NCBI RefSeq assembly: GCF_006475605.1
Contig: NZ_SSBC01000010.1
Location: 1-64,000 of the forward strand
Length of the DNA stretch: 64,000 bases
Source: Asticcacaulis tiandongensis
Lineage (GTDB): Bacteria; Pseudomonadota; Alphaproteobacteria; Caulobacterales; Caulobacteraceae
Reading direction: 5' to 3'
In this document: positions 1 through 64,000 of the stretch, in pieces
How the letters are laid out: each line of letters starts with the position of its first letter
Position numbering within the stretch: the first letter of the stretch is position 1
Position numbers and translations under genes: made by a program
The notes under the pieces: model-generated
The model's database searches: none
The model's input: only the letters and a program-made list of their open reading frames with translations
What the model was told of the DNA's origin: nothing

Positions 1-49
1 GAAAACCAAAAACATAACCGGGCAGCGCTCTCAAACCGGTTACAAGTGT

Positions 50-126
<77 letters not shown>

Positions 127-150
127 TTATCTCAGAAAACAATATCCTAG

Positions 151-174
151 AAGCCCGCAAAAGCGGGCTTTTCT
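151..174 (+). terminator. Rho-independent terminator of the tRNA
   Basis: AAGCCCGC, a 4-nt AAAA loop and GCGGGCTT followed by TTCT form a short GC-rich stem 25 nt after the tRNA 3' end. It is oriented to end tRNA transcription. Confidence 0.8.
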
Positions 175-198
175 GCGTTTGAGGGCCGTGGCTTACGT

Positions 199-276
199 CT
201 AATATAAAGTTTGTCGATAGAATGACTGCCCGACAGACGGGTGCCGCATGGCTATCCGCTAAAACAAAGTTTCTCG
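199..276 (+). repeat. Imperfect 18-bp direct repeat, 60 bp apart
   Basis: The 18-mers at 199-216 and 259-276 both begin CTAA, share AAAGTTT and end TCG, matching at 15 of 18 positions exactly 60 bp apart. They lie in the gene-free stretch between the tRNA terminator and the hairpin at 320-358. They could be operator or RNA elements; nothing more can be said from the sequence. Confidence 0.35.
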
Positions 277-319
277 GTCTCATCCCCCAAGCCCCCAGTC
301 CGTGGGGAACGAGCAAATC

Positions 320-358
320 GCGCGTCACTCACCTGCTTGGTGACGCGCCTATTTTTTT
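320..358 (+). terminator. Strong plus-strand intrinsic terminator
   Basis: GCGCGTCAC (320-328) and GTGACGCGC (340-348) form a perfect 9-bp stem with an 11-nt loop, followed by CTA and seven Ts. On the plus strand no protein gene precedes it after the tRNA, whose own terminator is at 151-174. The interval 175-319 therefore either carries a short untranslated transcript or this hairpin is a second-line terminator. Confidence 0.7.
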
Positions 359-360
359 CG

Positions 361-546
361 CTATTTATCGGATGCAGCTTTTTCCAGAGTGTAATCAAAA
401 TAGGATGACCTTTTTTCGCTGTTTCCATCGAACCAGATACATTCAACGGATACCTTGCCTAAGGTTGCATCTATGTTTTCAATGATCATCACCGGCCCGC
501 CTGATTTTAGCTGCACCTTATCGCCTACGGTAAAAGCCTCTGACAT
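361..546 (-). CDS. YodC-like DUF2158 small protein
   Basis: This is a 61-residue protein of the YodC/DUF2158 family, small cytosolic proteins of unknown function that fold as a single SH3-like barrel. The family pattern is visible at the N-terminus: FTVGDKVQLKSGGPVM at residues 5-20, then a central CIWFD at 36-40. The start at 546 is chosen over an upstream in-frame Met because AGGAG lies at a good distance before it and homology begins there. The gene is alone on its strand and ends beside the hairpin at 320-358. Its upstream region is shared head-to-head with the organosulfur island. No biochemical function is assigned to the family with confidence. Confidence 0.75.
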   Translation of the reverse strand: MSEAFTVGDKVQLKSGGPVMIIENIDATLGKVSVECIWFDGNSEKRSSYFDYTLEKAASDK

Positions 547-648
547 TTTTCTAACTCCTGAGTATGGGGCTGCGAAATAACTGAATCTCAGGATGCAAAT
601 TTTCAATTGGTAAGTGGCAGACAGGTGTTATCGGGTTTGGCTTAAATT

Positions 649-665
649 CATATCATATTGGAATG
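649..665 (+). promoter_or_regulatory. Candidate island operator, site 1 (weak)
   Basis: CATATCATATTGGAATG matches the left half of the recurring island dyad CATATCAA-n-TTGATATG, but its right half is degraded. It lies in the 328-bp gap between the small YodC-like gene and the solute-binding protein gene. The rest of that gap is AT-rich, including CTTAATTAAG near 744-753, and has no supportable gene. Confidence 0.35.
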
Positions 666-823
666 TTAACGAAGTTTTATAAAGCTAGGAAAGAATAGTT
701 GGGCTAATTTCAGACTAGAGAATTAATTGAGCGTTAGCACATGCTTAATTAAGTATATGATTTAAATGAAAAATATGTTCAAACTTACGCCGAGCGTGAT
801 CGCAGGGATTGGTGAGTAGTTTA

Positions 824-840
824 CATATCAAATTGATATG
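824..840 (+). promoter_or_regulatory. Candidate island operator, site 2 (perfect dyad)
   Basis: CATATCAAATTGATATG is a perfect 8-1-8 palindrome centred at 832, ending 34 bp before the start codon of the solute-binding protein gene. It is the best example of a motif found in most promoter gaps of the island. The binding protein is inferred to be the Rrf2 regulator at 16384-16815. Confidence 0.6.
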
Positions 841-874
841 ATAATCCATGGGGTGCGCTGCTTATGGAGTTATC

Positions 875-2467
875 ATGCTGTCACGTCGATCCCTTCTTGC
901 CCTGTTTCCCCTCACGGCTGCCGGAACCTTGCTGGCCTCTTGCGGCAGGCCACCTGCGAACGGTAACGGCGCGTCAAAGACGCTCACGGCAACAATCGGC
1001 TACCCTGAACCGCACACGATTTTTGCACCGGGCGGCGGTGGCGGTGGGCCTGGCTTTTCCGGCTCCAAGGTGCTGGAACGTCTGGTACGATATAATGCCG
1101 ATCAGAGCTTTACCCCTATTTTGGCTGAAAGCTGGGCTCTGGCGGATGACGCCAGATCGGTGGCAATCAAACTGCGCGCTAATGTTAAGTGGCACGACGG
1201 TCAGCCGTTCACTTCAGACGATGTGGTGTGGACGGTGACGGAGTACTGGAAGCCGTTTTTCCCGCAGACCATTCTCGATTTCCTGAGTGGCGTTGAAGCG
1301 ACGGGGACGCATGAGGTCACGGTCCATTTTGACCGGCCCGTACCGGAATTTAGCGTTGGCTATCTGTTTGGTGATCTGACGAACTACATTTTGCCTAAAC
1401 ACCTGTATGCGGGAACCGATATCCTGCTCAATCCGGTCAATAATGCACCGGTGGGTACAGGCCCATGGAAATTTTCGAAATGGGTGCGGGGCTCGTTTGC
1501 CGAATTCGTGCGCAATCCCGACTATTGGGTGGCCGGTCAGCCGAGGCTCGACAAGCTTATTATCCGCTGGTGGCGTGAGCCGGCGTCGCGTGCGGCGGCT
1601 TTTGAGACCGGAGAACTGGATGTCGGCGTCTCCAATCCGGCACCACTTGGGGACATCGAACGGCTGAAGGCCAATCCAAATCTGAACGTTCAGTTTGAGG
1701 ATCAGGGTGCGCCTCTGGGGCTTCATTTCAACACGAAAAATCCGGTTGTATCTGATGTGCGGGTTCGCCGCGCCCTGTTACATGCCATTGATCGGGAGTT
1801 TATCGCCAGGACGGTCTATTATGGTCTGGCCAAGCCCGCGATCAGTCCGATTCTGTCGACCAATAAGCTATATTTCAATCCGGATGTCCCGACCTACGTC
1901 TTTGATCCGGCGCTGGCCGGACGCTTGCTTGATGAGGCCGGCTATTCCAAAAAAGCTGATGGCAAGCGCTTTACGCTCAGTTTGCTGGCATCGGGATGGT
2001 CGGAGGAAAATGGCAAGGCGGGGGCTTATCTGAAACAGGTCTTTGAGGATCTGGGCATCCCGACCACGCTTAAGGTGCCGGACCGGGCCAATTCACTGAA
2101 AGCGCTTTATACGGATTATGATTTTGACGTGGCCTATAGTCAGGGTGGTGGCACCTATAATGATCCCATCCCCGATCTGCCGTTGGTGTTTGGAACCGCA
2201 GGCATCAGCAAGGGGCTGATTTTCCGTAACAGTTCACGCTATTCCAATCCGAAGCTTGATGCCTTGTTCGATCGGATAAAGCAGGAAACCGATACTATAA
2301 GACGTAAGGCTGACATCGATCAGGTGGCGCGCATTATTCTTGAGGACGCGCCGCTGGTGCCGCTGATCGAATGGCCGACGCATATTATCGCTCAGAAAAC
2401 GGTACATTTCGATTCCCCTGCCGCGCAGATTGCGGCGGATTCATGGGGCGATGTGTGGAAGGATTAA
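875..2467 (+). CDS. Extracytoplasmic solute-binding lipoprotein (SBP family 5)
   Basis: This 530-residue protein is of the DppA/OppA/GsiB type (SBP_bac_5) and should deliver a peptide-like or glutathione-like ligand to the ABC importer encoded at 6.2-10.1 kb. The N-terminus carries twin arginines (SRRSLL) and a lipobox LASC with the lipid-anchoring Cys at residue 23. Family blocks such as KWHDGQPFTSDDVVWT and GTGPWKF are present. The start at 875 is chosen because GGAG precedes it and it directly begins the signal peptide; an upstream in-frame Met would add nine residues. The mature protein has no Met at all, and the lipobox Cys is its only Cys, fitting expression under sulfur starvation. A palindromic operator lies 34 bp upstream. 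Confidence 0.9.
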   Translation: MLSRRSLLALFPLTAAGTLLASCGRPPANGNGASKTLTATIGYPEPHTIFAPGGGGGGPGFSGSKVLERLVRYNADQSFTPILAESWALADDARSVAIKLRANVKWHDGQPFTSDDVVWTVTEYWKPFFPQTILDFLSGVEATGTHEVTVHFDRPVPEFSVGYLFGDLTNYILPKHLYAGTDILLNPVNNAPVGTGPWKFSKWVRGSFAEFVRNPDYWVAGQPRLDKLIIRWWREPASRAAAFETGELDVGVSNPAPLGDIERLKANPNLNVQFEDQGAPLGLHFNTKNPVVSDVRVRRALLHAIDREFIARTVYYGLAKPAISPILSTNKLYFNPDVPTYVFDPALAGRLLDEAGYSKKADGKRFTLSLLASGWSEENGKAGAYLKQVFEDLGIPTTLKVPDRANSLKALYTDYDFDVAYSQGGGTYNDPIPDLPLVFGTAGISKGLIFRNSSRYSNPKLDALFDRIKQETDTIRRKADIDQVARIILEDAPLVPLIEWPTHIIAQKTVHFDSPAAQIAADSWGDVWKD

Positions 2468-2477
2468 GACCATAACC

Positions 2478-2570
2478 CTGGATCGCCGCGATCTGCTGGC
2501 CGGTTTGGGGCGATCTTCCTGCGCACCGACGGCGTCAGGAACGGGGATGGTTGGCATCTACAGGGGTTGA
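2478..2570 (+). pseudogene. Possible remnant of a Tat/lipoprotein leader
   Basis: One frame reads LDRRDLLAGLGRSSC and continues to a stop at 2568-2570. It resembles the first 20-30 residues of a twin-arginine exported protein, but has no normal start codon, no clear ribosome site and no downstream continuation. It may be the debris of a second binding-protein gene. It could also be chance. The rest of the 2468-2816 gap holds two candidate operators and no other gene. Confidence 0.25.
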
Positions 2571-2581
2571 TTTAAAAATAC

Positions 2582-2598
2582 TAAACTAATTTGATAGG
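2582..2598 (-). promoter_or_regulatory. Candidate island operator, site 4
   Basis: Read on the minus strand the site is CCTATCAAATTAGTTTA. It keeps the TATCAAATT core of the island motif, and its plus-strand flank TTGATAGGAAATAA is repeated almost exactly before the DszB-like gene (near 16866). It lies 218 bp upstream of the TonB receptor start. Confidence 0.4.
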
Positions 2599-2641
2599 AA
2601 ATAATGCGTTCCGACTACGCGTTTGCGCTTTCATTTTAATT

Positions 2642-2658
2642 CATATCAATTAAATATG
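2642..2658 (+). promoter_or_regulatory. Candidate island operator, site 3
   Basis: CATATCAATTAAATATG shares both outer arms (CATAT and ATATG) and most central bases with the perfect dyad at 824-840, and both are followed by AT-rich sequence beginning AT. It sits 158 bp upstream of the TonB-dependent receptor start. Confidence 0.5.
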
Positions 2659-2816
2659 ATTATGGAATTGATTTGAGGCTCTGGCCTCCGGTCGAGAGTG
2701 TTCAAACACATCAAAGTGCCTGAAGGGCGCGTCCGATTGTTCCTCCCCACAATTTGCACATAACGTCCGGCGCAGATTCCGCAGAGAACGCACGCCGGTT
2801 TCCATTGGAGAAAAGT

Positions 2817-5021
2817 ATGAAACGGGCTGTTCAATCCCGCTGGGCGGGTTCGACCGCGCTTACCCTGAGTCTGGCCATCGGCCTGTCTGTTCTGACGCAA
2901 GGTGTATCTGTCGCCAACGCAACGGATGATGCCGGTGCTGTAGCGGATGCCGAAGAGATTCAGGAGGTGGTTGTCACCGCTGAATTCCGTCGCGCCAGTC
3001 TTCAGAAAACGCCGATTGCCATTACGGTCGTGACACCCGAAGTGCTTGAGCTGCGGGCGATTGAAAATTTGCGTGATGTGGTGACGCGTGTGCCGGGTCT
3101 GGCGGCACCGGTCGCGCTTCAGCATTCGCAGACCAGCTATTATATTCGCGGGGTGGGGGAATCGGATTCGATCGCCAATCAGACGGTCGGCACCTATGTC
3201 GATGATGTCTATATCTCGCGGCCCATTGGCGGCACCTTCGAACTGAATGATGTTGAGGATATTCAGGTACTAAGGGGGCCTCAGGGCACGCTCTATGGCC
3301 GTAACTCGTCAGCGGGTGCCATTAAGGTGACGACGCGGTTGCCTGATAACGAACTCAGAACCTTTCTGGAAATCGGTGGCGGCAACTATTCGGCCAATAT
3401 CCTGCGGGCCGGCATTTCGGGCCCGATAATCAAGGATAAGCTGGCGGCCAGTATCTCTTACATACACCGCGAGCGTCAGGGCTTTGTCTATAACGTGACT
3501 AACAAGCAATATGTCGGTGATGTGCAGACGGACTCTATACGCTTCAAGCTGAACTATAATGTGACTGACAGGCTGGCTTTGCTGTTTGCTGCTGACTATT
3601 TTGAAGATAATGGCGATCCGACACCGAAGCAAAGCCGTCTTCAGCCCGGCGGCGTGATCGACAAGGGCGTGAACTATTCAGACGTTCTGATCAGCAACAA
3701 GACGGAACTGGGCGGGGTGTCGTTACGGGCAACCTACCAGCTTAATGAAAATACTGTCCTCAAATCGATTACCTCGACGCGCGCCTTTAAGCAGCCGGGA
3801 TGGTACGATCAGGACGGCAGCGCCACCACCATCAACAAGACCTTTTCCAACCACCGCAACGAGAACTGGGCGCAGGAATTCCAGTATCTCTATAGCGGTG
3901 AGCGCCTGCATGTCGTCGGTGGCCTGTTCTTCCTGTTTGATAATTTCCGCTCCTATCGCACGGGCTATTCTCCCAATGCGACCCATGCGCTTTTGCCCTA
4001 TCGCAGTGAATTCCTTCATGAGCGTATGACGCTTCAGGATTCGGGCGAAAAGACAAAGAACCAGTCGGTGTACGGTCAGCTGACCTATCAGTGGACGCCG
4101 TCTATAGAGGTGATTGTCGGGGGACGCTATACCTCAGAGCAGCATGACTTTACCTTTACCGGCGATGAACGCAACGCTGGCGGCCAGTATCTGCCGGTGC
4201 CCTACACTATACGTCGTGACTATAAGACATGGACGTCCTTTACGCCCAAGGTAGGGATAAACTGGCAGGCTTCTGAGCGTATTGCCGCCTATCTTACCTG
4301 GTCCAAGGGCTTCAAGGCGGGCGGTTTTGACGGGCGCGCCAACTCCAAGGAAGCTGCAGGCCTGCCTTATGATCCTGAATATGTTGTGGCCATTGAAGGC
4401 GGTGTAAAGGCTGATTTCTTCAATCGCACCCTGCGCACCAATCTGGCGATCTTCCATAATGAGGTTGAAGGCTATCAGGCGACGGCGCGGGATGAAAACG
4501 ACGTCAGCCACCGTATCAATCTGGGCGAGGTGGAAACCAGAGGTTTCGAGCTTGAGACCACCTGGCGACCATTGAGCGGCCTGACCTGGCTTTATAATGT
4601 CAGCTATCTCGACTCCGAAGTGCTGACGGCAGGCGGGGCGGCGTCGAACACGGCGACCTTTGTCGGCAAGCAGGTTCAGAATGCACCGAAATGGTCGCAC
4701 TTCCTGTCGGTGGATTATGTGCTGCCGATCACCACGTTCGGCCAGTATCGTTTAGGGGCGGAATATATCCAGCGTTCCAAATATTATACCGATGGCCCGA
4801 ATACCGAAAGCGCTGCGGCCGAAGCGGTTGATCTCGTCAACCTGTCGGCCAGTTTTGTGCCGGAGAATGCGCAGAACTGGCGGGTATCGCTCACGGTACG
4901 TAACCTGCTTGATGAACAATATGATACGGGCGGCGCGAGAGGCAATGGCGTGACCTCGCTCAACGCCACCACCTATTCCGATCCGCGCACATGGTTTGTC
5001 CGTCTGCGCTACGCCTACTGA
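2817..5021 (+). CDS. TonB-dependent outer-membrane receptor
   Basis: This 734-residue receptor has a signal peptide (cleavage probably near residue 36), a TonB box around residues 47-55 (EIQEVVVTA), a plug domain with the LRGPQGTLYGRNSSAG block, and a 22-strand-type barrel ending in aromatic residues (WFVRLRYAY). Such receptors import scarce substrates across the outer membrane using TonB energy. Its position between the binding protein and the ABC importer suggests it carries the same sulfur compound; the substrate is inference. The start follows GGAG at 2807-2810. Only two Met and no Cys occur in 734 residues, an extreme sulfur-sparing composition. A terminator follows at 5032-5070. Confidence 0.93.
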   Translation: MKRAVQSRWAGSTALTLSLAIGLSVLTQGVSVANATDDAGAVADAEEIQEVVVTAEFRRASLQKTPIAITVVTPEVLELRAIENLRDVVTRVPGLAAPVALQHSQTSYYIRGVGESDSIANQTVGTYVDDVYISRPIGGTFELNDVEDIQVLRGPQGTLYGRNSSAGAIKVTTRLPDNELRTFLEIGGGNYSANILRAGISGPIIKDKLAASISYIHRERQGFVYNVTNKQYVGDVQTDSIRFKLNYNVTDRLALLFAADYFEDNGDPTPKQSRLQPGGVIDKGVNYSDVLISNKTELGGVSLRATYQLNENTVLKSITSTRAFKQPGWYDQDGSATTINKTFSNHRNENWAQEFQYLYSGERLHVVGGLFFLFDNFRSYRTGYSPNATHALLPYRSEFLHERMTLQDSGEKTKNQSVYGQLTYQWTPSIEVIVGGRYTSEQHDFTFTGDERNAGGQYLPVPYTIRRDYKTWTSFTPKVGINWQASERIAAYLTWSKGFKAGGFDGRANSKEAAGLPYDPEYVVAIEGGVKADFFNRTLRTNLAIFHNEVEGYQATARDENDVSHRINLGEVETRGFELETTWRPLSGLTWLYNVSYLDSEVLTAGGAASNTATFVGKQVQNAPKWSHFLSVDYVLPITTFGQYRLGAEYIQRSKYYTDGPNTESAAAEAVDLVNLSASFVPENAQNWRVSLTVRNLLDEQYDTGGARGNGVTSLNATTYSDPRTWFVRLRYAY

Positions 5022-5031
5022 CCCACTAAAA

Positions 5032-5070
5032 AAGCCGCGCAGAGTTTAGTCTCATGCGCGGCTTAATTCA
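5032..5070 (+). terminator. Terminator after the TonB receptor gene
   Basis: AAGCCGCGC (5032-5040) pairs with GCGCGGCTT (5056-5064) around a 15-nt loop, with As before and AATT after. It separates the receptor gene from the next transcription unit and abuts the operator at 5069. Confidence 0.7.
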
Positions 5071-5085
5071 TATTAAATCGATAGA
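5069..5085 (+). promoter_or_regulatory. Candidate island operator, site 5
   Basis: CATATTAAATCGATAGA matches the island motif CATATCAAATTGATATG at 13 of 17 positions. It lies 71 bp before the aldo/keto reductase that opens the ABC-importer operon. Confidence 0.4.
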
Positions 5086-5156
5086 CTTTTGCATCAGCGC
5101 GTCTATCAATGCGGGATGCGTCAGGGAGCGCACTCCGTAAATAGGATTCAACGACT

Positions 5157-6188
5157 ATGAAATATGTTAATCTCGGACCGACCGGCACCAAGGTGTCACG
5201 CATCGCCTTCGGTTGCTCAAGCTATGGTTCGACCGACTGGATGCCGTGGGCGTTGCCTGAGTCCGAAGCGCTGCCGTTTTATAAAAAGGCCCTCGATCTG
5301 GGCATTAATTTTTTCGACAATGCCGATTCCTATTCCACAGGTTTGGCAGAAACCATTCATGGCAATGCCTTTGAGGCCCTTGGGGTGCGACGTGACGAGG
5401 TGGTTATCGCCACCAAGGTTTATGGCGCGATGGGCAAGGATGTGAACCAGCGCGGATTATCGCGCAAGCACATCCGTCATGCGGTTGAGGACAGCCTGCG
5501 TCGTCTGAAGACCGATTATATCGATCTGTACCAGATTCATCGTCTCGATACGACAACGCCGCCTGAGGAAATTCTTGAGGCGCTGCACGACCTCATTAAG
5601 GCCGGCAAGGTTCTGCATATCGGGGCCTCAAGCATGTATGCCTGGCAGTTCGCCAAGCTTCAGCATCTTGCCGAAGTGCATGGCTTTACCAAATTCGTCA
5701 CCATGCAGAACCGTTACAACCTCCTTTATCGTGAGGAAGAGCGGGAAATGATCCCCCTGTGCATCGATCAGGGTGTGGGCGTCATCCCCTATAGCCCGCT
5801 GGCGCGCGGTCTTTTGACCGGTTCACGCCGCCGCGGCACGGAACGTTCCAAGGTGGTTAAGGACTTTGCCCGTCCCGAAGACGAGGCTGTCATTGACCGT
5901 GTCCTCGAAGTGGCCCAAGCGCGTGGCGTTCCGGCGGCGCAGATCGGTCTGGCCTGGCTTCTGACACGACCGGGCCTTACGGCACCTATTGTCGGTGCCA
6001 CCAAGCCACATCACCTTGAGGATGCCGTGGCGGCGGTTGATCTGGTGCTGACGGATGAGGAAATCGGCCTGCTTGAGGCTCCCTATAAGGCGCAGCCGCC
6101 CCAGTTCGGGCGGGAAACTGTCGCTTCGCACAATATTGCCGCCAATGCCGCTTTTGCCGCTGCTCAGGGTGCAGAGGCCGGAATCTGA
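5157..6188 (+). CDS. Aldo/keto reductase (first gene of importer operon)
   Basis: This 343-residue NAD(P)H-dependent oxidoreductase has a TIM-barrel fold and resembles the YajO/IolS/Tas branch of the AKR superfamily. Catalytic-tetrad motifs are visible: FFDNADSYSTG (Asp and Tyr), IATKVYG (Lys) and LYQIHRLD (His). The C-terminal cofactor segment contains PIVGATKPHHLED. It opens an operon that continues, with 10-bp or shorter gaps and overlaps, through the ABC importer, tautomerase and MFS genes. It could reduce an aldehyde or ketone released when a C-S bond is broken; that role is inference. Unlike its neighbours it is not clearly Met-poor (6 Met, 2 Cys). Confidence 0.85.
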   Translation: MKYVNLGPTGTKVSRIAFGCSSYGSTDWMPWALPESEALPFYKKALDLGINFFDNADSYSTGLAETIHGNAFEALGVRRDEVVIATKVYGAMGKDVNQRGLSRKHIRHAVEDSLRRLKTDYIDLYQIHRLDTTTPPEEILEALHDLIKAGKVLHIGASSMYAWQFAKLQHLAEVHGFTKFVTMQNRYNLLYREEEREMIPLCIDQGVGVIPYSPLARGLLTGSRRRGTERSKVVKDFARPEDEAVIDRVLEVAQARGVPAAQIGLAWLLTRPGLTAPIVGATKPHHLEDAVAAVDLVLTDEEIGLLEAPYKAQPPQFGRETVASHNIAANAAFAAAQGAEAGI

Positions 6189-6198
6189 GGCGCAGTTC

Positions 6199-7263
6199 AT
6201 GGCATCCCACCGCATTCTTCCGAGTCCCTTTTCCGATCCACTGCGTTTTGACGGCGCGGTCAGGACGAAGGTCACCTCCCGCCCGGTGATTCTGCTGAGG
6301 CGGCTTGTAGTGCGGTTGGTAACCCACGTCCTGCCGCTGATGCTGGCGATTATTACCGGCACCTTCTTTCTCATCCATTCGGCACCGGGCAGTTTCGTCG
6401 AGATCATGTCATCGGAAATGCAGGTGTCGGATCAGGCGATGATTGATCGCCTCAGCGTGACCTATGGGCTCGATCAGCCGCTTTGGGTGCAATATCTCAA
6501 ATACCTCAAGGCTGTAGCGCAGTTCGATCTCGGTTTCTCATACCGGCAAAACCTGCCGGTAATTGAAGCGGTTCTTCATCATCTTCCGGCGACACTGTTG
6601 CTAATGATTTCGGGTATTCTGGTGGCCCTTGTCGCCGGCGTATCCGCAGGGGCCGTAGCGGCGTCGCGGCCCAACAGTTTTATTGATCGCGCCCTGTCGA
6701 TGACGGGGGTATTCCTGTTTGCCGCGCCGGGGTTCTGGCTCGGGATCATGCTGATTGTCCTGTTCGGCGTGACGCTTGGCTGGCTGCCGATAGGTGACAT
6801 GAGAACTATCGGAGCCGATTACGGGTTTTTCGGTAATCTGCTTGATGTCGGATATCATCTTCTGCTGCCAGCTCTGGCCATGGGCCTGCATCAGTCGGCA
6901 ATCTATCTGCGGGTGACGCGCACGGCCATGCTTCAGGCGGCGACGGCAGATTACGTTAAGACGGCACGTGCCAAAGGGCTGTCCGAAGGTACGGTGATTC
7001 TGCGCCATATTTTCCGCAATGCCCTGTTGCCCATTGTGACGGTGCTGGGATTACAATTTGCCTCCGTGCTGTCGGGGTCGGTCGTGATTGAGGCTGTGTT
7101 TAACTGGCCCGGTATCGGCAGCCTGCTATATGACGCCGTTGTGGCCCGCGATTATCCGATGGTTCTGGGCATCATCATCCTCAGTTCGCTGGTCGTCATT
7201 ACGGTCAATCTGGTGGTCGATCTTGTCTATGCGTGGCTCGATCCGCGCATCGTGCTGGAGTAG
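6199..7263 (+). CDS. ABC importer permease, DppB/GsiC type
   Basis: This 354-residue inner-membrane permease is of the peptide/nickel/glutathione importer family. After a cytosolic N-terminus of about 45 residues come six hydrophobic segments. The EAA-type loop that contacts the ATPases reads VKTARAKGLSEGTVILRHI, and FNWPGIGSLLYDAV near the C-terminus is typical of DppB. A longer frame begins inside the preceding reductase gene. The start at 6199 is preferred because it follows the reductase stop by 10 bp and has a GAGG site. It should form a heterodimer with the product of the next gene. It has 12 Met, so the sulfur-sparing bias does not extend to the membrane subunits. Confidence 0.92.
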   Translation: MASHRILPSPFSDPLRFDGAVRTKVTSRPVILLRRLVVRLVTHVLPLMLAIITGTFFLIHSAPGSFVEIMSSEMQVSDQAMIDRLSVTYGLDQPLWVQYLKYLKAVAQFDLGFSYRQNLPVIEAVLHHLPATLLLMISGILVALVAGVSAGAVAASRPNSFIDRALSMTGVFLFAAPGFWLGIMLIVLFGVTLGWLPIGDMRTIGADYGFFGNLLDVGYHLLLPALAMGLHQSAIYLRVTRTAMLQAATADYVKTARAKGLSEGTVILRHIFRNALLPIVTVLGLQFASVLSGSVVIEAVFNWPGIGSLLYDAVVARDYPMVLGIIILSSLVVITVNLVVDLVYAWLDPRIVLE

Positions 7264-7267
7264 GCCG

Positions 7268-8095
7268 ATGACCGATGTCTTTCTTCGTTTCACGCAAAAC
7301 CGGCTGGCGACCGCAGGTCTGGCTATCCTTGGGCTGATCGGATTAATTGCCCTGTCTGCACCGCTTCTGTTTCCCGGTGACCCCTTACGGATTGTGGCAC
7401 CGGCGCTCCAGCCGCCCCTGACGGACGGATACCCTTTCGGCACGGATGCGCTGGGGCGGGATATGCTGGCCATGATCGTTCATGGTACGCGGACAACACT
7501 TCTGATCGGTGTGGCCGCCGCGACGACGGCCATACTGATCGGCGTCACCATAGGGGCGCTGGCGGGCTATTATGGCGGCGTGATCGGTAGTCTGGCGGGG
7601 CGTCTGATCGAATTGTTTCAGACCATTCCCGGCCTTGTCTTTTTGCTGGCTATTGTTTCGTTCGTAGGGCCACAGCTTATCTTTGTGGTGCTTGCCATAG
7701 GTATCGTCTCATGGGAATCGATTGCCCGCCTGACACGCGCTGAGTTTCTCGCCTGGCGCAAACGGGATTTTGTGCTGGCCGGACGGGCCATGGGCATGAC
7801 TGACGCCCGCCTGATCTTTGGCGAAATCCTCCCCAATGCCATAGCGCCGGTCATCGCCGTGTCTACCCTGTCTATTGCCGGTGCCATTCTGGTGGAGTCA
7901 GGCCTGTCGTTTCTCGGGCTGGGCGATCCGTCGGTTTCCACATGGGGGCGGTTGGTGGGCGAGGGGCGGGGCCTGATCCGTACGGCCTGGTATGTCTGCG
8001 CCATTCCCGGCGCCGCCATTGTCCTGACGGTCTTCGCCTTAAGTCTGGTTAGCGATGGCCTGAATGATGTCCTGAATCCGGGGAGCCGCAGATGA
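7268..8095 (+). CDS. ABC importer permease, DppC/GsiD type
   Basis: This 275-residue second permease is of the DppC family. The N-terminal segment FTQNRLATAGLAILGLIGL is the first membrane helix, followed by the periplasmic loop ending HPFGTDALGRD-like in form (here YPFGTDALGRDML). The EAA loop reads VLAGRAMGMTDARLIFGEI, and the ending LNDVLNPGSRR matches the family's conserved tail. The ATG at 7268 lies 4 bp after the previous stop. Its last four bases overlap the start of the first ATPase gene, so the importer subunits are translationally coupled. Confidence 0.92.
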   Translation: MTDVFLRFTQNRLATAGLAILGLIGLIALSAPLLFPGDPLRIVAPALQPPLTDGYPFGTDALGRDMLAMIVHGTRTTLLIGVAAATTAILIGVTIGALAGYYGGVIGSLAGRLIELFQTIPGLVFLLAIVSFVGPQLIFVVLAIGIVSWESIARLTRAEFLAWRKRDFVLAGRAMGMTDARLIFGEILPNAIAPVIAVSTLSIAGAILVESGLSFLGLGDPSVSTWGRLVGEGRGLIRTAWYVCAIPGAAIVLTVFALSLVSDGLNDVLNPGSRR

Positions 8096-9093
8096 ATGCG
8101 CAAACCTTTGCGGTGGATACGCCCTTTATCGAGGCACGCGGCCTGACGACCTCTGTGCGTACCAAACGCGGCGAAGTGCCGATTGTCACCGGCTTTGATC
8201 TGTCTGTCCGGCGCGGCGAGACGGTGGCCATTGTCGGGGAATCCGGTTGTGGCAAGTCGCTGGCGGCTCTGTCCTTGATGCAGCTTTTGCCCAAGGGGCG
8301 CGCCCGTGTTAGTGGGGGCGAAGTGCGCCTTGACGGGCGCGATATACTGACGCTTAAGGCCCGTGAACTGAATGCCCTGCGCGGGCGGGAGATCGCCCTG
8401 ATCTCACAGGACCCTATGAGCGCGCTCAATCCGGTCATATCCATAGGCGCACAGCTCCGCGAAGCCATCACCGCCCATAGCGACCTGAAAGGTGAGGCCC
8501 TGCACGCCCGTGCCATTGAGCTTATGCGGCTGGTGCAAATTCCTGATCCCGAAGCCCGTCTCAGGGAATATCCGCACCGCTTGTCGGGTGGTATGTGCCA
8601 GCGGGTTAGTATCGCCATGGCCATCGCCTCACAACCGCGCCTTCTGATCGCCGATGAACCGACGACGGCGCTTGATGTCACCATTCAGGCGCAGGTGCTG
8701 CAACTGCTGCAACGGCTAAAGCGCGAAACCGGCATGGCTTTGCTGATTATCACCCATGATTTTGGTGTGGTAGCGGAAATGGCCGACCGCGTGGCGGTGA
8801 TGTATGCCGGACGCATTGTTGAGGAGGGGCCGGTGCGTGAGATTTTTCGCAACCCGCGCCATCCCTATACGCAGGGCCTTCTGGCACTTACCCGTCATCA
8901 CCCACGTGGGATGCGCCTGCCTGAGATTGCCGGTCTGGTGCCCGCCTATGGTGAGGCGCGGACGGGCTGCGCTTTTGCCGACCGCTGCCCGCAGGCTCGG
9001 GCCATTTGCCGCCAGCTAACGCCTGAGCGCCGTTCTGTCGGCCCCTTGCATGACACGGCCTGCTGGCTGACGGAAACCGGAGAGGTCGCATGA
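8092..9093 (+). CDS. ABC importer ATPase, DppD/GsiA-N type
   Basis: This 333-residue ATPase powers the importer. Visible motifs are Walker A GESGCGKS (about residues 46-53), a Q-loop ISQDPMSALNP, the signature LSGGMCQRV, Walker B LLIADEPTTALD, and the H-loop ITHDFG. The C-terminal oligopeptide domain includes CAFADRCPQARAIC, a Cys cluster found in DppD-type subunits. It overlaps the upstream permease and the downstream ATPase by ATGA. Confidence 0.95.
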   Translation: MNAQTFAVDTPFIEARGLTTSVRTKRGEVPIVTGFDLSVRRGETVAIVGESGCGKSLAALSLMQLLPKGRARVSGGEVRLDGRDILTLKARELNALRGREIALISQDPMSALNPVISIGAQLREAITAHSDLKGEALHARAIELMRLVQIPDPEARLREYPHRLSGGMCQRVSIAMAIASQPRLLIADEPTTALDVTIQAQVLQLLQRLKRETGMALLIITHDFGVVAEMADRVAVMYAGRIVEEGPVREIFRNPRHPYTQGLLALTRHHPRGMRLPEIAGLVPAYGEARTGCAFADRCPQARAICRQLTPERRSVGPLHDTACWLTETGEVA

Positions 9094-10082
9094 CGCTATT
9101 GTCTGTTCGTAATCTGGAAGTCCATCTGCCGACTACGCATGGGGTGGTGCACGCGGTGAATGGCCTTGATCTTGATATAGCCGCAGGCGAGACCGTGGGC
9201 CTGATCGGGGAATCCGGCTGCGGGAAATCAACCCTCGGTAAGACCCTTATGCGACTCGTACCCTCAACCGGAGGTTCAATCAGTCTGGAAGGGCAGGATA
9301 TTACCCATCTGGATGCCCGTGGCCTTAAACCTGTGCGTCCGAAGATTCAGATGGTTTTTCAGGATAATGCCAGTGCGCTTAATCCCCGTCACACGGTGGG
9401 GCAGAGCATTTCCCAGCCGCTGCGCCTCAATGGTTGGTCGAAGCGTGACGCTCGCCAGCATACCGAAGAACTTCTGGCACGGGTCGGTCTGCCGAAAGAC
9501 AGTTTTGACCGCTATCCCAATGAATTTTCCGGCGGTCAGCGTCAGCGTGTCGGTATTGCGCGCGCCATAGCCCTTAATCCGAAACTGATTGTCTGCGATG
9601 AACCGGTATCGGCGCTGGATGTGTCGGTACGGGCGCAGGTCATCAACCTGCTGGGGGATTTGCAGCGTGATCTCGGTGTGTCGTTCCTGTTCATCTCGCA
9701 TGATCTGTCGGTGGTTGAACATATCGCCGATCGGGTGATTGTTATGTATCTGGGGCGCATTGTCGAACAGGGACGCGGCGACAGCTTTTGGAAATCCCCA
9801 AAGCACCCTTATACGCGTGCCCTGCTTGATGCCGCGCCAGCCCATGATCCGGATGCGCCGCGCGCGGTGGACAAACCGCTGTTACAAGGCGAACTGCCCA
9901 GTAATCTGCACCTCCCACAGGGCTGCCCGTTTCAGGGGCGTTGCCCGCTGGTCGAGGCCCGTTGCCGCGAAAGCGTTCCACAATTGCGTCGTGCCGAAGG
10001 CGGTAATCAGGTTGCCTGCCATCTGGTGCCCGAACCCGCAGAACCCGCCGTGCAGCCTGTGCCGGAACCTGTTTACTCTTAA
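9090..10082 (+). CDS. ABC importer ATPase, DppF/GsiA-C type
   Basis: This 330-residue second ATPase has Walker A GESGCGKST, the Q-loop MVFQDNASALNPRHTVG, the signature FSGGQRQRVGIARA, Walker B LIVCDEPVSALDVS and the H-loop ISHDLS. The C-terminal oligopeptide/dipeptide domain ends with the Cys-containing CPFQGRCPLVEARCRE. A Pro/Glu-rich tail follows. It completes a five-component importer together with the binding protein at 875-2467, which lies 4 kb upstream. The nearest functional comparisons are dipeptide and glutathione importers, and a sulfur-bearing peptide-like ligand fits the locus. Confidence 0.95.
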   Translation: MTLLSVRNLEVHLPTTHGVVHAVNGLDLDIAAGETVGLIGESGCGKSTLGKTLMRLVPSTGGSISLEGQDITHLDARGLKPVRPKIQMVFQDNASALNPRHTVGQSISQPLRLNGWSKRDARQHTEELLARVGLPKDSFDRYPNEFSGGQRQRVGIARAIALNPKLIVCDEPVSALDVSVRAQVINLLGDLQRDLGVSFLFISHDLSVVEHIADRVIVMYLGRIVEQGRGDSFWKSPKHPYTRALLDAAPAHDPDAPRAVDKPLLQGELPSNLHLPQGCPFQGRCPLVEARCRESVPQLRRAEGGNQVACHLVPEPAEPAVQPVPEPVYS

Positions 10083-10093
10083 GGAAATCTGAA

Positions 10094-10426
10094 ATGCCCT
10101 CAACGCTTGTGTCCACCCGCGAAGGCTGGATCGAAGACCCCGAAGCCCTATTTGACGCCGTGCAGACGGCACTGACCGAAAGCATAGGCACACCGCCTCA
10201 GGCGCGTCATATTCGCCTGCTCGAATTGCCTGCGCACCATTACGCCACGGCACCGGACAACGGGCCGCGCTATACCGAGCTTCAGGTCACGCTCTTTTCC
10301 GGTCGCACGACTGAACTGAAGCAGGCCCTGTATGCGGCGCTAAAGCGCAATCTGGGCAGGCTGGGCGTGCCGGAAGATGATGTGAAGGTCATATTGATTG
10401 AATCGCCCAAAGAGAACTGGAGTTAA
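10094..10426 (+). CDS. Tautomerase-superfamily protein
   Basis: This 110-residue protein is of the tautomerase superfamily (4-oxalocrotonate tautomerase/MIF fold). Pro directly follows the initiator Met (MPSTLVSTREGW), supplying the N-terminal Pro base these enzymes use for keto-enol isomerisation or related chemistry. The second half, with TLFSGRTTELKQALYAAL and VPEDDVKVILIESPKENWS, matches the Tautomerase_2 pattern. The gene starts 11 bp after the ATPase stop and its stop overlaps the MFS start. It contains only its initiator Met and no Cys. It may act on an enol or enethiol intermediate in organosulfur breakdown; this is inference. Confidence 0.8.
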   Translation: MPSTLVSTREGWIEDPEALFDAVQTALTESIGTPPQARHIRLLELPAHHYATAPDNGPRYTELQVTLFSGRTTELKQALYAALKRNLGRLGVPEDDVKVILIESPKENWS

Positions 10427-11736
10427 TGTCCGCTTCAGGCGGTGCGGAACCGGACGCGCGGTCCTCCGGTCGCACCGACGCCTTTGCCGCCTTCCGCTCA
10501 CGTGATTTCCGCTGGTTCTATCTGGCGCGGATGTCCAATAATCTTGGCACCAATATCATGCTGCCGACGCTTGGCTGGCAGATATATGCCATGACGCGTG
10601 ACCCGATGGCACTCGGGCTGGTCGGTGTGGCGGTCTTCGTGCCGACGCTGCTGGCGACCTTGCCCTCTGGTCAGGCGGCTGACCGGTTTGAGCGTCGCAA
10701 TGTTTACCGGCTGTTTCAGCTGGTACTCATGATGTCGGCTCTGTCTTTTGTTGCCCTGACCATTAAGGGTGTGACCTCGCCGGTGCCATTTTATCTGGCG
10801 GCGGCCATTTTCGGTGTGGGAAAAACCTTCTCGGCTCCGTGTGCGCAGGCGTGGATGCCGCACCTCATGCCGCGTCAGGATTTTCCCAATGCCGTGGCGT
10901 GGAACTCATCGGCCTTTCAACTGGCGGGCATAGTGGGGCCGTCGGTGGCGGGTCTGATTATCTTTCTGGCCAACGAAGCCACCGCCTATGGCGTGGCTGC
11001 AGGATTTTATGTCGGCTCGTTTGTGCTGGCGACACTGGTGCGCACCCGCAGCAAGGGTAATGACCAGCATAATAAGGGACTGGCGCACCTTTTGGGCGGG
11101 ATTACCTATATCGGTCGCCACCCCCTTATCCTTGGGGCAACGACAATGGATCTGTTTGCCGGATTGCTTGGTGGGGCCACGGCGCTTTTGCCGATTTTCG
11201 CCACCGAAATCCTCCATGTCGGGGAAGCCGGTTTCGGTGTCTTGCGCAGCGCCTCGGCGGTAGGGGCCGTGGCGGCGGCGACCTTTATGGCCTTTCGGCC
11301 CATGCACCGGCGGGTCGGTCGCTGGATGTTCGTGGCGCTGGCCTGTTTTGGCCTGTCGATCATCGTCTTTGGGCTGTCGTCTTCTTATATTCTGTCGATC
11401 ATTGCCCTGACGGTAATGGGCGGGGCGCGCATGACCGGGGCCTGTATCCGTCAGTCGCTGGTGCAGCTATCGACGCCGGATGATATGCGCGGGCGGGTCA
11501 GTTCGGCCAATATGGTCTTTGGCAGTGCCGCCAATGAACTGGGGGATATGGAGGCGGGTTTTGTCGCCTCGTTTGTCGGTGCTGCACCGGCGGCTGTCAT
11601 CGGCGGGGCAGGCGTTCTGGCGGTCGGCGGGATATGGTTTTTCCTGTTCCCGTCGCTAAGGGGTATTGACCGTATTGATGATGGCGCGCCTCATGCAAAG
11701 ACAAAGGACACGGGCTCTCTGAAAGAGGCAGCATGA
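10426..11736 (+). CDS. MFS transporter (EntS/MFS_3 type)
   Basis: This 436-residue major facilitator protein has about 12 hydrophobic segments. An initial cytosolic stretch is followed by FRWFYLARMSNNLGTNIM and the loop motif GQAADRFERRNV after the second helix. The MFS_3 group includes the enterobactin exporter EntS and other efflux proteins. Its start overlaps the tautomerase stop by one base, so it is the last gene of the importer operon, followed by a terminator. Export of a desulfurised carbon skeleton or a toxic by-product is a plausible role, but the sequence does not show it. Confidence 0.85.
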   Translation: MSASGGAEPDARSSGRTDAFAAFRSRDFRWFYLARMSNNLGTNIMLPTLGWQIYAMTRDPMALGLVGVAVFVPTLLATLPSGQAADRFERRNVYRLFQLVLMMSALSFVALTIKGVTSPVPFYLAAAIFGVGKTFSAPCAQAWMPHLMPRQDFPNAVAWNSSAFQLAGIVGPSVAGLIIFLANEATAYGVAAGFYVGSFVLATLVRTRSKGNDQHNKGLAHLLGGITYIGRHPLILGATTMDLFAGLLGGATALLPIFATEILHVGEAGFGVLRSASAVGAVAAATFMAFRPMHRRVGRWMFVALACFGLSIIVFGLSSSYILSIIALTVMGGARMTGACIRQSLVQLSTPDDMRGRVSSANMVFGSAANELGDMEAGFVASFVGAAPAAVIGGAGVLAVGGIWFFLFPSLRGIDRIDDGAPHAKTKDTGSLKEAA

Positions 11737-11737
11737 A

Positions 11738-11771
11738 AAAAAACCCGCCAGTGACGGCGGGCTTTTTCTTT
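11738..11771. terminator. Bidirectional terminator between convergent genes
   Basis: A run of As, CCCGCC (11744-11749), AGTGAC, then GGCGGG (11756-11761) and a T-rich tract works in both directions. It ends the MFS operon on the plus strand and the aldo/keto reductase gene on the minus strand. Confidence 0.85.
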
Positions 11772-11783
11772 CTTGGGAAAGGA

Positions 11784-12755
<972 letters not shown>

Positions 12756-12787
12756 AGTTTTGCTTCTCCAATAAGTCAGTTTAAATC

Positions 12788-12804
12788 ATATTGACTTGAT
12801 ATGG
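12788..12804 (-). promoter_or_regulatory. Candidate island operator, site 6 (divergent promoters)
   Basis: On the minus strand the site is CATATCAAGTCAATATG, matching 14 of 17 positions of the perfect dyad at 824-840, with both outer arms intact. It lies 32 bp from the reductase start and about 125 bp from the monooxygenase start, so one site could control both divergent units. Confidence 0.55.
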
Positions 12805-12929
12805 ATTGAGGATTAGCACAGTCACATAAACGGAACAAGCGGCCTTTGTGTCCCCGTTCCCATTTAGAGGTTTAGCCGTCAACGGCACGCCGCTTTCTTC
12901 CCCTCATCCTCATTTCGCGGTGCTTATCC

Positions 12930-14084
12930 ATGACCACTAAGCCTTTGCACTTTGGTTTCACCTACACCCCTCACGGCGCGCATCCGGGAGCCTGGCGTCA
13001 CCCGGATAGCCGGCATGATCCGTTTGATCCGGCCCAAATTACCGCCCAGACGCAAGCGGTTGAGGCGGCGGGTTTCACCTTCATACGGTTTCAGGATCAA
13101 CTGGCTCCTGAAGCCAGGGCTGCGGCCCATGCGCCGGAGGCTCTGGCGCGTACCGAAGCCTTTACGACGGCATCGTTTCTGGCGACGCGCACAAAGCGTC
13201 TGGGGTTTGTGGTCACGGGCAATACCAGCTATTTCGAGCCGTTCAATCTGGCGCGTCTGACGGCATCGCTTGATCATGTGACACACGGTCGCGCAGGCTG
13301 GGAACTGACGAGCGGGGCTTCCTATCCGGCGGCGCGTAACTACAGCCAGACCGAAGCCACGCCTGAGGTGCATTACGCCCGTGCCGCCGAGGTTTTGGAT
13401 ATCCTGCGCAAGCTGTGGGATTCATGGGAAGATGACGCCTTCATCCGTAACAAGGCCACCGGCGAATATGTTGATGGCGACCGGATTCATCCGATACATC
13501 ACGAGGGTGAGCGCTTCCGTATCAAGGGGCCGCTCAATGTCGCCCGTCCGCCGCAGGGTCAGGTGGTGGTGGCCCATGAAATCACGTCTGATCTGTCCTA
13601 TGCTATCGCGGCGCAGGCCGATCTTGTTTTTCTCGGAAGCCATGCGCCCGCCGAAATTCGTAACCGCGCCGATGCAATGCGCGAAGCGGTAAAGGCGGCT
13701 GGCCGCGCAGCAGACAGCGTACGCCTGTTTGCGGATGTCATACCCGTGCTTGCCGCTACGCCAGAGGCCGCCAAAGCGCTTTTGGCCGACCTTAATGCGC
13801 GGGCAGGCCAATCGGCAGACGGATATGTCATCGCGGGTGACGCGAAACAGATTGCCGACCAGATCGAAGCCCTGGCCGAAACCGGTGGCGTGAACGGCAT
13901 CAATATCCGTTCGCCGCTCCTGCCAACGCAGCTTGAGGCTTTCGTCGAGCTTGTTGTGCCGGAACTCAAGGCGCGCGGTCTTTGGGCCGAGCCGAAGGAC
14001 GGGGCGACCTTGCGCGACCATCTGGGCCTTGATCGTCCTGCCAACCGTTTAACGACCCGCGCCGACCTCAAGGCGGCAGTATAG
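12930..14084 (+). CDS. FMN-dependent monooxygenase (NtaA/SnaA/DszA family), short form
   Basis: This 384-residue class C flavin-dependent monooxygenase has a luciferase-like TIM barrel. Family blocks visible are HPGAWRHP near residue 20, TASLDHVTHGRAGWELTSG (about 111-129) and LDILRKLWDSWEDDAF. The end LRDHLGLDRP is shared with NtaA, SnaA and DszA. Such enzymes use reduced FMN from a separate reductase, here probably the product of 17971-18570, to oxidise the substrate beside a C-S or C-N bond. It is about 70 residues shorter than typical DszA. It has only two Met and no Cys. It heads an operon with a second monooxygenase (9-bp gap) and a rhodanese. Confidence 0.88.
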   Translation: MTTKPLHFGFTYTPHGAHPGAWRHPDSRHDPFDPAQITAQTQAVEAAGFTFIRFQDQLAPEARAAAHAPEALARTEAFTTASFLATRTKRLGFVVTGNTSYFEPFNLARLTASLDHVTHGRAGWELTSGASYPAARNYSQTEATPEVHYARAAEVLDILRKLWDSWEDDAFIRNKATGEYVDGDRIHPIHHEGERFRIKGPLNVARPPQGQVVVAHEITSDLSYAIAAQADLVFLGSHAPAEIRNRADAMREAVKAAGRAADSVRLFADVIPVLAATPEAAKALLADLNARAGQSADGYVIAGDAKQIADQIEALAETGGVNGINIRSPLLPTQLEAFVELVVPELKARGLWAEPKDGATLRDHLGLDRPANRLTTRADLKAAV

Positions 14085-14093
14085 GAAACCACC

Positions 14094-15485
14094 ATGTCCA
14101 ACCGTCAGCTTCATTTCGGCCTCATGTTCTGGGCCAATGGCACCCATCCGTCGGGATGGCGTATGCCGACCGCGCATGAAACCGCGCCTTTCGATATAGA
14201 ATTCCTGCAAAAGGTGACGCAAATCGCCGAAGGGGCTAAATTCGATTTCCTGTTCCTTGGGGATCGTCTGGCGTCCGATCCGGCCTTGCAGACGACCAAT
14301 CCGTCGCAGATGTCGCGCCTTGAACCGTTTGTGTCGGCGGCGTCGCTGGCGGCGGCGACAAGTCATATCGGCATAGTGGTGACGGCAAACCCGACCTATT
14401 ATGACCCGTATAATATTGCGCACCTTACCGCGTCGCTTGATCACCTGAGCGGTGGACGGGCTTCGTGGAATCTGGTGACCGGTGCCGATGAAATCGCTGC
14501 CGCCAATTTCAGTCGCGATGAACACTGGGACACCGAAAAGCGTTATGACTGGGCCGATGAATTTGTCGAGGTGACGCGCAAGCTGTGGGATTCGTGGGAT
14601 GAGGACGCCTATGACGCCGATCCGGTTTCAGGTGCACGGGCGATCAACCATCAGGGTCGCTTCTTCAATATTAACGGCCCTCTGGCGGTCAAACGCCCTC
14701 CACAGGGGCATATCGTCATTCTGCACGCCGGCACCTCTGACCGCTCACGTGAGCTGGGCGCACGCGATGCCGATGTGATCTTTGCCGCAGGACCGAACAT
14801 TCCGGCGGCTAAGGCCTATTACGATGATATCAAGGCACGGGCGAAAAAACATGGTCGTTCCGCAGACGATATTGCCATCCTGCCCGGTATGACGCCGATT
14901 GTAGCGCCGACGACCGCAGAGGCCGTGAAAATTTACGATCAGCTCAACAGTTTCATCCAGATCGACTCCGAAGATACCGCTGAAGAACATCGTCGGTATG
15001 GGGCGCTGGGGGGGCGGGGCAAGCGGAACCTGTCGAACGTCACCCGCACCATAGGCGTTGACGTGATCGGGCGCGGCGTAGATGAGGTGGTCGATCCGCT
15101 GGTGCTGAAAGAAGCCAATGAAGACGGCCAAAAGTTGTTTGCCCAGATTACCGAGCGGACACGCCGTGATGTAACGGGGGCTAATCGCATCACCTATCGT
15201 GATCTGATCATTGCCGCTGCCGGTCAGGGCGGCGGTGTTGTCGGCAATCCGAAAGAGGTCGCTGATCATATCGAGCACTGGTTCGAAGCCAGGGCCTGTG
15301 ATGGTTTCAACATTTTCCCCGCCTATAATCCGGATACGGTATCCGCCTTTGCTGATCTGGTCGTGCCGATCCTTCAGAATCGCGGTCTTTACCGCCGTGA
15401 CTATTCCGGCCCGACTTTCCGTGATCATCTGGGCCTCAAACGTCCGGCCAACAGCCTGACCCGCACCGTCGTTGCAGCTGAATAG
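14094..15485 (+). CDS. FMN-dependent monooxygenase (NtaA/SnaA/DszA family), full length
   Basis: This 463-residue second luciferase-like monooxygenase is the usual length of NtaA/DszA enzymes. Visible blocks: HPSGWRMP, TASLDHLSGGRASWNLVTG, ADEFVEVTRKLWDSWDEDAY, KRPPQGHIVILHAGTSDRSR and the terminal TFRDHLGLKRPANSL. Having two paralogues in tandem resembles multi-step organosulfur oxidation, but the substrate cannot be read from sequence. It carries five Met and one Cys, again low for its size. It is co-transcribed with the preceding monooxygenase and the rhodanese gene. Confidence 0.9.
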   Translation: MSNRQLHFGLMFWANGTHPSGWRMPTAHETAPFDIEFLQKVTQIAEGAKFDFLFLGDRLASDPALQTTNPSQMSRLEPFVSAASLAAATSHIGIVVTANPTYYDPYNIAHLTASLDHLSGGRASWNLVTGADEIAAANFSRDEHWDTEKRYDWADEFVEVTRKLWDSWDEDAYDADPVSGARAINHQGRFFNINGPLAVKRPPQGHIVILHAGTSDRSRELGARDADVIFAAGPNIPAAKAYYDDIKARAKKHGRSADDIAILPGMTPIVAPTTAEAVKIYDQLNSFIQIDSEDTAEEHRRYGALGGRGKRNLSNVTRTIGVDVIGRGVDEVVDPLVLKEANEDGQKLFAQITERTRRDVTGANRITYRDLIIAAAGQGGGVVGNPKEVADHIEHWFEARACDGFNIFPAYNPDTVSAFADLVVPILQNRGLYRRDYSGPTFRDHLGLKRPANSLTRTVVAAE

Positions 15486-15496
15486 GGAGCATTGCG

Positions 15497-16294
15497 ATGA
15501 GCCGACAGGACGTTCTGATTACGGCGGCGGAATTGAAAGACCGCTTGCCCTCCGTTATCCTGATTGATGTGGGGGCCGATGAGACGGGCCGCACTCAGGG
15601 CATTGCCGGGGCTGTGCCGGTTTCGGCTATCGCCTTTGCCGGTACGGGCGGCGGGGTGAGGGGCAATCGCCCCTTGCCCGACATTGTCGTGTTTCAGGAC
15701 CGTGTCCGTAACTGGGGCATAGATGATGACAGCGACATCGTCCTCTATGATGATAAGGGAGATCTTCAGGCCGCGCGCGGCTGGTGGACACTGAAGTGGG
15801 CCGGACTGAAGACGGTTCGTTTGCTTGATGGCGGTCTGGCGGCGGCCGAACGCGCGGGATTGCCACTGACGACGCTTGAGCCACCGAACAGGCAGGGGCA
15901 GGCCGTGCTTGGCGCGGGCCATCTGCCGATACTTGAGGCCGACGAGGCAGCGGAATATGCCCGTCAGGGGCGTCTGCTGGACGCGCGCGCCTCAAAAGCC
16001 TTTAACGGTGACCCGGAAGCCAAAACCGGCGGGCACATCCCCGGTGCCGTCAATATTCCGGCGTCCGGTAATCTGGACGTGGACGGGACATTTTTGTCGG
16101 ATGAGGCACTGGCTGAACTTTATCCGGAGCGCGATGACATAGGTGTAAGCTGTGGCGCGGGTGTCTCTGCAGCGCATAATGCGGCGGCACTGGCCATACT
16201 GGGGATTATCCCACCGCTCTATGTCGCTTCATGGTCTGGCTGGAGCGCCGATGCGTCCCGTCCGGTAGCCTATGGCAAAGCGGTTTCTCTCTGA
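15497..16294 (+). CDS. Two-domain rhodanese / sulfurtransferase (SseA-like)
   Basis: This 265-residue protein has an inactive N-terminal rhodanese domain (about 1-125) and an active C-terminal one (about 140-260). The active loop is Cys219-Gly-Ala-Gly-Val-Ser, close to the CGSGVT loop of 3-mercaptopyruvate sulfurtransferases. The family moves a sulfane sulfur from thiosulfate or 3-mercaptopyruvate onto an acceptor through a Cys persulfide. The gene begins 11 bp after the second monooxygenase. Its catalytic Cys is its only Cys, and its only Met is the initiator. It probably channels released sulfur toward assimilation; that is inference from context. Confidence 0.88.
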   Translation: MSRQDVLITAAELKDRLPSVILIDVGADETGRTQGIAGAVPVSAIAFAGTGGGVRGNRPLPDIVVFQDRVRNWGIDDDSDIVLYDDKGDLQAARGWWTLKWAGLKTVRLLDGGLAAAERAGLPLTTLEPPNRQGQAVLGAGHLPILEADEAAEYARQGRLLDARASKAFNGDPEAKTGGHIPGAVNIPASGNLDVDGTFLSDEALAELYPERDDIGVSCGAGVSAAHNAAALAILGIIPPLYVASWSGWSADASRPVAYGKAVSL

Positions 16295-16383
16295 TCATAC
16301 TATGCGACTATGAATTGAGGCTGGCTTTTTGATACAACTGCGGCCATATGGGATTGTGATTCATCAAAGGGCCACTTCTTCTT

Positions 16384-16815
16384 ATGATTTCTCAACGCTG
16401 CCGCTATGCACTTAAGGCTATGATCAATCTGGCACGTCAGGATACGGTCGTGCCAAAGCAGGTGGCTGTGATATCGGCCGAGGAGACCATTCCGCGCAAG
16501 TTTCTTGAGGGGATCATGTCCGAACTGCGTCAGGGCGGATTTGTCGAAGCCCTGCGCGGTAAGACGGGCGGTTACCGGTTGGCGCGTCCGGCAGAACTGA
16601 TTACCTTCGGCGAGATCATGCGCGTGGTCGATGGGCCGCTGGCGCTTTTGCCCTGTGTCAGCCAGCATTTCTATAAACGGTGCGAGGATTGCCGTGACGA
16701 AAAGGCCTGTGAACTGCGGCGCATCATGGCCCGTGTCCGTCGCGAAGCCTCGGACGTTCTTGATCGTACAACACTTGGTGACGCGGTGAGTCAACCGCAA
16801 CTTGGCATAGTTTAG
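16384..16815 (+). CDS. Rrf2-family regulator with four-Cys sensor loop
   Basis: This 143-residue winged-helix repressor is of the Rrf2 family (CymR, IscR, NsrR relatives). The N-terminal HTH includes IPRKFLEGIMSELRQGGFVEALRGKTGGYRLAR in family form (only partly quoted as key: KTGGYRLA at 60-67). The sensor loop holds Cys91, Cys100, Cys103 and Cys109 (C-x8-C-x2-C-x5-C), able in principle to bind an Fe-S cluster or report thiol state. It lies inside the sulfur island between the rhodanese and the DszB-like gene, so it is the natural candidate regulator. A weak half-site CATATGGGATTG at 16345-16356 precedes it, suggesting possible autoregulation. Confidence 0.88.
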   Translation: MISQRCRYALKAMINLARQDTVVPKQVAVISAEETIPRKFLEGIMSELRQGGFVEALRGKTGGYRLARPAELITFGEIMRVVDGPLALLPCVSQHFYKRCEDCRDEKACELRRIMARVRREASDVLDRTTLGDAVSQPQLGIV

Positions 16816-16856
16816 GATCGATAGTGCCTGACGCTACTTTTTCTGGATTGCAAATT

Positions 16857-16873
16857 CAGACTTAATTGATAGG
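16857..16873 (-). promoter_or_regulatory. Candidate island operator, site 7
   Basis: On the minus strand the site is CCTATCAATTAAGTCTG. It shares TATCAATTAA with the site at 2642-2658 and lies 28 bp before the DszB-like start. The plus-strand stretch TTGATAGGAAATAA is also found at 2591-2604 before the receptor gene. Confidence 0.45.
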
Positions 16874-16901
16874 AAATAAAACAGTTTCAAGGATAACTGT
16901 G

Positions 16902-17960
16902 ATGACCTATCATTCGACCATTCCGCTGGTGCCTTCGGATACGCTCTGGTTCTACAGCGGGCCGGTGCCTACCGCGACATCCCTTGCCCATAGGCAGGAT
17001 TTTCTGGGAAAATATACCCAAGGTACCGGCTTTCAGCTGAAACCCCTGAAAGAGGCGCGGGATGTGACCTTGCGCGCCCAGCATTTCCACCATGACATCA
17101 AGACACTGGTACGCGAAGGCGGGAACGTGTTCCCGATTTTTAACCGGGCGCGTAATCTGGCACAGCGCGGATATGATAATACGGTTGTCATCGGCCTGAC
17201 CTGGGTCGATGAGGTGCAGGTGCTTCTGGCGCGTCCCGGTCTCGGATTTGACGGGCAGGGTATAGGTGCACTGAAAGGCAAGCGACTGGGCCTGTCCCAT
17301 ACCCCTGCCGAGGTTGATGTCTGGCAGGCCATGGCCCTGCGGGGCTTTGACACCGCGCTGAAACTGGCCGGTCTTACGTTTGAGGATGTTATCTTAAGCC
17401 GGATAAAAGGGCCTGATCTGCGCTTTCAGCCCTACGCCCGGCGCGGGGATAATGGCTCGCGTGTCACCGAAGAGGCGCTGTTGCGCGGCGAGATCGATGT
17501 CATCTATGCCCGTGGTGCGGCGGCGATACAGCTTCAGCAGGCGCATAATCTTGAGGTGGTTCTCGATATCAACGCGCTGGATGATCCGAAATTGCGCGTC
17601 AACAACGGCACGCCCCGTCTGCTCACTGTGCATCGGCATTTGCTTGATGATCATCCGGATCTTGTGACACGCTATCTGAAGGCCTTGAGAGTGGCAGGGC
17701 AATGGGCGTCGGAACATCCCCGCGAAGTGGTCGAGATTCTGGCCGAAGACACCGATTCCACACCAGAAAGTGTCCGGCGTGGCTACGGCCCCAGGCTGGA
17801 ACATATTTTTGATATCAAGCTCAATTCGGCGCGGGTGGCCGCCTTGCAGGATCAGGTCGATTTTCTGCACAGGTTCGGGCTGATTGAGATCCGCTTCGAT
17901 GTCGGCGCATGGATTAATACATCGCCGCTGGTTCAGTCGAGTCTACTTCGTGACCATTGA
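16902..17960 (+). CDS. DszB-like sulfinate desulfinase homologue lacking the catalytic Cys
   Basis: This 352-residue protein has a periplasmic-binding-protein fold but no signal peptide, so it should be cytosolic. It resembles DszB, the 2'-hydroxybiphenyl-2-sulfinate desulfinase, as recalled from memory. FYSGPVPTA (17-25) aligns with the DszB segment holding Cys27. His61 (QHFHHD) and Arg71 (VREGGN) align with DszB His60 and Arg70 at the identical 10-residue spacing. The position of Cys27 is Gly20 here, and the whole protein has no Cys. It may be a desulfinase with altered chemistry or a cytosolic sulfonate/sulfinate-binding protein. AAGGA lies 8 bp before the start at 16902. It is followed 10 bp later by the FMN reductase gene. 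Confidence 0.7.
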   Translation: MTYHSTIPLVPSDTLWFYSGPVPTATSLAHRQDFLGKYTQGTGFQLKPLKEARDVTLRAQHFHHDIKTLVREGGNVFPIFNRARNLAQRGYDNTVVIGLTWVDEVQVLLARPGLGFDGQGIGALKGKRLGLSHTPAEVDVWQAMALRGFDTALKLAGLTFEDVILSRIKGPDLRFQPYARRGDNGSRVTEEALLRGEIDVIYARGAAAIQLQQAHNLEVVLDINALDDPKLRVNNGTPRLLTVHRHLLDDHPDLVTRYLKALRVAGQWASEHPREVVEILAEDTDSTPESVRRGYGPRLEHIFDIKLNSARVAALQDQVDFLHRFGLIEIRFDVGAWINTSPLVQSSLLRDH

Positions 17961-17970
17961 GAGAAAATCT

Positions 17971-18570
17971 ATGTCCTTATCTTACGCTCGCCACACGGCG
18001 CCGGTTATCGTTGGTTTTGGCGGTGCCCTGAGCCAGGATTCACAAACCGAGCGTCTGCTTAAAACAGTACTCGATGAGGCGGCGCAGTTGGGGGCGCGTA
18101 CCCGCCTTTTTAGCGGACGTGATCTGGCGGCCCTGCCGCACTATGATCCGGTCGATCCCTGTCGCACCCCCGCGCAGGAAGCCTTTCTGGCGGCCATCAG
18201 GGAAGCGGACGGGGTCGTTATCGCCACCCCGACCTATCATGGGGGCATTACGGGGCTGGTCAAAAATGCCATCGATCTGATTTCAGACCTGCGTACCGAT
18301 GCGCGTCCCTATCTCGATGGCCGTCCGGTGGGCATTGTGGTGACCGCCGGTGGCGGTCAGGGGGCAGGGGCAACCCTCTCAGGGGTGCGCGATATTGTAC
18401 ACGCCCTGAGAGGCTGGCCAACGCCGATAGGGGTTGCCGTCAACAATCCGGTTATTTTCGACGAACAGGGCCAGATACTGAGCAACTCGCTGAAAGAAGC
18501 CATTCGGACGCAGGCGCGTCAGATGGTAGAGTTTCATCTGCTGCATAAACAGCGTAGTTTCGCCGAATAG
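17971..18570 (+). CDS. NADPH-dependent FMN reductase
   Basis: This 199-residue flavodoxin-fold reductase is of the SsuE/MsuE/NADPH_FMN_red type. ATPTYHGGITGLVKNAIDLISDL in family form (key part TPTYHGGITGLVKN) is the FMN-binding and dimer loop, and the later Gly-rich VVTAGGGQGAGATL is also typical. It should supply reduced FMN to the two luciferase-like monooxygenases, as SsuE does for SsuD. A longer frame overlaps the DszB-like gene. The start at 17971 is preferred because it lies 10 bp after that stop and begins at the family N-terminus. It has two Met and one Cys. It is the last gene of the island on the plus strand. Confidence 0.88.
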   Translation: MSLSYARHTAPVIVGFGGALSQDSQTERLLKTVLDEAAQLGARTRLFSGRDLAALPHYDPVDPCRTPAQEAFLAAIREADGVVIATPTYHGGITGLVKNAIDLISDLRTDARPYLDGRPVGIVVTAGGGQGAGATLSGVRDIVHALRGWPTPIGVAVNNPVIFDEQGQILSNSLKEAIRTQARQMVEFHLLHKQRSFAE

Positions 18571-18589
18571 TCTTACCTGCAGGTATAGG

Positions 18590-19144
18590 CTACCTGGTGA
18601 TAGATATAAGCGGCGGCCCCGCGCTCAGCAGAAAGAAAAACGGCAAGGCGCCCCTCAAGTCCATAAGGCCCAGAATGTGGCGTTCATCAATCCGACGAAA
18701 ATGATCTGTTATCGGTTGATGGTCATAAATCATCGCCGCACTTGTAGCGCCGCGATAGACGACGAGGCGAAGGCGGGCCCTTGGTCTGGATGTCTGAATA
18801 AGCGGATGGAGCACTTTGAAAAGCCCATACATAACCGGATGGCGAGCCAGCCGGGGCATTTTCAGCGCCAGACCTAAGGGAACCCGTGCCGGATCAACCC
18901 TGACTATCTTACCGGATACGGAAAACAGAAGGGGATCAACCACCTCCGGTGTATGAAAGGCTTTACCGTACCACCCATACCGTTCCAGCAAGCCATCAAG
19001 CGGGTGCTGAGTGTGTAACCCTGAGCCCAGCCAGTCGCCGTTCAGTTCTGAAACCTGAACCGCGGGCAAGCTGTCAAAATGCCTTAACCCCGCAGCGGTA
19101 TCCAAAGGGGTCGTTTGCCAGGTCCTTAGCCACTCAGGCAGCAT
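18590..19144 (-). CDS. DUF4334 / GXWXG-domain protein
   Basis: This 184-residue protein has an N-terminal GXWXG-like motif (ELNGDWLGSGLHT, about 33-45) and a C-terminal DUF4334 region containing ATSAAMIYDHQPITDHFRRID and LMDLRG. Function is unknown; members are predicted cytosolic and lipocalin-like. GGAGG precedes the start. It converges on the FMN reductase gene and is separated from it by only 19 bp, so it is probably outside the sulfur island. Confidence 0.8.
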   Translation of the reverse strand: MLPEWLRTWQTTPLDTAAGLRHFDSLPAVQVSELNGDWLGSGLHTQHPLDGLLERYGWYGKAFHTPEVVDPLLFSVSGKIVRVDPARVPLGLALKMPRLARHPVMYGLFKVLHPLIQTSRPRARLRLVVYRGATSAAMIYDHQPITDHFRRIDERHILGLMDLRGALPFFFLLSAGPPLISITR

Positions 19145-19261
19145 TGATGCCCTCCATCAGCCGTTCTCTGAAAACCTTAACGCAAGCGCAAGTGGTTTCT
19201 AAAGGCGGCTTTGGAGAGCTATCTGCAAACTTCGGGTAAATTTGCCAAACCCAACCGGTGA

Positions 19262-19603
19262 TCAGCCCTTGTTTGCGATCAGGCCAATGTCCAAAGGCTC
19301 ACCACCCTCGGCGACAGCTATCAGCATATCGACATTGGGATGGGCACCGGGACGGTTGCGGGCATCCGCTGTGTGCTCGGCGAATATCTCCAGTCCGTGA
19401 CGGGCGGCCTGCGCATCAAGCGTACCAAAACAGTGTTTAAGATACTGATAGACGGCCAGCGAACCCTGTTTGCCCGGCGCATTCTCGATGGTTGCGACCA
19501 CAGCACCGGTCTTGTCGCTCAGTTCAATGCGCTGCAGTCCCTCAATAGACGGCAACTTCTGCAGGTTTTCCTTAAACGACGAACCGGCTTTTATCTGTGT
19601 CAT
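19262..19603 (-). CDS. DUF2322 family protein
   Basis: This 113-residue protein of unknown function resembles DUF2322. Recognisable blocks are SFKENLQKLPSIEGLQRIEL, GSLAVYQYL and GLEIFAEHTADARNRPGAHP. The start at 19603 is preferred over an ATG three codons upstream, because AGGA lies 9 bp before it and only about 1 bp before the other. It lies just upstream of the ABC-F gene on the same strand, with a 117-bp gap before the DUF4334 gene. No catalytic motif is evident. Confidence 0.75.
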   Translation of the reverse strand: MTQIKAGSSFKENLQKLPSIEGLQRIELSDKTGAVVATIENAPGKQGSLAVYQYLKHCFGTLDAQAARHGLEIFAEHTADARNRPGAHPNVDMLIAVAEGGEPLDIGLIANKG

Positions 19604-19634
19604 CTGTCTCATTCCTGATTATAATTTAAGAAAG

Positions 19635-21263
19635 CTACCCGCCCGGATGCAGGCCCGGTGCTTCCTGACCGGTGCGGGCGACATATTCGCTATAGCCGCC
19701 GCCGTAACTGTGCACCCCCTCAGGCGTCAGTTCCAGCACACGGTTCGATAAGGCCGCCAGAAAATGCCGGTCGTGCGACACAAACAGCATGGTCCCCTCA
19801 AAATCGGCCAGTGCCGCAACCAGCATCTCCTTGGTCGCCATATCAAGGTGGTTGGTCGGCTCATCGAGCACCAGAAGGTTCGGCGGATCGAATAACATCT
19901 TGGCCATCACCAGCCGGGCTTTTTCACCACCCGACAAGACGCGACAGGGCTTTTCGACATCATCCCCTGAAAAGCCAAAACATCCGGCAAGCGTCCTGAG
20001 CGCCCCCTGACCGGCCTGAGGGAAGCTGCTGTCGAGCGACTCGAAAATCGTTTCCTCGCCGTCTAGTAAATCCATCGAGTGCTGGGCAAAATAGCCCATC
20101 TTAACGCTGGCGCCGATGCTGACCTTACCCTGATCCGGCGTCTCTGTTCCGGCCGCCAGTTTCAGCAGGGTCGATTTCCCCGCGCCATTGGCCCCAAGCA
20201 CGCACCAGCGCTCCTTACGACGCACCTGAAAATCAAGTCCGTCATAGATGGTATGGCTGCCATAGCTTTTATGCACCTGACGCAGGTTCAGCACATCTTC
20301 GCCTGAACGCGGCGGCGACCGGAACTCAAACTGAATGTTCTGGCGACGGCGAGGGGCTTCGACCTTTTCAATCTTGTCGAGCTTTTTCACACGGCTCTGA
20401 ACCTGCGCCGCATGCGACGCCCGCGCTTTGAAGCGTTCAATGAACTTGATTTCCTTGGCCAGCATGGCCTGCTGGCGCTCATACTGCGCCTGACGCTGCT
20501 TTTCGGTCAGGGCACGCTGCTGGTCAAAGAAATCGAGATCCCCCGAATAGGTAATCAGCGAACCGGCATCGATTTCGATGACCTTGCCGATAATGCGGTT
20601 CATGAAGGCCCGATCGTGCGAGGTCATCAGCAAGGCCCCGTCATAGGATTTGAGGAAGGCCTCAAGCCAGATCAGGCTCTCAAGATCAAGGTGGTTACTC
20701 GGTTCATCGAGCAGCATCATGTCCGGCCGCATCAGCAGAATACGGGCGAGGGCGACGCGCATCTTCCAGCCGCCGGACAACAGCCCGACATCACCATCCA
20801 TGCGTTCCTGACTGAAGCTTAAGCCCGCCAGCACCTCCCGTGCGCGCGCCTCAAGCGCATAGCCGTCCAGTTCCTCAAATTTTTCCTGCACCTCGCCATA
20901 CCGCTCAATAATGGCGTCCATCTGATCGGCCTGATCCGGATCAACCATACCGGCCTCAAGCGTTGCCATCTCGGCCATCAGCGCGCTGACGGGGCCGACC
21001 CCGTCCATCACGGCGGAGACAGCGCTCTGGCCCGACATCTCGCCGACATCCTGACTGAAATAGCCGATGGTCATGCCGGGATCGATCAGCACCTGACCGT
21101 CATCAGGTTGCTCCCGACCGGTGATCATGCGGAACAGGGTCGTTTTACCCGCCCCGTTTGGTCCGACAAGCCCGACCTTTTCGCCTTTCATAATGTTCAT
21201 CGACGCATCGATAAACAGAATCTGGTGGCCATTTTGCTTGCTGATATTATCGAGACGGATCAT
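19635..21263 (-). CDS. ABC-F family ATPase
   Basis: This 542-residue protein has two ABC domains on one chain and no membrane segments. The first domain has Walker A GPNGAGKTT (35-43), signature LSGGWKMRVA and Walker B MMLLDEPSNHLD. A charged helical linker follows, containing KQRQAQYERQQAMLAKEIKF. The second has GANGAGKST, LSGGEKARLV and LLVLDEPTNHLD. ABC-F proteins act on the ribosome (EttA, Uup, YheS, YbiT) rather than in transport, and the linker is the part that reaches toward the tRNA site. The exact subgroup cannot be assigned from the sequence alone. It reads on the minus strand between DUF2322 and the NHEJ genes. Confidence 0.9.
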   Translation of the reverse strand: MIRLDNISKQNGHQILFIDASMNIMKGEKVGLVGPNGAGKTTLFRMITGREQPDDGQVLIDPGMTIGYFSQDVGEMSGQSAVSAVMDGVGPVSALMAEMATLEAGMVDPDQADQMDAIIERYGEVQEKFEELDGYALEARAREVLAGLSFSQERMDGDVGLLSGGWKMRVALARILLMRPDMMLLDEPSNHLDLESLIWLEAFLKSYDGALLMTSHDRAFMNRIIGKVIEIDAGSLITYSGDLDFFDQQRALTEKQRQAQYERQQAMLAKEIKFIERFKARASHAAQVQSRVKKLDKIEKVEAPRRRQNIQFEFRSPPRSGEDVLNLRQVHKSYGSHTIYDGLDFQVRRKERWCVLGANGAGKSTLLKLAAGTETPDQGKVSIGASVKMGYFAQHSMDLLDGEETIFESLDSSFPQAGQGALRTLAGCFGFSGDDVEKPCRVLSGGEKARLVMAKMLFDPPNLLVLDEPTNHLDMATKEMLVAALADFEGTMLFVSHDRHFLAALSNRVLELTPEGVHSYGGGYSEYVARTGQEAPGLHPGG

Positions 21264-21410
21264 GGGTTCTTACTGACTGAAAGGAAGCCTGAGCGGACCA
21301 TCTGTCTCACGACAAGGCGCGCCCGTGCGGTTGGTCAGGGGTCTACAGGTGTAAGGCAGATTTGGGAAGCATGTTCATAGCCATCCGTTCAGAAACACCC
21401 AAACGCGGCG

Positions 21411-23960
21411 CTAATCACCGATATTCAGCGCCCGTAATATCCTGGCGGACAGCGACTGTTTCACCGTCAGCATATCGGCCCAGATATCGCCCTTAACGGT
21501 CTTCAAACGCGCCGCCATAGTGCGAACATTGAAATCCGCAGGCGTAAGCGTTTCTGATAATTCGTCCCATTCGACGGGCGTGGCGACCGGCGCGCCGTCT
21601 CTGGCGCGTACGACATAGGGGGCCACCGCTGTGGCTGTGTGGTCATTGCGCAGGTAATCGACGAAGATTTTTCCCTTACGCGCGGCCTTTGACGCACGGG
21701 CAATATAGATATCCGGCGTGTCATGTTCCATGGATTGGGCAATGGCCTTGCTGAAGGCCTTGATGTCATCCCAGCCATGTTCGGGTTTGATGGGAATGAC
21801 CACATGCAATCCTTTGCCGCCCGTGGTTTTGACAAAGCTTTTCAGTCCGAATTCCTGCATACGCAGACGCACTTCACGCGCTGCTGTGACGACCTCCGCC
21901 CATTCCACGGCCTCATCGGGATCAAGGTCAAAGATGATCCGGTCCGGAAGGTCAGGCGCTTCGGCCATGCAGCCCCAGGGGTGAATTTCCAAAACGCCCC
22001 ACTGACTGAGTGATATAAGACCCGCCGCATCCTCAATCATCACATAGCCGTCGCTACGTCCGGTCACCTTGATGCCGGTATCATGGATGTGCGGGATATT
22101 GGCCCCCGCCAGATGCCGCTGAAAAAAGCAGTCTTCAGCCATGCCTTCGGGGCAGCGGATCACCGATACAGGCCGCCCCGCGACATGAGGCAGCAAAACA
22201 GAAGCCACCGAATAATAATATTCAGCCACCTCCAGCTTGGTCAGGCCGATATCGGGATAGACAATCCGCTGCGGGTTAGAAATGGCTATGCCGCCGATCT
22301 CGGCTTTAGCGTTCTTTGACATGGATGTCTTTCCTTTTGGAGGCGCGTTTACCTCTGCCTTGCCCTCAGGCGATGGCAACTCCCGACCGATGACGGCGGC
22401 AGGCTTGTCTTCGCGCAGACCCTGAAAAGACGGATGCCGCATGCGTCCTTCGCTGGTCCAGTTGGCGAACTGCACCTCGGCCACCAGCCGTGGCTCGACC
22501 CAGCGTGCCCCGCGCCGAAAGGCGGCAGGCACATCGACAAAAGGCGAAGCCTCGGCAGGCAGGGCCTCCAACTGCTGCCTTAGCCTCAGGGATGAGGTCT
22601 GGGTAAAGCCCGTACCCACTTTTCCGGCATAGATAAATTGCCCATCCTCATAAAAACCGACCAGCAAGGCCCCGATCCCGCGCCCGCCTTTGGTGGGTAA
22701 TGTATAGCCGCCAATGACAAATTCCTGACGCCGGTGACACTTGATCTTCAGCCACTCGCGCCCGCGCCCTGAGCGATAGGGCGCATCGGCGCGTTTGGAA
22801 ATGATCCCTTCCATATCAAGGCCGCAGATCGTCTTCTGAAAATTCGCGCCACTGATATCGAAATGGTCACTGTAGTTGATATGATTATCCGTCTCCGCCC
22901 CTTCGATGATCGGACGCAACTGCGCCTTGCGCTCACTTAAGGGCAGGTCAGTGATATCCTTGCCATCCAGATGCAGCAGGTCAAAAACGTAGTATTGCAG
23001 GGGCGCCTCAATCTCACCGCTTAAGGTCGCCTGTAGCGTTTTGAAATCCGGCTGCCCCTCGGCATTGACCGCCACCACCTCGCCATCCAATATGGCCGAT
23101 GTCACCTTCAGCGCTTTTAACTGATCGGGCAGGGGGGCGAACCGCGCCGTCCAGTCAAGGCCGGTGCGCGTCATAAGCCGTACATCATCGCCCTTGATCA
23201 GAGCCTGAATGCGATAGCCGTCAAACTTGATCTCATGCAGCCAGTTGCGCCCCTTCGGAATTTCCAGCGATAAGGTCGCCAGAGCGGGCGGCACAAACGC
23301 CAAAGCCGCCTTGCTGGTCTTGCTGACCGTTTTCGCCTCAGTCTTAACCGCACGTTCATGTGGCGGTTTAAGATTGGCGGCAATATCGTCCATGCGCCGC
23401 CCGCTGATCACCGAAAAGGCATTATCCTCCAGCCATTTTTCGGCCACCTCGTCTCGGGCAAAGGCGTCCTTATGCTTGATCAGCAGCCAGTTGTGGCGCA
23501 CCTCACCCTTACGGTTGCGATCCTGCGCACGCGGTTTCATGCGCACCAGCGCCCATTCGCCCTGCAATCTCTGGCCATGCAGACGGAACTTGAGATTGCC
23601 TTCCTTAAGGCCCTCGTCAGGATCACCTAACGGCTCCCATGTGCCTTCGTCCCACAACATGACCGTCCCGCCGCCATATTGCCCCTTGGGGATCGTGCCT
23701 TCAAAGCGGCCATAGCTAACCGGATGATCCTCGACCTCGACCGCCAGACGCTTGTCCTGCGGATTAAGGCTCGGCCCTCGCGTCACCGCCCATGACTTAA
23801 GCACACCCCCCGTCTCAAGCCTGAGATCATAATGCAGTCGCGTTGCTGCATGTTTCTGAATGAGATAGCGCCGCCCTTCCGGCAAGGATTGCTCGCCCGA
23901 AGGCTCCTGTGTGCGGGTGAAATCGCGTTTCTGGCGGTAGGTCTCAAGCCGGTCCGCCAT
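21411..23960 (-). CDS. ligD: DNA ligase D, PE-LIG-POL type
   Basis: This 849-residue multifunctional NHEJ enzyme has three domains in order. The N-terminal 3'-phosphoesterase (about 1-190) shows RYLIQKHAATRLHYDLRLE with His/Asp ligands. The ATP-dependent ligase (about 220-510) has adenylation motif EIKFDGYR with Lys245, plus EGIISKR. The C-terminal primase-polymerase (about 560-849) contains IIFDLDPDE, TTGGKGLHV and FVDYLRND. It seals and fills double-strand breaks held by Ku. Its start lies 3 bp after the stop of the Ku gene, so the two are co-transcribed. All three domains look intact. Confidence 0.95.
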   Translation of the reverse strand: MADRLETYRQKRDFTRTQEPSGEQSLPEGRRYLIQKHAATRLHYDLRLETGGVLKSWAVTRGPSLNPQDKRLAVEVEDHPVSYGRFEGTIPKGQYGGGTVMLWDEGTWEPLGDPDEGLKEGNLKFRLHGQRLQGEWALVRMKPRAQDRNRKGEVRHNWLLIKHKDAFARDEVAEKWLEDNAFSVISGRRMDDIAANLKPPHERAVKTEAKTVSKTSKAALAFVPPALATLSLEIPKGRNWLHEIKFDGYRIQALIKGDDVRLMTRTGLDWTARFAPLPDQLKALKVTSAILDGEVVAVNAEGQPDFKTLQATLSGEIEAPLQYYVFDLLHLDGKDITDLPLSERKAQLRPIIEGAETDNHINYSDHFDISGANFQKTICGLDMEGIISKRADAPYRSGRGREWLKIKCHRRQEFVIGGYTLPTKGGRGIGALLVGFYEDGQFIYAGKVGTGFTQTSSLRLRQQLEALPAEASPFVDVPAAFRRGARWVEPRLVAEVQFANWTSEGRMRHPSFQGLREDKPAAVIGRELPSPEGKAEVNAPPKGKTSMSKNAKAEIGGIAISNPQRIVYPDIGLTKLEVAEYYYSVASVLLPHVAGRPVSVIRCPEGMAEDCFFQRHLAGANIPHIHDTGIKVTGRSDGYVMIEDAAGLISLSQWGVLEIHPWGCMAEAPDLPDRIIFDLDPDEAVEWAEVVTAAREVRLRMQEFGLKSFVKTTGGKGLHVVIPIKPEHGWDDIKAFSKAIAQSMEHDTPDIYIARASKAARKGKIFVDYLRNDHTATAVAPYVVRARDGAPVATPVEWDELSETLTPADFNVRTMAARLKTVKGDIWADMLTVKQSLSARILRALNIGD

Positions 23961-23963
23961 GGC

Positions 23964-24863
23964 TTACCCCGCCTTTTTCCGCTCAGGTTTTGCTTTCGCC
24001 GCCGCCGGTTTGCGTTCCTTGGTATCTTTGGCGGCAGGCGTCTTTTTTGTCGCGCGCCGCGCAGGCTTTTCGGCCTTGTCTTCCGATCCTGACTCCTGAA
24101 GGCTTTTACGCAGGGCATCCATCAGATTGATAACCTTGGCCGCGGGCCGGTCCTCTTCAATGGTTACCGGATCACGTTCCTCGAGCTTGGCATCAATCAG
24201 TTCCTGTAAGGCCAGCCGATAATGGTCATGGAAATGACCGGCATCAAACTCGGCCGTCTTGCGCCGGATCAGTTCCTTGGCAAGATCAAGTTCTTCGGAT
24301 TTCGAGGCCTTGGCGGTGATGTCCTCGAAAAACGGATCACTGTCACGCAACTCGTCCTCATAACGCAGAGTATGCAGCAAAAGCCCCGTGCCGCAGGGCT
24401 TTATGGCACACAGCCGCTCCCGCCCGCCTATCGCCAGTTGCCCGATACCGGTCTTTTTGGTCTGCCTCAAGGCATCGCGGATAATGGCAAAGGTATCCTC
24501 ATCTGCGGATTTCTGCGGCGCAACGAAATAGGGTGAGTCAAAATAGAGATCGTCGATTTCGTCGGAACTGACGAATTGCACGATCTCCAGCGTGCGCGAT
24601 GACGGAATCCTGAGGTCCTTAATCTCGTCCGGATCAATCAGGACATATTCGCCCTTTTCCACCTCATAGCCTTTGACGATATCGTCCCGATCCACCACCG
24701 TACCGTCTTCGGTGACGTTCTGGTGCCGGATACGCTGCTTCGTCTTGCGATAGATTTCACGCAGCGGAATAGTGCGTGACCGGTTGAGCGCCGAATAGAT
24801 ACCCACCGGCAGGCTGACCAGTGACATACGCAAATTACCGCTCCAGTAGGGACGTAAGGCCAT
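23964..24863 (-). CDS. ku: Ku protein, NHEJ end-binding
   Basis: This 299-residue bacterial Ku is a homodimeric ring that binds DNA ends and recruits LigD. The start MALRPYWSGNLRMSLVSLPV is the standard family N-terminus and follows GAGGGG, so an upstream in-frame extension of 21 codons is rejected. The core contains YFVAPQKSADEDTFAIIRDAL, close to the family pattern. The C-terminal 40 residues are rich in Lys, Ala and Pro (ATKKTPAAKDTKERKPAA), as expected for the DNA-binding tail of extended Ku. It lies 11 bp after the SDR gene and 3 bp before ligD. Confidence 0.95.
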   Translation of the reverse strand: MALRPYWSGNLRMSLVSLPVGIYSALNRSRTIPLREIYRKTKQRIRHQNVTEDGTVVDRDDIVKGYEVEKGEYVLIDPDEIKDLRIPSSRTLEIVQFVSSDEIDDLYFDSPYFVAPQKSADEDTFAIIRDALRQTKKTGIGQLAIGGRERLCAIKPCGTGLLLHTLRYEDELRDSDPFFEDITAKASKSEELDLAKELIRRKTAEFDAGHFHDHYRLALQELIDAKLEERDPVTIEEDRPAAKVINLMDALRKSLQESGSEDKAEKPARRATKKTPAAKDTKERKPAAAKAKPERKKAG

Positions 24864-24874
24864 CTCACATCCCC

Positions 24875-25876
24875 TCAGTATCCGCCAATAATCGGCAGGA
24901 TTTCGCCGGTAATATAGCTTGAGCACTGCTTCGACGCCAGAAACACATAGGCTGGCGCAATTTCTTCAGGCTGAGCCGGACGCTTCATCGGCACCTGTGA
25001 GCCAAATTGTGCCACCTCTTCTGCCGGACGATCAGCGGGGTTGAGCGGCGTCCAGACCGGCCCGGGCGACACCGCATTGACGCGAATGCCGCGCTCAACC
25101 AGATGCGCCGCTAAAGATCGCGTAAAGGCATGGATGCCGCCCTTGGTCATGCCGTAATCCAGAAGCTCGCCACTGCCCTTAAGGCCGACGACCGAGCCTG
25201 TATTGATAATCGCCCCGCCTTCCGGCAGATGCGGCGTCGCCGCCTGCGCCATATGGAAATAGCCATAGAGATTGACCTTGAGCGTGCGATCGAACTGTTC
25301 GGGGCTAAGGTCTTCAAAGCGTTCGGTATGCAGTTGAAAGGCGGCATTATTGACCAGAATATCCAGCTTACCGAAGTGGCTGACCGTCTGGCTGACGGCG
25401 GCGAAACAATTGTCGCGTTTAGCCACATCGCCCGAAATCAGCAGACAGCGCCGCCCTTCGGCCTCAACCAACTGACGCGTCTTTTCAGCATCTTCATGCT
25501 CATCCAGATAGACAATCGCCACGTCGCAGCCTTCGCGGGCATAGAGAATAGCCACTGACCGTCCAATGCCGGAATCGCCGCCGGTAATCAGCGCTACCTG
25601 ATCTTTCAGCTTCTCCGAACCCTTATAATAGGGCGCATCATACATGGGCTGAAGTTCCAAATCGGCCTCAATCCCCGGCTTCGGCAAATGCTGTGCGGGC
25701 AGGGGCGGTACCGGATAGGGCCGCGCCCCTGTCTGGGCCACAGGGGCCTCTGACTGAGGCTCGTTGTCCAAAGCGGCATCCAGCGCATCGACTTCGCTTT
25801 GAAGGTCACGATCCTTTGCCGCGCCGATTTCGGCCTTGGTTTTCAGGCTGTAACCTACGGTATTGGGTTCAGACAT
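24875..25876 (-). CDS. SDR oxidoreductase, YghA-like
   Basis: This 333-residue short-chain dehydrogenase has an N-terminal extension of about 80 residues rich in charged and Pro residues. That extension is common in YghA and Bacillus general-stress relatives. Visible motifs: TGGDSGIGRSVA (cofactor Gly-rich loop), DILVNNAAFQ, GSVVGLKGSGELLDYGMTKGGI (Ser, Tyr and Lys catalytic residues) and the C-terminal SYITGEILPIIGGY. It precedes ku and ligD with an 11-bp gap, forming a likely three-gene stress operon. The substrate is unknown. Confidence 0.88.
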   Translation of the reverse strand: MSEPNTVGYSLKTKAEIGAAKDRDLQSEVDALDAALDNEPQSEAPVAQTGARPYPVPPLPAQHLPKPGIEADLELQPMYDAPYYKGSEKLKDQVALITGGDSGIGRSVAILYAREGCDVAIVYLDEHEDAEKTRQLVEAEGRRCLLISGDVAKRDNCFAAVSQTVSHFGKLDILVNNAAFQLHTERFEDLSPEQFDRTLKVNLYGYFHMAQAATPHLPEGGAIINTGSVVGLKGSGELLDYGMTKGGIHAFTRSLAAHLVERGIRVNAVSPGPVWTPLNPADRPAEEVAQFGSQVPMKRPAQPEEIAPAYVFLASKQCSSYITGEILPIIGGY

Positions 25877-25961
25877 AACATTACCTCCTGAGAGCGAATG
25901 TCACCATCATAGGCGTGCCGATGTAAAATTGCCGTTGGTCAGGTTCGAAGCGATATAAACA

Positions 25962-27254
25962 TTACCCCGTATAGTTCAGATGCTTCATCATATCCGCGAC
26001 AGTCAGCGAGATGAAACGGATCGAGGAATCGGCGACGCCATACGGGATGAAAATCCACTGACCGCAGCGCATGCCGCCGCAGGTATAGACAACATTCGGC
26101 ACATATCCTTCACGCGTTTCTTCCGAAGGCGACAAAAGCGGCACTTTGGAACGAGCCAGCACCTTGCGCGGATTTTCCTTATCCAGCAGGGCCGCCGCCA
26201 GCGAATAGCGCCGCATGGCTCCGACACCGTGCGTCAGCACCAGCCAGCCTTCCTCAAGCTCAATGGGCGAACCGCAATTCCCCATCTGGATCAGTTCCCA
26301 GGGGGCTTCCGGTTTCATGATGGGGTCACCATAGTTCCACACCGTCTTGTCGTCCGTCTCCATGTAATAGAGACTTTCGTGATCAAGCCGTCCGATAGCC
26401 GCATAACGGCCATTTATCTTGCGCGGAAACAGCGCCAGCCCCTTGTGCTGCGAAGCCGCGCCACGAAACGGCGTCAGGCGGAAACGGGTAAAGTCATCGG
26501 TTTCAAACAGTTCGCACCCGATCTCCCGACCGGAATAGGCCGTATAGGTGCCCATATAATGCACCTCGCCGTCCTCATCGGTAAAGCGCACCATCCGCAG
26601 ATCCTCAAGCCCGTTGGACTGAGCACGCGTAACCGGAAAAATAACGGTCGAACTGATATTGCAGCTTTCGTGGCGACGCACTTCGATCGGCCCGCCAACC
26701 GCCGGACTATGGCTTGGACTGGCGGCAACAAAGAAATCACTTTCCGGCAACAGGCTCAGACTGCCGTCGCCATGAAAAACGCCCTTACGGAACGAGATGG
26801 TCGAAATATGACCTTCCCCGACGGTACGGATCGACAGGATGAACCGCACCTCGCCGTCCTTAAGGCCGCTCTGATCCGGATGGGCGACGACCGACGGGTT
26901 CATGACCGCGGCGGCTTCAAAACTGTATTCATGGGAAAAATAGGCCCCGATCAGCGCCTGATGATCCTCGTCCAGACCCTCCAGATCACCGATCATCTCC
27001 TGTATCTGCTTAAACCGGTCGAGAAATATCTGGCGCGTCTGCAAATGACGGCCCTGAAAATCACGATTAACGCTCTCCAGTTCCGTCAGACACTGCTCAC
27101 GCGTCAGGGTCATCAACGACCGGCATACCCTTGCCGCCCGTGACATGCTGCCCTGCGCGGTGCTTTGCGCCTCAAGCGATATGCTGAAAGGCCGAAGGAC
27201 AACGCGCTCAGGGTCGGCCCGCAATATGATGGGTGAATGATTAAGTGTCGGCAT
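25962..27254 (-). CDS. GH130 glycoside phosphorylase-like protein
   Basis: This 430-residue protein is of glycoside hydrolase family 130, whose known members act mostly on beta-mannosides by phosphorolysis. Visible blocks are EAAAVMNPSVVAHPDQSG, RTVGEGHISTISFR, EDLRMVRFTDEDG, YMGTYTAYSG and IPYGVADSSIRF. The start at 27254 is chosen because AAGGA lies 6 bp before it, but only directly adjacent to an ATG two codons earlier. It is transcribed with the bifunctional glycosyltransferase upstream (73-bp gap), which suggests a mannose-containing glycan. The linkage is inference. Confidence 0.85.
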   Translation of the reverse strand: MPTLNHSPIILRADPERVVLRPFSISLEAQSTAQGSMSRAARVCRSLMTLTREQCLTELESVNRDFQGRHLQTRQIFLDRFKQIQEMIGDLEGLDEDHQALIGAYFSHEYSFEAAAVMNPSVVAHPDQSGLKDGEVRFILSIRTVGEGHISTISFRKGVFHGDGSLSLLPESDFFVAASPSHSPAVGGPIEVRRHESCNISSTVIFPVTRAQSNGLEDLRMVRFTDEDGEVHYMGTYTAYSGREIGCELFETDDFTRFRLTPFRGAASQHKGLALFPRKINGRYAAIGRLDHESLYYMETDDKTVWNYGDPIMKPEAPWELIQMGNCGSPIELEEGWLVLTHGVGAMRRYSLAAALLDKENPRKVLARSKVPLLSPSEETREGYVPNVVYTCGGMRCGQWIFIPYGVADSSIRFISLTVADMMKHLNYTG

Positions 27255-27327
27255 CAGCATTCCTTGATGATCAGGATAGTCATGAGGTAACAAAGATCAG
27301 GGGGCAATAAACATAAGGCGCCGTCAA

Positions 27328-29715
27328 TCAGGCCTCATCCATCAGCGCGGTCCAGCTCAAATGATAGGCCAGAAGTGATTCCGCCCCCTGATTGTGATTG
27401 CAGCCCTCAGGCGTTAAGCCATCAAAGCAGCCGCCATCTGCCGTAACCAGAGGCAGTCCCTGATCATTATCTCCGAAAAACCAGCCAAAGGCCCGATGGG
27501 CTTCGTGCTTCCAGAAGCGGTCGTGGCTTAGCCTGAAAGCAATCAGACAGGCCTCGATGCTTGCCTGAACCTCAAGCGGCTGCTGGTCATAGATCGGGTT
27601 TGTCCCCGTATCCTTGTCAAAATGGGTGGTAGGAACCGGACGGAAATGGCCACCGGGCTGTCCTTTCTGGATATCCATAAGCCAGCGCAGGCTGTCCATG
27701 CCCGCCTGCCACATGCCGCTGTTCTGATAGCGGTTGCCGGCAATCAGCAGACCGGCCGACAGGCGCGCATTGTCATAGGACAGCTGTGGCTCCATCCATG
27801 TGTGTCCGTCACGGGCATGGTGCTGGAAACCGGCATACAGAGACTGTGCGCACGTACCAATCAGGGCTTCGGTGGCCTTACGGTCACCCAGATCGGCATT
27901 GAGGTCAGACAGGACGCGAATGACAATGGCCCGTGCGCGATGTGACGCCCAGTCTCCGGCATGGGTAGCGACCCGCTGTGCCAGTTCTCTGGCCCACAGC
28001 CTCAGGTCTTCAGGCAGGTCAGAGCGGATGACATCACACAAGGCCTCAAGCGCACGTGCACAGCAATCATCCGATCCACCTTCGTCAAGCCAGGCACGAC
28101 TATAGGACATGAAATTACGGAACCGTCCGGTTTCCGGGCACCAGGCGTGATTGACAAAGGCCGCATATCTGTAGGCCAGCGCATCGCGGTTACGGTTCTC
28201 ACTGACCCACAGCGACTGCCGCGCCACAAGTGAAAGCGCACGCACATTATCATCGGTACAATAGCCGTGCGACCGGTCAGGCAGGCGATATTTGCCATGC
28301 TGGAATATGCCGCAATCATCACTCATCCGCTCAATAGCCCCCCATGACGGCGCACGGGTGAGATAGAGGCGGTTTTTCGGCGCAGACGAACGGGGCATGG
28401 AGGGGGGCATGGGGGAATGGGAGGAAGTTGAAAGGGGTGTCTGTGAACGGGGTGGCAGGGCTTTTTTGTCGCGAATATCCTTGATGGCCGTATCCGCCAG
28501 TGCCTGAGCCACTGACGGCCAGCGTGACGGAAGGGCGTTATCATAGGCCTTTTGCGACAGGGCCTGACGGTCTTCGGGATGCTGCAACAGGTCGGAAATC
28601 GCCGTGGCAAAGGCGCGGCTATCGCCAAAGCCACACAGGACCCCGACGCCACCGCTTAAGGCTTCAGCGGCATGCCAGTAGGGCGTGGAAACTACCGGAC
28701 ATCCCAATGCCAGCGCATAGCTGAGTGTACCTGAGGTGATCTGGGTTTCGGTCAGGTAGGGTGTGACATAGACATCGGTCGCCTGAAGAATATCAATCAG
28801 ATAGGCGTCATCGACGAAACGATTGATGAAACGGATATTGTTTTCAACCCCCAGTTCCCGCGCGCGACTGAGAAGCCCCTCACGATAGACTTCGCCCTCA
28901 TGGGCTACCAGATGCGGATGGGTGGCACCGACCACCAGATACAACGCTTCGGGTGTGGTTTTAACGATTTCGGGCAGGGCCTCGATTATGGTCTCGATGC
29001 CCTTGTTCGGCGACAAAAGGCCAAAGGTCGTCAGAATCATCCGCTCACCAAAGCCGAGAGCGGCCTTGAACGGTGCCGTATTGGACAGGGGGCGCGACGG
29101 CGCGCCATGCGGAATGATATGAATCTGGGTCGCAGGCACCTGATAGACATGCTGTAAAATGTCTGCGCCCTTGCGCGACATGACAATCAGCCGCGACGAC
29201 AACCGGATAAGGTCACGCATGACACGGTTTTGCGTGTCATTCGGCGTCTCAAGGATCGTATGCAGGGTGGTTATGACCGGTGCATCCAGACGCTCCAGTG
29301 TTTTGATCAGATGCGCACCGGCGTCACCGCCGTAAATACCGAATTCATGCTGAACAAAGACCGCCTGTACGCCGCGCCGGTTAAGGTCTTCGGCCAGCCG
29401 ATGATAGGCGTCGCCATCCTCCTGCGCTATCTGATGGGTGACGACTTCGGGATAGTCATATTCAAGGCCCTTGTCGTTCATCGCAATGACATCGATCTGC
29501 GCTTCCGGCAGGGCCTCATGCAGGCAGGCATGGATGTCACGGGTAAAGGTCGCCAGCCCGCATTGGCGGGGCGGGAAATTGCCCATGATGGCAATATGTT
29601 TAAGCTGGACGTCACGATTATCCGACACGGGGGGCGGGGACAGATGTGTGTCCACACGGTCTAACCTGTGAGAGTCTGACGGGGACAAAATCAGGGAGTC
29701 ACGGATTTCATACAT
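27328..29715 (-). CDS. GT4 glycosyltransferase fused to an (alpha/alpha)-toroid domain
   Basis: This 795-residue protein has an N-terminal GT4 glycosyltransferase part (about 45-430) with IMGNFPPRQCGLATFTRDI, FVQHEFGIYGGDAG, FGLLSPNKGIETIIEAL and the EX7E-like TQITSGTLSYALALGCPVVST. A Ser/Pro-rich linker (about 435-465) follows. The C-terminal part (about 470-795) carries DRSHGYCTDDNVRALSLVAR and EPQLSYDNARLSAGLLI, resembling six-hairpin toroid glycosidase-like domains. The start at 29715 follows AAGG; an in-frame upstream stretch is not needed. Together with the adjacent GH130 gene it may build and recycle an oligosaccharide. Its product is unknown. Confidence 0.82.
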   Translation of the reverse strand: MYEIRDSLILSPSDSHRLDRVDTHLSPPPVSDNRDVQLKHIAIMGNFPPRQCGLATFTRDIHACLHEALPEAQIDVIAMNDKGLEYDYPEVVTHQIAQEDGDAYHRLAEDLNRRGVQAVFVQHEFGIYGGDAGAHLIKTLERLDAPVITTLHTILETPNDTQNRVMRDLIRLSSRLIVMSRKGADILQHVYQVPATQIHIIPHGAPSRPLSNTAPFKAALGFGERMILTTFGLLSPNKGIETIIEALPEIVKTTPEALYLVVGATHPHLVAHEGEVYREGLLSRARELGVENNIRFINRFVDDAYLIDILQATDVYVTPYLTETQITSGTLSYALALGCPVVSTPYWHAAEALSGGVGVLCGFGDSRAFATAISDLLQHPEDRQALSQKAYDNALPSRWPSVAQALADTAIKDIRDKKALPPRSQTPLSTSSHSPMPPSMPRSSAPKNRLYLTRAPSWGAIERMSDDCGIFQHGKYRLPDRSHGYCTDDNVRALSLVARQSLWVSENRNRDALAYRYAAFVNHAWCPETGRFRNFMSYSRAWLDEGGSDDCCARALEALCDVIRSDLPEDLRLWARELAQRVATHAGDWASHRARAIVIRVLSDLNADLGDRKATEALIGTCAQSLYAGFQHHARDGHTWMEPQLSYDNARLSAGLLIAGNRYQNSGMWQAGMDSLRWLMDIQKGQPGGHFRPVPTTHFDKDTGTNPIYDQQPLEVQASIEACLIAFRLSHDRFWKHEAHRAFGWFFGDNDQGLPLVTADGGCFDGLTPEGCNHNQGAESLLAYHLSWTALMDEA

Positions 29716-29891
29716 GTAAGCACCTTTGGCGAACCTGATTTGGGAGAGGTTGCGGCGACCCTGTCTGATCATGTATAAAATTACAGTTCGGAAGATGGAT
29801 TCCTTACATAAATGCCGTGCCGAACAGCGGGGGGGAAACCGGTTTTTGGGGGGTGTTTTCGGGCATTGTTTTTTGCATTATTTCGCACATT

Positions 29892-29973
29892 TTCCCTGTT
29901 TTTCCCTGATTTTTCAGCCACCCCCAGCCCCGATAGGCCCTTGTCCGGCGAAAATATGGGGCAAAACAGGGAA
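29892..29973. repeat. TTCCCTGT / ACAGGGAA interspersed units
   Basis: TTCCCTGT (29892-29899), TTCCCTGA (29902-29909) and the inverse ACAGGGAA (29966-29973) sit in the 288-bp gap between divergent genes. The octamers are spaced by short T-rich or C-rich stretches. Similar ACAGGGAA-bearing intergenic repeats are remembered from other alphaproteobacterial genomes, but the relation is unverified. The rest of the gap shows no gene. Confidence 0.35.
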
Positions 29974-30003
29974 TCTTAACCGGCATAACTTAGGCTCAAT
30001 CAT

Positions 30004-31080
30004 ATGATCGTGAACCCGCCAAATCCGCCCCTGACACCGCGTCCGGGGGGCGCCAGTCTTGACGTTCTGCGCTTTCTGGCGGCGGGATTTATCCTTCTGT
30101 TTCACTTCGGTGTCCGCGCTCCGACGCCTTTGGGCGACATATTGCCGGTATTTAAACAGGGCTGGCTGGCGACGGATTTTTTCCTGCTTCTGTCAGGCTT
30201 TATCCTCAGTCGCGCCTATGGCAAACGCCTCCATGACGGGCGCATCAGTCGGGTAAAGTTCGTTATCAAACGGGTGGCGCGTTTCTGGCCGGTGCATGCG
30301 ATCATGCTGTTTGCCCTGCTGGCTCTGGTGTTTATGGCCACGGCTGCCGGTATGCCGCCGGATCACCGCGAAGCCGACCTTTTCCTCTATCAGCTCTTTT
30401 TTGTTTATGCGTGGGGCGTGACCGACATCGAAGCCTGGAACGTGCCGACGTGGACGCTGTCTGTGCTCGTGGTCTGCTATGTCCTGTTCAGCCTCTATGC
30501 CGCAAAGGCCTATGCCCTTAAGCGCTGGCAATGGATTTTACTTCTGGCGACCGTCTGGGGCTGCGGAGTGGCTCTGGCACATTTGTGGGCGAGCGGCAGT
30601 CTGGTTGATCTGTCTTTTCGCTGGGGCCTGCTACGCGGCATTCCGATATTTATTATCGGCAGCCTGCTTGAACGCCTGAGTGCCGGTTTCACCCTCAATC
30701 GCCGAAGCTATGCGGCCCTGATCATGGTGACCCTCGCACTTATTGTCATCCTGGCGGGCTATCCGCGTCAGATATGGCTGGATAATTTTATCCTCGGCCT
30801 GCTCGGTCTGGGGATCGTCCTGTCCGCCGCCGTGACGTTTCGCGAAAACAGCCTGACGCGACGCATGGGCCGCATGTCCCTGTCGCTGTTTATCACCCAT
30901 TCCTTTGCCGGAGCCTTAGGTTTCGGAATCGCACAGATCATCATTAACCGTTTCAGCCTGACCGAAGCGGCCCAATGGGGGCTGTGGTGGTGCGTATTTA
31001 CCGGAGCGGTTGTCTTCGCTTTCCTGTTCGATGCCTTGATCGACAAGCCTTTGAGCGACCGCATCAACCGTCTGTTATAG
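30004..31080 (+). CDS. Acyltransferase family 3 membrane protein (OafA/YrhL type)
   Basis: This 358-residue integral membrane protein has about ten hydrophobic segments. The family start appears as GGASLDVLRFLAAGFILLFHF, with the catalytic-type His in the second segment (LLFHFGV). The motif RISRVKFVIKRVARFWPVH corresponds to the conserved R-x10-H-like region. Such enzymes O-acetylate or O-acylate surface sugars. It is divergent from the GT4 gene and could modify that glycan. It converges on nadC with a 5-bp gap. No SGNH domain is attached. Confidence 0.85.
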   Translation: MIVNPPNPPLTPRPGGASLDVLRFLAAGFILLFHFGVRAPTPLGDILPVFKQGWLATDFFLLLSGFILSRAYGKRLHDGRISRVKFVIKRVARFWPVHAIMLFALLALVFMATAAGMPPDHREADLFLYQLFFVYAWGVTDIEAWNVPTWTLSVLVVCYVLFSLYAAKAYALKRWQWILLLATVWGCGVALAHLWASGSLVDLSFRWGLLRGIPIFIIGSLLERLSAGFTLNRRSYAALIMVTLALIVILAGYPRQIWLDNFILGLLGLGIVLSAAVTFRENSLTRRMGRMSLSLFITHSFAGALGFGIAQIIINRFSLTEAAQWGLWWCVFTGAVVFAFLFDALIDKPLSDRINRLL

Positions 31081-31085
31081 CCTTA

Positions 31086-31934
31086 TCAGGCCGCATCCAG
31101 ACCGATGTCAAACACGGTGGCCGAATGGGTCAAAGCGCCGACCGAAATCACGTCAACCCCTGTCTCAGCAATGGCCCGCACCGTCTCAAGATTGACGCCG
31201 CCAGACGCCTCAAGCACCGCTTTTCCCTTGGCCAGCTTCACCGCTTCTTCCAGCTCCTTAAGGCTGAAATTATCAAGCAGCAGCACGTCCGGCCCATAGG
31301 GCAGGGCGGCGCGCAACTGATCAAGGCTATCGACCTCAAGCTCGATTTTCATGGTATGGGACGCCGCCGCCTTGGCCTTTTCCAGCGCCTTGGTGACGCC
31401 ACCGCAAATGGCGATATGGTTGTCCTTGATCAGGATAGCATCATCCAGACCGTAGCGATGGTTAAACCCGCCACCGCAGCGCACGGCATGTTTCTGCAAG
31501 GCCCGCAAAAGCGGTAAGGTCTTGCGTGTACAGGCTATTTTCGCCGGAAGCCCGTCAATCGCATCCACATAGGTCTTGGTGAGCGTCGCCACACCCGACA
31601 GATGTGACAACAGATTCAGCGCCACACGTTCCGCCGCCAGAATGGCCCGCGCATTGCCCTCAACACGGGCAATGACATCACCGGCTACGACCGGACTGGC
31701 ATCGGGTTTGACGATCTCGAAACGTATCTGCGGATCCATCAGACTCAGGGCCAGACGCGCGCAATCGATACCGGCGCTGACCCCTGCCGCGCGCGAACGG
31801 AACTCGGCCTGAAACCGGGCCTTGGGCGCAATAACGGCCGCTGCGGTAACGTCACCGGCGCGTCCAAGGTCTTCGCGCAAGGCGTCGCGGATGATCGGCT
31901 CAAGCAGAATGTCAGGCAAACCGGTAATATACAT
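31086..31934 (-). CDS. nadC: Nicotinate-nucleotide pyrophosphorylase (carboxylating)
   Basis: This 282-residue quinolinate phosphoribosyltransferase converts quinolinate and PRPP to nicotinate mononucleotide. Family motifs are REDLGRAGDVTAAAV near the N-terminus, ACTRKTLPLLRALQKHAVRCGGG in the active site (key CTRKT), HRYGLDDAILIKDNH and LEASGGVNLETV. Its ATG overlaps the nadB stop by one base, so it ends a nadA-nadB-nadC operon. Confidence 0.97.
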   Translation of the reverse strand: MYITGLPDILLEPIIRDALREDLGRAGDVTAAAVIAPKARFQAEFRSRAAGVSAGIDCARLALSLMDPQIRFEIVKPDASPVVAGDVIARVEGNARAILAAERVALNLLSHLSGVATLTKTYVDAIDGLPAKIACTRKTLPLLRALQKHAVRCGGGFNHRYGLDDAILIKDNHIAICGGVTKALEKAKAAASHTMKIELEVDSLDQLRAALPYGPDVLLLDNFSLKELEEAVKLAKGKAVLEASGGVNLETVRAIAETGVDVISVGALTHSATVFDIGLDAA

Positions 31935-33463
31935 CAGGCAGGCTCCCTTTCCTCGATGCGTCCCTCTTTCAGGCGGACGAAGCTGCGCTCAGCCCTGTCT
32001 GCCGTTTGGGGGTAGTCCCTGCGGTAATGAGAACCCCGACTCTCACGTCTTTGCAAGGCGCATTCGGCAATCAACCGTGCAGCAATCAAAGGCAGGGCAG
32101 GGCCATGCGTGGTTTTCAGGCTGTCTATGAATTGCAGAAGCGCGGTCAGACCGGCTTCGTCGCGGATCACACCGGCGTGCTGACTCATGGCCTGACGCAA
32201 GGCCAGAAGTGCCTCAGGCGGCAGTTGCGGCGGCAAACCAGGCACCAGAGCCGAAGCCGGATCAGGTGTAAAGCCGATCAGGGTTTCGCTAACTATGTGA
32301 CCGACACGTTCACCAAAAACAGCGGCCTCAAGCAATGAGTTGGACGCCAGTCGGTTGGCCCCGTGCACACCGGTTGAGGCGCATTCACCAACGGCAAACA
32401 GGTTCTTAAGCGACGTATGCCCCTCAAGGTCAGTGGCTATGCCGCCCATATGGTAATGGGTGGCCGGCACGACCGGAATGGGTTCAACACGCGGGTCAAT
32501 ACCGGCCTTCATGCAGGCAGCAAAAACGGTCGGGAATTCGTGCGGGAAGTGTTCGCCAATAGCTTTGGTGGCATCAAGGAACGCGCCCCCAAGTTCGGCA
32601 TCGGCGCGAAATACGGCCCGCGCCACAATATCACGTGGCGCCAACTCACCATCCGCATGGTCATCAAAGGCAAAGCGATAGCCATCCTTGCTCACCAGCA
32701 CCGCCCCTTCGCCACGCAGGGCTTCGGTGGCCAGTGGCGAGGGATCGCCATATTTCAGTGCCGTCGGATGGAACTGGACAAATTCAGGATCAGCAATCTC
32801 AGCCCCCGCCAGAGCCGCCATGGCCATGCCTTCACCGAGAAGCTTGGCGGGGGTGGTGGTGACGGCATAAAGCCCGCCCGCGCCACCGGTTGCCAATATG
32901 ACCACTGGGGCAAAGACGTGGATGAGGCGGCCCTCATATTCGACAATGGCCCCAATGACCGTTTCGGGATCCGAACGGATCAGGCCGTAGGCGATTGCGC
33001 CCTCCCAGACCGTGATATGATCCGCTGCCAGAACCTTGGTCGTCACGGCCTCAAGAATGGCCTTGCCCGCCAGATCCCCGCCGACACGCGCCACCCGCGC
33101 CAGACCATGTGCGGCCTCGCGGTTCAGGACGTAGCTACCGTCGGGATTGTGATCAAACGGTGCCCCGAGTTCATTCAGACGGCGCACGGTATCCGGCCCC
33201 AGTTGCGTCAAAAGCCGCGCGGCCTCTTCATCCACCAGACCGGCACCGGCATTGATGGTGTCGGTGGCATGGGCTTCGGGGCTGTCCTCAGGCGACAGGG
33301 CGGCGGCAATGCCGCCTTGCGCCCAGGCCGAGGAACAGGCAACGCCCAGTGCCACAGGCGCCAGCACCAGTGTCTTATGCGGCGCTGTATTGAGGGCTAC
33401 GGACAAACCGGCAAGCCCTGCACCGATTACCAGCGGGCCATTATGAATATAGGTTTCAGGCAT
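31934..33463 (-). CDS. nadB: L-aspartate oxidase
   Basis: This 509-residue FAD enzyme oxidises L-aspartate to iminoaspartate for quinolinate synthesis. The FAD loop GAGLAGLSVAL is at about residues 13-23. SSAWAQGGIAAA, REAAHGLARV, the active-site-type THYHMGGIATD and GECASTGVHGANRLASNSLLEA follow. It lies 114 bp after the nadA stop and overlaps nadC. Confidence 0.97.
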   Translation of the reverse strand: MPETYIHNGPLVIGAGLAGLSVALNTAPHKTLVLAPVALGVACSSAWAQGGIAAALSPEDSPEAHATDTINAGAGLVDEEAARLLTQLGPDTVRRLNELGAPFDHNPDGSYVLNREAAHGLARVARVGGDLAGKAILEAVTTKVLAADHITVWEGAIAYGLIRSDPETVIGAIVEYEGRLIHVFAPVVILATGGAGGLYAVTTTPAKLLGEGMAMAALAGAEIADPEFVQFHPTALKYGDPSPLATEALRGEGAVLVSKDGYRFAFDDHADGELAPRDIVARAVFRADAELGGAFLDATKAIGEHFPHEFPTVFAACMKAGIDPRVEPIPVVPATHYHMGGIATDLEGHTSLKNLFAVGECASTGVHGANRLASNSLLEAAVFGERVGHIVSETLIGFTPDPASALVPGLPPQLPPEALLALRQAMSQHAGVIRDEAGLTALLQFIDSLKTTHGPALPLIAARLIAECALQRRESRGSHYRRDYPQTADRAERSFVRLKEGRIEEREPA

Positions 33464-33577
33464 TTAAGCGCCTTTTAGTATATGGGCTGGGGCCTGCCGA
33501 ACCGGCCCCACAATGAACAGGCACCGAGACAGGTCGTTACACCTCGGGGCTAACGGGTGCAGGGGCTGTGCCACTGC

Positions 33578-34702
33578 TTAAGAAATCAGTTCCACATCGA
33601 CATGGTGACGCGCCTTGATCATGTCATAGCGGGCGGGCACCTTAAGCGGCGGCATATCGATCATGCGTTGCACCGATTCACGGGCCTTATCGATAATGGC
33701 CGGATCAACCTCCACCTCATGCGTGCCGGTCACCAGAGAGTGGTAGATACCCTCAAGGGTGATGCGCTTCATGTGCGGACACAGATTGCAAGGACGCAGG
33801 AATTCCACATCAGGTCCCGCATCAGCGGTCACATTATCGGCCATCGAGCATTCGGTGATCAGCACCACCTGCTTCGGCTTGTTGTCGGTCACGTAATCGG
33901 CCATGGCCGTGGTCGATCCGGTGAAGTCACAGGCGGCAATCACATCGGGTGGACATTCAGGGTGGCCGAGAACCACCGCACCGGGATGCGCCTTGCGGAC
34001 GTCAGCAATATCGTCGGCGGTGAAACGTTCATGCACTTCGCAGGCGCCTTTGTAGGCGATGATGCCGATATGGGTCTGACGGGCGACATTGCGGGCCAGA
34101 AACTCATCGGGACACATGATGACGCGATCCACGCCCCATTCACGGGCAATATGTTCAACCACCTGCACGGCATTGGCCGAGGTGCAGCAGATGTCGGTTT
34201 CCGCCTTCACATCGGCGGTAGTATTGACATAGGTGACCACCGGCAGACCGGGGTAACGGGCCTTAATCTGACGTAACTGCTCACCGGTGATGCTTGAGGC
34301 CAGCGAACAGCCTGCCCGCAGATCGGGGATCAGAACCTTTTTTTCCGGTGCCAGAATCTTCGAGGTCTCGGCCATGAAGTGCACGCCGCCCTGAATGATG
34401 ATCGACGCCTTTGACTTGGCCGCTTCGCGCGCCAGCCCCAGACTGTCGCCGACATAGTCACCGACGCCATGAAAAATGTCCGGTGTCATATAGTTGTGCG
34501 CCAGAATGACCGCGTTCATTTCGCGCTTGAGGCGGTTGATCTCAGCAATAAGGGGGGCCTGAAGTTGCCACTCAATCGGCGATATCTTGCCTTTGAGACG
34601 CTGATAGATAGTTTCGGTCGCGCGTTCCACCTCTGGCGTAAAAGCCAGTGAGCGGATCTTTTGCTTTACTACGTCGCGTTCCGGATTAAGCGTTTGCAAC
34701 AT
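33578..34702 (-). CDS. nadA: Quinolinate synthase A
   Basis: This 374-residue enzyme condenses iminoaspartate with dihydroxyacetone phosphate using a [4Fe-4S] cluster. Visible blocks: [36 protein letters not shown] (cluster Cys), [30 protein letters not shown] and [19 protein letters not shown] (second and third Cys). The start at 34702 is preferred to an ATG 12 codons upstream, because GGGAG lies 8 bp before it and the upstream one has no ribosome site. It is first in the nadABC operon. A 21-bp dyad lies upstream at 34769-34789. Confidence 0.95.
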
Positions 34703-34768
34703 GTCGGCGTCTCCCTTTTGGCCGCCAAAGATACTCATGAGCGGTTGAGCCTAAGCCTTGCCGCTGAC

Positions 34769-34789
34769 TTATGCTAAAATTGAGCATAA
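34769..34789. promoter_or_regulatory. Candidate nad-operon operator (21-bp dyad)
   Basis: The arms TTATGCTAAA and TTGAGCATAA around a central A match as an inverted repeat at nine of ten positions. The dyad is 66 bp upstream of the chosen nadA start. NAD biosynthesis operons in alphaproteobacteria are often controlled by NadQ or NrtR repressors. The assignment to either is inference. The rest of the 34703-34980 gap holds the dps promoter region and no gene. Confidence 0.55.
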
Positions 34790-34980
34790 GGTGGTGTTAA
34801 AATATACCCTGCGACGCTGATTGCAATAGTTATCGCTAAAAAAACCTTCACATATGTGTGCCGCCATTGGGTGTAACGGCGTGGGTGCTTTCAGGATCAA
34901 TGAACTGCCGATTATGATATTGCATCTTTATAGAGGGGTGCTCATATACAGGACATCAAGCTTTTCAGGAGATTAAGCCT

Positions 34981-35451
34981 ATGTCCAAGTCCGCTGCCTC
35001 TGCCGTTGATAACGACAAAAAAGTCGCCCACGAACTGTCCAAGGTTCTGGCTGATACCTTTACGCTTTATCAGAAGACCCATGGTTATCACTGGAATGTG
35101 CGCGGCCCCAGTTTCCGCAGCCTGCACCTCCTGTTCGAAGAGCAGTATAACGAAATCTGGACCTCGGTGGATGATATTGCCGAACGCATCCGCGCGCTGG
35201 GTGCGATTGCCCCGCAAGGTACAGGCGCTTTGGGTAATCTGACTTCCATTAAGGACGGCGATCCGACCGGCACGGCGGATGATTTCCTTAAAGACCTCAA
35301 GAGCGGTCATGAAACCGTTATTGCCACACTGAAAAATCTCGTTGAGGTCGCCGAAGAGGCCGGAGATGTATCGACGGCTGATCTGGCCACGCAGCGCCTG
35401 ACCGCCCACGAAAAGCATTTGTGGATGATCAAGGCGACACTCGACGCCTGA
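34981..35451 (+). CDS. dps: Dps ferritin-like DNA-protection protein
   Basis: This 156-residue member of the Dps family forms a 12-subunit shell that oxidises and stores iron. The family block KTHGYHWNVRGPSFRSLHLL (32-51) gives His37, and the following helix gives Asp64 and Glu68, the expected inter-subunit ferroxidase ligands. The N-terminal tail has a few Lys residues that may bind DNA. AGGAG precedes the start. It is divergent from nadABC and followed by a terminator. Confidence 0.95.
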   Translation: MSKSAASAVDNDKKVAHELSKVLADTFTLYQKTHGYHWNVRGPSFRSLHLLFEEQYNEIWTSVDDIAERIRALGAIAPQGTGALGNLTSIKDGDPTGTADDFLKDLKSGHETVIATLKNLVEVAEEAGDVSTADLATQRLTAHEKHLWMIKATLDA

Positions 35452-35473
35452 TCGTGATGGCCAGAATAGAACA

Positions 35474-35509
35474 AAGCGCTCGATTTGCCCTGCAGATCGG
35501 GCGCTTTTC
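35474..35509 (+). terminator. Terminator after dps
   Basis: AAGCGCTCGAT (35474-35484) pairs with ATCGGGCGCTT (35496-35506), 11 bp including one T-G pair, followed by TTCT. Confidence 0.75.
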
Positions 35510-35524
35510 TGTTATGGCACCGGC

Positions 35525-35956
35525 ATGATTTTCATTACCCCCAGAATTTCCATCGACGAAGCCGAACTCAGCGAAAGCTTTGTCCGTGCCTCTGGTGCCG
35601 GTGGGCAGAACGTCAATAAGGTATCTACGGCGGTTGAACTGCGGTTTTCTATCTGGGAAAACCAGACCATCCCCTATGAGGTTAAGACCCGCCTGATTGC
35701 GCTCGGTGGGCGGCGCGTCACACAGGAAGGTGTGCTGGTTTTGTTTGTGCAAACCCATCGCACGCAGGATATGAACCGCAAGGAAGCGCGCGAACGGTTT
35801 GTGACGCTTGTGCAGAAGGCCGCCGCCCCGCCGCCGCCGCCACGCATCAAAACCAAGCCGACTTACGGTGCGGTAAAGCGGCGACTGGTGGCCAAGTCTA
35901 TTCGTGCGACCGTCAAATCAAACCGCCAGAAGGTCAACGATCCGGAAGACGACTGA
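35525..35956 (+). CDS. arfB: Alternative ribosome-rescue peptidyl-tRNA hydrolase ArfB
   Basis: This 143-residue ArfB/YaeJ homologue releases stalled ribosomes that lack a stop codon. The catalytic GGQ is at residues 26-28 (ASGAGGQNVNKV). The basic C-terminal tail, rich in Lys and Arg after residue 110, is the part that enters the empty mRNA channel. Length is near the family's usual 140. Its 3' end overlaps the convergent WecA-like gene by 23 bp. Confidence 0.93.
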   Translation: MIFITPRISIDEAELSESFVRASGAGGQNVNKVSTAVELRFSIWENQTIPYEVKTRLIALGGRRVTQEGVLVLFVQTHRTQDMNRKEARERFVTLVQKAAAPPPPPRIKTKPTYGAVKRRLVAKSIRATVKSNRQKVNDPEDD

Positions 35957-37028
35957 GGTGTCGGCGGATAAGGAGCCAGCCTGCACTGTATAGAATCAGA
36001 ACACACACCAGCAGGGCAAAACGGATGTCGCTGCCGTTGTAATGATCGATCAGGCGCGCCGAGACGCCCACCAGACTTGAGACACCGCACAGGCCCCAGA
36101 CAATCAGCGACAGGCGCAGGTGGCTGGGATCCTTTTTTATCAGCCATTGCTGATAGAGATGATCCTTATGCGGTTTGAAAAGGTCTTTCTTCTGCCTCAG
36201 GCGCAGGATCAGGGTCAGGACAACATCGACCAGAAGCGGTGCCAGAATGAACCCGCCGAGCCAGACAGAGCCGATATCATGATTTTTAAGAATGACGGTG
36301 GTGCCGGTAATAAGGGCACCGCCAAATAATGAACCGGCATCCCCCTGAAACACCCGGCCCAGCGGCAGATTAAAAGGCAGCAGGCCGACATAACCACCGG
36401 CAGACGCCACTAAGACGAGCAAAACACCGCCAAGCATCAGACCGGATACGGAACTCGGTGCAAGCAATATGATCAGGAAGGCAAACGCCAGAATGGCTAT
36501 GATCTGTGTGCCGATAGCCAGGCCATTGGAGCCATCCATAAAATTAATGGCATTGATGCCCAGTATCAGCCAGGCCGCCGTTCCCATGATGCCAATCAGA
36601 GGCGGCAGATGAAGTATTACGCCGCCGCCGAACGTCAGATCTCTTACCGGAAACAGACAGGCAAAACCAATACAGACCATGACCTGAAACAGAAGGCGCC
36701 CTTTTGCAGGCAGGTCCAGCACATCATCTACCGCGCCGGACATGCCCATCAGGGCCGCAAACCCCAGAAGGAACAGGCCGGAATAAACCGGATCGCTCAC
36801 GGGGTGGAGCCGAAAAACCAGAAGCAGGCCTGCCAGTGTCAGGCCCGTCGCGGCCATAACCGCCAATCCCGCGCTGGTGGGCGTAGGGTTATGGTGCGCG
36901 CCGCGTTCACGGGGCACATCAATTGGCCCGCCCTTGATGATCAGGGGCGTCAGGCAGGCAGCCACAATGGCCGATATAAAAAAAGCCGCCAGAAGGAGTG
37001 AGGGCGGTAATAGCCAGATCTCAACCAT
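35934..37028 (-). CDS. WecA/MraY-type polyprenyl-phosphate sugar-1-P transferase
   Basis: This 364-residue integral membrane glycosyltransferase starts lipid-linked glycan synthesis by moving a sugar-1-phosphate from a UDP-sugar to undecaprenyl phosphate. Motifs: IDVPRERGAHHNPTPTSAGLAV (first cytosolic loop), INFMDGSNGLA (Asp-rich Mg site) and HKDHLYQQWL (substrate loop). About ten to eleven hydrophobic segments are visible. It resembles the O-antigen/WecA branch rather than MraY, since no peptidoglycan genes flank it. It overlaps arfB by 23 bp at the 3' end. Confidence 0.88.
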   Translation of the reverse strand: MVEIWLLPPSLLLAAFFISAIVAACLTPLIIKGGPIDVPRERGAHHNPTPTSAGLAVMAATGLTLAGLLLVFRLHPVSDPVYSGLFLLGFAALMGMSGAVDDVLDLPAKGRLLFQVMVCIGFACLFPVRDLTFGGGVILHLPPLIGIMGTAAWLILGINAINFMDGSNGLAIGTQIIAILAFAFLIILLAPSSVSGLMLGGVLLVLVASAGGYVGLLPFNLPLGRVFQGDAGSLFGGALITGTTVILKNHDIGSVWLGGFILAPLLVDVVLTLILRLRQKKDLFKPHKDHLYQQWLIKKDPSHLRLSLIVWGLCGVSSLVGVSARLIDHYNGSDIRFALLVCVLILYSAGWLLIRRHLSRLPDR

Positions 37029-37063
37029 TCGGGCGGCCTTGTTTTATGTAGCGCGAAAACAGA

Positions 37064-38464
<1,401 letters not shown>

Positions 38465-38466
38465 CT

Positions 38467-39201
38467 ATGACGCAACCTTCTGAACCTTTGTGGAGGCGCA
38501 TCAGCACCTTTGTCACGACTTTGGATGCCAAGGCCGTGCGTGCCGTATGGGTGACTCTGGCGCTCTTTGCCCTTGTGGGACTGGTTTTCCTGATCGGGCG
38601 CACAGAGTGGGGCGTTGAGGCGACGCACGCCCTTGAACACTGGATGGCCGAATACCGCCAGTCGCCTCTGGCCGTATTTATTGTCATTCTGGTTTTTACC
38701 CTCTCGGCCTTTATCGGTGTGCCGCAGTTCGTTCTGATTGCTGCCTGTGTCGTAGCCTTCGGGCCGTGGTGGGGCTTTGTCTATAGCTGGGTTGCAACCA
38801 TAGTTTCTGCCGCCGTGACCTTTTATATGGGCCGGATTATCGGGGCGGAAACCCTGCAAAAGATTGGCGGCAGCAGCCTAAATCGCCTGTCGGCCTATAT
38901 CGGCAAGAACGCGTTTATGGCGTCTTTTATTATCCGCAATGTGCCGTCCGGGCCGTTTATTGTCGTTAATATGGCCTTTGGCGTGTCCCACGCATCGTTC
39001 TGGGCGTTTCTCAGTGGCTGTGCCCTGGGGGTTATACCGAAAAATGTGCTGGTGGCGTTGTTTGGGTCTTCGCTGGCGCATATCTCAGCCGGTGGTGACT
39101 GGAAGGTGGGGCTTCTGATCCTGCTGATTGCGGTAATATGGCTGGGGATTGTGATCGGGGCACGTCATCTGGTGGAGCGCTGGCGTCGTAATCGCGCCTG
39201 A
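38467..39201 (+). CDS. TVP38/TMEM64-family membrane protein (VTT domain)
   Basis: This 244-residue inner-membrane protein has about five or six hydrophobic segments. The VTT/SNARE-associated block is FIGVPQFVLIAACVVAFGPWWGF in family form (key: GVPQFVLIA), followed by GRIIGAETLQKIGGSSLNRL. The family is thought to include lipid scramblases. It is divergent from aatA. The start at 38467 is chosen over one nine codons upstream because the upstream part is not hydrophobic or conserved. Confidence 0.8.
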   Translation: MTQPSEPLWRRISTFVTTLDAKAVRAVWVTLALFALVGLVFLIGRTEWGVEATHALEHWMAEYRQSPLAVFIVILVFTLSAFIGVPQFVLIAACVVAFGPWWGFVYSWVATIVSAAVTFYMGRIIGAETLQKIGGSSLNRLSAYIGKNAFMASFIIRNVPSGPFIVVNMAFGVSHASFWAFLSGCALGVIPKNVLVALFGSSLAHISAGGDWKVGLLILLIAVIWLGIVIGARHLVERWRRNRA

Positions 39202-39302
39202 TTCGCCGACCTCTGGCCGGAGAAAATTTTTATCTGAGATTACACCTCTTTGCAGAAACTTGATGACATCGCTGTCATTTCTGTGATTATTGAGGCTGTA
39301 AT

Positions 39303-39315
39303 TTTGTCAGACAAA
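39303..39315. promoter_or_regulatory. TTTGTC-A-GACAAA palindrome
   Basis: A perfect 6-1-6 dyad lies 165 bp upstream of the sugar transporter gene. The TTGTCnGACAA pattern resembles operators of FCD-type GntR regulators of sugar-acid genes. No GntR gene is in the window, so the cognate protein would be elsewhere. The rest of the 279-bp gap is AT-rich with an imperfect dyad near 39384-39410 and no gene. Confidence 0.35.
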
Positions 39316-39480
39316 TCAAAAGCTTTATGCTAAATTTGACTCGCAAATGCAAAAAAAGATCGCCCGGTTCATTTTTCGATTGCAAAAATGCGGCAAAACG
39401 CGTTTTTTGAAATTTGATTTATTTAATCGGTGCGGGCCTAAAGATAACCTCTTAGTCACCATAACCTACAGGTAGGGTAC

Positions 39481-40833
39481 ATGTCTGAACCTTCAAGCAC
39501 CGCAAAGAGTGGCGGCAGCGGCCTGGTGCTCGCTGTAATATACGTCACCGCGCTATTTTTCATCTGGGCTTTCGTAACGAATCTTCTCGATCCGCTGCTG
39601 AAGGCGATGAAGACCGTATTCACGCTTAACAATGTCGAAGCCAATCTGACCGGTTTCGCTTTCTTTATTGCCTACGGGATCGCGTCTTTCCCGTCAGCCG
39701 CTTTCCTGTCGAAATTCGGCTACGCCAAGTCTATCATTCTGGGGCTTGGCGGGATTGTTGCAGGCTGTTTGCTGGCGATCGTCGCCACCAAGGTGCAGTA
39801 TTATCCTGTCTTCCTTGTCGCCCTGTTCACCATGGCGTCCGGTGTTACGCTTTTGCAGGTTGCGGCCAACCCGCTCATTGCCTCTCTGGGCAATGTAAAG
39901 GATTCGCACTTCCGTCTTAACCTGTCCCAGGCCTTTAACTCACTAGGTGCCGCCTGCGGTATGTATTTCGGGGCTGTATTCCTCCTGAAAGGCGATATCT
40001 ATCAGGAAGGCGTCGTTGTCACCGAAGCCCTGCGTCAGGAAACCTTCAGCTTCGTGAACAATGTGTACCTGCTGATTGCGGTAGCCCTGACTGTTTTTAT
40101 CGGTGCCATCTGGCTTATCCGTCAGCGTATTACCGACGCGGCCCCGAAAATGGGCACACTGGTATCACCGTTCTCGGCTCTGACTTCGAAATGGGCCAAT
40201 CTCGGCGCTATTGGTATCTTCCTTTATGTTGGTGCCGAAGTGGCTATCTCGCTTAACCTTCTGTTGTTCCTTGAGCAAAAGAACGTTCTGGCTGTTGGCG
40301 CTCAGGACGCCGGTAAGCTGATCACCTTCTATATGCTGTTCGCTATGATCGGTCGTTTCTTCGGTTCGGCCTTGCTGAAATTCGTCAAGGGCTATGTCCT
40401 GCTCGGTATCTTCGCGGTCGGTGCCATTGCACTGTCGGCTGTGGTTATCGGCACCAATGCGCTTGTACCCGAAGACCTGAATTCGACGGTCAACCTGCTT
40501 GGGGTTAACCTGCCTCTGACCACTGGTATTATTCCGGGGGCTGCGGCGGTTCTGATCGGTTTCTTCAACTCGATCATGTTCCCGACCATCTTCACCCTGA
40601 CTCTGGAACGCTCGACGGCGCCGACTTCGGCAACGTCCGGTCTTCTGGTCTGCGCCATCGTTGGTGGGGCCGTTCTGCCGTTGATCTTCGGTTTCATTAC
40701 CGACCTGACCGGCAGCCGTTCGTTCGGTTTCATCGCGCCTCTGCTGTGCTACGTCTATGTTCTGTGGTTTGCGTTTGCGGCACCTAAGGCCCCGACCCAT
40801 GCCATCGAAGAGGGCGTGTCGTCAGGACACTAA
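39481..40833 (+). CDS. FucP/GluP-family sugar:H+ symporter
   Basis: This 450-residue MFS transporter of the fucose-galactose-glucose (FHS) family has about 12 hydrophobic segments. Typical blocks: FIWAFVTNLLDPLLKAMK, FFIAYGIASFPSAAFLSKFGY, GVTLLQVAANPLIASLG and HFRLNLSQAFNSLGA. It brings a hexose into the cytosol. A hairpin at 40845-40878 separates it from the ROK kinase gene, a natural partner for phosphorylating the imported sugar. The sugar itself (fructose, mannose or glucose) cannot be fixed. Confidence 0.9.
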   Translation: MSEPSSTAKSGGSGLVLAVIYVTALFFIWAFVTNLLDPLLKAMKTVFTLNNVEANLTGFAFFIAYGIASFPSAAFLSKFGYAKSIILGLGGIVAGCLLAIVATKVQYYPVFLVALFTMASGVTLLQVAANPLIASLGNVKDSHFRLNLSQAFNSLGAACGMYFGAVFLLKGDIYQEGVVVTEALRQETFSFVNNVYLLIAVALTVFIGAIWLIRQRITDAAPKMGTLVSPFSALTSKWANLGAIGIFLYVGAEVAISLNLLLFLEQKNVLAVGAQDAGKLITFYMLFAMIGRFFGSALLKFVKGYVLLGIFAVGAIALSAVVIGTNALVPEDLNSTVNLLGVNLPLTTGIIPGAAAVLIGFFNSIMFPTIFTLTLERSTAPTSATSGLLVCAIVGGAVLPLIFGFITDLTGSRSFGFIAPLLCYVYVLWFAFAAPKAPTHAIEEGVSSGH

Positions 40834-40844
40834 AAGACTAAGGG

Positions 40845-40878
40845 CCGGCAACCTCTGCTGCGGGGGCGGGGTTGCCGG
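40845..40878 (+). terminator. Intergenic hairpin without a T tract
   Basis: CCGGCAACC (40845-40853) and GGTTGCCGG (40870-40878) form a perfect 9-bp stem with a 16-nt loop. No T run follows, so it is more likely a partial terminator or mRNA-stability element between the transporter and kinase genes. Confidence 0.45.
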
Positions 40879-40928
40879 TACTAAGTGCTTACATAATAAA
40901 CGCCTATACCCCGCGCTCAGGATGTGAA

Positions 40929-41855
40929 ATGCTCTATATCGGCGTTGATTTCGGCGGCACCAAGATTGAAGCCGCTGCGCTTTCCCGTGACGGAAAGTTT
41001 CTGGCCCGTAAGCGGGAAGCCAACCCCGGTAACTATGACGATGCCTTATGCATTGTCCGTGATCTGGTTCTGGCTGTTGAGGCCGAGGCCCGTACCGCAG
41101 ACCCTTCATTACAAAACGTAACCGGCAGCGTGGGCATAGGCTCGCCCGGTTCTGTATCCCCGCGCACGGGACTCATGCGCAATTCCAATTCCTTATACCT
41201 GAATGGTCGCACCTTTCGGGAAGACCTTGAGAAGGTGCTGGGTCGCCCGATTCGTCTGGCCAATGATGCCAATTGTCTGGCCTTGAGCGAAGCCGTGGAC
41301 GGTGCTGCCAAAGGCGCGCAAAGCGTTTTCGCCATCATTATCGGCACGGGTTGCGGTGGTGGTCTGGTGATTAATGGTCGACTTGTCGAAGGGGCCAATG
41401 GCATCGCCGGTGAATGGGGCCACATGCCCTTGCCCTGGCCAAATCCCGAAGAGGTGCCAGGCCCGCGCAGCTGGTCAGGGCTTTATGGTACGATGGAAGA
41501 ATGGGTGTCCGGTTCCGGCTTTGCCCGTGATTTCCGCGAAGTTTCAGGGCGCGACCTCAAAAGCGAAGCTATTATCGACGCCATGCGGGCTGGTGATGCG
41601 GAGGCTCAGGCCGCCTTTGACCGGTTGCTTGGGCGGCTGGGACGCGGCCTCGCGGCCCTGATCAATGTGCTTGACCCCGAAGTGTTTGTCTTTGGTGGCG
41701 GCCTGAGCAATGTGCCGGAAATCTATCAGCGCTTGCCCGATCTTATCCGCCCCTATGTCTTTTCGGATACGTGGGACGCGAAGCTCGTACCGGCACAATG
41801 GGGTGACAGTTCCGGCGTGCGGGGCGCAGCCTATCTCTGGGCGCAGAACGATTAA
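40929..41855 (+). CDS. ROK-family sugar kinase (Mak-like) with altered zinc site
   Basis: This 308-residue ROK kinase resembles fructokinase/manno(fructo)kinase Mak. ATP loop DFGGTKIE is at residues 7-14. DANCLALSEA and GTGCGGGLVINGRLVEG follow. After GEWGHMPLPWP, where ROK enzymes carry a C-x-C-G-x2-G-C zinc motif, this protein reads SWSGLYGTMEE, so all three Cys are Ser, Ser and Thr. The His of the zinc site is kept. The start at 40929 follows AGGA. It follows the FucP-type gene and probably phosphorylates the imported hexose. Confidence 0.85.
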   Translation: MLYIGVDFGGTKIEAAALSRDGKFLARKREANPGNYDDALCIVRDLVLAVEAEARTADPSLQNVTGSVGIGSPGSVSPRTGLMRNSNSLYLNGRTFREDLEKVLGRPIRLANDANCLALSEAVDGAAKGAQSVFAIIIGTGCGGGLVINGRLVEGANGIAGEWGHMPLPWPNPEEVPGPRSWSGLYGTMEEWVSGSGFARDFREVSGRDLKSEAIIDAMRAGDAEAQAAFDRLLGRLGRGLAALINVLDPEVFVFGGGLSNVPEIYQRLPDLIRPYVFSDTWDAKLVPAQWGDSSGVRGAAYLWAQND

Positions 41856-41866
41856 GGGGAATGGGC

Positions 41867-43360
41867 ATGCGGGGCTGGGTCACAGGTTTGCTCCTTATGC
41901 TTTTACCCCCACTCGCGGCGGCTGAAACGCCGCGTGTACACGTGACCGAAGGGCTTATTGAAGGCCAGACCCGTGACAACGGGGTACATATTTTCAAAGC
42001 CATTCCCTTTGCCGCGCCACCGACCGAGGGCTTACGCTGGCAGGCGCCTCAGCCGCCGCAAAAATGGCAAGGGTTGCGGGAAGCACGTGACAGTGCGGCG
42101 CCTTGTTTGCAGGTCTCCTATGGCTGGAACGCAAAAGACGCCGAAACCAGTTCCGAAGACTGCCTTTATCTTGAGGTCGCCACGTCGGATTTAAAACCGG
42201 AAAAGCCTTTGCCGGTCATGGTCTATATTCATGGCGGGGCTAATCGCGCCGGTGCGGGGACGGGGCAGGTCTATTCGGCCATACCGGAAACGGGCGTGGT
42301 GCTGGTCAGTGTGCAATATCGTCTGGGTGTGTTCGGATTTTTATCCCATCCGGCGCTAAGTGCCGAACAGGGCGGATATTCAGGTAACTATGCCCTGATG
42401 GATCAGATTGCGGCGCTTAAATGGGTTCAGGCGAATATTGCGGCCTTTGGCGGCGATCCTGAAAATGTCACCCTGTTTGGTCATAGTGCCGGATCGCAGG
42501 ATGTCGGCCTTTTGCTGAGCGCACCCAAAGCCAAAGGCCTGTTCCATAAGGCAATCATGCAATCCGGCCTGCCGCAATTTGGTTTGCCTGTGCGCACGCT
42601 GGCAGAAAACGAGGCGTTGGGCGCGACACTGGCGGCCCGGTATAGTGCTCATGCGCCTGATGGTGCAGCGGCCCTGTCAGATTTGCGTCAGGCTGACGCG
42701 AAAACGCTTCAGGCCGCCGCAGATGAACTTCAGCCGCCGATTGACGATAAAGGCTTTATCTGGCTTCAGGCAACTGTGGATGGAAAGGTCCTGCCGGAAG
42801 CACCGGAAATCGTTTTCCGAAAAGGCACGCAGGCAAAGGTACCGCTGATTATCGGTGTATCAGCGCGCGAATTTGGCGGTGAAGAGGGGGGCTTGCCTGC
42901 CTGGCGGGCTATGGTCAGAGAGGCTTACGGAGATCATGCCAACAGGGCGATGAGGTTCTATGGCCTAGGCCTGTTAGGCAAAAAGTACGATCCGTTATAT
43001 GGCGTTGCCGGATTGGCCATTGCCACCGACGTTAATTTCCGTTGTCCGGCGGACTGGGTAGCGCGCCATCATACGGGCCCGACCTATCTGTATCAGCTTG
43101 AGGTGCATCGGCCGGATGAAACCGGCCCGGTCAGGCATGGGTCTGAACTGCCGTTCGTCTTCGATGCGCCACGAGGAGCAGGATGGCCGCCCCTGCGTGA
43201 CTATTGGGTCGCTTTTGCTAAAACCGGCACACCGGAAGCCACAGGTGCCGTGTGGCCGGTCTATGGCAACGATAAAACCTACATGGCCTTCACTGCCGAA
43301 GGACCCAAAGCTGCGCACAGACTAAGGTCGCCTGTATGCAACTGGCTCGACAAGCCATAG
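41867..43360 (+). CDS. Type B carboxylesterase, exported
   Basis: This 497-residue alpha/beta-hydrolase is of the carboxylesterase type B (cholinesterase-like) family. A signal peptide of about 20 residues (GWVTGLLLMLLPPLAAAETP) precedes the mature start. The family blocks FAAPPTEGLRWQAPQPP, SEDCLYLEV and the nucleophile elbow LFGHSAGSQDVG are present. AGGGG lies 7 bp before the ATG at 41867 and only 1 bp before the ATG at 41861, so the second start is chosen. It sits between a sugar kinase and a small Tat protein, and may remove ester groups from plant-derived sugars; that is inference. Confidence 0.87.
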   Translation: MRGWVTGLLLMLLPPLAAAETPRVHVTEGLIEGQTRDNGVHIFKAIPFAAPPTEGLRWQAPQPPQKWQGLREARDSAAPCLQVSYGWNAKDAETSSEDCLYLEVATSDLKPEKPLPVMVYIHGGANRAGAGTGQVYSAIPETGVVLVSVQYRLGVFGFLSHPALSAEQGGYSGNYALMDQIAALKWVQANIAAFGGDPENVTLFGHSAGSQDVGLLLSAPKAKGLFHKAIMQSGLPQFGLPVRTLAENEALGATLAARYSAHAPDGAAALSDLRQADAKTLQAAADELQPPIDDKGFIWLQATVDGKVLPEAPEIVFRKGTQAKVPLIIGVSAREFGGEEGGLPAWRAMVREAYGDHANRAMRFYGLGLLGKKYDPLYGVAGLAIATDVNFRCPADWVARHHTGPTYLYQLEVHRPDETGPVRHGSELPFVFDAPRGAGWPPLRDYWVAFAKTGTPEATGAVWPVYGNDKTYMAFTAEGPKAAHRLRSPVCNWLDKP

Positions 43361-43426
43361 AGAGTTCCCGCAAGGGATTTCATGACCGGACAATATAGAC
43401 CGGCATTAACAAGGGGAGTGAAGACC

Positions 43427-43933
43427 ATGACAACAGTGAATATTAACCGGCGACATGTGATGGCCGGTGTTGCTGCTCTCGGTTTTGGCGGTTTGAGCTT
43501 TGGGGCGGTGGCTCAGGCTCAGCCCACACTGATCTATGCCGACGGGCCTAAATCCGGCTGGTGGATTGGGGGGTGGTCAAAACAGGAAACCGTGGATTTT
43601 GACGGACAGAAACCGGTCAAGGTCACCATGGAAGGCTGGAATGCGTTTGCTTTCCAGACCGGTACGCCGGTTAAGGGGGATGCCTATACGACCCTGACCA
43701 TATTGCTGCACGGTGGCGATAAGGGGCGTCAGGAACTTAAGCTGAGTGCACGTCTGGGCGAAAAGGATTATGGCGCAGAAGTGACGCTCAAAGCCAAAAA
43801 GGGGCAATGGGTGCGATATGATGTGGCGCTAAAAGACCTGAAGATTACAGGTGATTTCGACACGATCTTCATCAATAATAAAACGGCGGACGCTCAGCCG
43901 TCTTACTATATCAATCTGGTGTTGCTACAGTAG
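43427..43933 (+). CDS. Small exported protein with twin-Arg leader, unknown function
   Basis: This 168-residue protein has an N-terminal leader INRRHVMAGVAALGFGGLSF and predicted cleavage near AQA-Q (about residues 31-33). The mature part is rich in beta-prone, aromatic and Gly residues (GWWIGGWSKQETVDF, TLTILLHGG, YYINLVLLQ), like a single jelly-roll carbohydrate-binding module. I do not recognise the exact family. The start at 43427 follows GGGAG; an ATG 15 codons earlier is less likely. It is the last plus-strand gene of the sugar locus and converges on the ROK repressor gene. Confidence 0.7.
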   Translation: MTTVNINRRHVMAGVAALGFGGLSFGAVAQAQPTLIYADGPKSGWWIGGWSKQETVDFDGQKPVKVTMEGWNAFAFQTGTPVKGDAYTTLTILLHGGDKGRQELKLSARLGEKDYGAEVTLKAKKGQWVRYDVALKDLKITGDFDTIFINNKTADAQPSYYINLVLLQ

Positions 43934-43936
43934 GCT

Positions 43937-45178
43937 CTAAGCCGTCTTCATCAGAGCTTCGCGTGTCGGTAGAAAGCGTTCATTGAACGGAAGTATACCG
44001 GCACCCCGTGCGGCGGCATCGACCGCCAGAGCTGCCCGCTTGACCTCGGCAATCTTCGGAATACGGGTATCCGACAATTGCCCGTAGGCCGCATTCAGAC
44101 GGGCGCACAGTTCTTCCAGAAACGCGGCGGGAACGCGGCCGCCGATATAATGGGCCTCAGGGTTGATGGCGCAGCTTAAGGTCAGGAAGGGCGCATGCAG
44201 ATGCGCGGCCGCATCTGAAATCCACTGATCAATGACCGTCAACCCTTTGCCCGAAAGGCCCTCAAGATCCTGAGGTGTGGATACGGGAATATCTGCGGCG
44301 TTTAAACGGGCGTAAAGCGCCGAGAGGGAGACTTCATCCTGAAGTGTCGCGGTTTTGTGTCCGTCGTCAGACATCACCGATACCGGCAGGAAGCCGATTT
44401 CACCGCTTCGACCATCAGCACCGCGGAAATAGTGACCATTGATCACCAGCCCGCCCCCCAGACCAGCGCTGATCAGCGTGTAGATAAAGCTATGGGTTTG
44501 CAGGCCATGACCAAACTGCATCTCACCGATGGAAGCAGCGGCAGCGTCGTTTTCCTGAATGATCGGCACATTGACGAGCGGGGCGAACAGTTCAGATATA
44601 TTAATATCCGACCAGACCTCATAGGCTTCGGGCCGGTTCGGTAAACGCACGCGGCCCAGATCGTCCGGCATGCCTATGCCCATACCGATCAGTCGGTCAA
44701 AATCGATGGCCTTTTCAGCCCGGATTTGCGTCAGCGCGGACTCTACGAAGCGCACCACCTCGTCGGGCATGGCAAAATGGACTTCGCGGCTCTGGCGGGC
44801 GCGTACCTGTCCGGTGAAATCGAGCGCCACAATGGTGATGTGGTCGCGGTCAATATTCAGCCCGATAGAAAAGGCGCCGTTCGGATTAACCACCAGCTTG
44901 GTGGCCGGTTGACCGCGTCCGCCCAGTAAACGCCCGGCCTTAAGGATCATGCCCTCATTAAGCAGGCGACGCGTAATATTGGCGATGGCTGGCGCGGTAA
45001 GGCCCGTGATTTCCGCCAGATCGGCTCGGGTGACGGGGCCATTGGCGCGAATAGCCTGTAAGGTTACGCGTTGATTGTGGTCGCCCGCGCGTTCGAGATT
45101 GGTGCCGGACAGTCCCTCGCCATAGGTCACAGCTCGTATGGCTGTCTGGCCGGCGCTCGGGCGTTCATCAGCACTCAT
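43937..45178 (-). CDS. ROK-family transcriptional repressor (NagC/XylR type)
   Basis: This 413-residue protein has an N-terminal winged helix-turn-helix (about 35-90: RADLAEITGLTAPAIANITRRL) and a C-terminal ROK sugar-binding domain (FSIGLNIDRDHITIVALD and ISAGLGGGLVINGHYFRGADG). The domain lacks a canonical kinase zinc motif. It faces the exported protein gene convergently and the halogenase-like gene divergently. It likely represses sugar genes here when no inducer is bound. Confidence 0.88.
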   Translation of the reverse strand: MSADERPSAGQTAIRAVTYGEGLSGTNLERAGDHNQRVTLQAIRANGPVTRADLAEITGLTAPAIANITRRLLNEGMILKAGRLLGGRGQPATKLVVNPNGAFSIGLNIDRDHITIVALDFTGQVRARQSREVHFAMPDEVVRFVESALTQIRAEKAIDFDRLIGMGIGMPDDLGRVRLPNRPEAYEVWSDINISELFAPLVNVPIIQENDAAAASIGEMQFGHGLQTHSFIYTLISAGLGGGLVINGHYFRGADGRSGEIGFLPVSVMSDDGHKTATLQDEVSLSALYARLNAADIPVSTPQDLEGLSGKGLTVIDQWISDAAAHLHAPFLTLSCAINPEAHYIGGRVPAAFLEELCARLNAAYGQLSDTRIPKIAEVKRAALAVDAAARGAGILPFNERFLPTREALMKTA

Positions 45179-45335
45179 TACGTGAACTTCCTGTTGTCAC
45201 TATAGCGTTTCAGGGTAACAAATTCAGCCATTTATAAAATAATTCTGTGGCTTCTTCTTACGGCATGTAAGCTATTTCGCCCTTAGCTTCAAGTCATCTG
45301 ACAAGGCTCAGTTGATTAAATATATTTAAAATTAT

Positions 45336-45362
45336 AAATCGACGGTTTGTTGTCGTCGATTT
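45336..45362. promoter_or_regulatory. 9-bp inverted repeat before the halogenase-like gene
   Basis: AAATCGACG (45336-45344) and CGTCGATTT (45354-45362) are a perfect dyad with a 9-nt spacer. It lies 63 bp upstream of the plus-strand start and about 158 bp from the ROK repressor start. It may be the operator of that repressor or an mRNA hairpin. The rest of the gap (45179-45425) shows no gene. Confidence 0.4.
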
Positions 45363-45425
45363 GACATCTGCTTGTTTTTGCTTCCATTGTTCGGAAAGAT
45401 AAATATCGGGACAGGGTAACAGGGC

Positions 45426-46973
45426 ATGGCTCAAACCGGAATTAAGGATATTGTCATTGTCGGCGGCGGAACAGCGGGCTGGATGTCGGCGGCGTTTCTG
45501 TCGCGGATATTCAATTCCGAGGGCAGCGCCAGTCCTATGCGCATCACCCTTATCGAGTCGCCGGATATCCGCACCGTAGGGGTGGGCGAGGCGACCATTC
45601 CGCCGATTATTTTCTTCAATCAGATATTGGGCGTAAATGAAGCCGATTTCATGCGCCGGACGCAAGGTTCGATTAAGCTGGGCATTGATTTTGTCGGCTG
45701 GCAGCGCGAAGGCCATCGCTATATCCACCCGTTCGGGGCCTTTGGTGCGCCGATTAACGGGGTGTCCTTTCATGCCTATTGGCTGAGGGCGCGACAGGCG
45801 GGGCTTAAGGCCGATATTTCGGACTATTCCCTATCCGCTCAGGCGGCCTATAAGGGCAAGTTCCGGCTACCAAATAATGATCCGCGCTCTGGTGTGCCGA
45901 ATGTCAACTATGCCTATCATTTCGATGCCAACCTCTATGCCCAGTTCCTACGCGGCTTTGCCGAGGCGCGGGGCGTCAGGCGGCTTGAGGGCACCATCAA
46001 GACTGCCGAGCTTGATCCCCATGATGGCACCATCAGCCATCTGGTGCTGACGGACGGTTCCGAACTCAAGGGCGATCTGTTTATTGACTGCACGGGCTTC
46101 CGGTCGCTTCTGCTGGGGCAGACGATGGGCGTCAATTTTCAGGACTGGTCGCATTACCTGCCCTGTAACCGCGCTGTCGCGACCACCGATGAGCGGGTCG
46201 GGCCACCGCCGCCCTATACGCGGGCAACGGCCAAAAAGGCGGGCTGGATATGGCGTATCCCGCTGCAGCACCGCACCGGCACGGGCTATGTGTTCAATGA
46301 CGCTGAGATCAGCGAGGATGAAGCCGCGCATACTCTTGTACAAAGTCTTGAGGGGCGGTCACTGGTCGATCCATGGTTCCTGCGCTTTACCGCCGGAAGA
46401 CGTCGCGTGGCGCGAGTGAAAAACTGCGTAGCGATCGGCCTTTCCCTTGGTTTCCTTGAGCCGTTGGAATCGACGACCATCCACCTGATCCAGCATGGCC
46501 TGATCAAGCTGGCGGCGACCTTTCCGATTGCTAAAATCGATGAAACATCGGCTAAGCTCTACAATGAGATCATGGTTGCCGAGGTTGAACAAGTCAGGGA
46601 TTTCGTCATGGCTCACTATGTGCTCAATGAGCGTAAGGGAGAGGCCCTGTGGGACTATGTCCGCCACATGGATATCCCCGACAGTCTGAAATTCAAATTT
46701 GACCTGTTCCGCGAACGCGGCCTGGCCATCTATCCGGATCAGACGGTGTTTCGTGAGGAAAACTGGGTGGCGATCATGCTGGGGCAGGGGCTTATGCCCA
46801 AGGCCTATGATCCTGTTGCCAATACGCTGGATGGGGCACGCATGAAGCAGCATCTGGACTATATGCGTCGGGTCTGTGCCGAAACCAGTGATCAGATGCC
46901 GACGCTGGATGAATTCCTCAGGAAATACTGTCCGGCACCGTTTGTTGCGCCGCCGTCACCTCAGAAGGCTTAG
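45426..46973 (+). CDS. Tryptophan 7-halogenase-like flavoprotein
   Basis: This 515-residue FADH2-dependent protein is of the tryptophan halogenase family. The FAD loop is IVGGGTAGWMSAAFL (about 9-23). The Lys-containing segment FMRRTQGSIKLGIDFVGW is at about 70-87, and the WxWxIP motif is GWIWRIPL. In Caulobacterales such genes are often beside TonB-dependent receptors and sugar genes rather than antibiotic clusters, so halogenase activity should not be assumed. It is divergent from a ROK repressor gene. Confidence 0.88.
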   Translation: MAQTGIKDIVIVGGGTAGWMSAAFLSRIFNSEGSASPMRITLIESPDIRTVGVGEATIPPIIFFNQILGVNEADFMRRTQGSIKLGIDFVGWQREGHRYIHPFGAFGAPINGVSFHAYWLRARQAGLKADISDYSLSAQAAYKGKFRLPNNDPRSGVPNVNYAYHFDANLYAQFLRGFAEARGVRRLEGTIKTAELDPHDGTISHLVLTDGSELKGDLFIDCTGFRSLLLGQTMGVNFQDWSHYLPCNRAVATTDERVGPPPPYTRATAKKAGWIWRIPLQHRTGTGYVFNDAEISEDEAAHTLVQSLEGRSLVDPWFLRFTAGRRRVARVKNCVAIGLSLGFLEPLESTTIHLIQHGLIKLAATFPIAKIDETSAKLYNEIMVAEVEQVRDFVMAHYVLNERKGEALWDYVRHMDIPDSLKFKFDLFRERGLAIYPDQTVFREENWVAIMLGQGLMPKAYDPVANTLDGARMKQHLDYMRRVCAETSDQMPTLDEFLRKYCPAPFVAPPSPQKA

Positions 46974-46984
46974 GCCCCAACCTC

Positions 46985-48289
46985 TCATGCACGCAGTCTC
47001 TCAGGCCGTCTCTGGGCCGGGGGCAGGGTGGCTTTGAGGAAACCGGCAGGCGGGTCGGTTTCAGCCAGAACCTGTTCCTTGATGGCGCGCGGTTCGCCAA
47101 AAAGATGTCCCTGCGCATAGGCAATATCGAGATCGAGAATATCGACGACCTGGCGCTCGGATTCGATTTTCTCGGCAATAATGTCGATGCCATAACGCGA
47201 CAGCAGGCTGGCATAGTCACCGGCATGGATGTCCTTGAGGAACCTTAATGTCGGTTTGCCTTCGATATTCAGCAACTGCTCAAGCAACATGTCCGCACCG
47301 ATTTTGACATAGCGCACATCGGAGCGTTGCAGGTCATGCAGATCGAAATCGATGCTGGTGACCTTATCGATAGAGAACTTGAAGCCCATATCGGCCAGTC
47401 GCGCCATGTGACGCGCTTCAAGTGCGCCGCGTGAATTGAAAGCGTCCTGACCCAGTTCAAAGATCAGTGAATCGGACAGATCACGGTTTTCATTGAGGAA
47501 TTCAAGAAACTGCGGGAAGAATACCTCGTCACGCAGGCTGGTGAGCGAGATATTGCAGAAAATACCGATACGACGATCCTGCTTGGCCAGACGACGTACG
47601 ATCTGCACGCAACGGAACAGCAGCAGATTGTCTATAGACGGTACCAGACCTTCGGGCTCGGCCACGCTAAGATATTCAGCGGGCATCAAAACACGACCAG
47701 TTGAATCGCGCAGACGCGAAAAGCTTTCGTAGAACAGGGTCTTGCGCTGAGGCAGCGAAACCGCTGGCTGCAGATAAAGGTCAACGCGATTCTGGATCAG
47801 GGCTTCGCGTACCGTTTCAATCAGGGCCAAGGCCTGCTGTTCATGACGCGACAGCGGCGCCTGAGACAGGGCCGCAGGGGCCGCTTGTGCAGTGCCTGTA
47901 CGCCAGTCGGCCAGACGATCCTCGATGCTTTCGCCGAGCTTCATCACCAGATTTTCCAGCATTTTTACTTCGCCGGTCAGTTCATCTGTGTTGGTAACCC
48001 GCTGATTCTGGACGCGATCAGCCAGTTCGATCATATCTTTTTGCGTATTGTCTATGGCATCGACCATCAGGCGGTGGGCATCACGAACCAGATCAATATC
48101 CTTACGCAGCCGACGCTCGGACAGATATTGGGTGACAAGGCTATGAAAGGCTATCGACAGGCCCAGCGTACCAAACAGGGCACCTATGCAGGCCCCAATA
48201 TCCGATCCGCCGCGCCACAGCATGGTGGCGACGAACAGGGAGAGGACAAGATAGGTACCCATTAGCAGGGCAGAGGTCAGTCTGGCCAT
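46985..48289 (-). CDS. Degenerate EAL protein, TipF-like
   Basis: This 434-residue protein has two N-terminal membrane helices (about 4-25 and 28-52), a charged coiled-coil (about 55-125) and a C-terminal EAL domain (about 160-420). Key phosphodiesterase residues are altered: the EAL signature reads YESFSRL, and the usual DDFG metal motif reads DKVT. It retains AEKIESERQ and AQGHLFGEP. The same layout and loss of catalysis are known in Caulobacter TipF, a c-di-GMP-binding flagellar assembly factor. The TipF assignment is by architecture and is tentative. Confidence 0.75.
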   Translation of the reverse strand: MARLTSALLMGTYLVLSLFVATMLWRGGSDIGACIGALFGTLGLSIAFHSLVTQYLSERRLRKDIDLVRDAHRLMVDAIDNTQKDMIELADRVQNQRVTNTDELTGEVKMLENLVMKLGESIEDRLADWRTGTAQAAPAALSQAPLSRHEQQALALIETVREALIQNRVDLYLQPAVSLPQRKTLFYESFSRLRDSTGRVLMPAEYLSVAEPEGLVPSIDNLLLFRCVQIVRRLAKQDRRIGIFCNISLTSLRDEVFFPQFLEFLNENRDLSDSLIFELGQDAFNSRGALEARHMARLADMGFKFSIDKVTSIDFDLHDLQRSDVRYVKIGADMLLEQLLNIEGKPTLRFLKDIHAGDYASLLSRYGIDIIAEKIESERQVVDILDLDIAYAQGHLFGEPRAIKEQVLAETDPPAGFLKATLPPAQRRPERLRA

Positions 48290-48397
48290 GGAGCCGCTTT
48301 CCCGAAATGCGCATGTGGCGGGCAGAATCGCTTGGATCGACTATGGGGCGATTTGTCTCTCGCGCCAATCATTTGTTAAGCTTTGTTAACAGATGGT

Positions 48398-48892
48398 TTA
48401 CGCGGCCTGATCGGTGGACCTGCGGAACGGCCCGCCATAGGTAGGGTCGGCCTTACGTCGCCGGTCGGGCCCGAAATAGGAACTGCAACGGATAAAGGGG
48501 CGGGGGCGCATGATAATGGTGTCGATACGGCTGAGGAGGGCGCGTGCTGTCAGCGGCTTGACCACGAACTCATTGACACCGGCATCACGAGCTTCGACGA
48601 CGCGGGAGCGTTCGGAATGACCGGTGATCATGATGACCGGCAGATAGGGATTAGACGAATCACTGGCATTGCGCAGCATGCGGGTAAATTCGACCCCATC
48701 AATCGGGAACATATTGAAATCAACCAGAGCGATGTCGGCCGGATACTGCCGCAGTATCTCAAGCCCTTCGGCACCGTCTCTGGCATCGCGGACGTCACGG
48801 ATGCCTGATCCCTTCAGGATGGCGGTGACTATAGACCGCATGTGCTGATTGTCTTCAATCAGCAGGATTTTCAAAGTCCCGTAATCGGCCAT
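48398..48892 (-). CDS. Single-domain CheY-like response regulator with basic tail
   Basis: This 164-residue protein has one receiver domain (about 8-128) with acidic pair IEDN, phospho-acceptor Asp in ALVDFNM, Thr in IMITGHS and Lys in FVVKPL, so it should be phosphorylatable. A C-terminal tail IRCSSYFGPDRRRKADP follows in place of an output domain. Some Caulobacter CheY-like c-di-GMP effectors (Cle) have Arg-rich tails; whether this belongs to them is speculative. It is on the same strand as the TipF-like gene, 108 bp upstream. Confidence 0.88.
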   Translation of the reverse strand: MADYGTLKILLIEDNQHMRSIVTAILKGSGIRDVRDARDGAEGLEILRQYPADIALVDFNMFPIDGVEFTRMLRNASDSSNPYLPVIMITGHSERSRVVEARDAGVNEFVVKPLTARALLSRIDTIIMRPRPFIRCSSYFGPDRRRKADPTYGGPFRRSTDQAA

Positions 48893-49057
48893 AGGATAGG
48901 AAAACCTGACAACCGCGCTTGATAAGGCGGTTTTTGTATAAAGGCGTTGTTTTTGTGTACGCTTACTATCCTTCAGCGCTTACGACAAAAGCGGCATGGG
49001 GATCAAGCCTAAAACGGGTATGAAGAATAAGAAAACGATCCGGAGCGTATGCGGTTG

Positions 49058-49915
49058 TCAGATACCGGACATAAGGGACGGGTCAAGGGCGCGATCCCGC
49101 CATTTGAGCCGCCAGCACAGATGGGGACCTGTCGCGCGGCCTGTGGCACCGACGCGACCGATTTGCGCACCCTTTGGGACGATGTCGCCTTTTTTCACAT
49201 CAATAGCTGACAGGTGCAGATACATTGAAATCAGACCCTGCCCATGATCCAGCAGGATAAGTCCGCCTTCGAAATGCAGATCAGGCTCCGCCAGAACCAC
49301 ACGCGCGGTTTGCGGGGCGAATACCGGCGTGCCGGTCGGCGCCGCCAGATCAATGCCGTAGTGCGGGCTGCGCGGTTCGCCGTTCAGAATGCGCTGATTA
49401 CCAAAGCGACCTGAAATGCGATATTTCTCAAGCGGTTTGGAAAAGCGACCCATAAACCAGTCGGCATCTTCACGGCTGGCGAAGGCTTCGTCCTTGAGCG
49501 CGCGCTCGCGTGCAATGCGTTGCAAAAGGGCAGGGTCTGAAGGGGTAACGGTTGATGGCGGCAGGCCATCCACACGTTGAATGCTGTATTCCGTCTTATC
49601 AATATCAATGAACAGGGGTTTCTCGCCCTTGATCTCAAGCGTACAGAGTTCCGGGGCGTCGCGATCAAAGCCTATAATGAAATGGCCTTCTGCAGAGGTA
49701 AGACCTTGCGGCTTACCGTCAACCCATATTTCACGCCGTGGTTCCGCCGTCCCTTTGGCGTAGCCGCCCTGAACAAACCGCCCCCTCAGATCGAAGCGTC
49801 TGAAATTGAACAGGTCAGCCCGTGCGGCCGCCGGTGTAGCTGCCGCAACAGCCATCAGGCACAGATGTCGCCGATTGAGATGAGGTGCGCGCTTCAGGAC
49901 TTCAGGCTCTTCCAT
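49058..49915 (-). CDS. M23 peptidase (LytM-type), exported
   Basis: This 285-residue protein has a signal peptide around residues 15-33 (RRHLCLMAVAAATPAAARAD) and a C-terminal M23 domain. Zinc and active-site motifs are SPHYGIDLAAPTGTP (H-x3-D), YLHLSAIDV and GRVGATGRATGPHLCWRL (H-x-H-like end). M23 enzymes cut peptidoglycan cross-links. The start at 49915 is chosen because it begins the signal peptide; an upstream in-frame ATG would lie inside the DUF2093 gene, with which this start already overlaps by 22 bp. Confidence 0.88.
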   Translation of the reverse strand: MEEPEVLKRAPHLNRRHLCLMAVAAATPAAARADLFNFRRFDLRGRFVQGGYAKGTAEPRREIWVDGKPQGLTSAEGHFIIGFDRDAPELCTLEIKGEKPLFIDIDKTEYSIQRVDGLPPSTVTPSDPALLQRIARERALKDEAFASREDADWFMGRFSKPLEKYRISGRFGNQRILNGEPRSPHYGIDLAAPTGTPVFAPQTARVVLAEPDLHFEGGLILLDHGQGLISMYLHLSAIDVKKGDIVPKGAQIGRVGATGRATGPHLCWRLKWRDRALDPSLMSGI

Positions 49916-50109
49916 CTCTGGGTGGCTTCTTCGGGGCCGGCATAGGCTTCCTGTGCGCGCGGGTCCCAGTAGCGCAGGGCCTCCAGCGGGATTTGCTTGC
50001 CGGAGACGGCGCAAATGACAAATTTTCCAGGTTTCAGAACGGCGTATTCGCCGTCGCCATAATGGAGGGTGGCCTGATTAGGCAGGGGTGTTGGCGTGTG
50101 CATATTCAT
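49894..50109 (-). CDS. DUF2093 family protein
   Basis: This 71-residue protein has the DUF2093 pattern LHYGDGEYAVLKPGKFVICAVSGKQIPLEALRYWDPRAQEAY (key: GEYAVLKPG and LRYWDP). Function is unknown. In many alphaproteobacteria it sits next to xseA, as here (48-bp gap). The start could be either of two ATGs two codons apart. Its 3' end overlaps the M23 peptidase gene. Confidence 0.8.
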   Translation of the reverse strand: MNMHTPTPLPNQATLHYGDGEYAVLKPGKFVICAVSGKQIPLEALRYWDPRAQEAYAGPEEATQRWKSLKS

Positions 50110-50157
50110 AAGGATAAGATAAGCCCCGAAACCTTAAGGTTCAAGGACAAAAGGGGG

Positions 50158-51699
50158 TTAAAACAGGGTGCCCTGATCCGGCGCTTTATCGGGGGATTTC
50201 GAAACAGCGGGTTTGGGGGCCGGTTTGGGGGGGGGGCCTGATTTAGGCGAGGTTGCCCCTTCGGTTGCTGTAACCTCAAGCGTGGCATTGCCTTTGAAGG
50301 TCAGTTCGAGCACATCACCGGTCTCGACCTTTTGCGGTGAGGTCACAAGCCCTCCGCCTTTCCGGTTGACGCGGGCAAAGCCGAGGTTCAGGGGGCGATC
50401 AGGGTCAAGGCTCAGGCGCAACTGCTCAAGGCGTTTAAGCCGCTCGGACTTCTGCTCCAGCATACGCCGGAAGGCGGCCTGAAGGCGTATTTCAAGATCA
50501 GGCAGACGCGCCTGCTGACGGGCATGAGACACCTTGCGGGTGGTTGCCGCCTCAAGACGGGCTGATAGCGTCGTCAGGCGCTCGGTTTTGATGAGGCGCG
50601 GGCGTTCGAGCAGGGACGCATTAAGCCTGCCGGAAATGCGACCAAAAACATTGTCGTGGGCGTTGAGATTTTTAAGCAAGCCGCCCCCCAGACGATGGCT
50701 GACATAATCAAGCCTTTGCTGGGCGGCCTCAAGCAATTCAACCGGCTTAGGCAATGCGCGACTCAGGAGGGACACGCGCTCACGGCGCTGGGTCAGATAG
50801 CGCTCAAAACATCCCAGACGGCGGCGCTCAAGATCAAGCAGGAAGCCCCTCAGTTCATTCAGCACCGGTGTGGCGATTTCGGCAGCGCCCGTAGGAGTAG
50901 GTGCACGGCGGTCGGACACATAATCGATCAATGTGGTGTCCGTTTCGTGCCCTACGGCGGAAATGACCGGAATAGTGGATGCGGCGACCGCACGGGCCAG
51001 AGCTTCATCGTTAAAGGGCCACAGGTCTTCGACAGAGCCGCCGCCACGTGCGACAATCAACACGTCGGGTCTGGGGGCTTCGCCGCTATTAAAGCCCTGA
51101 ATAGCGCGGATAACCTGAGGTGCTGCCCCATCGCCCTGCACAATCACCGGCCAGACAATGACACGACAGGGCCAGCGGTCGCGGATGCGGTGCAGGATGT
51201 CGCGAATGACGGCGCCGGTCGGAGATGTAATGACGCCGATGGTTTGTGGCGCGAAGGGCAGGGGCTTTTTACGCTCATTGGCAAAAAGACCTTCGCCGTG
51301 CAGGCGCTTTTTGGTCTGCTCAAGCTGGGCCAGCAGCGCACCGATACCGGCGGCCTCAAGCGATTCGATGACTATCTGATATTTCGATGAGGCCGGAAAG
51401 GTGGTGATTTTGCCAGTGACAATGACCTCAAGGCCCGATTCGGGCTGGGCCTTGAGACGGCTGACATTGCCTTTCCAGATGACTCCGTCAATGGCAGCGC
51501 GGTCGTCCTTAAGGGTCAGGTAGACATGGCCTGATGAATGGCGTGTGACCTTGGAAATTTCCCCCCGCAGGCGCACGTGATCATAGGTAGTTTCAATCGT
51601 ACGCTTTAACGCGCCTGCCAGTTCGGAAACCGAATAGGGCGGGGCATTTCCACCAGAAGCGGAACCATCAGAAGCGGGTGGGATCAGGTCATTGGGCAT
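50158..51699 (-). CDS. xseA: Exodeoxyribonuclease VII large subunit
   Basis: This 513-residue large subunit of exonuclease VII, a single-strand DNase, has an N-terminal OB-fold ([15 protein letters not shown] and [25 protein letters not shown]). The catalytic core shows [16 protein letters not shown] and [20 protein letters not shown], and [21 protein letters not shown] is a conserved active-site strip. A Pro/Lys-rich tail after about 470 is lineage-specific. Confidence 0.96.
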
Positions 51700-51739
51700 G
51701 GCCCTGTTTAAGCCTGCCCGCTTAGGTCTGTCCAGTCCG

Positions 51740-53713
51740 CTATCTTCCGTCAGCGAGTTGGGGCATCTGTATTCCCTCTGTGCGCAAATATCCCAACACC
51801 TGATCTGAGGCCATGGGGCGGGCGATCAGATAGCCCTGAATAAAGCGCGCGCCGTTTTTGCGCAGCAGTTCGCATTCCGCCTCGGATTCAACCCCTTCAA
51901 CCACATGCGTAAGCCCAAGCGTGCTACACAGGCTTAAGATCGCCCGCACAATCTTGCGCGCGGAGTCATGTTTCAGAAGCTGGGTGACAAAGGTGCGGTC
52001 AATCTTGATCTTATCGACCGGCAACTGATGTATGTAGCCAAGACTTGAATAGCCCGAACCGAAATCATCAAGGGCAATGCGCACACCTAAGGCCTTGAGG
52101 CGATTGACCGCTTCCAGAGCCGGTTCAAAATCGGTCAGCATAACCGTTTCGGTGATTTCGAATTCAATACGCCGCGGCGTGATGCCGCTTTGGGTAACCG
52201 CCTGGCAGATGCGGGTAATGCTGCGGGCAGAGCGGAGGTCTCGCGTTGACAGGTTAAATGAGATGCTGACATCTTCCGGCCAGTCCTGAACGGCGGCAAA
52301 GGCCTTATGTAAAAGCCGCTGAGTTATATCGCTGATAAGACCGGAGCGTTCGGCGGCGCGAATAAAAACATCGGGCGAAACCTCACCGAGCTTTGGGTTT
52401 TGCCATCGCGCCAGCGCCTCGAAACCGATTGTCTTCTGCCTGACCAGATCATATTGTGGCTGGAAAACAACATAGAGCTCGGCCTCAAGATCGCAAGCGC
52501 GCAAGGTCTGGTCGATGAGGCTGAAATCACGCATTTCGGCTTCGTGGCGTTCGGTGAATAACACCGGTGCGCCGCGTAAATTCTGCTTGGCATAGTAGAG
52601 CGCATAATCAGCCCGCTCCAGAAGCTGTGAGCCGGAATGGCCTTTGGATGTGTCGGCATGCAGATAACCGGCAGACGCTGAAATCCGCGCCTGTATCCCG
52701 CCGCTCAGGATATAGGTTTCGCGCAGAGTGTCACACAGGTGGCTGGTGAACTGATGCAGGCTGTCATCAGAATCGTGCGGATTGAGGATAAGGGCGAATT
52801 CATCTCCGCCCAGTCGCGCAACCAGTCCCCGTTCTCGGCAAATATGCTGAAGTCTCTGACCGACCTCGATCAGCAACAGGTCGCCCGTGGCATGACCGTA
52901 GACGTCATTGACCGGTTTGAAGCCATCGAGATCGATGACCACCAGATCGAACGGGTTTTTCTTGCGTATCCTGCGGTTCAGTTCATCAAAGAACTGGCGG
53001 CGATTGGGCAGGCCGGTCAGGGCGTCATGCTGAGCCATTTTTTCGGCAATCAGACGCGCATGGACGGTCCGTAAAAGGTTCATGCGCATGGTGGTAGCCA
53101 GAGCGAGAGAGGCTATAGTCCCGGCCAGAGCAATCCACAGAAACTGATGCAGCATATTAAGGCTGTCCTGTGCCGCCAGCACCAGCATGGTGCCTATGGA
53201 TATAAGCGCACAGGGCACGAAGCCCTTAAGGCTGGGAGACATGATCGCATAGACAATCAGGATCAGGACAAAATAGACCAGACTGGGGGCTTCGTAATAG
53301 ACAATCTGGTTCCCCAGAGCATTGGCATACATAAGCATAGTCAGGATCAGCGAGGCGATTTGCAGCTTCTGAGCTGTGTCTGCCTTTTGGATGTAGGGAT
53401 ATAGCAGGGCGCTGATTATGGTCGCCGGTATGCTCAGGACATTCAATATCCAGAACGACAGGCCATCTTCCCAGACGAGATTAACCGCCGAGACAATGGC
53501 ATAATAGAGCATAATGCACAGACTTGCAGCCCGAACAAACGGGCGGATCGCCTTGACGCTCTGACGGTCGAATTCGACCGCGTCTTCAGGGGCGACATTA
53601 ATGCTAAAGGTTCTGCTGAGCCAACCGGCTGTAGAGGGGGGAAGCAGGGCTGAAAAAACAGAACGGCTACGCATACAAAGGGCCTGAAAAGAATAGGTTT
53701 CTGTCTTAGGCAT
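51740..53713 (-). CDS. Membrane GGDEF-EAL protein, both domains intact
   Basis: This 657-residue c-di-GMP enzyme has an N-terminal part with about six hydrophobic segments (residues 50-215). A GGDEF domain follows (about 220-385: [24 protein letters not shown]), then an EAL domain (about 400-650: [41 protein letters not shown]). Both catalytic sites look complete, so it could make or break c-di-GMP. The start is uncertain; an ATG 13 codons later is equally possible since neither has a strong ribosome site. Confidence 0.9.
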
Positions 53714-53835
53714 AAAAGCAAGCCATGAATATTATGCTAATCCGATCTGATAACTTTATGACAGGCAGAAGTGCGATGTAATTTTGTTGCGGATGAGACT
53801 TGCCTTGTCGGGCAAGCGGGGCCTACATAGGGTTT

Positions 53836-55215
53836 ATGCTGCAGACGCAAAATAACACCCCCGCCTCATCTTCACGTCCATCTCCGGCTGAGTTAACCGG
53901 ACAGGTCATCGACGCCGCTTGCAAAGCCGGTGCCGATGCCGCCGAAGCTGTATTTGGCGAAAGCCGCTCCTTAAGCATAGGTGTGCGCAAGGGGGCGGTG
54001 GAAACCATCGAAAGCGATGAGACGTCCGATTTGGGCTTGCGCGTATTTGTCGGTCAGAAGCAGGCGGTGGTGTCGGTATCCGAATTTTCACCACGCACGC
54101 TTGAGCGGCTGGTGGAACGCTGTGTCGCCATGGCCAGGATCGCGCCCGATGACGCCTATACCGGTCTGGCAGACAAGGCTTTGCTCTATAGCGGCCATTC
54201 CGATGGCCTCGATATTTTCGACTCGACGGAACTGAACGCTGAAACCCTGAAAGACCGCGCCTTAAGTGCTGAAGCCGCAGGCGTAGCGCTTGATCAGGCC
54301 CTGCAAAGCGATAGTGCCAGTGCCGGACGGGTGCAGTCACGCTGGTTTATGCAGACGTCTGACGGGTTTTCCGGTGCGCAGGCCTCAAGCCTGTTTTTCC
54401 AGTCGGCGCGTCTGATCGCCACCGATGCCAATGGCGGGATGGAACGTGACGGTGAGGGGCGCTCGACCCGTCATTATGCGGATTTGCCGTCCCCGGAAGA
54501 CACCGGACGCATTGCGGGCGAACGCACTATGAAGGCGTTAGGCGCGCGCAAAATTGATTCACAGAAGGCGTCGGTTATTTTTGAGGCCCGTTCGGCTAAA
54601 TCCCTGATCGGGCTGTTTCTTGGGGCTGTTTCCGGCCCTTCGGTGGCGCGCGGTTCCAGCTATCTGAAAGATCGTCTGGGGCAGGCCGTATTCGGTTCAC
54701 AAATCAACATCATCGATGATCCCCTGCGGGTGCGGGGGTTGGGCTCCGGCTATTATGACGATGAAGGGGTGACGGCATCCGTCAGGCACCTGATCGAAAA
54801 CGGCGTGCTGACGACCTGGTTGCTCAACACAGCCAGTGCGCGCCAGTTGGGGATGGTCTCCACCGGGCATGCTTCGCGATCCCTGGCTAATCCGGCAGGG
54901 GTATCGGCGCATAATGTGGTGCTTGAGGCGGGTAAGCGGTCACTCGCTGATGCTCAGGCCGCCGCTGGCAAGGGCGTCATCATTACCTCGATGTTCGGAC
55001 CCAGTGTTAATGGAGATACCGGTGACTGGTCGGCCGGTGCCTCCGGCTTCTGGTTCGAGAACGGCGAAGTACAGTATCCGGTCAATGAACTGACGGTGGC
55101 AGGCAATCTGATTGATATTTTCAGCCGTCTTGAACCCCTGAGCGATCTTGAGATACGTGGCACGCTCGATACGCCGTCTATTTTGGTCGATAGCCTCAGC
55201 CTTGGGGGGAAATAG
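53836..55215 (+). CDS. pmbA: TldE/PmbA-type metalloprotease subunit
   Basis: This 459-residue protein is of the PmbA/TldE family. With TldD it forms a protease that processes microcins, antitoxins and some modified peptides; TldE itself lacks the metal-binding HExxxH motif. Blocks seen include GVRKGAVETIESDETSDLGLRVFVG in family form (key: VRKGAVETIE), RGLGSGYYDDEGV, and FWFENGEVQYPVNELTVAGNL. No tldD is in the window. The start at 53836 is where homology begins. It leads directly into cysQ, with the stop 1 bp before its ATG. Confidence 0.9.
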   Translation: MLQTQNNTPASSSRPSPAELTGQVIDAACKAGADAAEAVFGESRSLSIGVRKGAVETIESDETSDLGLRVFVGQKQAVVSVSEFSPRTLERLVERCVAMARIAPDDAYTGLADKALLYSGHSDGLDIFDSTELNAETLKDRALSAEAAGVALDQALQSDSASAGRVQSRWFMQTSDGFSGAQASSLFFQSARLIATDANGGMERDGEGRSTRHYADLPSPEDTGRIAGERTMKALGARKIDSQKASVIFEARSAKSLIGLFLGAVSGPSVARGSSYLKDRLGQAVFGSQINIIDDPLRVRGLGSGYYDDEGVTASVRHLIENGVLTTWLLNTASARQLGMVSTGHASRSLANPAGVSAHNVVLEAGKRSLADAQAAAGKGVIITSMFGPSVNGDTGDWSAGASGFWFENGEVQYPVNELTVAGNLIDIFSRLEPLSDLEIRGTLDTPSILVDSLSLGGK

Positions 55216-55216
55216 G

Positions 55217-56023
55217 ATGGCTTACGCCCCCGGACATGACCTGAATGCCGAACTGGCCCTGCTGGTGGATAAGGCGCGACGGGCAGGGGCACTGGCGCAA
55301 CATCTTAAGGCTCAGGGGCTGATCATCAGCTATAAGTCGGACGGGTCGATTGTTACCAATGCCGATCTTGAGGTTAACCTGTGGCTGAAGGAAGCCTTGC
55401 TTGAGGCACGGCCCGACTATGGCTGGCAAAGTGAGGAAAGCCCCGATACCGAAGATCGTCTTAAGCGCGATAATCTGTTTGTGCTCGATCCGATTGACGG
55501 CACCATCGGCTTTTCCAAGGGCAGCCCTTACTGGACCATTGCGCTGGCGCTGGTGCGCGATCACAGGCCGGTGGCCGCGGTCGTCTACGCGCCGGATGCA
55601 CAGGAAATGTACAGCGCCGCTCTGGGGGGCGGGGCCTGGCTTAATGGCGAACCGGTCAGGGCCACCCGGACGGCTGAACTGGAATATGCACAGGGTATCG
55701 GTGATGGCCGCATCTTTTTCCGCGATATCTGGAAAGAGGACTGGCCGAAGATAGAAATGTCTTCGCGTCCGTCCGTTGCCTATCGCATGGTAGCGGTGGC
55801 AGCCGGACGGGCTGATTTCACACTTGCCCTGACGCCCAAGCGCGACTGGGATGTGGCGGCGGCGACCCTGATTGCCGAAGAAGCCGGCGCGAAGGTGTCC
55901 AACCATCTGGGCCAGCGTTATGATTTCAACCGTAGCGATACGCTGAAAACCTCTTTGATCTGTTCTAATTCAATTCTCTATCCCGAAATTCTCAGACGCT
56001 GTGCGCATCTGGAAACCCTCTGA
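55217..56023 (+). CDS. cysQ: 3'(2'),5'-bisphosphate nucleotidase / inositol phosphatase family
   Basis: This 268-residue Li+-sensitive phosphatase is of the inositol monophosphatase superfamily. Metal and catalytic motifs are YGWQSEESPDTE, LDPIDGTIGFSKG and the C-terminal KRDWDVAAATLIAEEAG. CysQ dephosphorylates the PAP formed in sulfate assimilation, but some members of this subgroup act on other sugar phosphates; the name is tentative. GG at 55215-55216 and an ATG just after the pmbA stop suggest tight coupling. The next gene is the DUF4170 gene, a pairing common in alphaproteobacteria. Confidence 0.8.
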   Translation: MAYAPGHDLNAELALLVDKARRAGALAQHLKAQGLIISYKSDGSIVTNADLEVNLWLKEALLEARPDYGWQSEESPDTEDRLKRDNLFVLDPIDGTIGFSKGSPYWTIALALVRDHRPVAAVVYAPDAQEMYSAALGGGAWLNGEPVRATRTAELEYAQGIGDGRIFFRDIWKEDWPKIEMSSRPSVAYRMVAVAAGRADFTLALTPKRDWDVAAATLIAEEAGAKVSNHLGQRYDFNRSDTLKTSLICSNSILYPEILRRCAHLETL

Positions 56024-56035
56024 AGGAGTACGAAC

Positions 56036-56266
56036 ATGACCGAAACGACCCCGCAACTCCTGCATCTCGTCATTGGGGGCGAACTGTCTGCCCCAACATC
56101 AACCAGCTTTAAAGACCTGACGGCGGTCGAGTTCGTCGGAGCCTATGCCAGCTATGAAGAAGCGAAAAAGGCCTGGCGCTCAAAGGCGCAATCAACCGTT
56201 GATAATGCCCTGATGCGCTATTATGTCATTCACGCACACAAGCTGCTTAACCCCGCCAACGACTGA
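56036..56266 (+). CDS. DUF4170 family protein
   Basis: This 76-residue protein has the pattern HLVIGGEL and FVGAYASYEEAKKAWRSKAQSTVDNALMRYYVIHAHKLL (key: AYASYEEAKKAWR). Function is unknown. Gene order with inositol-phosphatase-family and lipid A genes is conserved. GGAG precedes the start. Confidence 0.85.
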   Translation: MTETTPQLLHLVIGGELSAPTSTSFKDLTAVEFVGAYASYEEAKKAWRSKAQSTVDNALMRYYVIHAHKLLNPAND

Positions 56267-56285
56267 GCAGGGCCTTAGGCCCTGC
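56267..56285 (+). terminator. Hairpin after DUF4170
   Basis: GCAGGGCC, TTA, GGCCCTGC is a perfect 8-bp stem immediately after the stop codon. It has no strong T run. It probably reduces read-through toward the opposing phosphatase gene. Confidence 0.55.
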
Positions 56286-56422
56286 ACCCATTTGCCCAGA
56301 GGTTAACGCATCCTTCTCCCCTCCCTATCTTTGCGATGAGGGGGTGGCATGGAGCGAAACGAACACGGGTACAGGGAGTATTTTTATGCGTTACCGCTTC
56401 GCTGTTTGAGCGCGAGGACCTG

Positions 56423-57118
56423 CTATTCGCGACGGAAGATTTTTTCGGTCAGCAATGTGCCCCACCATGAGGCCTTGAAATCGGCCTTGATCTGCACCGG
56501 ATCATAGGCAGGGCTTTGGGTCCATTCAAGGAAGGTGAGGCCTGCGGGTTCGCCTTCCTGGAAATATCGCTCAAAGATGTAATCGAGCACGCCTGTTTTA
56601 CCGGCCTTCATATGCAGGGTGCGAAGGCCAAGTTCGGAAACCGCTTCACGCATGGGGTGCCCGAGATGCAGGTGTCGGTAAAGTACGGACATGATGCCTG
56701 CGCGGTCAGCACCCGATTTACAATGCATCAGGGCCGGATATTCAATGCGGTCAAACAAGGCCTTTGCCGCCAGAATGGCTTCGGCAGAAGGGACGTCACG
56801 AGACGTGACGGTGAATTTCTCGAGTGTCAGGCCCAAATGCTGACAGGCCCACGTCTCAAGGGCCTGAAAAGAGCCGTGCCCGCCGCGCAGATTAATGACG
56901 GTTTTTATGCCGTCGTGCCTCTGAAACCATTTAAGCTGAAATGGCCAGGGCTGATTGGTGCGCAGCATCTTTTGGTCGATCCAGTGCGCATTGGTAAAGC
57001 TCAGGCGCAGATAGGCGTGATCTTCCCACAAAAAGGCCATGCGTGTCTTGAAACGACCCCAAGCCGTGGCTGTGTCATACACCTTACGCGGCTTTTTTGT
57101 CTTTTTGATCAGCTTCAC
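56423..57118 (-). CDS. Tyrosine/dual-specificity phosphatase-like protein
   Basis: This 231-residue cysteine phosphatase has the P-loop HCKSGADRAG in the active-site position and an upstream acidic residue. The N-terminal 60 residues are basic and contain RFKTRMAFLWEDHAYLRL, a family trait of phosphatases found near lipid A genes in alphaproteobacteria. It may act on a lipid A phosphate or a phosphotyrosine; the sequence cannot decide. It is divergent from msbA with a 200-bp gap. Confidence 0.8.
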   Translation of the reverse strand: MKLIKKTKKPRKVYDTATAWGRFKTRMAFLWEDHAYLRLSFTNAHWIDQKMLRTNQPWPFQLKWFQRHDGIKTVINLRGGHGSFQALETWACQHLGLTLEKFTVTSRDVPSAEAILAAKALFDRIEYPALMHCKSGADRAGIMSVLYRHLHLGHPMREAVSELGLRTLHMKAGKTGVLDYIFERYFQEGEPAGLTFLEWTQSPAYDPVQIKADFKASWWGTLLTEKIFRRE

Positions 57119-57257
57119 GATTACGGTTGTCCTTAGTGTCTGGTCTTCGGCTTGATCGCCTCATATATCTATTTCGTGACGGGATTACAAACCCCCGAAA
57201 ACATCACTACCAGAAGGGTTTCTCTGGATAAGCCGGCTGAGCGCCCGCGCAAAAGGT

Positions 57258-57287
57258 TTGAACACAGGCGTGATAAGCCTATATAGT
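57258..57287 (+). promoter_or_regulatory. Likely sigma-70 promoter of the msbA operon
   Basis: TTGAAC (57258-57263) and TATAGT (57282-57287) are separated by 18 bp, and the first gene starts 31 bp after the -10 box. It is the only convincing promoter in the 57119-57318 gap. Confidence 0.5.
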
Positions 57288-57318
57288 CACATTGGTTTTC
57301 ATTGTTTCGTATGGTTGA

Positions 57319-59175
57319 ATGACCCAGACGCCACCCGCCACACAGGCTGACGAGCCGGTATTGCACGATCCGCTGACATCAAAGGCGATCATACATCGTG
57401 TATGGCGTGATTATTTGACGGCCTTCGGGGGCTATCTCAGTCTGGCCTTTGTGTGCGCCTTGGGCGTAGTCGTCACAACGCAGTTTCTGATCTGGTGCCT
57501 TAAGCCCGGTGTCGAGCTTTTGTTTGGTGAAAGCGGCTCTCCGGCTGCCTCAGATGTACCGGCCTTTGTGTCAGCCAATCCGTTGCTGTGGGTGCCGGTG
57601 ATCATGATCGCCGCCACGCTGTTCCGGCTGGGGGCACAACTGGGGCTGGCCACATCTGTCAATCGCGTCGGGCATAGCCTTGTGGGGCGATTGCAGTCGC
57701 AGTTGTTTTCAGGTTTCGTCCGGTCAGATCTGAGCCAGCTCGATAAAGCCCACTCAGGCAGTTATCTGTCGTCGGTGTTGTTTGATGCGGGTCTGATGCG
57801 CGAAGCCACGACCAATGGTGTCATCAATTACGTACAGCATACGGGCATTGTCATTGCCATGCTGGCGACCATGGCCGTGATTGACTGGCGCATGACACTG
57901 GGGGTGCTGGTGGCGGGGCCGCTGATCGGTGCGGTCTTAAGCAAGTATAACAAACGCACCAAAAAGGCGGCCAAGGGGGCGATGGAGGAGACCTCAAGCC
58001 TCTCGACCGCGATCATGGAAAGCCTTGACGGCATTCGGGTCGTCAAGATCAATAATCGGGAAACCTATGAGCAGGATCGTGTCGACGCCGTCATTTCGCG
58101 GCGTCAGGCCCATATCATCAAAGGCGCCAATGCCCGTGCTTCGGCTGCGCCGTCGACCGAGGCTCTGACGACGATTGTACTGGCGCTGGTGATCACCTAC
58201 GCTGGCTGGCGTGCACAGGCAGGGGCCATGACGCTGGGGGGCTTTACCGGCTATATCGCAGCGCTTGGGGCGGCGGGACAATCCCTGCGCCAGCTGGCCA
58301 ATTTACAAACCGTCATGGCTGAAGGCTTTACGGCCGCACGGCGTCTGTTCGGTGTGCTCGATATCCGTCCGAAAATTATCGATGCGTCTGAAACGGTTGA
58401 GTTGCCGCGCGATTTTGGTGTGGTGCGTTTTGATCAGGTGGGGTTCAGCTATGGCGATAAGCCGGTCCTAAGCGATATCAGTTTTGAAGCCCGCCCGGGT
58501 CAGGCGATTGCTCTGGTTGGGCCATCGGGTTCAGGTAAGTCTAGCTTGCTTAATCTCATCCCACGCTTCTATGAGGCGCAGTCAGGGCAAATCCATTTTG
58601 GGGCGCTGAACCAAAAATCCCTGTCGATCAAGTCCTTGCGCGATAATATTGCACTGGTATCTCAGGATGCGTTTTTGTTCGATGACACCTTAAGGGCTAA
58701 TATCGCCTATGCGCGGCCCGACGCGACTGAGGCTGAAATTCATCAGGCCATAGCCGATGCGGCGGCAGATGATTTTATCAACGCCTTGCCTGAGGGACTT
58801 GAGACGCGTACCGGTGAGGGGGGATCGCGCCTGTCGGGCGGTCAGAAACAGCGCATCAGCATTGCCCGCGCTTTCCTGAAAAATGCGCCTCTGTTGCTGC
58901 TCGACGAGGCGACCTCGGCGCTGGATACGCAGTCCGAGCAAAAGGTGCAAGCGGCACTCGAACGCCTTATGGCGGGACGCACGACCTTTATTATCGCCCA
59001 CCGGTTGTCAACCGTGCGTCATGCCGACCTCATACTGGTCATGGATAATGGACGGATTGTCGAACGCGGAACGCATGACGAATTGATGCGTCGTTTCGGG
59101 CTATATGCTTCGCTTGCGGGGACACAACTTCTGCCGGAGGCTTTGCCAGAGACTTTGCAAGAGGGGGGCGCATGA
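57319..59175 (+). CDS. msbA: MsbA-type lipid A exporter (ABC)
   Basis: This 618-residue half-transporter has an N-terminal membrane domain of six helices (about 40-330) and a C-terminal ATPase domain. ATPase motifs are GPSGSGKSSLL, ALVSQDAFLFDDTLRANI, LSGGQKQRISIARA and LLLLDEATSALD. It flips core-lipid A across the inner membrane. Its position with DUF374, waaA and lpxK genes fits MsbA rather than a drug exporter. The downstream gene starts 4 bp before its stop. Confidence 0.92.
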   Translation: MTQTPPATQADEPVLHDPLTSKAIIHRVWRDYLTAFGGYLSLAFVCALGVVVTTQFLIWCLKPGVELLFGESGSPAASDVPAFVSANPLLWVPVIMIAATLFRLGAQLGLATSVNRVGHSLVGRLQSQLFSGFVRSDLSQLDKAHSGSYLSSVLFDAGLMREATTNGVINYVQHTGIVIAMLATMAVIDWRMTLGVLVAGPLIGAVLSKYNKRTKKAAKGAMEETSSLSTAIMESLDGIRVVKINNRETYEQDRVDAVISRRQAHIIKGANARASAAPSTEALTTIVLALVITYAGWRAQAGAMTLGGFTGYIAALGAAGQSLRQLANLQTVMAEGFTAARRLFGVLDIRPKIIDASETVELPRDFGVVRFDQVGFSYGDKPVLSDISFEARPGQAIALVGPSGSGKSSLLNLIPRFYEAQSGQIHFGALNQKSLSIKSLRDNIALVSQDAFLFDDTLRANIAYARPDATEAEIHQAIADAAADDFINALPEGLETRTGEGGSRLSGGQKQRISIARAFLKNAPLLLLDEATSALDTQSEQKVQAALERLMAGRTTFIIAHRLSTVRHADLILVMDNGRIVERGTHDELMRRFGLYASLAGTQLLPEALPETLQEGGA

Positions 59176-59867
59176 AGCAGCTTCTGGAGGCAGAGTGGTT
59201 TCAGGCAATAATGGCGCGGATTATCGTTGGCTATCTGAAGTTTTGTTATGCCACGACCCGCTGGCATCACGAAGGTCTTGAGGCGGTCGAAGCCATCTGG
59301 CGTCAGGGCGGGCCGGTGGTGTTGCTTCTGTGGCATCAGCGGGTACATTATGCCCCTGCCAGTTGGCCGCTCGATCGGGCGCAGAAGATGTGCATTCTGG
59401 TGTCGCAATCACGCAGTGGCGATTTCAGTGTTCGCACCAATTCCCTGTTTGGCTATCATATCATTCGCGGTTCGGCTGCCAAGAAGTCCGACCCGACCAA
59501 GCAGAAGGGCGGGGCGCAGGCCTTTCGGGAAATGCTGCGCTGGCTGCGCGCCGGTAATGCCGTAGCCCTGACGCCCGATGGGCCCCGTGGTCCGGCACGT
59601 GAAATGACCGAGGGGGCTTTGAAACTTTCCCAGATGTCGGGCGCGGCGGTGGTGCTGATCGGGCAGGCCTCTTCACGTTTTACGGCCATCAACAGTTGGG
59701 ACAAGCAGCGCATTCCGATGCCATTTGCCAGAGGGGCCATGTGGTGGGAGGTATTGCCACCAGTACCTGCAGATGCCGATGAGGCGGCTCTTGAGCTTAT
59801 CCGCGAAGATATGGGGGGCCGCCTATCAAGCCTGACGGATCAGGCGGACAATAAGGTAGGCGTATGA
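59172..59867 (+). CDS. Lysophospholipid/lipid A acyltransferase-like protein (DUF374)
   Basis: This 231-residue protein has the DUF374 pattern: LLLWHQRVHYAP, ILVSQSRSGDFSVRTNSLFGYHIIRGSA, GNAVALTPDGPRGPAREM and VVLIGQASSRFTAINSWD. The HxxxxD-like core and TPDGPRGP loop suggest acyl transfer onto a lipid. Overlap with both msbA and waaA by 4 bp shows co-translation in the lipid A operon. The acceptor is unknown. Confidence 0.87.
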   Translation: MKQLLEAEWFQAIMARIIVGYLKFCYATTRWHHEGLEAVEAIWRQGGPVVLLLWHQRVHYAPASWPLDRAQKMCILVSQSRSGDFSVRTNSLFGYHIIRGSAAKKSDPTKQKGGAQAFREMLRWLRAGNAVALTPDGPRGPAREMTEGALKLSQMSGAAVVLIGQASSRFTAINSWDKQRIPMPFARGAMWWEVLPPVPADADEAALELIREDMGGRLSSLTDQADNKVGV

Positions 59868-61162
59868 GTGTGTGGTTAAACCTTTATGGCCTTGTGATGC
59901 GGGGCTTTCACGGCTTTGCACCTGGCTTGCTCAGACGCCGTGCGGCAAAGGGAAAAGAAGATGTTGAACGGATGCAGGAACGTCTGGGGCGGGCATCTGT
60001 TGAACGCCCAAACGGGCGGCTGATCTGGTTTCATGGGGTCAGTGTTGGCGAAAGCCTGTCGGCCATTCCTTTGGTTAATCAACTATTGACCAAACATCCG
60101 GATGCACAGGCTCTGGTGACCAGCGCCACAACGACCTCGGCAGAAATTTTGAAAATGCGGTTGCCGGTTCCGGCTATCCATCAATATGCGCCCATTGATA
60201 CACCGCAGGCGGTGAGTACCTTTCTTGATCACTGGAAACCTGATCTGGCGGTGTTTATCGAAAGCGATATCTGGCCAAATCTGCTGACAGCGCTTGACCG
60301 GCGGCATGTGCCCCGTCTGCTGCTCAGTGCGCGGATTACGGAAAAAACTGCCAGGGGCTGGCAAAGATTGCCAGACACTATGCGCAAACTGCTAAGCGGC
60401 TATGGTTTGATCATGGCGCAGGATAGCGGCAGCGAACAGCGCTTGCGGGCATTGGGGCCCGAGGTAGTCAGCCGCATGGGGCCATTGGCCAATCTCAAGG
60501 CACTTGGGGCGCCGTTGGCAGATAATGCGCCTGAACGTGGCGCAGTTAAGGCGCAGGTCGGCGACCGGCTTATGGTGCTGGCGGCCTCTACCCATCCGAC
60601 TGAGGAAAACCTGATTGCCCATGCGCTAAGGCCCGTGCTGAAACAGACAGGGGCCTTATTGATTATGGTGCCGCGCCATCCGATTAGGGCCTCTGATATT
60701 CGGTTTGACCTCGAGGCCCTGGGGTTTAATGTGGCGCAGCGGTCAATGGCCGAGCCTTTGACGGCGCAGACCGACATCTATCTGGCTGACACTCTTGGGG
60801 AGCTTGGGGTGTTTTTCAGGTTAGCCGATCTGGTAATTATGGGCGGTGGCTTTGGTCAGGGCGTCGGCGGGCATAATCCGCTTGAGGCGGCGCGTCTCGG
60901 GAAGGCGGTTATCACAGGCCCCGACCTGTCCAACTGGGAGGGCGTCTATCGCGATATGTTCGAAGCGGGTTGCGCCTTCAAGGTCGCCAATAGCGATGAA
61001 TTGGGGTTTGTCACTCAAACCCTGTTTGACACACCGCAATCAATCGTTGATGCGAATGCGCGCGCTCTGAAACTGGCGGAAACGGACACGGATACGCTTG
61101 ATCTGGTATGGCGGCATATGGCACCTTTCCTGCCGCAACAGGAGGACGGTCATGCCGCTTAA
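59864..61162 (+). CDS. waaA: 3-deoxy-D-manno-octulosonic acid (Kdo) transferase
   Basis: This 432-residue membrane-anchored GT30 enzyme adds Kdo to lipid A precursor. Family blocks: IWFHGVSVGESLSAIPLV, TSATTTSAEILKMRLP, PDLAVFIESDIWPNLL, VPRHPIRASDI, and GGGFGQGVGGHNPLEAARLGKAVITGP. It overlaps DUF374 by 4 bp at the start and lpxK by 11 bp at the end. Confidence 0.96.
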   Translation: MSVWLNLYGLVMRGFHGFAPGLLRRRAAKGKEDVERMQERLGRASVERPNGRLIWFHGVSVGESLSAIPLVNQLLTKHPDAQALVTSATTTSAEILKMRLPVPAIHQYAPIDTPQAVSTFLDHWKPDLAVFIESDIWPNLLTALDRRHVPRLLLSARITEKTARGWQRLPDTMRKLLSGYGLIMAQDSGSEQRLRALGPEVVSRMGPLANLKALGAPLADNAPERGAVKAQVGDRLMVLAASTHPTEENLIAHALRPVLKQTGALLIMVPRHPIRASDIRFDLEALGFNVAQRSMAEPLTAQTDIYLADTLGELGVFFRLADLVIMGGGFGQGVGGHNPLEAARLGKAVITGPDLSNWEGVYRDMFEAGCAFKVANSDELGFVTQTLFDTPQSIVDANARALKLAETDTDTLDLVWRHMAPFLPQQEDGHAA

Positions 61163-62150
61163 GACGCCGGTCTGGTGGTATAAACGCGACGCCAAAGGGG
61201 CCCCGTTTTATCGCTTTGCGGCGCTGCCTTTGTCAGGCCTTTGGTGGCTGGCGGGGGCCTATAAGCGCCTGACCGCCAGACCCTATCGTGCCATGAAGCC
61301 GGTGATATCTGTAGGCAATGTAACGCTGGGCGGATCCGGCAAAACCCCGCTTGAACGTGAACTTCTGAGGCGGCTGACGAAGCGGGGCTTTAAGCCTGCG
61401 CTGCTGACGCGCGGCTATGGCGGCAGCCTTGAGGGGCCGGTGAAGGTCGAGCCTGAACATTCGGCCTCAGAGGTCGGGGACGAAGCCGTGATGATCGCTG
61501 CTGACTATCTCGTCTACATCGCCCGTGACCGATCCGAGGGCCTGAGGTTTCTTGAGGCCGTCGAACCTGACATCATTATTACCGATGACACCCACCAGAA
61601 TGTCAGCATCCACAAAGACACCCATATTCTGGTCGTTGACGGCGATACGTCTGATGATAGCTGGCCGTTTGGCGACGAGCTTATGTTCCCCTGCGGCCCT
61701 ATGCGTGAACCCTTGTCGGCGGGGCTGGCACGAGCAGATATTGTTGTGTTGTGGTTGCCGGATGAAGGTGCAATAGCTGATCCGCGGCTGTTGAGGCGTT
61801 TGTCGTCCAAGCCTGTCTATGTTGCCAGACTTGTGCCCAGACCGCGAAGTGCGCCATCAAAGGTGATTGCTTTCGCCGCCATCGCGAAGCCGTGGAAGTT
61901 TAAAAACACACTGTCAGGACTTGGGTATAGTCTTCTGGATTTTATTGATTTTCCGGATCATCAGGCTTTGGATGATGCGACCCTGACCCGTCTTTGGGAC
62001 AAGGCGGTCGCCAAGGGAGTCAGCCTGATAACCACGGAAAAAGACTGGGTGAAGTTGTCACCGCAGTGGCGTGAAAAGATTGATTATTTACCCATAACGG
62101 CACGTTTTGATGATCAGGCGGGCTTTATGCGCGCCTTGCTGAAGGAATAG
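61152..62150 (+). CDS. lpxK: Tetraacyldisaccharide 4'-kinase
   Basis: This 332-residue lipid A 4'-kinase has a Walker-type loop GNVTLGGSGKTP (55-66), ALLTRGYGG, EVGDEAVMIA and IITDDTHQNVSI. The start at 61152 overlaps the last 11 bp of waaA; an earlier in-frame ATG would overlap it far more and gives no family match. The aldo/keto reductase gene follows 3 bp after its stop. Confidence 0.96.
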   Translation: MPLKTPVWWYKRDAKGAPFYRFAALPLSGLWWLAGAYKRLTARPYRAMKPVISVGNVTLGGSGKTPLERELLRRLTKRGFKPALLTRGYGGSLEGPVKVEPEHSASEVGDEAVMIAADYLVYIARDRSEGLRFLEAVEPDIIITDDTHQNVSIHKDTHILVVDGDTSDDSWPFGDELMFPCGPMREPLSAGLARADIVVLWLPDEGAIADPRLLRRLSSKPVYVARLVPRPRSAPSKVIAFAAIAKPWKFKNTLSGLGYSLLDFIDFPDHQALDDATLTRLWDKAVAKGVSLITTEKDWVKLSPQWREKIDYLPITARFDDQAGFMRALLKE

Positions 62151-62153
62151 AGG

Positions 62154-62993
62154 ATGACTGTACCCTTAGTGACGGCCAATGGGGCCGCCATCCCCGCTAT
62201 CGGATTCGGCACCTTCCGCATGCCTAAGGTCGAGGTGCAAAAGGTCGTTCCTGAAGCCATTACTACTGGCTTTCGTCATATCGACACCGCGCAGTTTTAT
62301 GACAACGAAGATGCCGTCGGGCAGGCCATTATCAATTCCGGCGTGGCGCGTAAGGACATTTTTCTAACGACCAAGATACGGCCTGACCGTTTCGCAAATG
62401 ACGTGTTTGTCGCGTCTTTGCATCAGAGCCTGAAAGACCTGAAAACAGACTATGTTGATCTGTTGCTGCTACATTGGCCGGTATTCAGCGATGCGCCGCT
62501 CGAGGCACAGATCGCCACGCTCAATGCGATGCGGGCGGCGGGGCTGGTGCGGCATATTGGTGTGTCGAACTATACGGTTGACCTGATGCGCAAAGCGATG
62601 GCCTTCAGCGACGCACCGATCATCACGAACCAGATCGAATTTCATCCCTATCTCAAACAGGACATCGTCTATGCCGAGGCCCGCAAACTGGGCCTGTCCC
62701 TGACCGGCTATTTCGCCATGGCCAATGGTCAGGTGCATGAAGACGAGGTGCTGAAAACCATTGCGGCAAAGACCGGCAAGACGGTCGCCCAGGTGGTGCT
62801 GCGCTGGGTTATCCAGCATGAGGGCGTGGCCGTGTTGTCAAAAACCGCCACCGTGTCACGGGTAAGGGAGAACTTTGACATTTTTGACTTTGAGTTGTCG
62901 GCTGCTGACATGGCTGCGATCTCAGCATTGGCCCGCACAGGTGCACGCATGGCCAAGCCGGAAGCCTATGCGCCGCAATGGGCCAATGATTGA
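62154..62993 (+). CDS. Aldo/keto reductase (2,5-diketo-gluconate reductase-like)
   Basis: This 279-residue AKR shows GFGTFRMPKVE, FRHIDTAQFYDNE (Asp, Tyr), LTTKIRPD (Lys), DLLLLHWPV (His) and GVSNYTVDLM. It lies 3 bp after lpxK and is probably co-transcribed with the lipid A genes, though a direct role there is not evident. It has eight Met, so it lacks the sulfur-sparing bias of the island enzymes. Confidence 0.9.
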   Translation: MTVPLVTANGAAIPAIGFGTFRMPKVEVQKVVPEAITTGFRHIDTAQFYDNEDAVGQAIINSGVARKDIFLTTKIRPDRFANDVFVASLHQSLKDLKTDYVDLLLLHWPVFSDAPLEAQIATLNAMRAAGLVRHIGVSNYTVDLMRKAMAFSDAPIITNQIEFHPYLKQDIVYAEARKLGLSLTGYFAMANGQVHEDEVLKTIAAKTGKTVAQVVLRWVIQHEGVAVLSKTATVSRVRENFDIFDFELSAADMAAISALARTGARMAKPEAYAPQWAND

Positions 62994-63000
62994 TAATTAA

Positions 63001-63030
63001 AAAAACCTCCCGGATCAGGGAGGCTTTTTT
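63001..63030. terminator. Bidirectional terminator
   Basis: CCTCCC (63006-63011) and GGGAGG (63018-63023) flank GGATCA, with A and T tracts on the two sides. It serves the lpxK-AKR unit and purD. Confidence 0.85.
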
Positions 63031-63031
63031 A

Positions 63032-64000
63032 TTACAGCGCTCGCCAGCCGATGTCCGAGCGGAAAAAGCCCATCGGCCAGTCGATCTTTTCAATCGCCGC
63101 ATAAGCAGCGGCCCGCGCTTCAGGGAAGGTCTTGCCTCGGGCGCAGATATTCAGCACACGCCCGCCGGCTGCCGCCAGCTTGCCATCCTCAAGGCGTTTC
63201 GTACCGGCGTGGAAAACGACCACATCTGAACCGAAATCCTGCTCAGCACCACGGATGATAGAGCCGGAGACGGGGCTGTCGGGATAGCCCTGCGCCGCAT
63301 AGACGACGCAGACGGCGGCTTCATCATGCCATTCTGGCAGGGGCATCTCTTTTAGTTTGCCCTTGGCGGCCGCCAGCAGGTAGGGCACCAGATCGCTTTT
63401 GAGCCGGAGCATCAGCACCTGACATTCGGGGTCACCGAAACGGGCATTATATTCCACCAGCCGTCCGTGACCGTTTTCGATCATCAGACCGGCATAGAGG
63501 ACGCCGGTATAGGGCAGGCCATCGGCCTTCATGCCCTTAAGGGTAGGGTCAAGAATCTCGGTTTGGGTCTGATCAAGGATAGCTTTGGTTACCACAGGTG
63601 CGGGGCTGTAGGTGCCCATACCGCCGGTATTGGGGCCTGTGTCGCCGTCAAAGGCGCGTTTGTGATCCTGCGCATAACCGAACAGAAGCGCGGTCTCTCC
63701 GTCACACAGGGCAAAGATTGAGGCTTCTTCGCCGGTCATAAATTCTTCGATGACGATTTTTGATGAGGCGGCGCCATAGCGCCCGCCGAACATGGCTTCG
63801 ACCTCGGCATTGGCGTCCTGAAGGTCGGGTGAAATCGCCACGCCCTTGCCGGCGGCCAGACCATCGGCCTTGATGATATAGGGCGCGGGCAGGGTCTTGA
63901 GATAGGCCTTTGCCGAATCCGCATCGGTAAAGGTCTGATAATCAGCCGTCGGAATGTCGTAGCGCTTACAGAAGTCCTTAGTGAAGGCCTTGGAAGATTC
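63032..64000 (-). CDS. purD: Phosphoribosylamine-glycine ligase, 5' end outside window
   Basis: About 322 residues of PurD (ATP-grasp) are present; the start lies beyond the window edge. Reading from the edge gives SSKAFTKDFCKRYDIPTADY, then PAPYIIKADGLAAGKGVAI (ATP-binding), FMTGEEASIFALCDGE, GDTGPNTGGMGTYSPAP and EYNARFGDPECQVLM. The enzyme makes glycinamide ribonucleotide in purine synthesis. The open frame continues unbroken to base 64000; a GTG near 63841 is internal, not a start. Confidence 0.95.
   Translation of the reverse strand, partial: ESSKAFTKDFCKRYDIPTADYQTFTDADSAKAYLKTLPAPYIIKADGLAAGKGVAISPDLQDANAEVEAMFGGRYGAASSKIVIEEFMTGEEASIFALCDGETALLFGYAQDHKRAFDGDTGPNTGGMGTYSPAPVVTKAILDQTQTEILDPTLKGMKADGLPYTGVLYAGLMIENGHGRLVEYNARFGDPECQVLMLRLKSDLVPYLLAAAKGKLKEMPLPEWHDEAAVCVVYAAQGYPDSPVSGSIIRGAEQDFGSDVVVFHAGTKRLEDGKLAAAGGRVLNICARGKTFPEARAAAYAAIEKIDWPMGFFRSDIGWRAL

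Follow-up and report, generated by a model that had tools for sequence, protein, structure and literature searches.

Known organosulfur systems and the gene content of the island

SsuABCDE and sfn scavenging of sulfonates and sulfones relies on a two-component flavin monooxygenase together with an ABC importer. The gene island described here, located in a window of 64,000 nucleotides from Asticcacaulis tiandongensis (contig NZ_SSBC01000010.1), shares this combination but differs in its monooxygenase subfamily, its importer class, and its outer-membrane receptor. With the Dsz (4S) system of Rhodococcus, as described in PMC8557817, it has in common a DszA-family FMNH2 monooxygenase, the DszB fold, a separate flavin reductase, and sulfur-poor proteins, while a TonB receptor, a Dpp importer, a rhodanese, aldo/keto reductases, and an Rrf2 regulator are found on the island side. 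A true Dsz-type 4S thiophene desulfurization pathway, which the DszA-family monooxygenases, DszB fold, and FMN reductase might suggest, is nevertheless highly improbable, considering that no gene for a DszC-type sulfoxidase is among those assigned at 848-18570 and that the DszB-like protein lacks the catalytic Cys27. The yxe/scm and Cmo systems of Bacillus also combine a TIGR03860-type monooxygenase with an organosulfur importer, whereas the island has a Dpp-type importer and neither an acetyltransferase nor a deacetylase among its genes. Moreover, a yxe/scm locus is defined by at least three of YxeK, L, MNO, P, and Q (PMC9706529), and the sole such component among the island genes is a monooxygenase of the YxeK family. 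A Sinorhizobium/Ensifer plasmid cluster (L009 and L007; 25-56% identity) resembles the island in SBP5, DppBCDF, an aldo/keto reductase, DszB-like proteins, and an NtaA/DmoA-type monooxygenase, but TonB, MFS, and rhodanese had no counterpart at E<=1e-8 in the stretch compared, and its three aligned DszB-like proteins keep the Cys. Like CymR-CysK, the island has an Rrf2 regulator adjoining a protein with a sulfur-enzyme fold, but this regulator scores under the CymR cut-off, carries four clustered Cys, and has a DszB-fold neighbor.

Open reading frame and family searches confirmed at 848-18570 all gene classes named in the sequence-only reading (TonB receptor, importer, monooxygenases, FMN reductase, rhodanese, DszB-like protein, tautomerase, aldo/keto reductases, and Rrf2 regulator), with 16 genes assigned in total (Table 1). 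This rare set includes an MFS transporter that was overlooked on first reading, and AKR2 is divergent from monooxygenase 1. None of the 16 genes could be linked to a known sulfur substrate.

Table 1. Genes and operator-like sites of the island (window positions)
Feature	Position	Strand	Basis
Operator-like site a, upstream of SBP gene	643..663	+	Motif TTWAWTCATATYNNNTNRATA, 3 mismatches; site alignment
Operator-like palindrome CATATCAAATTGATATG, upstream of SBP gene	824..840	.	Exact CATATN7ATATG
SBP_bac_5 extracytoplasmic binding lipoprotein (SBP)	875..2467	+	PF00496 2e-84; lipoprotein signal judged by eye
Operator-like half site upstream of TonB receptor	2584..2604	-	TTATTTCCTATCAAATTAGTT, hand-aligned
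Operator-like palindrome upstream of TonB receptor	2636..2664	.	0 mismatches; exact palindrome 2642-2658
TonB-dependent receptor	2817..5021	+	NCBIfam siderophore-receptor family 170 bits, under cut-off 223.5
Operator-like site upstream of AKR1	5063..5083	+	0 mismatches
Aldo/keto reductase 1 (AKR1)	5157..6188	+	PF00248
Dpp-type ABC permease B	6199..7263	+	NCBIfam Opp2B 298 bits, under cut-off 350
Dpp-type ABC permease C	7268..8095	+	NCBIfam Opp4C 235 bits, under cut-off 350
Dpp-type ATPase D	8092..9093	+	Family search
Dpp-type ATPase F	9090..10082	+	Family search
Tautomerase, N-terminal Pro	10094..10426	+	PF14552; PDB 7tvk malonate semialdehyde decarboxylase 2e-12
MFS transporter	10426..11736	+	NCBIfam EntS 166 bits, H+ antiporter family 152 bits, both under cut-off
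Aldo/keto reductase 2 (AKR2)	11784..12755	-	Family search; G775 orthologue 83%
Operator-like palindrome, AKR2/monooxygenase 1 divergent promoter	12781..12809	.	Motif and palindrome scans; weak G775 counterpart
Flavin monooxygenase 1 (LLM1), NtaA/DmoA family, shortened	12930..14084	+	TIGR03860 305 bits
Flavin monooxygenase 2 (LLM2), NtaA/DmoA family, full length	14094..15485	+	TIGR03860 412 bits
Two-domain rhodanese, CGAGVS loop, 3-mercaptopyruvate sulfurtransferase-like	15497..16294	+	PF00581 x2
Rrf2-family regulator, four clustered Cys	16384..16815	+	TIGR00738 114 bits
Operator-like half site upstream of DszB-like gene	16859..16879	-	TTATTTCCTATCAATTAAGTC, hand-aligned
DszB-fold protein without catalytic Cys (Gly)	16902..17960	+	ATG start likely; ORF open from 16866
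NAD(P)H:FMN reductase	17968..18570	+	PF03358 3e-28; ORF open from 17884

Conservation of two modules

The gene grouping is more than chance proximity, because LLM2, when used as the query against the host genome (E<=1e-30), matched only the two adjacent island monooxygenases, and because 13 of the 16 genes, from SBP to rhodanese, are collinear in G775, a genome of another genus in the same family, at 61-85% identity (85% for LLM2). The G775 cluster is bounded by a nitroreductase gene at one end and, beside the SBP gene at the other, by a PF01613 flavin reductase gene, a different flavin reductase from that of the island. No Rrf2 gene occurs at this cluster, with one of 47% identity being encoded elsewhere in G775. 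The remaining trio of Rrf2, DszB-like, and FMN reductase genes recurs in G680, another Asticcacaulis genome (62% identity for the FMN reductase), behind LLM and ABC genes that resemble, by eye, a sulfonate cluster. Judged from gene order, the island is evidently composed of two joined modules, the 13-gene set and the trio. In addition, relatives of the rhodanese adjoin SBP5/DppBC genes in 8 of the 13 loci examined, out of 17 matching plasmid records.

Sulfur-poor proteins and a shared promoter motif

When the 142 ORFs of the host examined, each 250 aa or longer, were ranked by Cys+Met content, six of the seven lowest were island proteins; a remote TonB receptor (C10:571 kb; 806 aa, no Cys and no Met past the start, 0.0%) ranked lowest, followed by the island TonB receptor, LLM1, AKR2, rhodanese, SBP, and the DszB-like protein. 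The island receptor contains 0 Cys and 1 internal Met in 734 aa, SBP 1 Cys and 0 internal Met in 530 aa, and the rhodanese 1 Cys and 0 internal Met. Depletion was significant for eight island enzymes against 166 background ORFs (Mann-Whitney p=1.6e-5) and for all 16 island proteins against background ORFs (p=0.003), while AKR1 (2.05%), the permeases, ATPases, MFS transporter, and Rrf2 regulator were not depleted. Cys/Met-poor proteins have been described under sulfate starvation in Rhodococcus IGTS8 (PMC8557817). In DszB-anchored loci elsewhere, homologues of DszB, LLM2, and the TonB receptor are just as poor in sulfur, and the depletion therefore reflects how these families live more than it singles out this island.

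The palindrome CATATN7ATATG occurred three times in 64 kb against 0.03 expected, always in island promoters, but the pattern is post hoc: both the palindrome and a wider motif were derived from the island promoters before the expectation was computed, and the scans were thus not blind. With one mismatch allowed, three palindromes were found against 1.12 expected, a count reached by 6 of 100 shuffles. The wider motif also precedes the remote TonB receptor gene and the other DszB-like gene of the host (the sole one found at E<=1e-10); at the latter it has one mismatch and lies 52-72 bp before the ATG. The two motif-preceded receptors contain 0.14% (island) and 0.0% Cys+Met, compared with 1.55-2.80% in five other TonB-like ORFs in the host loci examined; a TonB-like gene at C19:3954 has a one-mismatch motif upstream, yet its product is not sulfur-poor (2.57%). 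Support for the motif outside the host genome is weak: three of the top five matches in G775 fell in promoters listed after the first scan (equaled by 12 of 300 column-permuted matrices), seven other loci gave 7/21 (14 of 200 permuted matrices did as well), and six further loci gave no support (2/18, with 174 of 200 permuted matrices as good). Within these bounds, the motif offers a handle for finding further regulon members.

Considering the Cys/Met depletion, the promoter palindrome and shared motif, and the module conservation, we favor the view that the island is a sulfur-starvation scavenging system, with a probability of roughly 75%. The earlier proposal that the island scavenges organosulfur and brings its own genes for transport, oxidation, and regulation gains from the depletion, the palindrome, and the motif link to the DszB-like gene and the Cys/Met-free TonB receptor, but "self-contained" is not right, because the motif marks genes outside the island and the island joins two modules. 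A quite unlikely alternative is that the island serves to obtain carbon or nitrogen by degrading a non-sulfur compound (NTA/EDTA chelate, N-heterocycle, or halogenated aromatic) and that the rhodanese is incidental. TIGR03860 indeed includes NTA, EDTA, alkane, and hexachlorobenzene enzymes, the tautomerase resembles malonate semialdehyde decarboxylase, and the G775 cluster is flanked by the nitroreductase and PF01613 flavin reductase genes, a set that we take to be reminiscent of the Rut pyrimidine pathway. Against this stand the depletion, the motif common to the island and the other DszB-like gene, the fact that the cluster includes genes for a rhodanese and a DszB-like protein, and the sulfonate-looking surroundings of the G680 trio.

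Predicted uptake and oxidation

In the favored sulfur-scavenging scheme, sulfur limitation would cause a regulator, for which the island Rrf2 protein is a candidate, to let go of the palindromic operators. An organosulfur compound would then cross the outer membrane through the TonB receptor and reach the cytoplasm by way of the binding lipoprotein and the ABC importer of Dpp type. The "peptide/glutathione-type importer" of the sequence-only reading is of the DppBCDF class, but its binding protein scored 91.2 bits, far under the curated GsiB (glutathione) equivalog cut-off (594 bits). FMNH2 from the FMN reductase would serve one or both monooxygenases for C-S bond cleavage. Both exceeded the TIGR03860 cut-off of 279.7 bits (NtaA/DmoA/DszA-type FMN monooxygenases) and missed those of the SsuD (34 and 78.5 against 518 bits) and SfnG (41 and 81 against 383 bits) equivalogs. 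LLM1 lacks an internal segment of ~80 residues, a shortening common to G775, and the best PDB relative of LLM2 is YtnJ/MoxC, followed by DszA.

The carbonyl fragment may be disposed of by the aldo/keto reductases and the tautomerase, the Pro2 of which is conserved in G775. A sulfane or thiol product could go to the rhodanese or, alternatively, sulfite could enter host sulfite reduction. The active-site loop of 3-mercaptopyruvate sulfurtransferases is CG(S/A)GV, and the rhodanese, with two PF00581 stretches, has CGAGVS here and CGSGVS in G775, as in those enzymes, while its 84.8 bits miss the NF008557 (3-mercaptopyruvate sulfurtransferase equivalog) cut-off of 250 bits. The host encodes two PF01507 proteins besides the island, which therefore need not be the sole sulfur route.

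The relationship of LLM2 to YtnJ/MoxC also fits a salvage variant for S-alkyl-cysteine or S-(2-succino)cysteine (YxeK or CmoJ/CmoO type) that imports peptide-bound or glutathione-derived conjugates. In two of the three plasmid loci examined for LLM2 relatives (38-40% identity; seven records), amino-acid ABC transporter and MmgE/PrpD genes were present, an arrangement that we presume to be yxe-like. CmoJ releases an aldehyde and YxeK releases oxaloacetate (PMC10863075, PMC9706529). Products of this sort might be handled by the aldo/keto reductases and the tautomerase. Such salvage is unlikely, since the 16 genes assigned include no N-acetyltransferase, deacetylase, peptidase, or gamma-glutamyltransferase and supply only one yxe component where three of five are required. 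In the scavenging system that we prefer, a receptor in the outer membrane, an importer of Dpp type, and a pair of DszA-family oxygenases are coupled to apparently one regulon with several nearly Cys/Met-free members, and substrate discovery therefore becomes a defined experiment.

A DszB-fold protein without its nucleophile beside an Rrf2 regulator

The label "DszB-like" holds for the fold: phmmer gave 7e-6, and the top Foldseek matches of the predicted structure (pLDDT 90.5) were DszB 2de3/2de2 (TM 0.72-0.77). It does not extend to the reaction, as DszB-type desulfination is unlikely judging from the replacement of the catalytic Cys by Gly here and by Asp in the G680 orthologue. Cys27 is the catalytic residue of the DszB desulfinase (PMC12168087); across 152 alignment rows, this position is Cys in 124, Ser in 27, and Gly in the island protein only, whereas Arg70 is conserved in all 152, and the island protein retains both Arg70 and His60. 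It would thus probably bind a sulfinate- or sulfonate-like ligand instead of cleaving it by the DszB mechanism.

The island regulator passed the Rrf2 family cut-off (TIGR00738; 113.9 against 73.3 bits) but missed the CymR (79.5 against 195 bits) and IscR (78.9 against 207.6 bits) equivalog cut-offs, and its four clustered Cys point to an Fe-S cluster. It is possible, though we hold it to be somewhat doubtful, that the Cys-less protein acts as a ligand sensor or Rrf2 partner, as CysK does for CymR (PMC3828012, PMC9338935), and not as a pathway enzyme. Its gene lies directly downstream of the Rrf2 gene in both Asticcacaulis genomes in which the Cys is lost, Arg70 is invariant, and six of seven Asticcacaulis orthologues (52-54% identity) keep the Cys. 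On the other hand, the two Rrf2 proteins share only 42% identity, that of G680 seeming by eye to be another subtype, and the Cys-less pair is moderately supported as a clade (83/73). More speculatively still, the Rrf2, DszB-fold, and FMN reductase genes might form a transferable sulfur-sensing module, a counterpart of CysK-CymR in which a desulfinase homologue that has lost its nucleophile and retained the ligand-binding Arg/His would signal the presence of a pathway intermediate, a sulfinate or sulfonate, to an Rrf2 protein. This regulator would in turn control scavenging proteins that are nearly free of sulfur and encoded throughout the genome. Nucleophile-less DszB homologues form a recurrent class, with Gly or Asp in Asticcacaulis and Ser in Pseudomonas, which family annotation would label desulfinases or ABC binding proteins.

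Gene content and boundaries of the island

A total of 16 genes were assigned within 848 to 18570 of the window, listed in the table in two blocks, and scavenging under sulfur starvation is the best reading of this island, with a probability of about three in four. This estimate stands because the protein composition ranking and the motif site of a DszB-like paralogue do not depend on a post hoc palindrome count alone. The gene classes listed in the sequence-only reading were borne out by these assignments, but that list was incomplete, as it had overlooked the MFS transporter. "Glutathione importer" was rejected as a firm label for the Dpp-type importer. No peptidase, acetyltransferase or deacetylase was found among the assigned genes, which counts mildly against glutathione or cysteine conjugates as the substrate. 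The host carries two PF01507 proteins with neighbors resembling, by eye, CysN and sulfite reductase, so released sulfite could be assimilated.

Coordinates of the features discussed (window positions unless a host contig, C, or compared locus, L, is given)
Feature	Position	Strand	Remark
tRNA-Met gene	50-126
Exact palindrome sites	824, 2642, 12787		Island promoters
Wider motif, 0 mismatches	2636, 5063, 12781
SBP_bac_5 binding lipoprotein (SBP)	875-2467	+	First block
TonB receptor		+	First block
Aldo/keto reductase 1 (AKR1)		+	First block
DppB/C/D/F-type importer		+	First block
Tautomerase		+	First block
MFS transporter		+	First block
Aldo/keto reductase 2 (AKR2)		-	Second block; divergent from monooxygenase 1
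Flavin monooxygenase 1 (LLM1)	12930-14084		Second block
Flavin monooxygenase 2 (LLM2)	14094-15485		Second block
Rhodanese			Second block
Rrf2 regulator	16384-16815		Second block
DszB-fold protein	16902-17960		Second block
FMN reductase			Second block
GXWXG/DUF4334 protein	18590-19144		Immediately past island
Motif, 1 mismatch	C16:288113		52-72 bp 5' of ATG of DszB-like paralogue
DszB-like paralogue	C16:288185-289243 (L113)
Motif, 1 mismatch	C16:118841-118861 (L181)		~170 bp 5' of zinc alcohol dehydrogenase gene
Motif, 1 mismatch	C19:3715		Upstream of TonB-like gene
Motif, 2 mismatches	C10:571134		300 bp 5' of TonB receptor gene
TonB receptor, second host locus	C10:571434-573854 (L180:7435-9855)
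Motif, 2 mismatches	C10:1310320, C15:217965		Intergenic
Pseudomonas DszB-like genes	L034:11045-12136, L035:10870-12108		Ser-bearing

The window starts at the contig end, which limits the view of the island's left boundary. Integration at the tRNA-Met gene was considered and rejected, as no 17-base piece of this gene recurred in the rest of the window or in the 11 kb that follow it. GC content gave no sign of foreign origin (51 to 60% within the island versus 53 to 60% outside, in 2-kb bins). The GXWXG/DUF4334 gene, matched at E ≤ 1e-20 in 1 of 25 genomes of the genus (the host itself), may be part of an acquired segment. A literature search on the gene combination returned only benzothiophene in Gordonia, while searches on Asticcacaulis organosulfur and on "DszB-like" proteins with sulfur found nothing.

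Sulfur-poor island proteins

Excluding the initiator Met, the Cys+Met content was 0% in the tautomerase, 0.14% in the TonB receptor, 0.19% in SBP, 0.26% in LLM1, 0.31% in AKR2, 0.38% in the rhodanese, 0.57% in the DszB-like protein and 1.0 to 1.1% in the FMN reductase and LLM2. Not depleted were AKR1 (2.05%), the permeases, ATPases and MFS transporter (1.8 to 4.6%) and Rrf2 (6.3%). Background medians were 2.5% for 36 window open reading frames (ORFs) and 2.7% for 130 ORFs from other host loci, which were picked partly for motif matches and not for composition; the island differed from background for all 16 proteins (P = 0.003) and for eight enzymes (P = 1.6e-5). When the 142 ORFs of 250 or more amino acids in the host loci compared were ranked by Cys+Met content, the lowest seven places went to six island proteins and the TonB receptor at C10:571434, which has 806 amino acids with no Cys or Met after the initiator and whose 5' motif was found before composition was examined. 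The five other TonB-like ORFs in these loci contained 1.55 to 2.80%, including the ORF on C19 that is preceded by a motif site (2.57%).

In G775, a genome of another genus in the same family, eight measured orthologues of island proteins contained 0.27 to 1.75% Cys+Met, except for the MFS transporter (3.18%), and 22 flanking ORFs had a median of 2.5%. Family-matched homologues in the loci compared were equally sulfur-poor (medians: DszB, 0.60%; LLM2, 0.91%; TonB, 0.15%), with SBP5 homologues less depleted (median, 0.39%; 6% as low as the island SBP) and 13 of 14 rhodanese matches richer than the island rhodanese. As described in PMC8557817, the proteins that increase when Rhodococcus IGTS8 is cultured on dibenzothiophene without sulfate are Cys/Met-poor.

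An operator-like motif in the host and related genomes

Comparison of the island promoters revealed a common element. Its narrower form, CATATN7ATATG, occurred exactly three times in the window against 0.03 expected, with none of 100 shuffles reaching three, a count that is not a blind test because the pattern was written after the sites were seen. Allowing one mismatch still gave 3 sites versus 1.12 expected (6 of 100 shuffles reached 3). The only genome-wide matches to the wider motif without mismatches were three island sites, which served to write it; up to three mismatches gave 41 matches versus 23 for a reversed control. One-mismatch sites included one preceding the only other host DszB-like gene at E ≤ 1e-10. 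Neighbors of the intergenic two-mismatch sites had no evident sulfur role by eye. The zinc alcohol dehydrogenase near C16:118841 looked, by eye, like a glutathione-dependent formaldehyde dehydrogenase.

Three of the best five motif matches in G775 fell in cluster promoters, which were listed after the first scan (12 of 300 column-permuted matrices performed as well). Across seven Asticcacaulis and G775 loci, cluster genes followed 7 of the 21 top matches, against a mean of 3.9 for permuted matrices, 14 of 200 of which did as well. Across six other loci this held for 2 of 18 (174 of 200 as good); judged from these scans, support for the motif outside the host was weak or absent. For an Rrf2 gene in genome G688 (50% identical), the best match of its 18 kb sits 32 to 52 bp upstream, which suggests autoregulation. 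The best match in the locus of an Rrf2 gene (51%) in the Asticcacaulis genome G680 was not at its promoter, and G775 has an Rrf2 of 47% identity away from the cluster.

Flavin monooxygenases and the DszB-fold protein

Both monooxygenases exceeded the NtaA/DmoA cutoff and were the sole two host matches to LLM2 at E ≤ 1e-30. LLM1 is ∼80 residues shorter by a missing segment, as in G775; its closest solved structure was 3sdo, deposited as a nitrilotriacetate monooxygenase, while those closest to LLM2 were YtnJ/MoxC, followed by DszA. At two loci (L134 and L135), LLM2 relatives (38 to 40%) adjoin amino-acid ABC transporter and MmgE/PrpD genes, sets that resemble yxe-type loci.

The predicted model of the DszB-fold protein (pLDDT, 90.5) best matched DszB, in which, according to PMC12168087, Cys27 acts on a sulfinate held by His60 and Arg70. 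In an alignment of 152 rows, each covering 280 or more aligned residues, leaving out split reading frames and including the window protein and DszB itself (rows not all independent), Arg70 was kept in all 152, and position 27 was Cys in 124, Ser in 27 and Gly in the window protein only. The G680 copy, outside these rows, has Asp, and the six others among seven Asticcacaulis orthologues (52 to 54% identity) keep Cys. The Gly and Asp proteins were sisters with moderate support (83/73) in a tree for which L024 and one L052 row were trimmed at the wrong anchor and L120 and L127 were dropped for lack of one. With the catalytic Cys absent, a DszB-type reaction is unlikely, and the desulfination step was rejected. 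Ligand binding is plausible, and the boldest reading would make this protein a sensor. The host paralogue with the motif in its promoter keeps Cys and has Tyr for His60. At several Pseudomonas loci, DszB-like genes with Ser at the Cys position lie directly 3' of the matched DszB-like gene.

Distribution and modular composition

LLM2 orthologues were rare: at E ≤ 1e-90 they turned up in 2 of 249 sampled family genomes (the host and G775, 85% identity), at E ≤ 1e-110 in the host alone among 398 genomes of the order, and at E ≤ 1e-100 in one genome among the 101 from G775's genus. Six of 25 host-genus genomes, including the host, matched at E ≤ 1e-30, the other five at 38 to 43%. A first scan of genome contigs with a single-protein query returned no relative. 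The search for conserved gene order proposed in the sequence-only reading succeeded in G775, where 13 genes from SBP to the rhodanese are collinear, with relative orientation kept and 61 to 85% identity. The Rrf2, DszB-like and FMN reductase genes are absent from the G775 stretch compared, at whose cluster ends a PF01613 flavin reductase adjoins the SBP gene and a nitroreductase adjoins the rhodanese. The same oxygenase pair is thus found with a different flavin reductase in each of the two genera, an argument for a two-component flavin monooxygenase. G680 has the trio of Rrf2 (42%), DszB-like (53%) and FMN reductase (62%) genes, the frames of the last two overlapping, with genes matching LLM monooxygenases and an ABC ATPase upstream and additional neighbors resembling, by eye, cysteine dioxygenase, rhodanese, TonB and TauD proteins. 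By sequence comparison, the island is composed of two modules, the SBP-to-rhodanese set of G775 and the trio of G680.

A related gene set is present on rhizobial plasmids. Of 13 loci inspected for rhodanese relatives (17 records matched), 8 place the rhodanese next to SBP5/DppBC genes; an LLM match is also present at just 2 of the 13, one being an NtaA/DmoA gene adjoining the rhodanese on the Ti plasmid of Agrobacterium larrymoorei. At L139 and L148, rhodanese relatives and SBP5/Dpp genes occur alongside a VOC protein and a SUMF1/EgtB-type enzyme.
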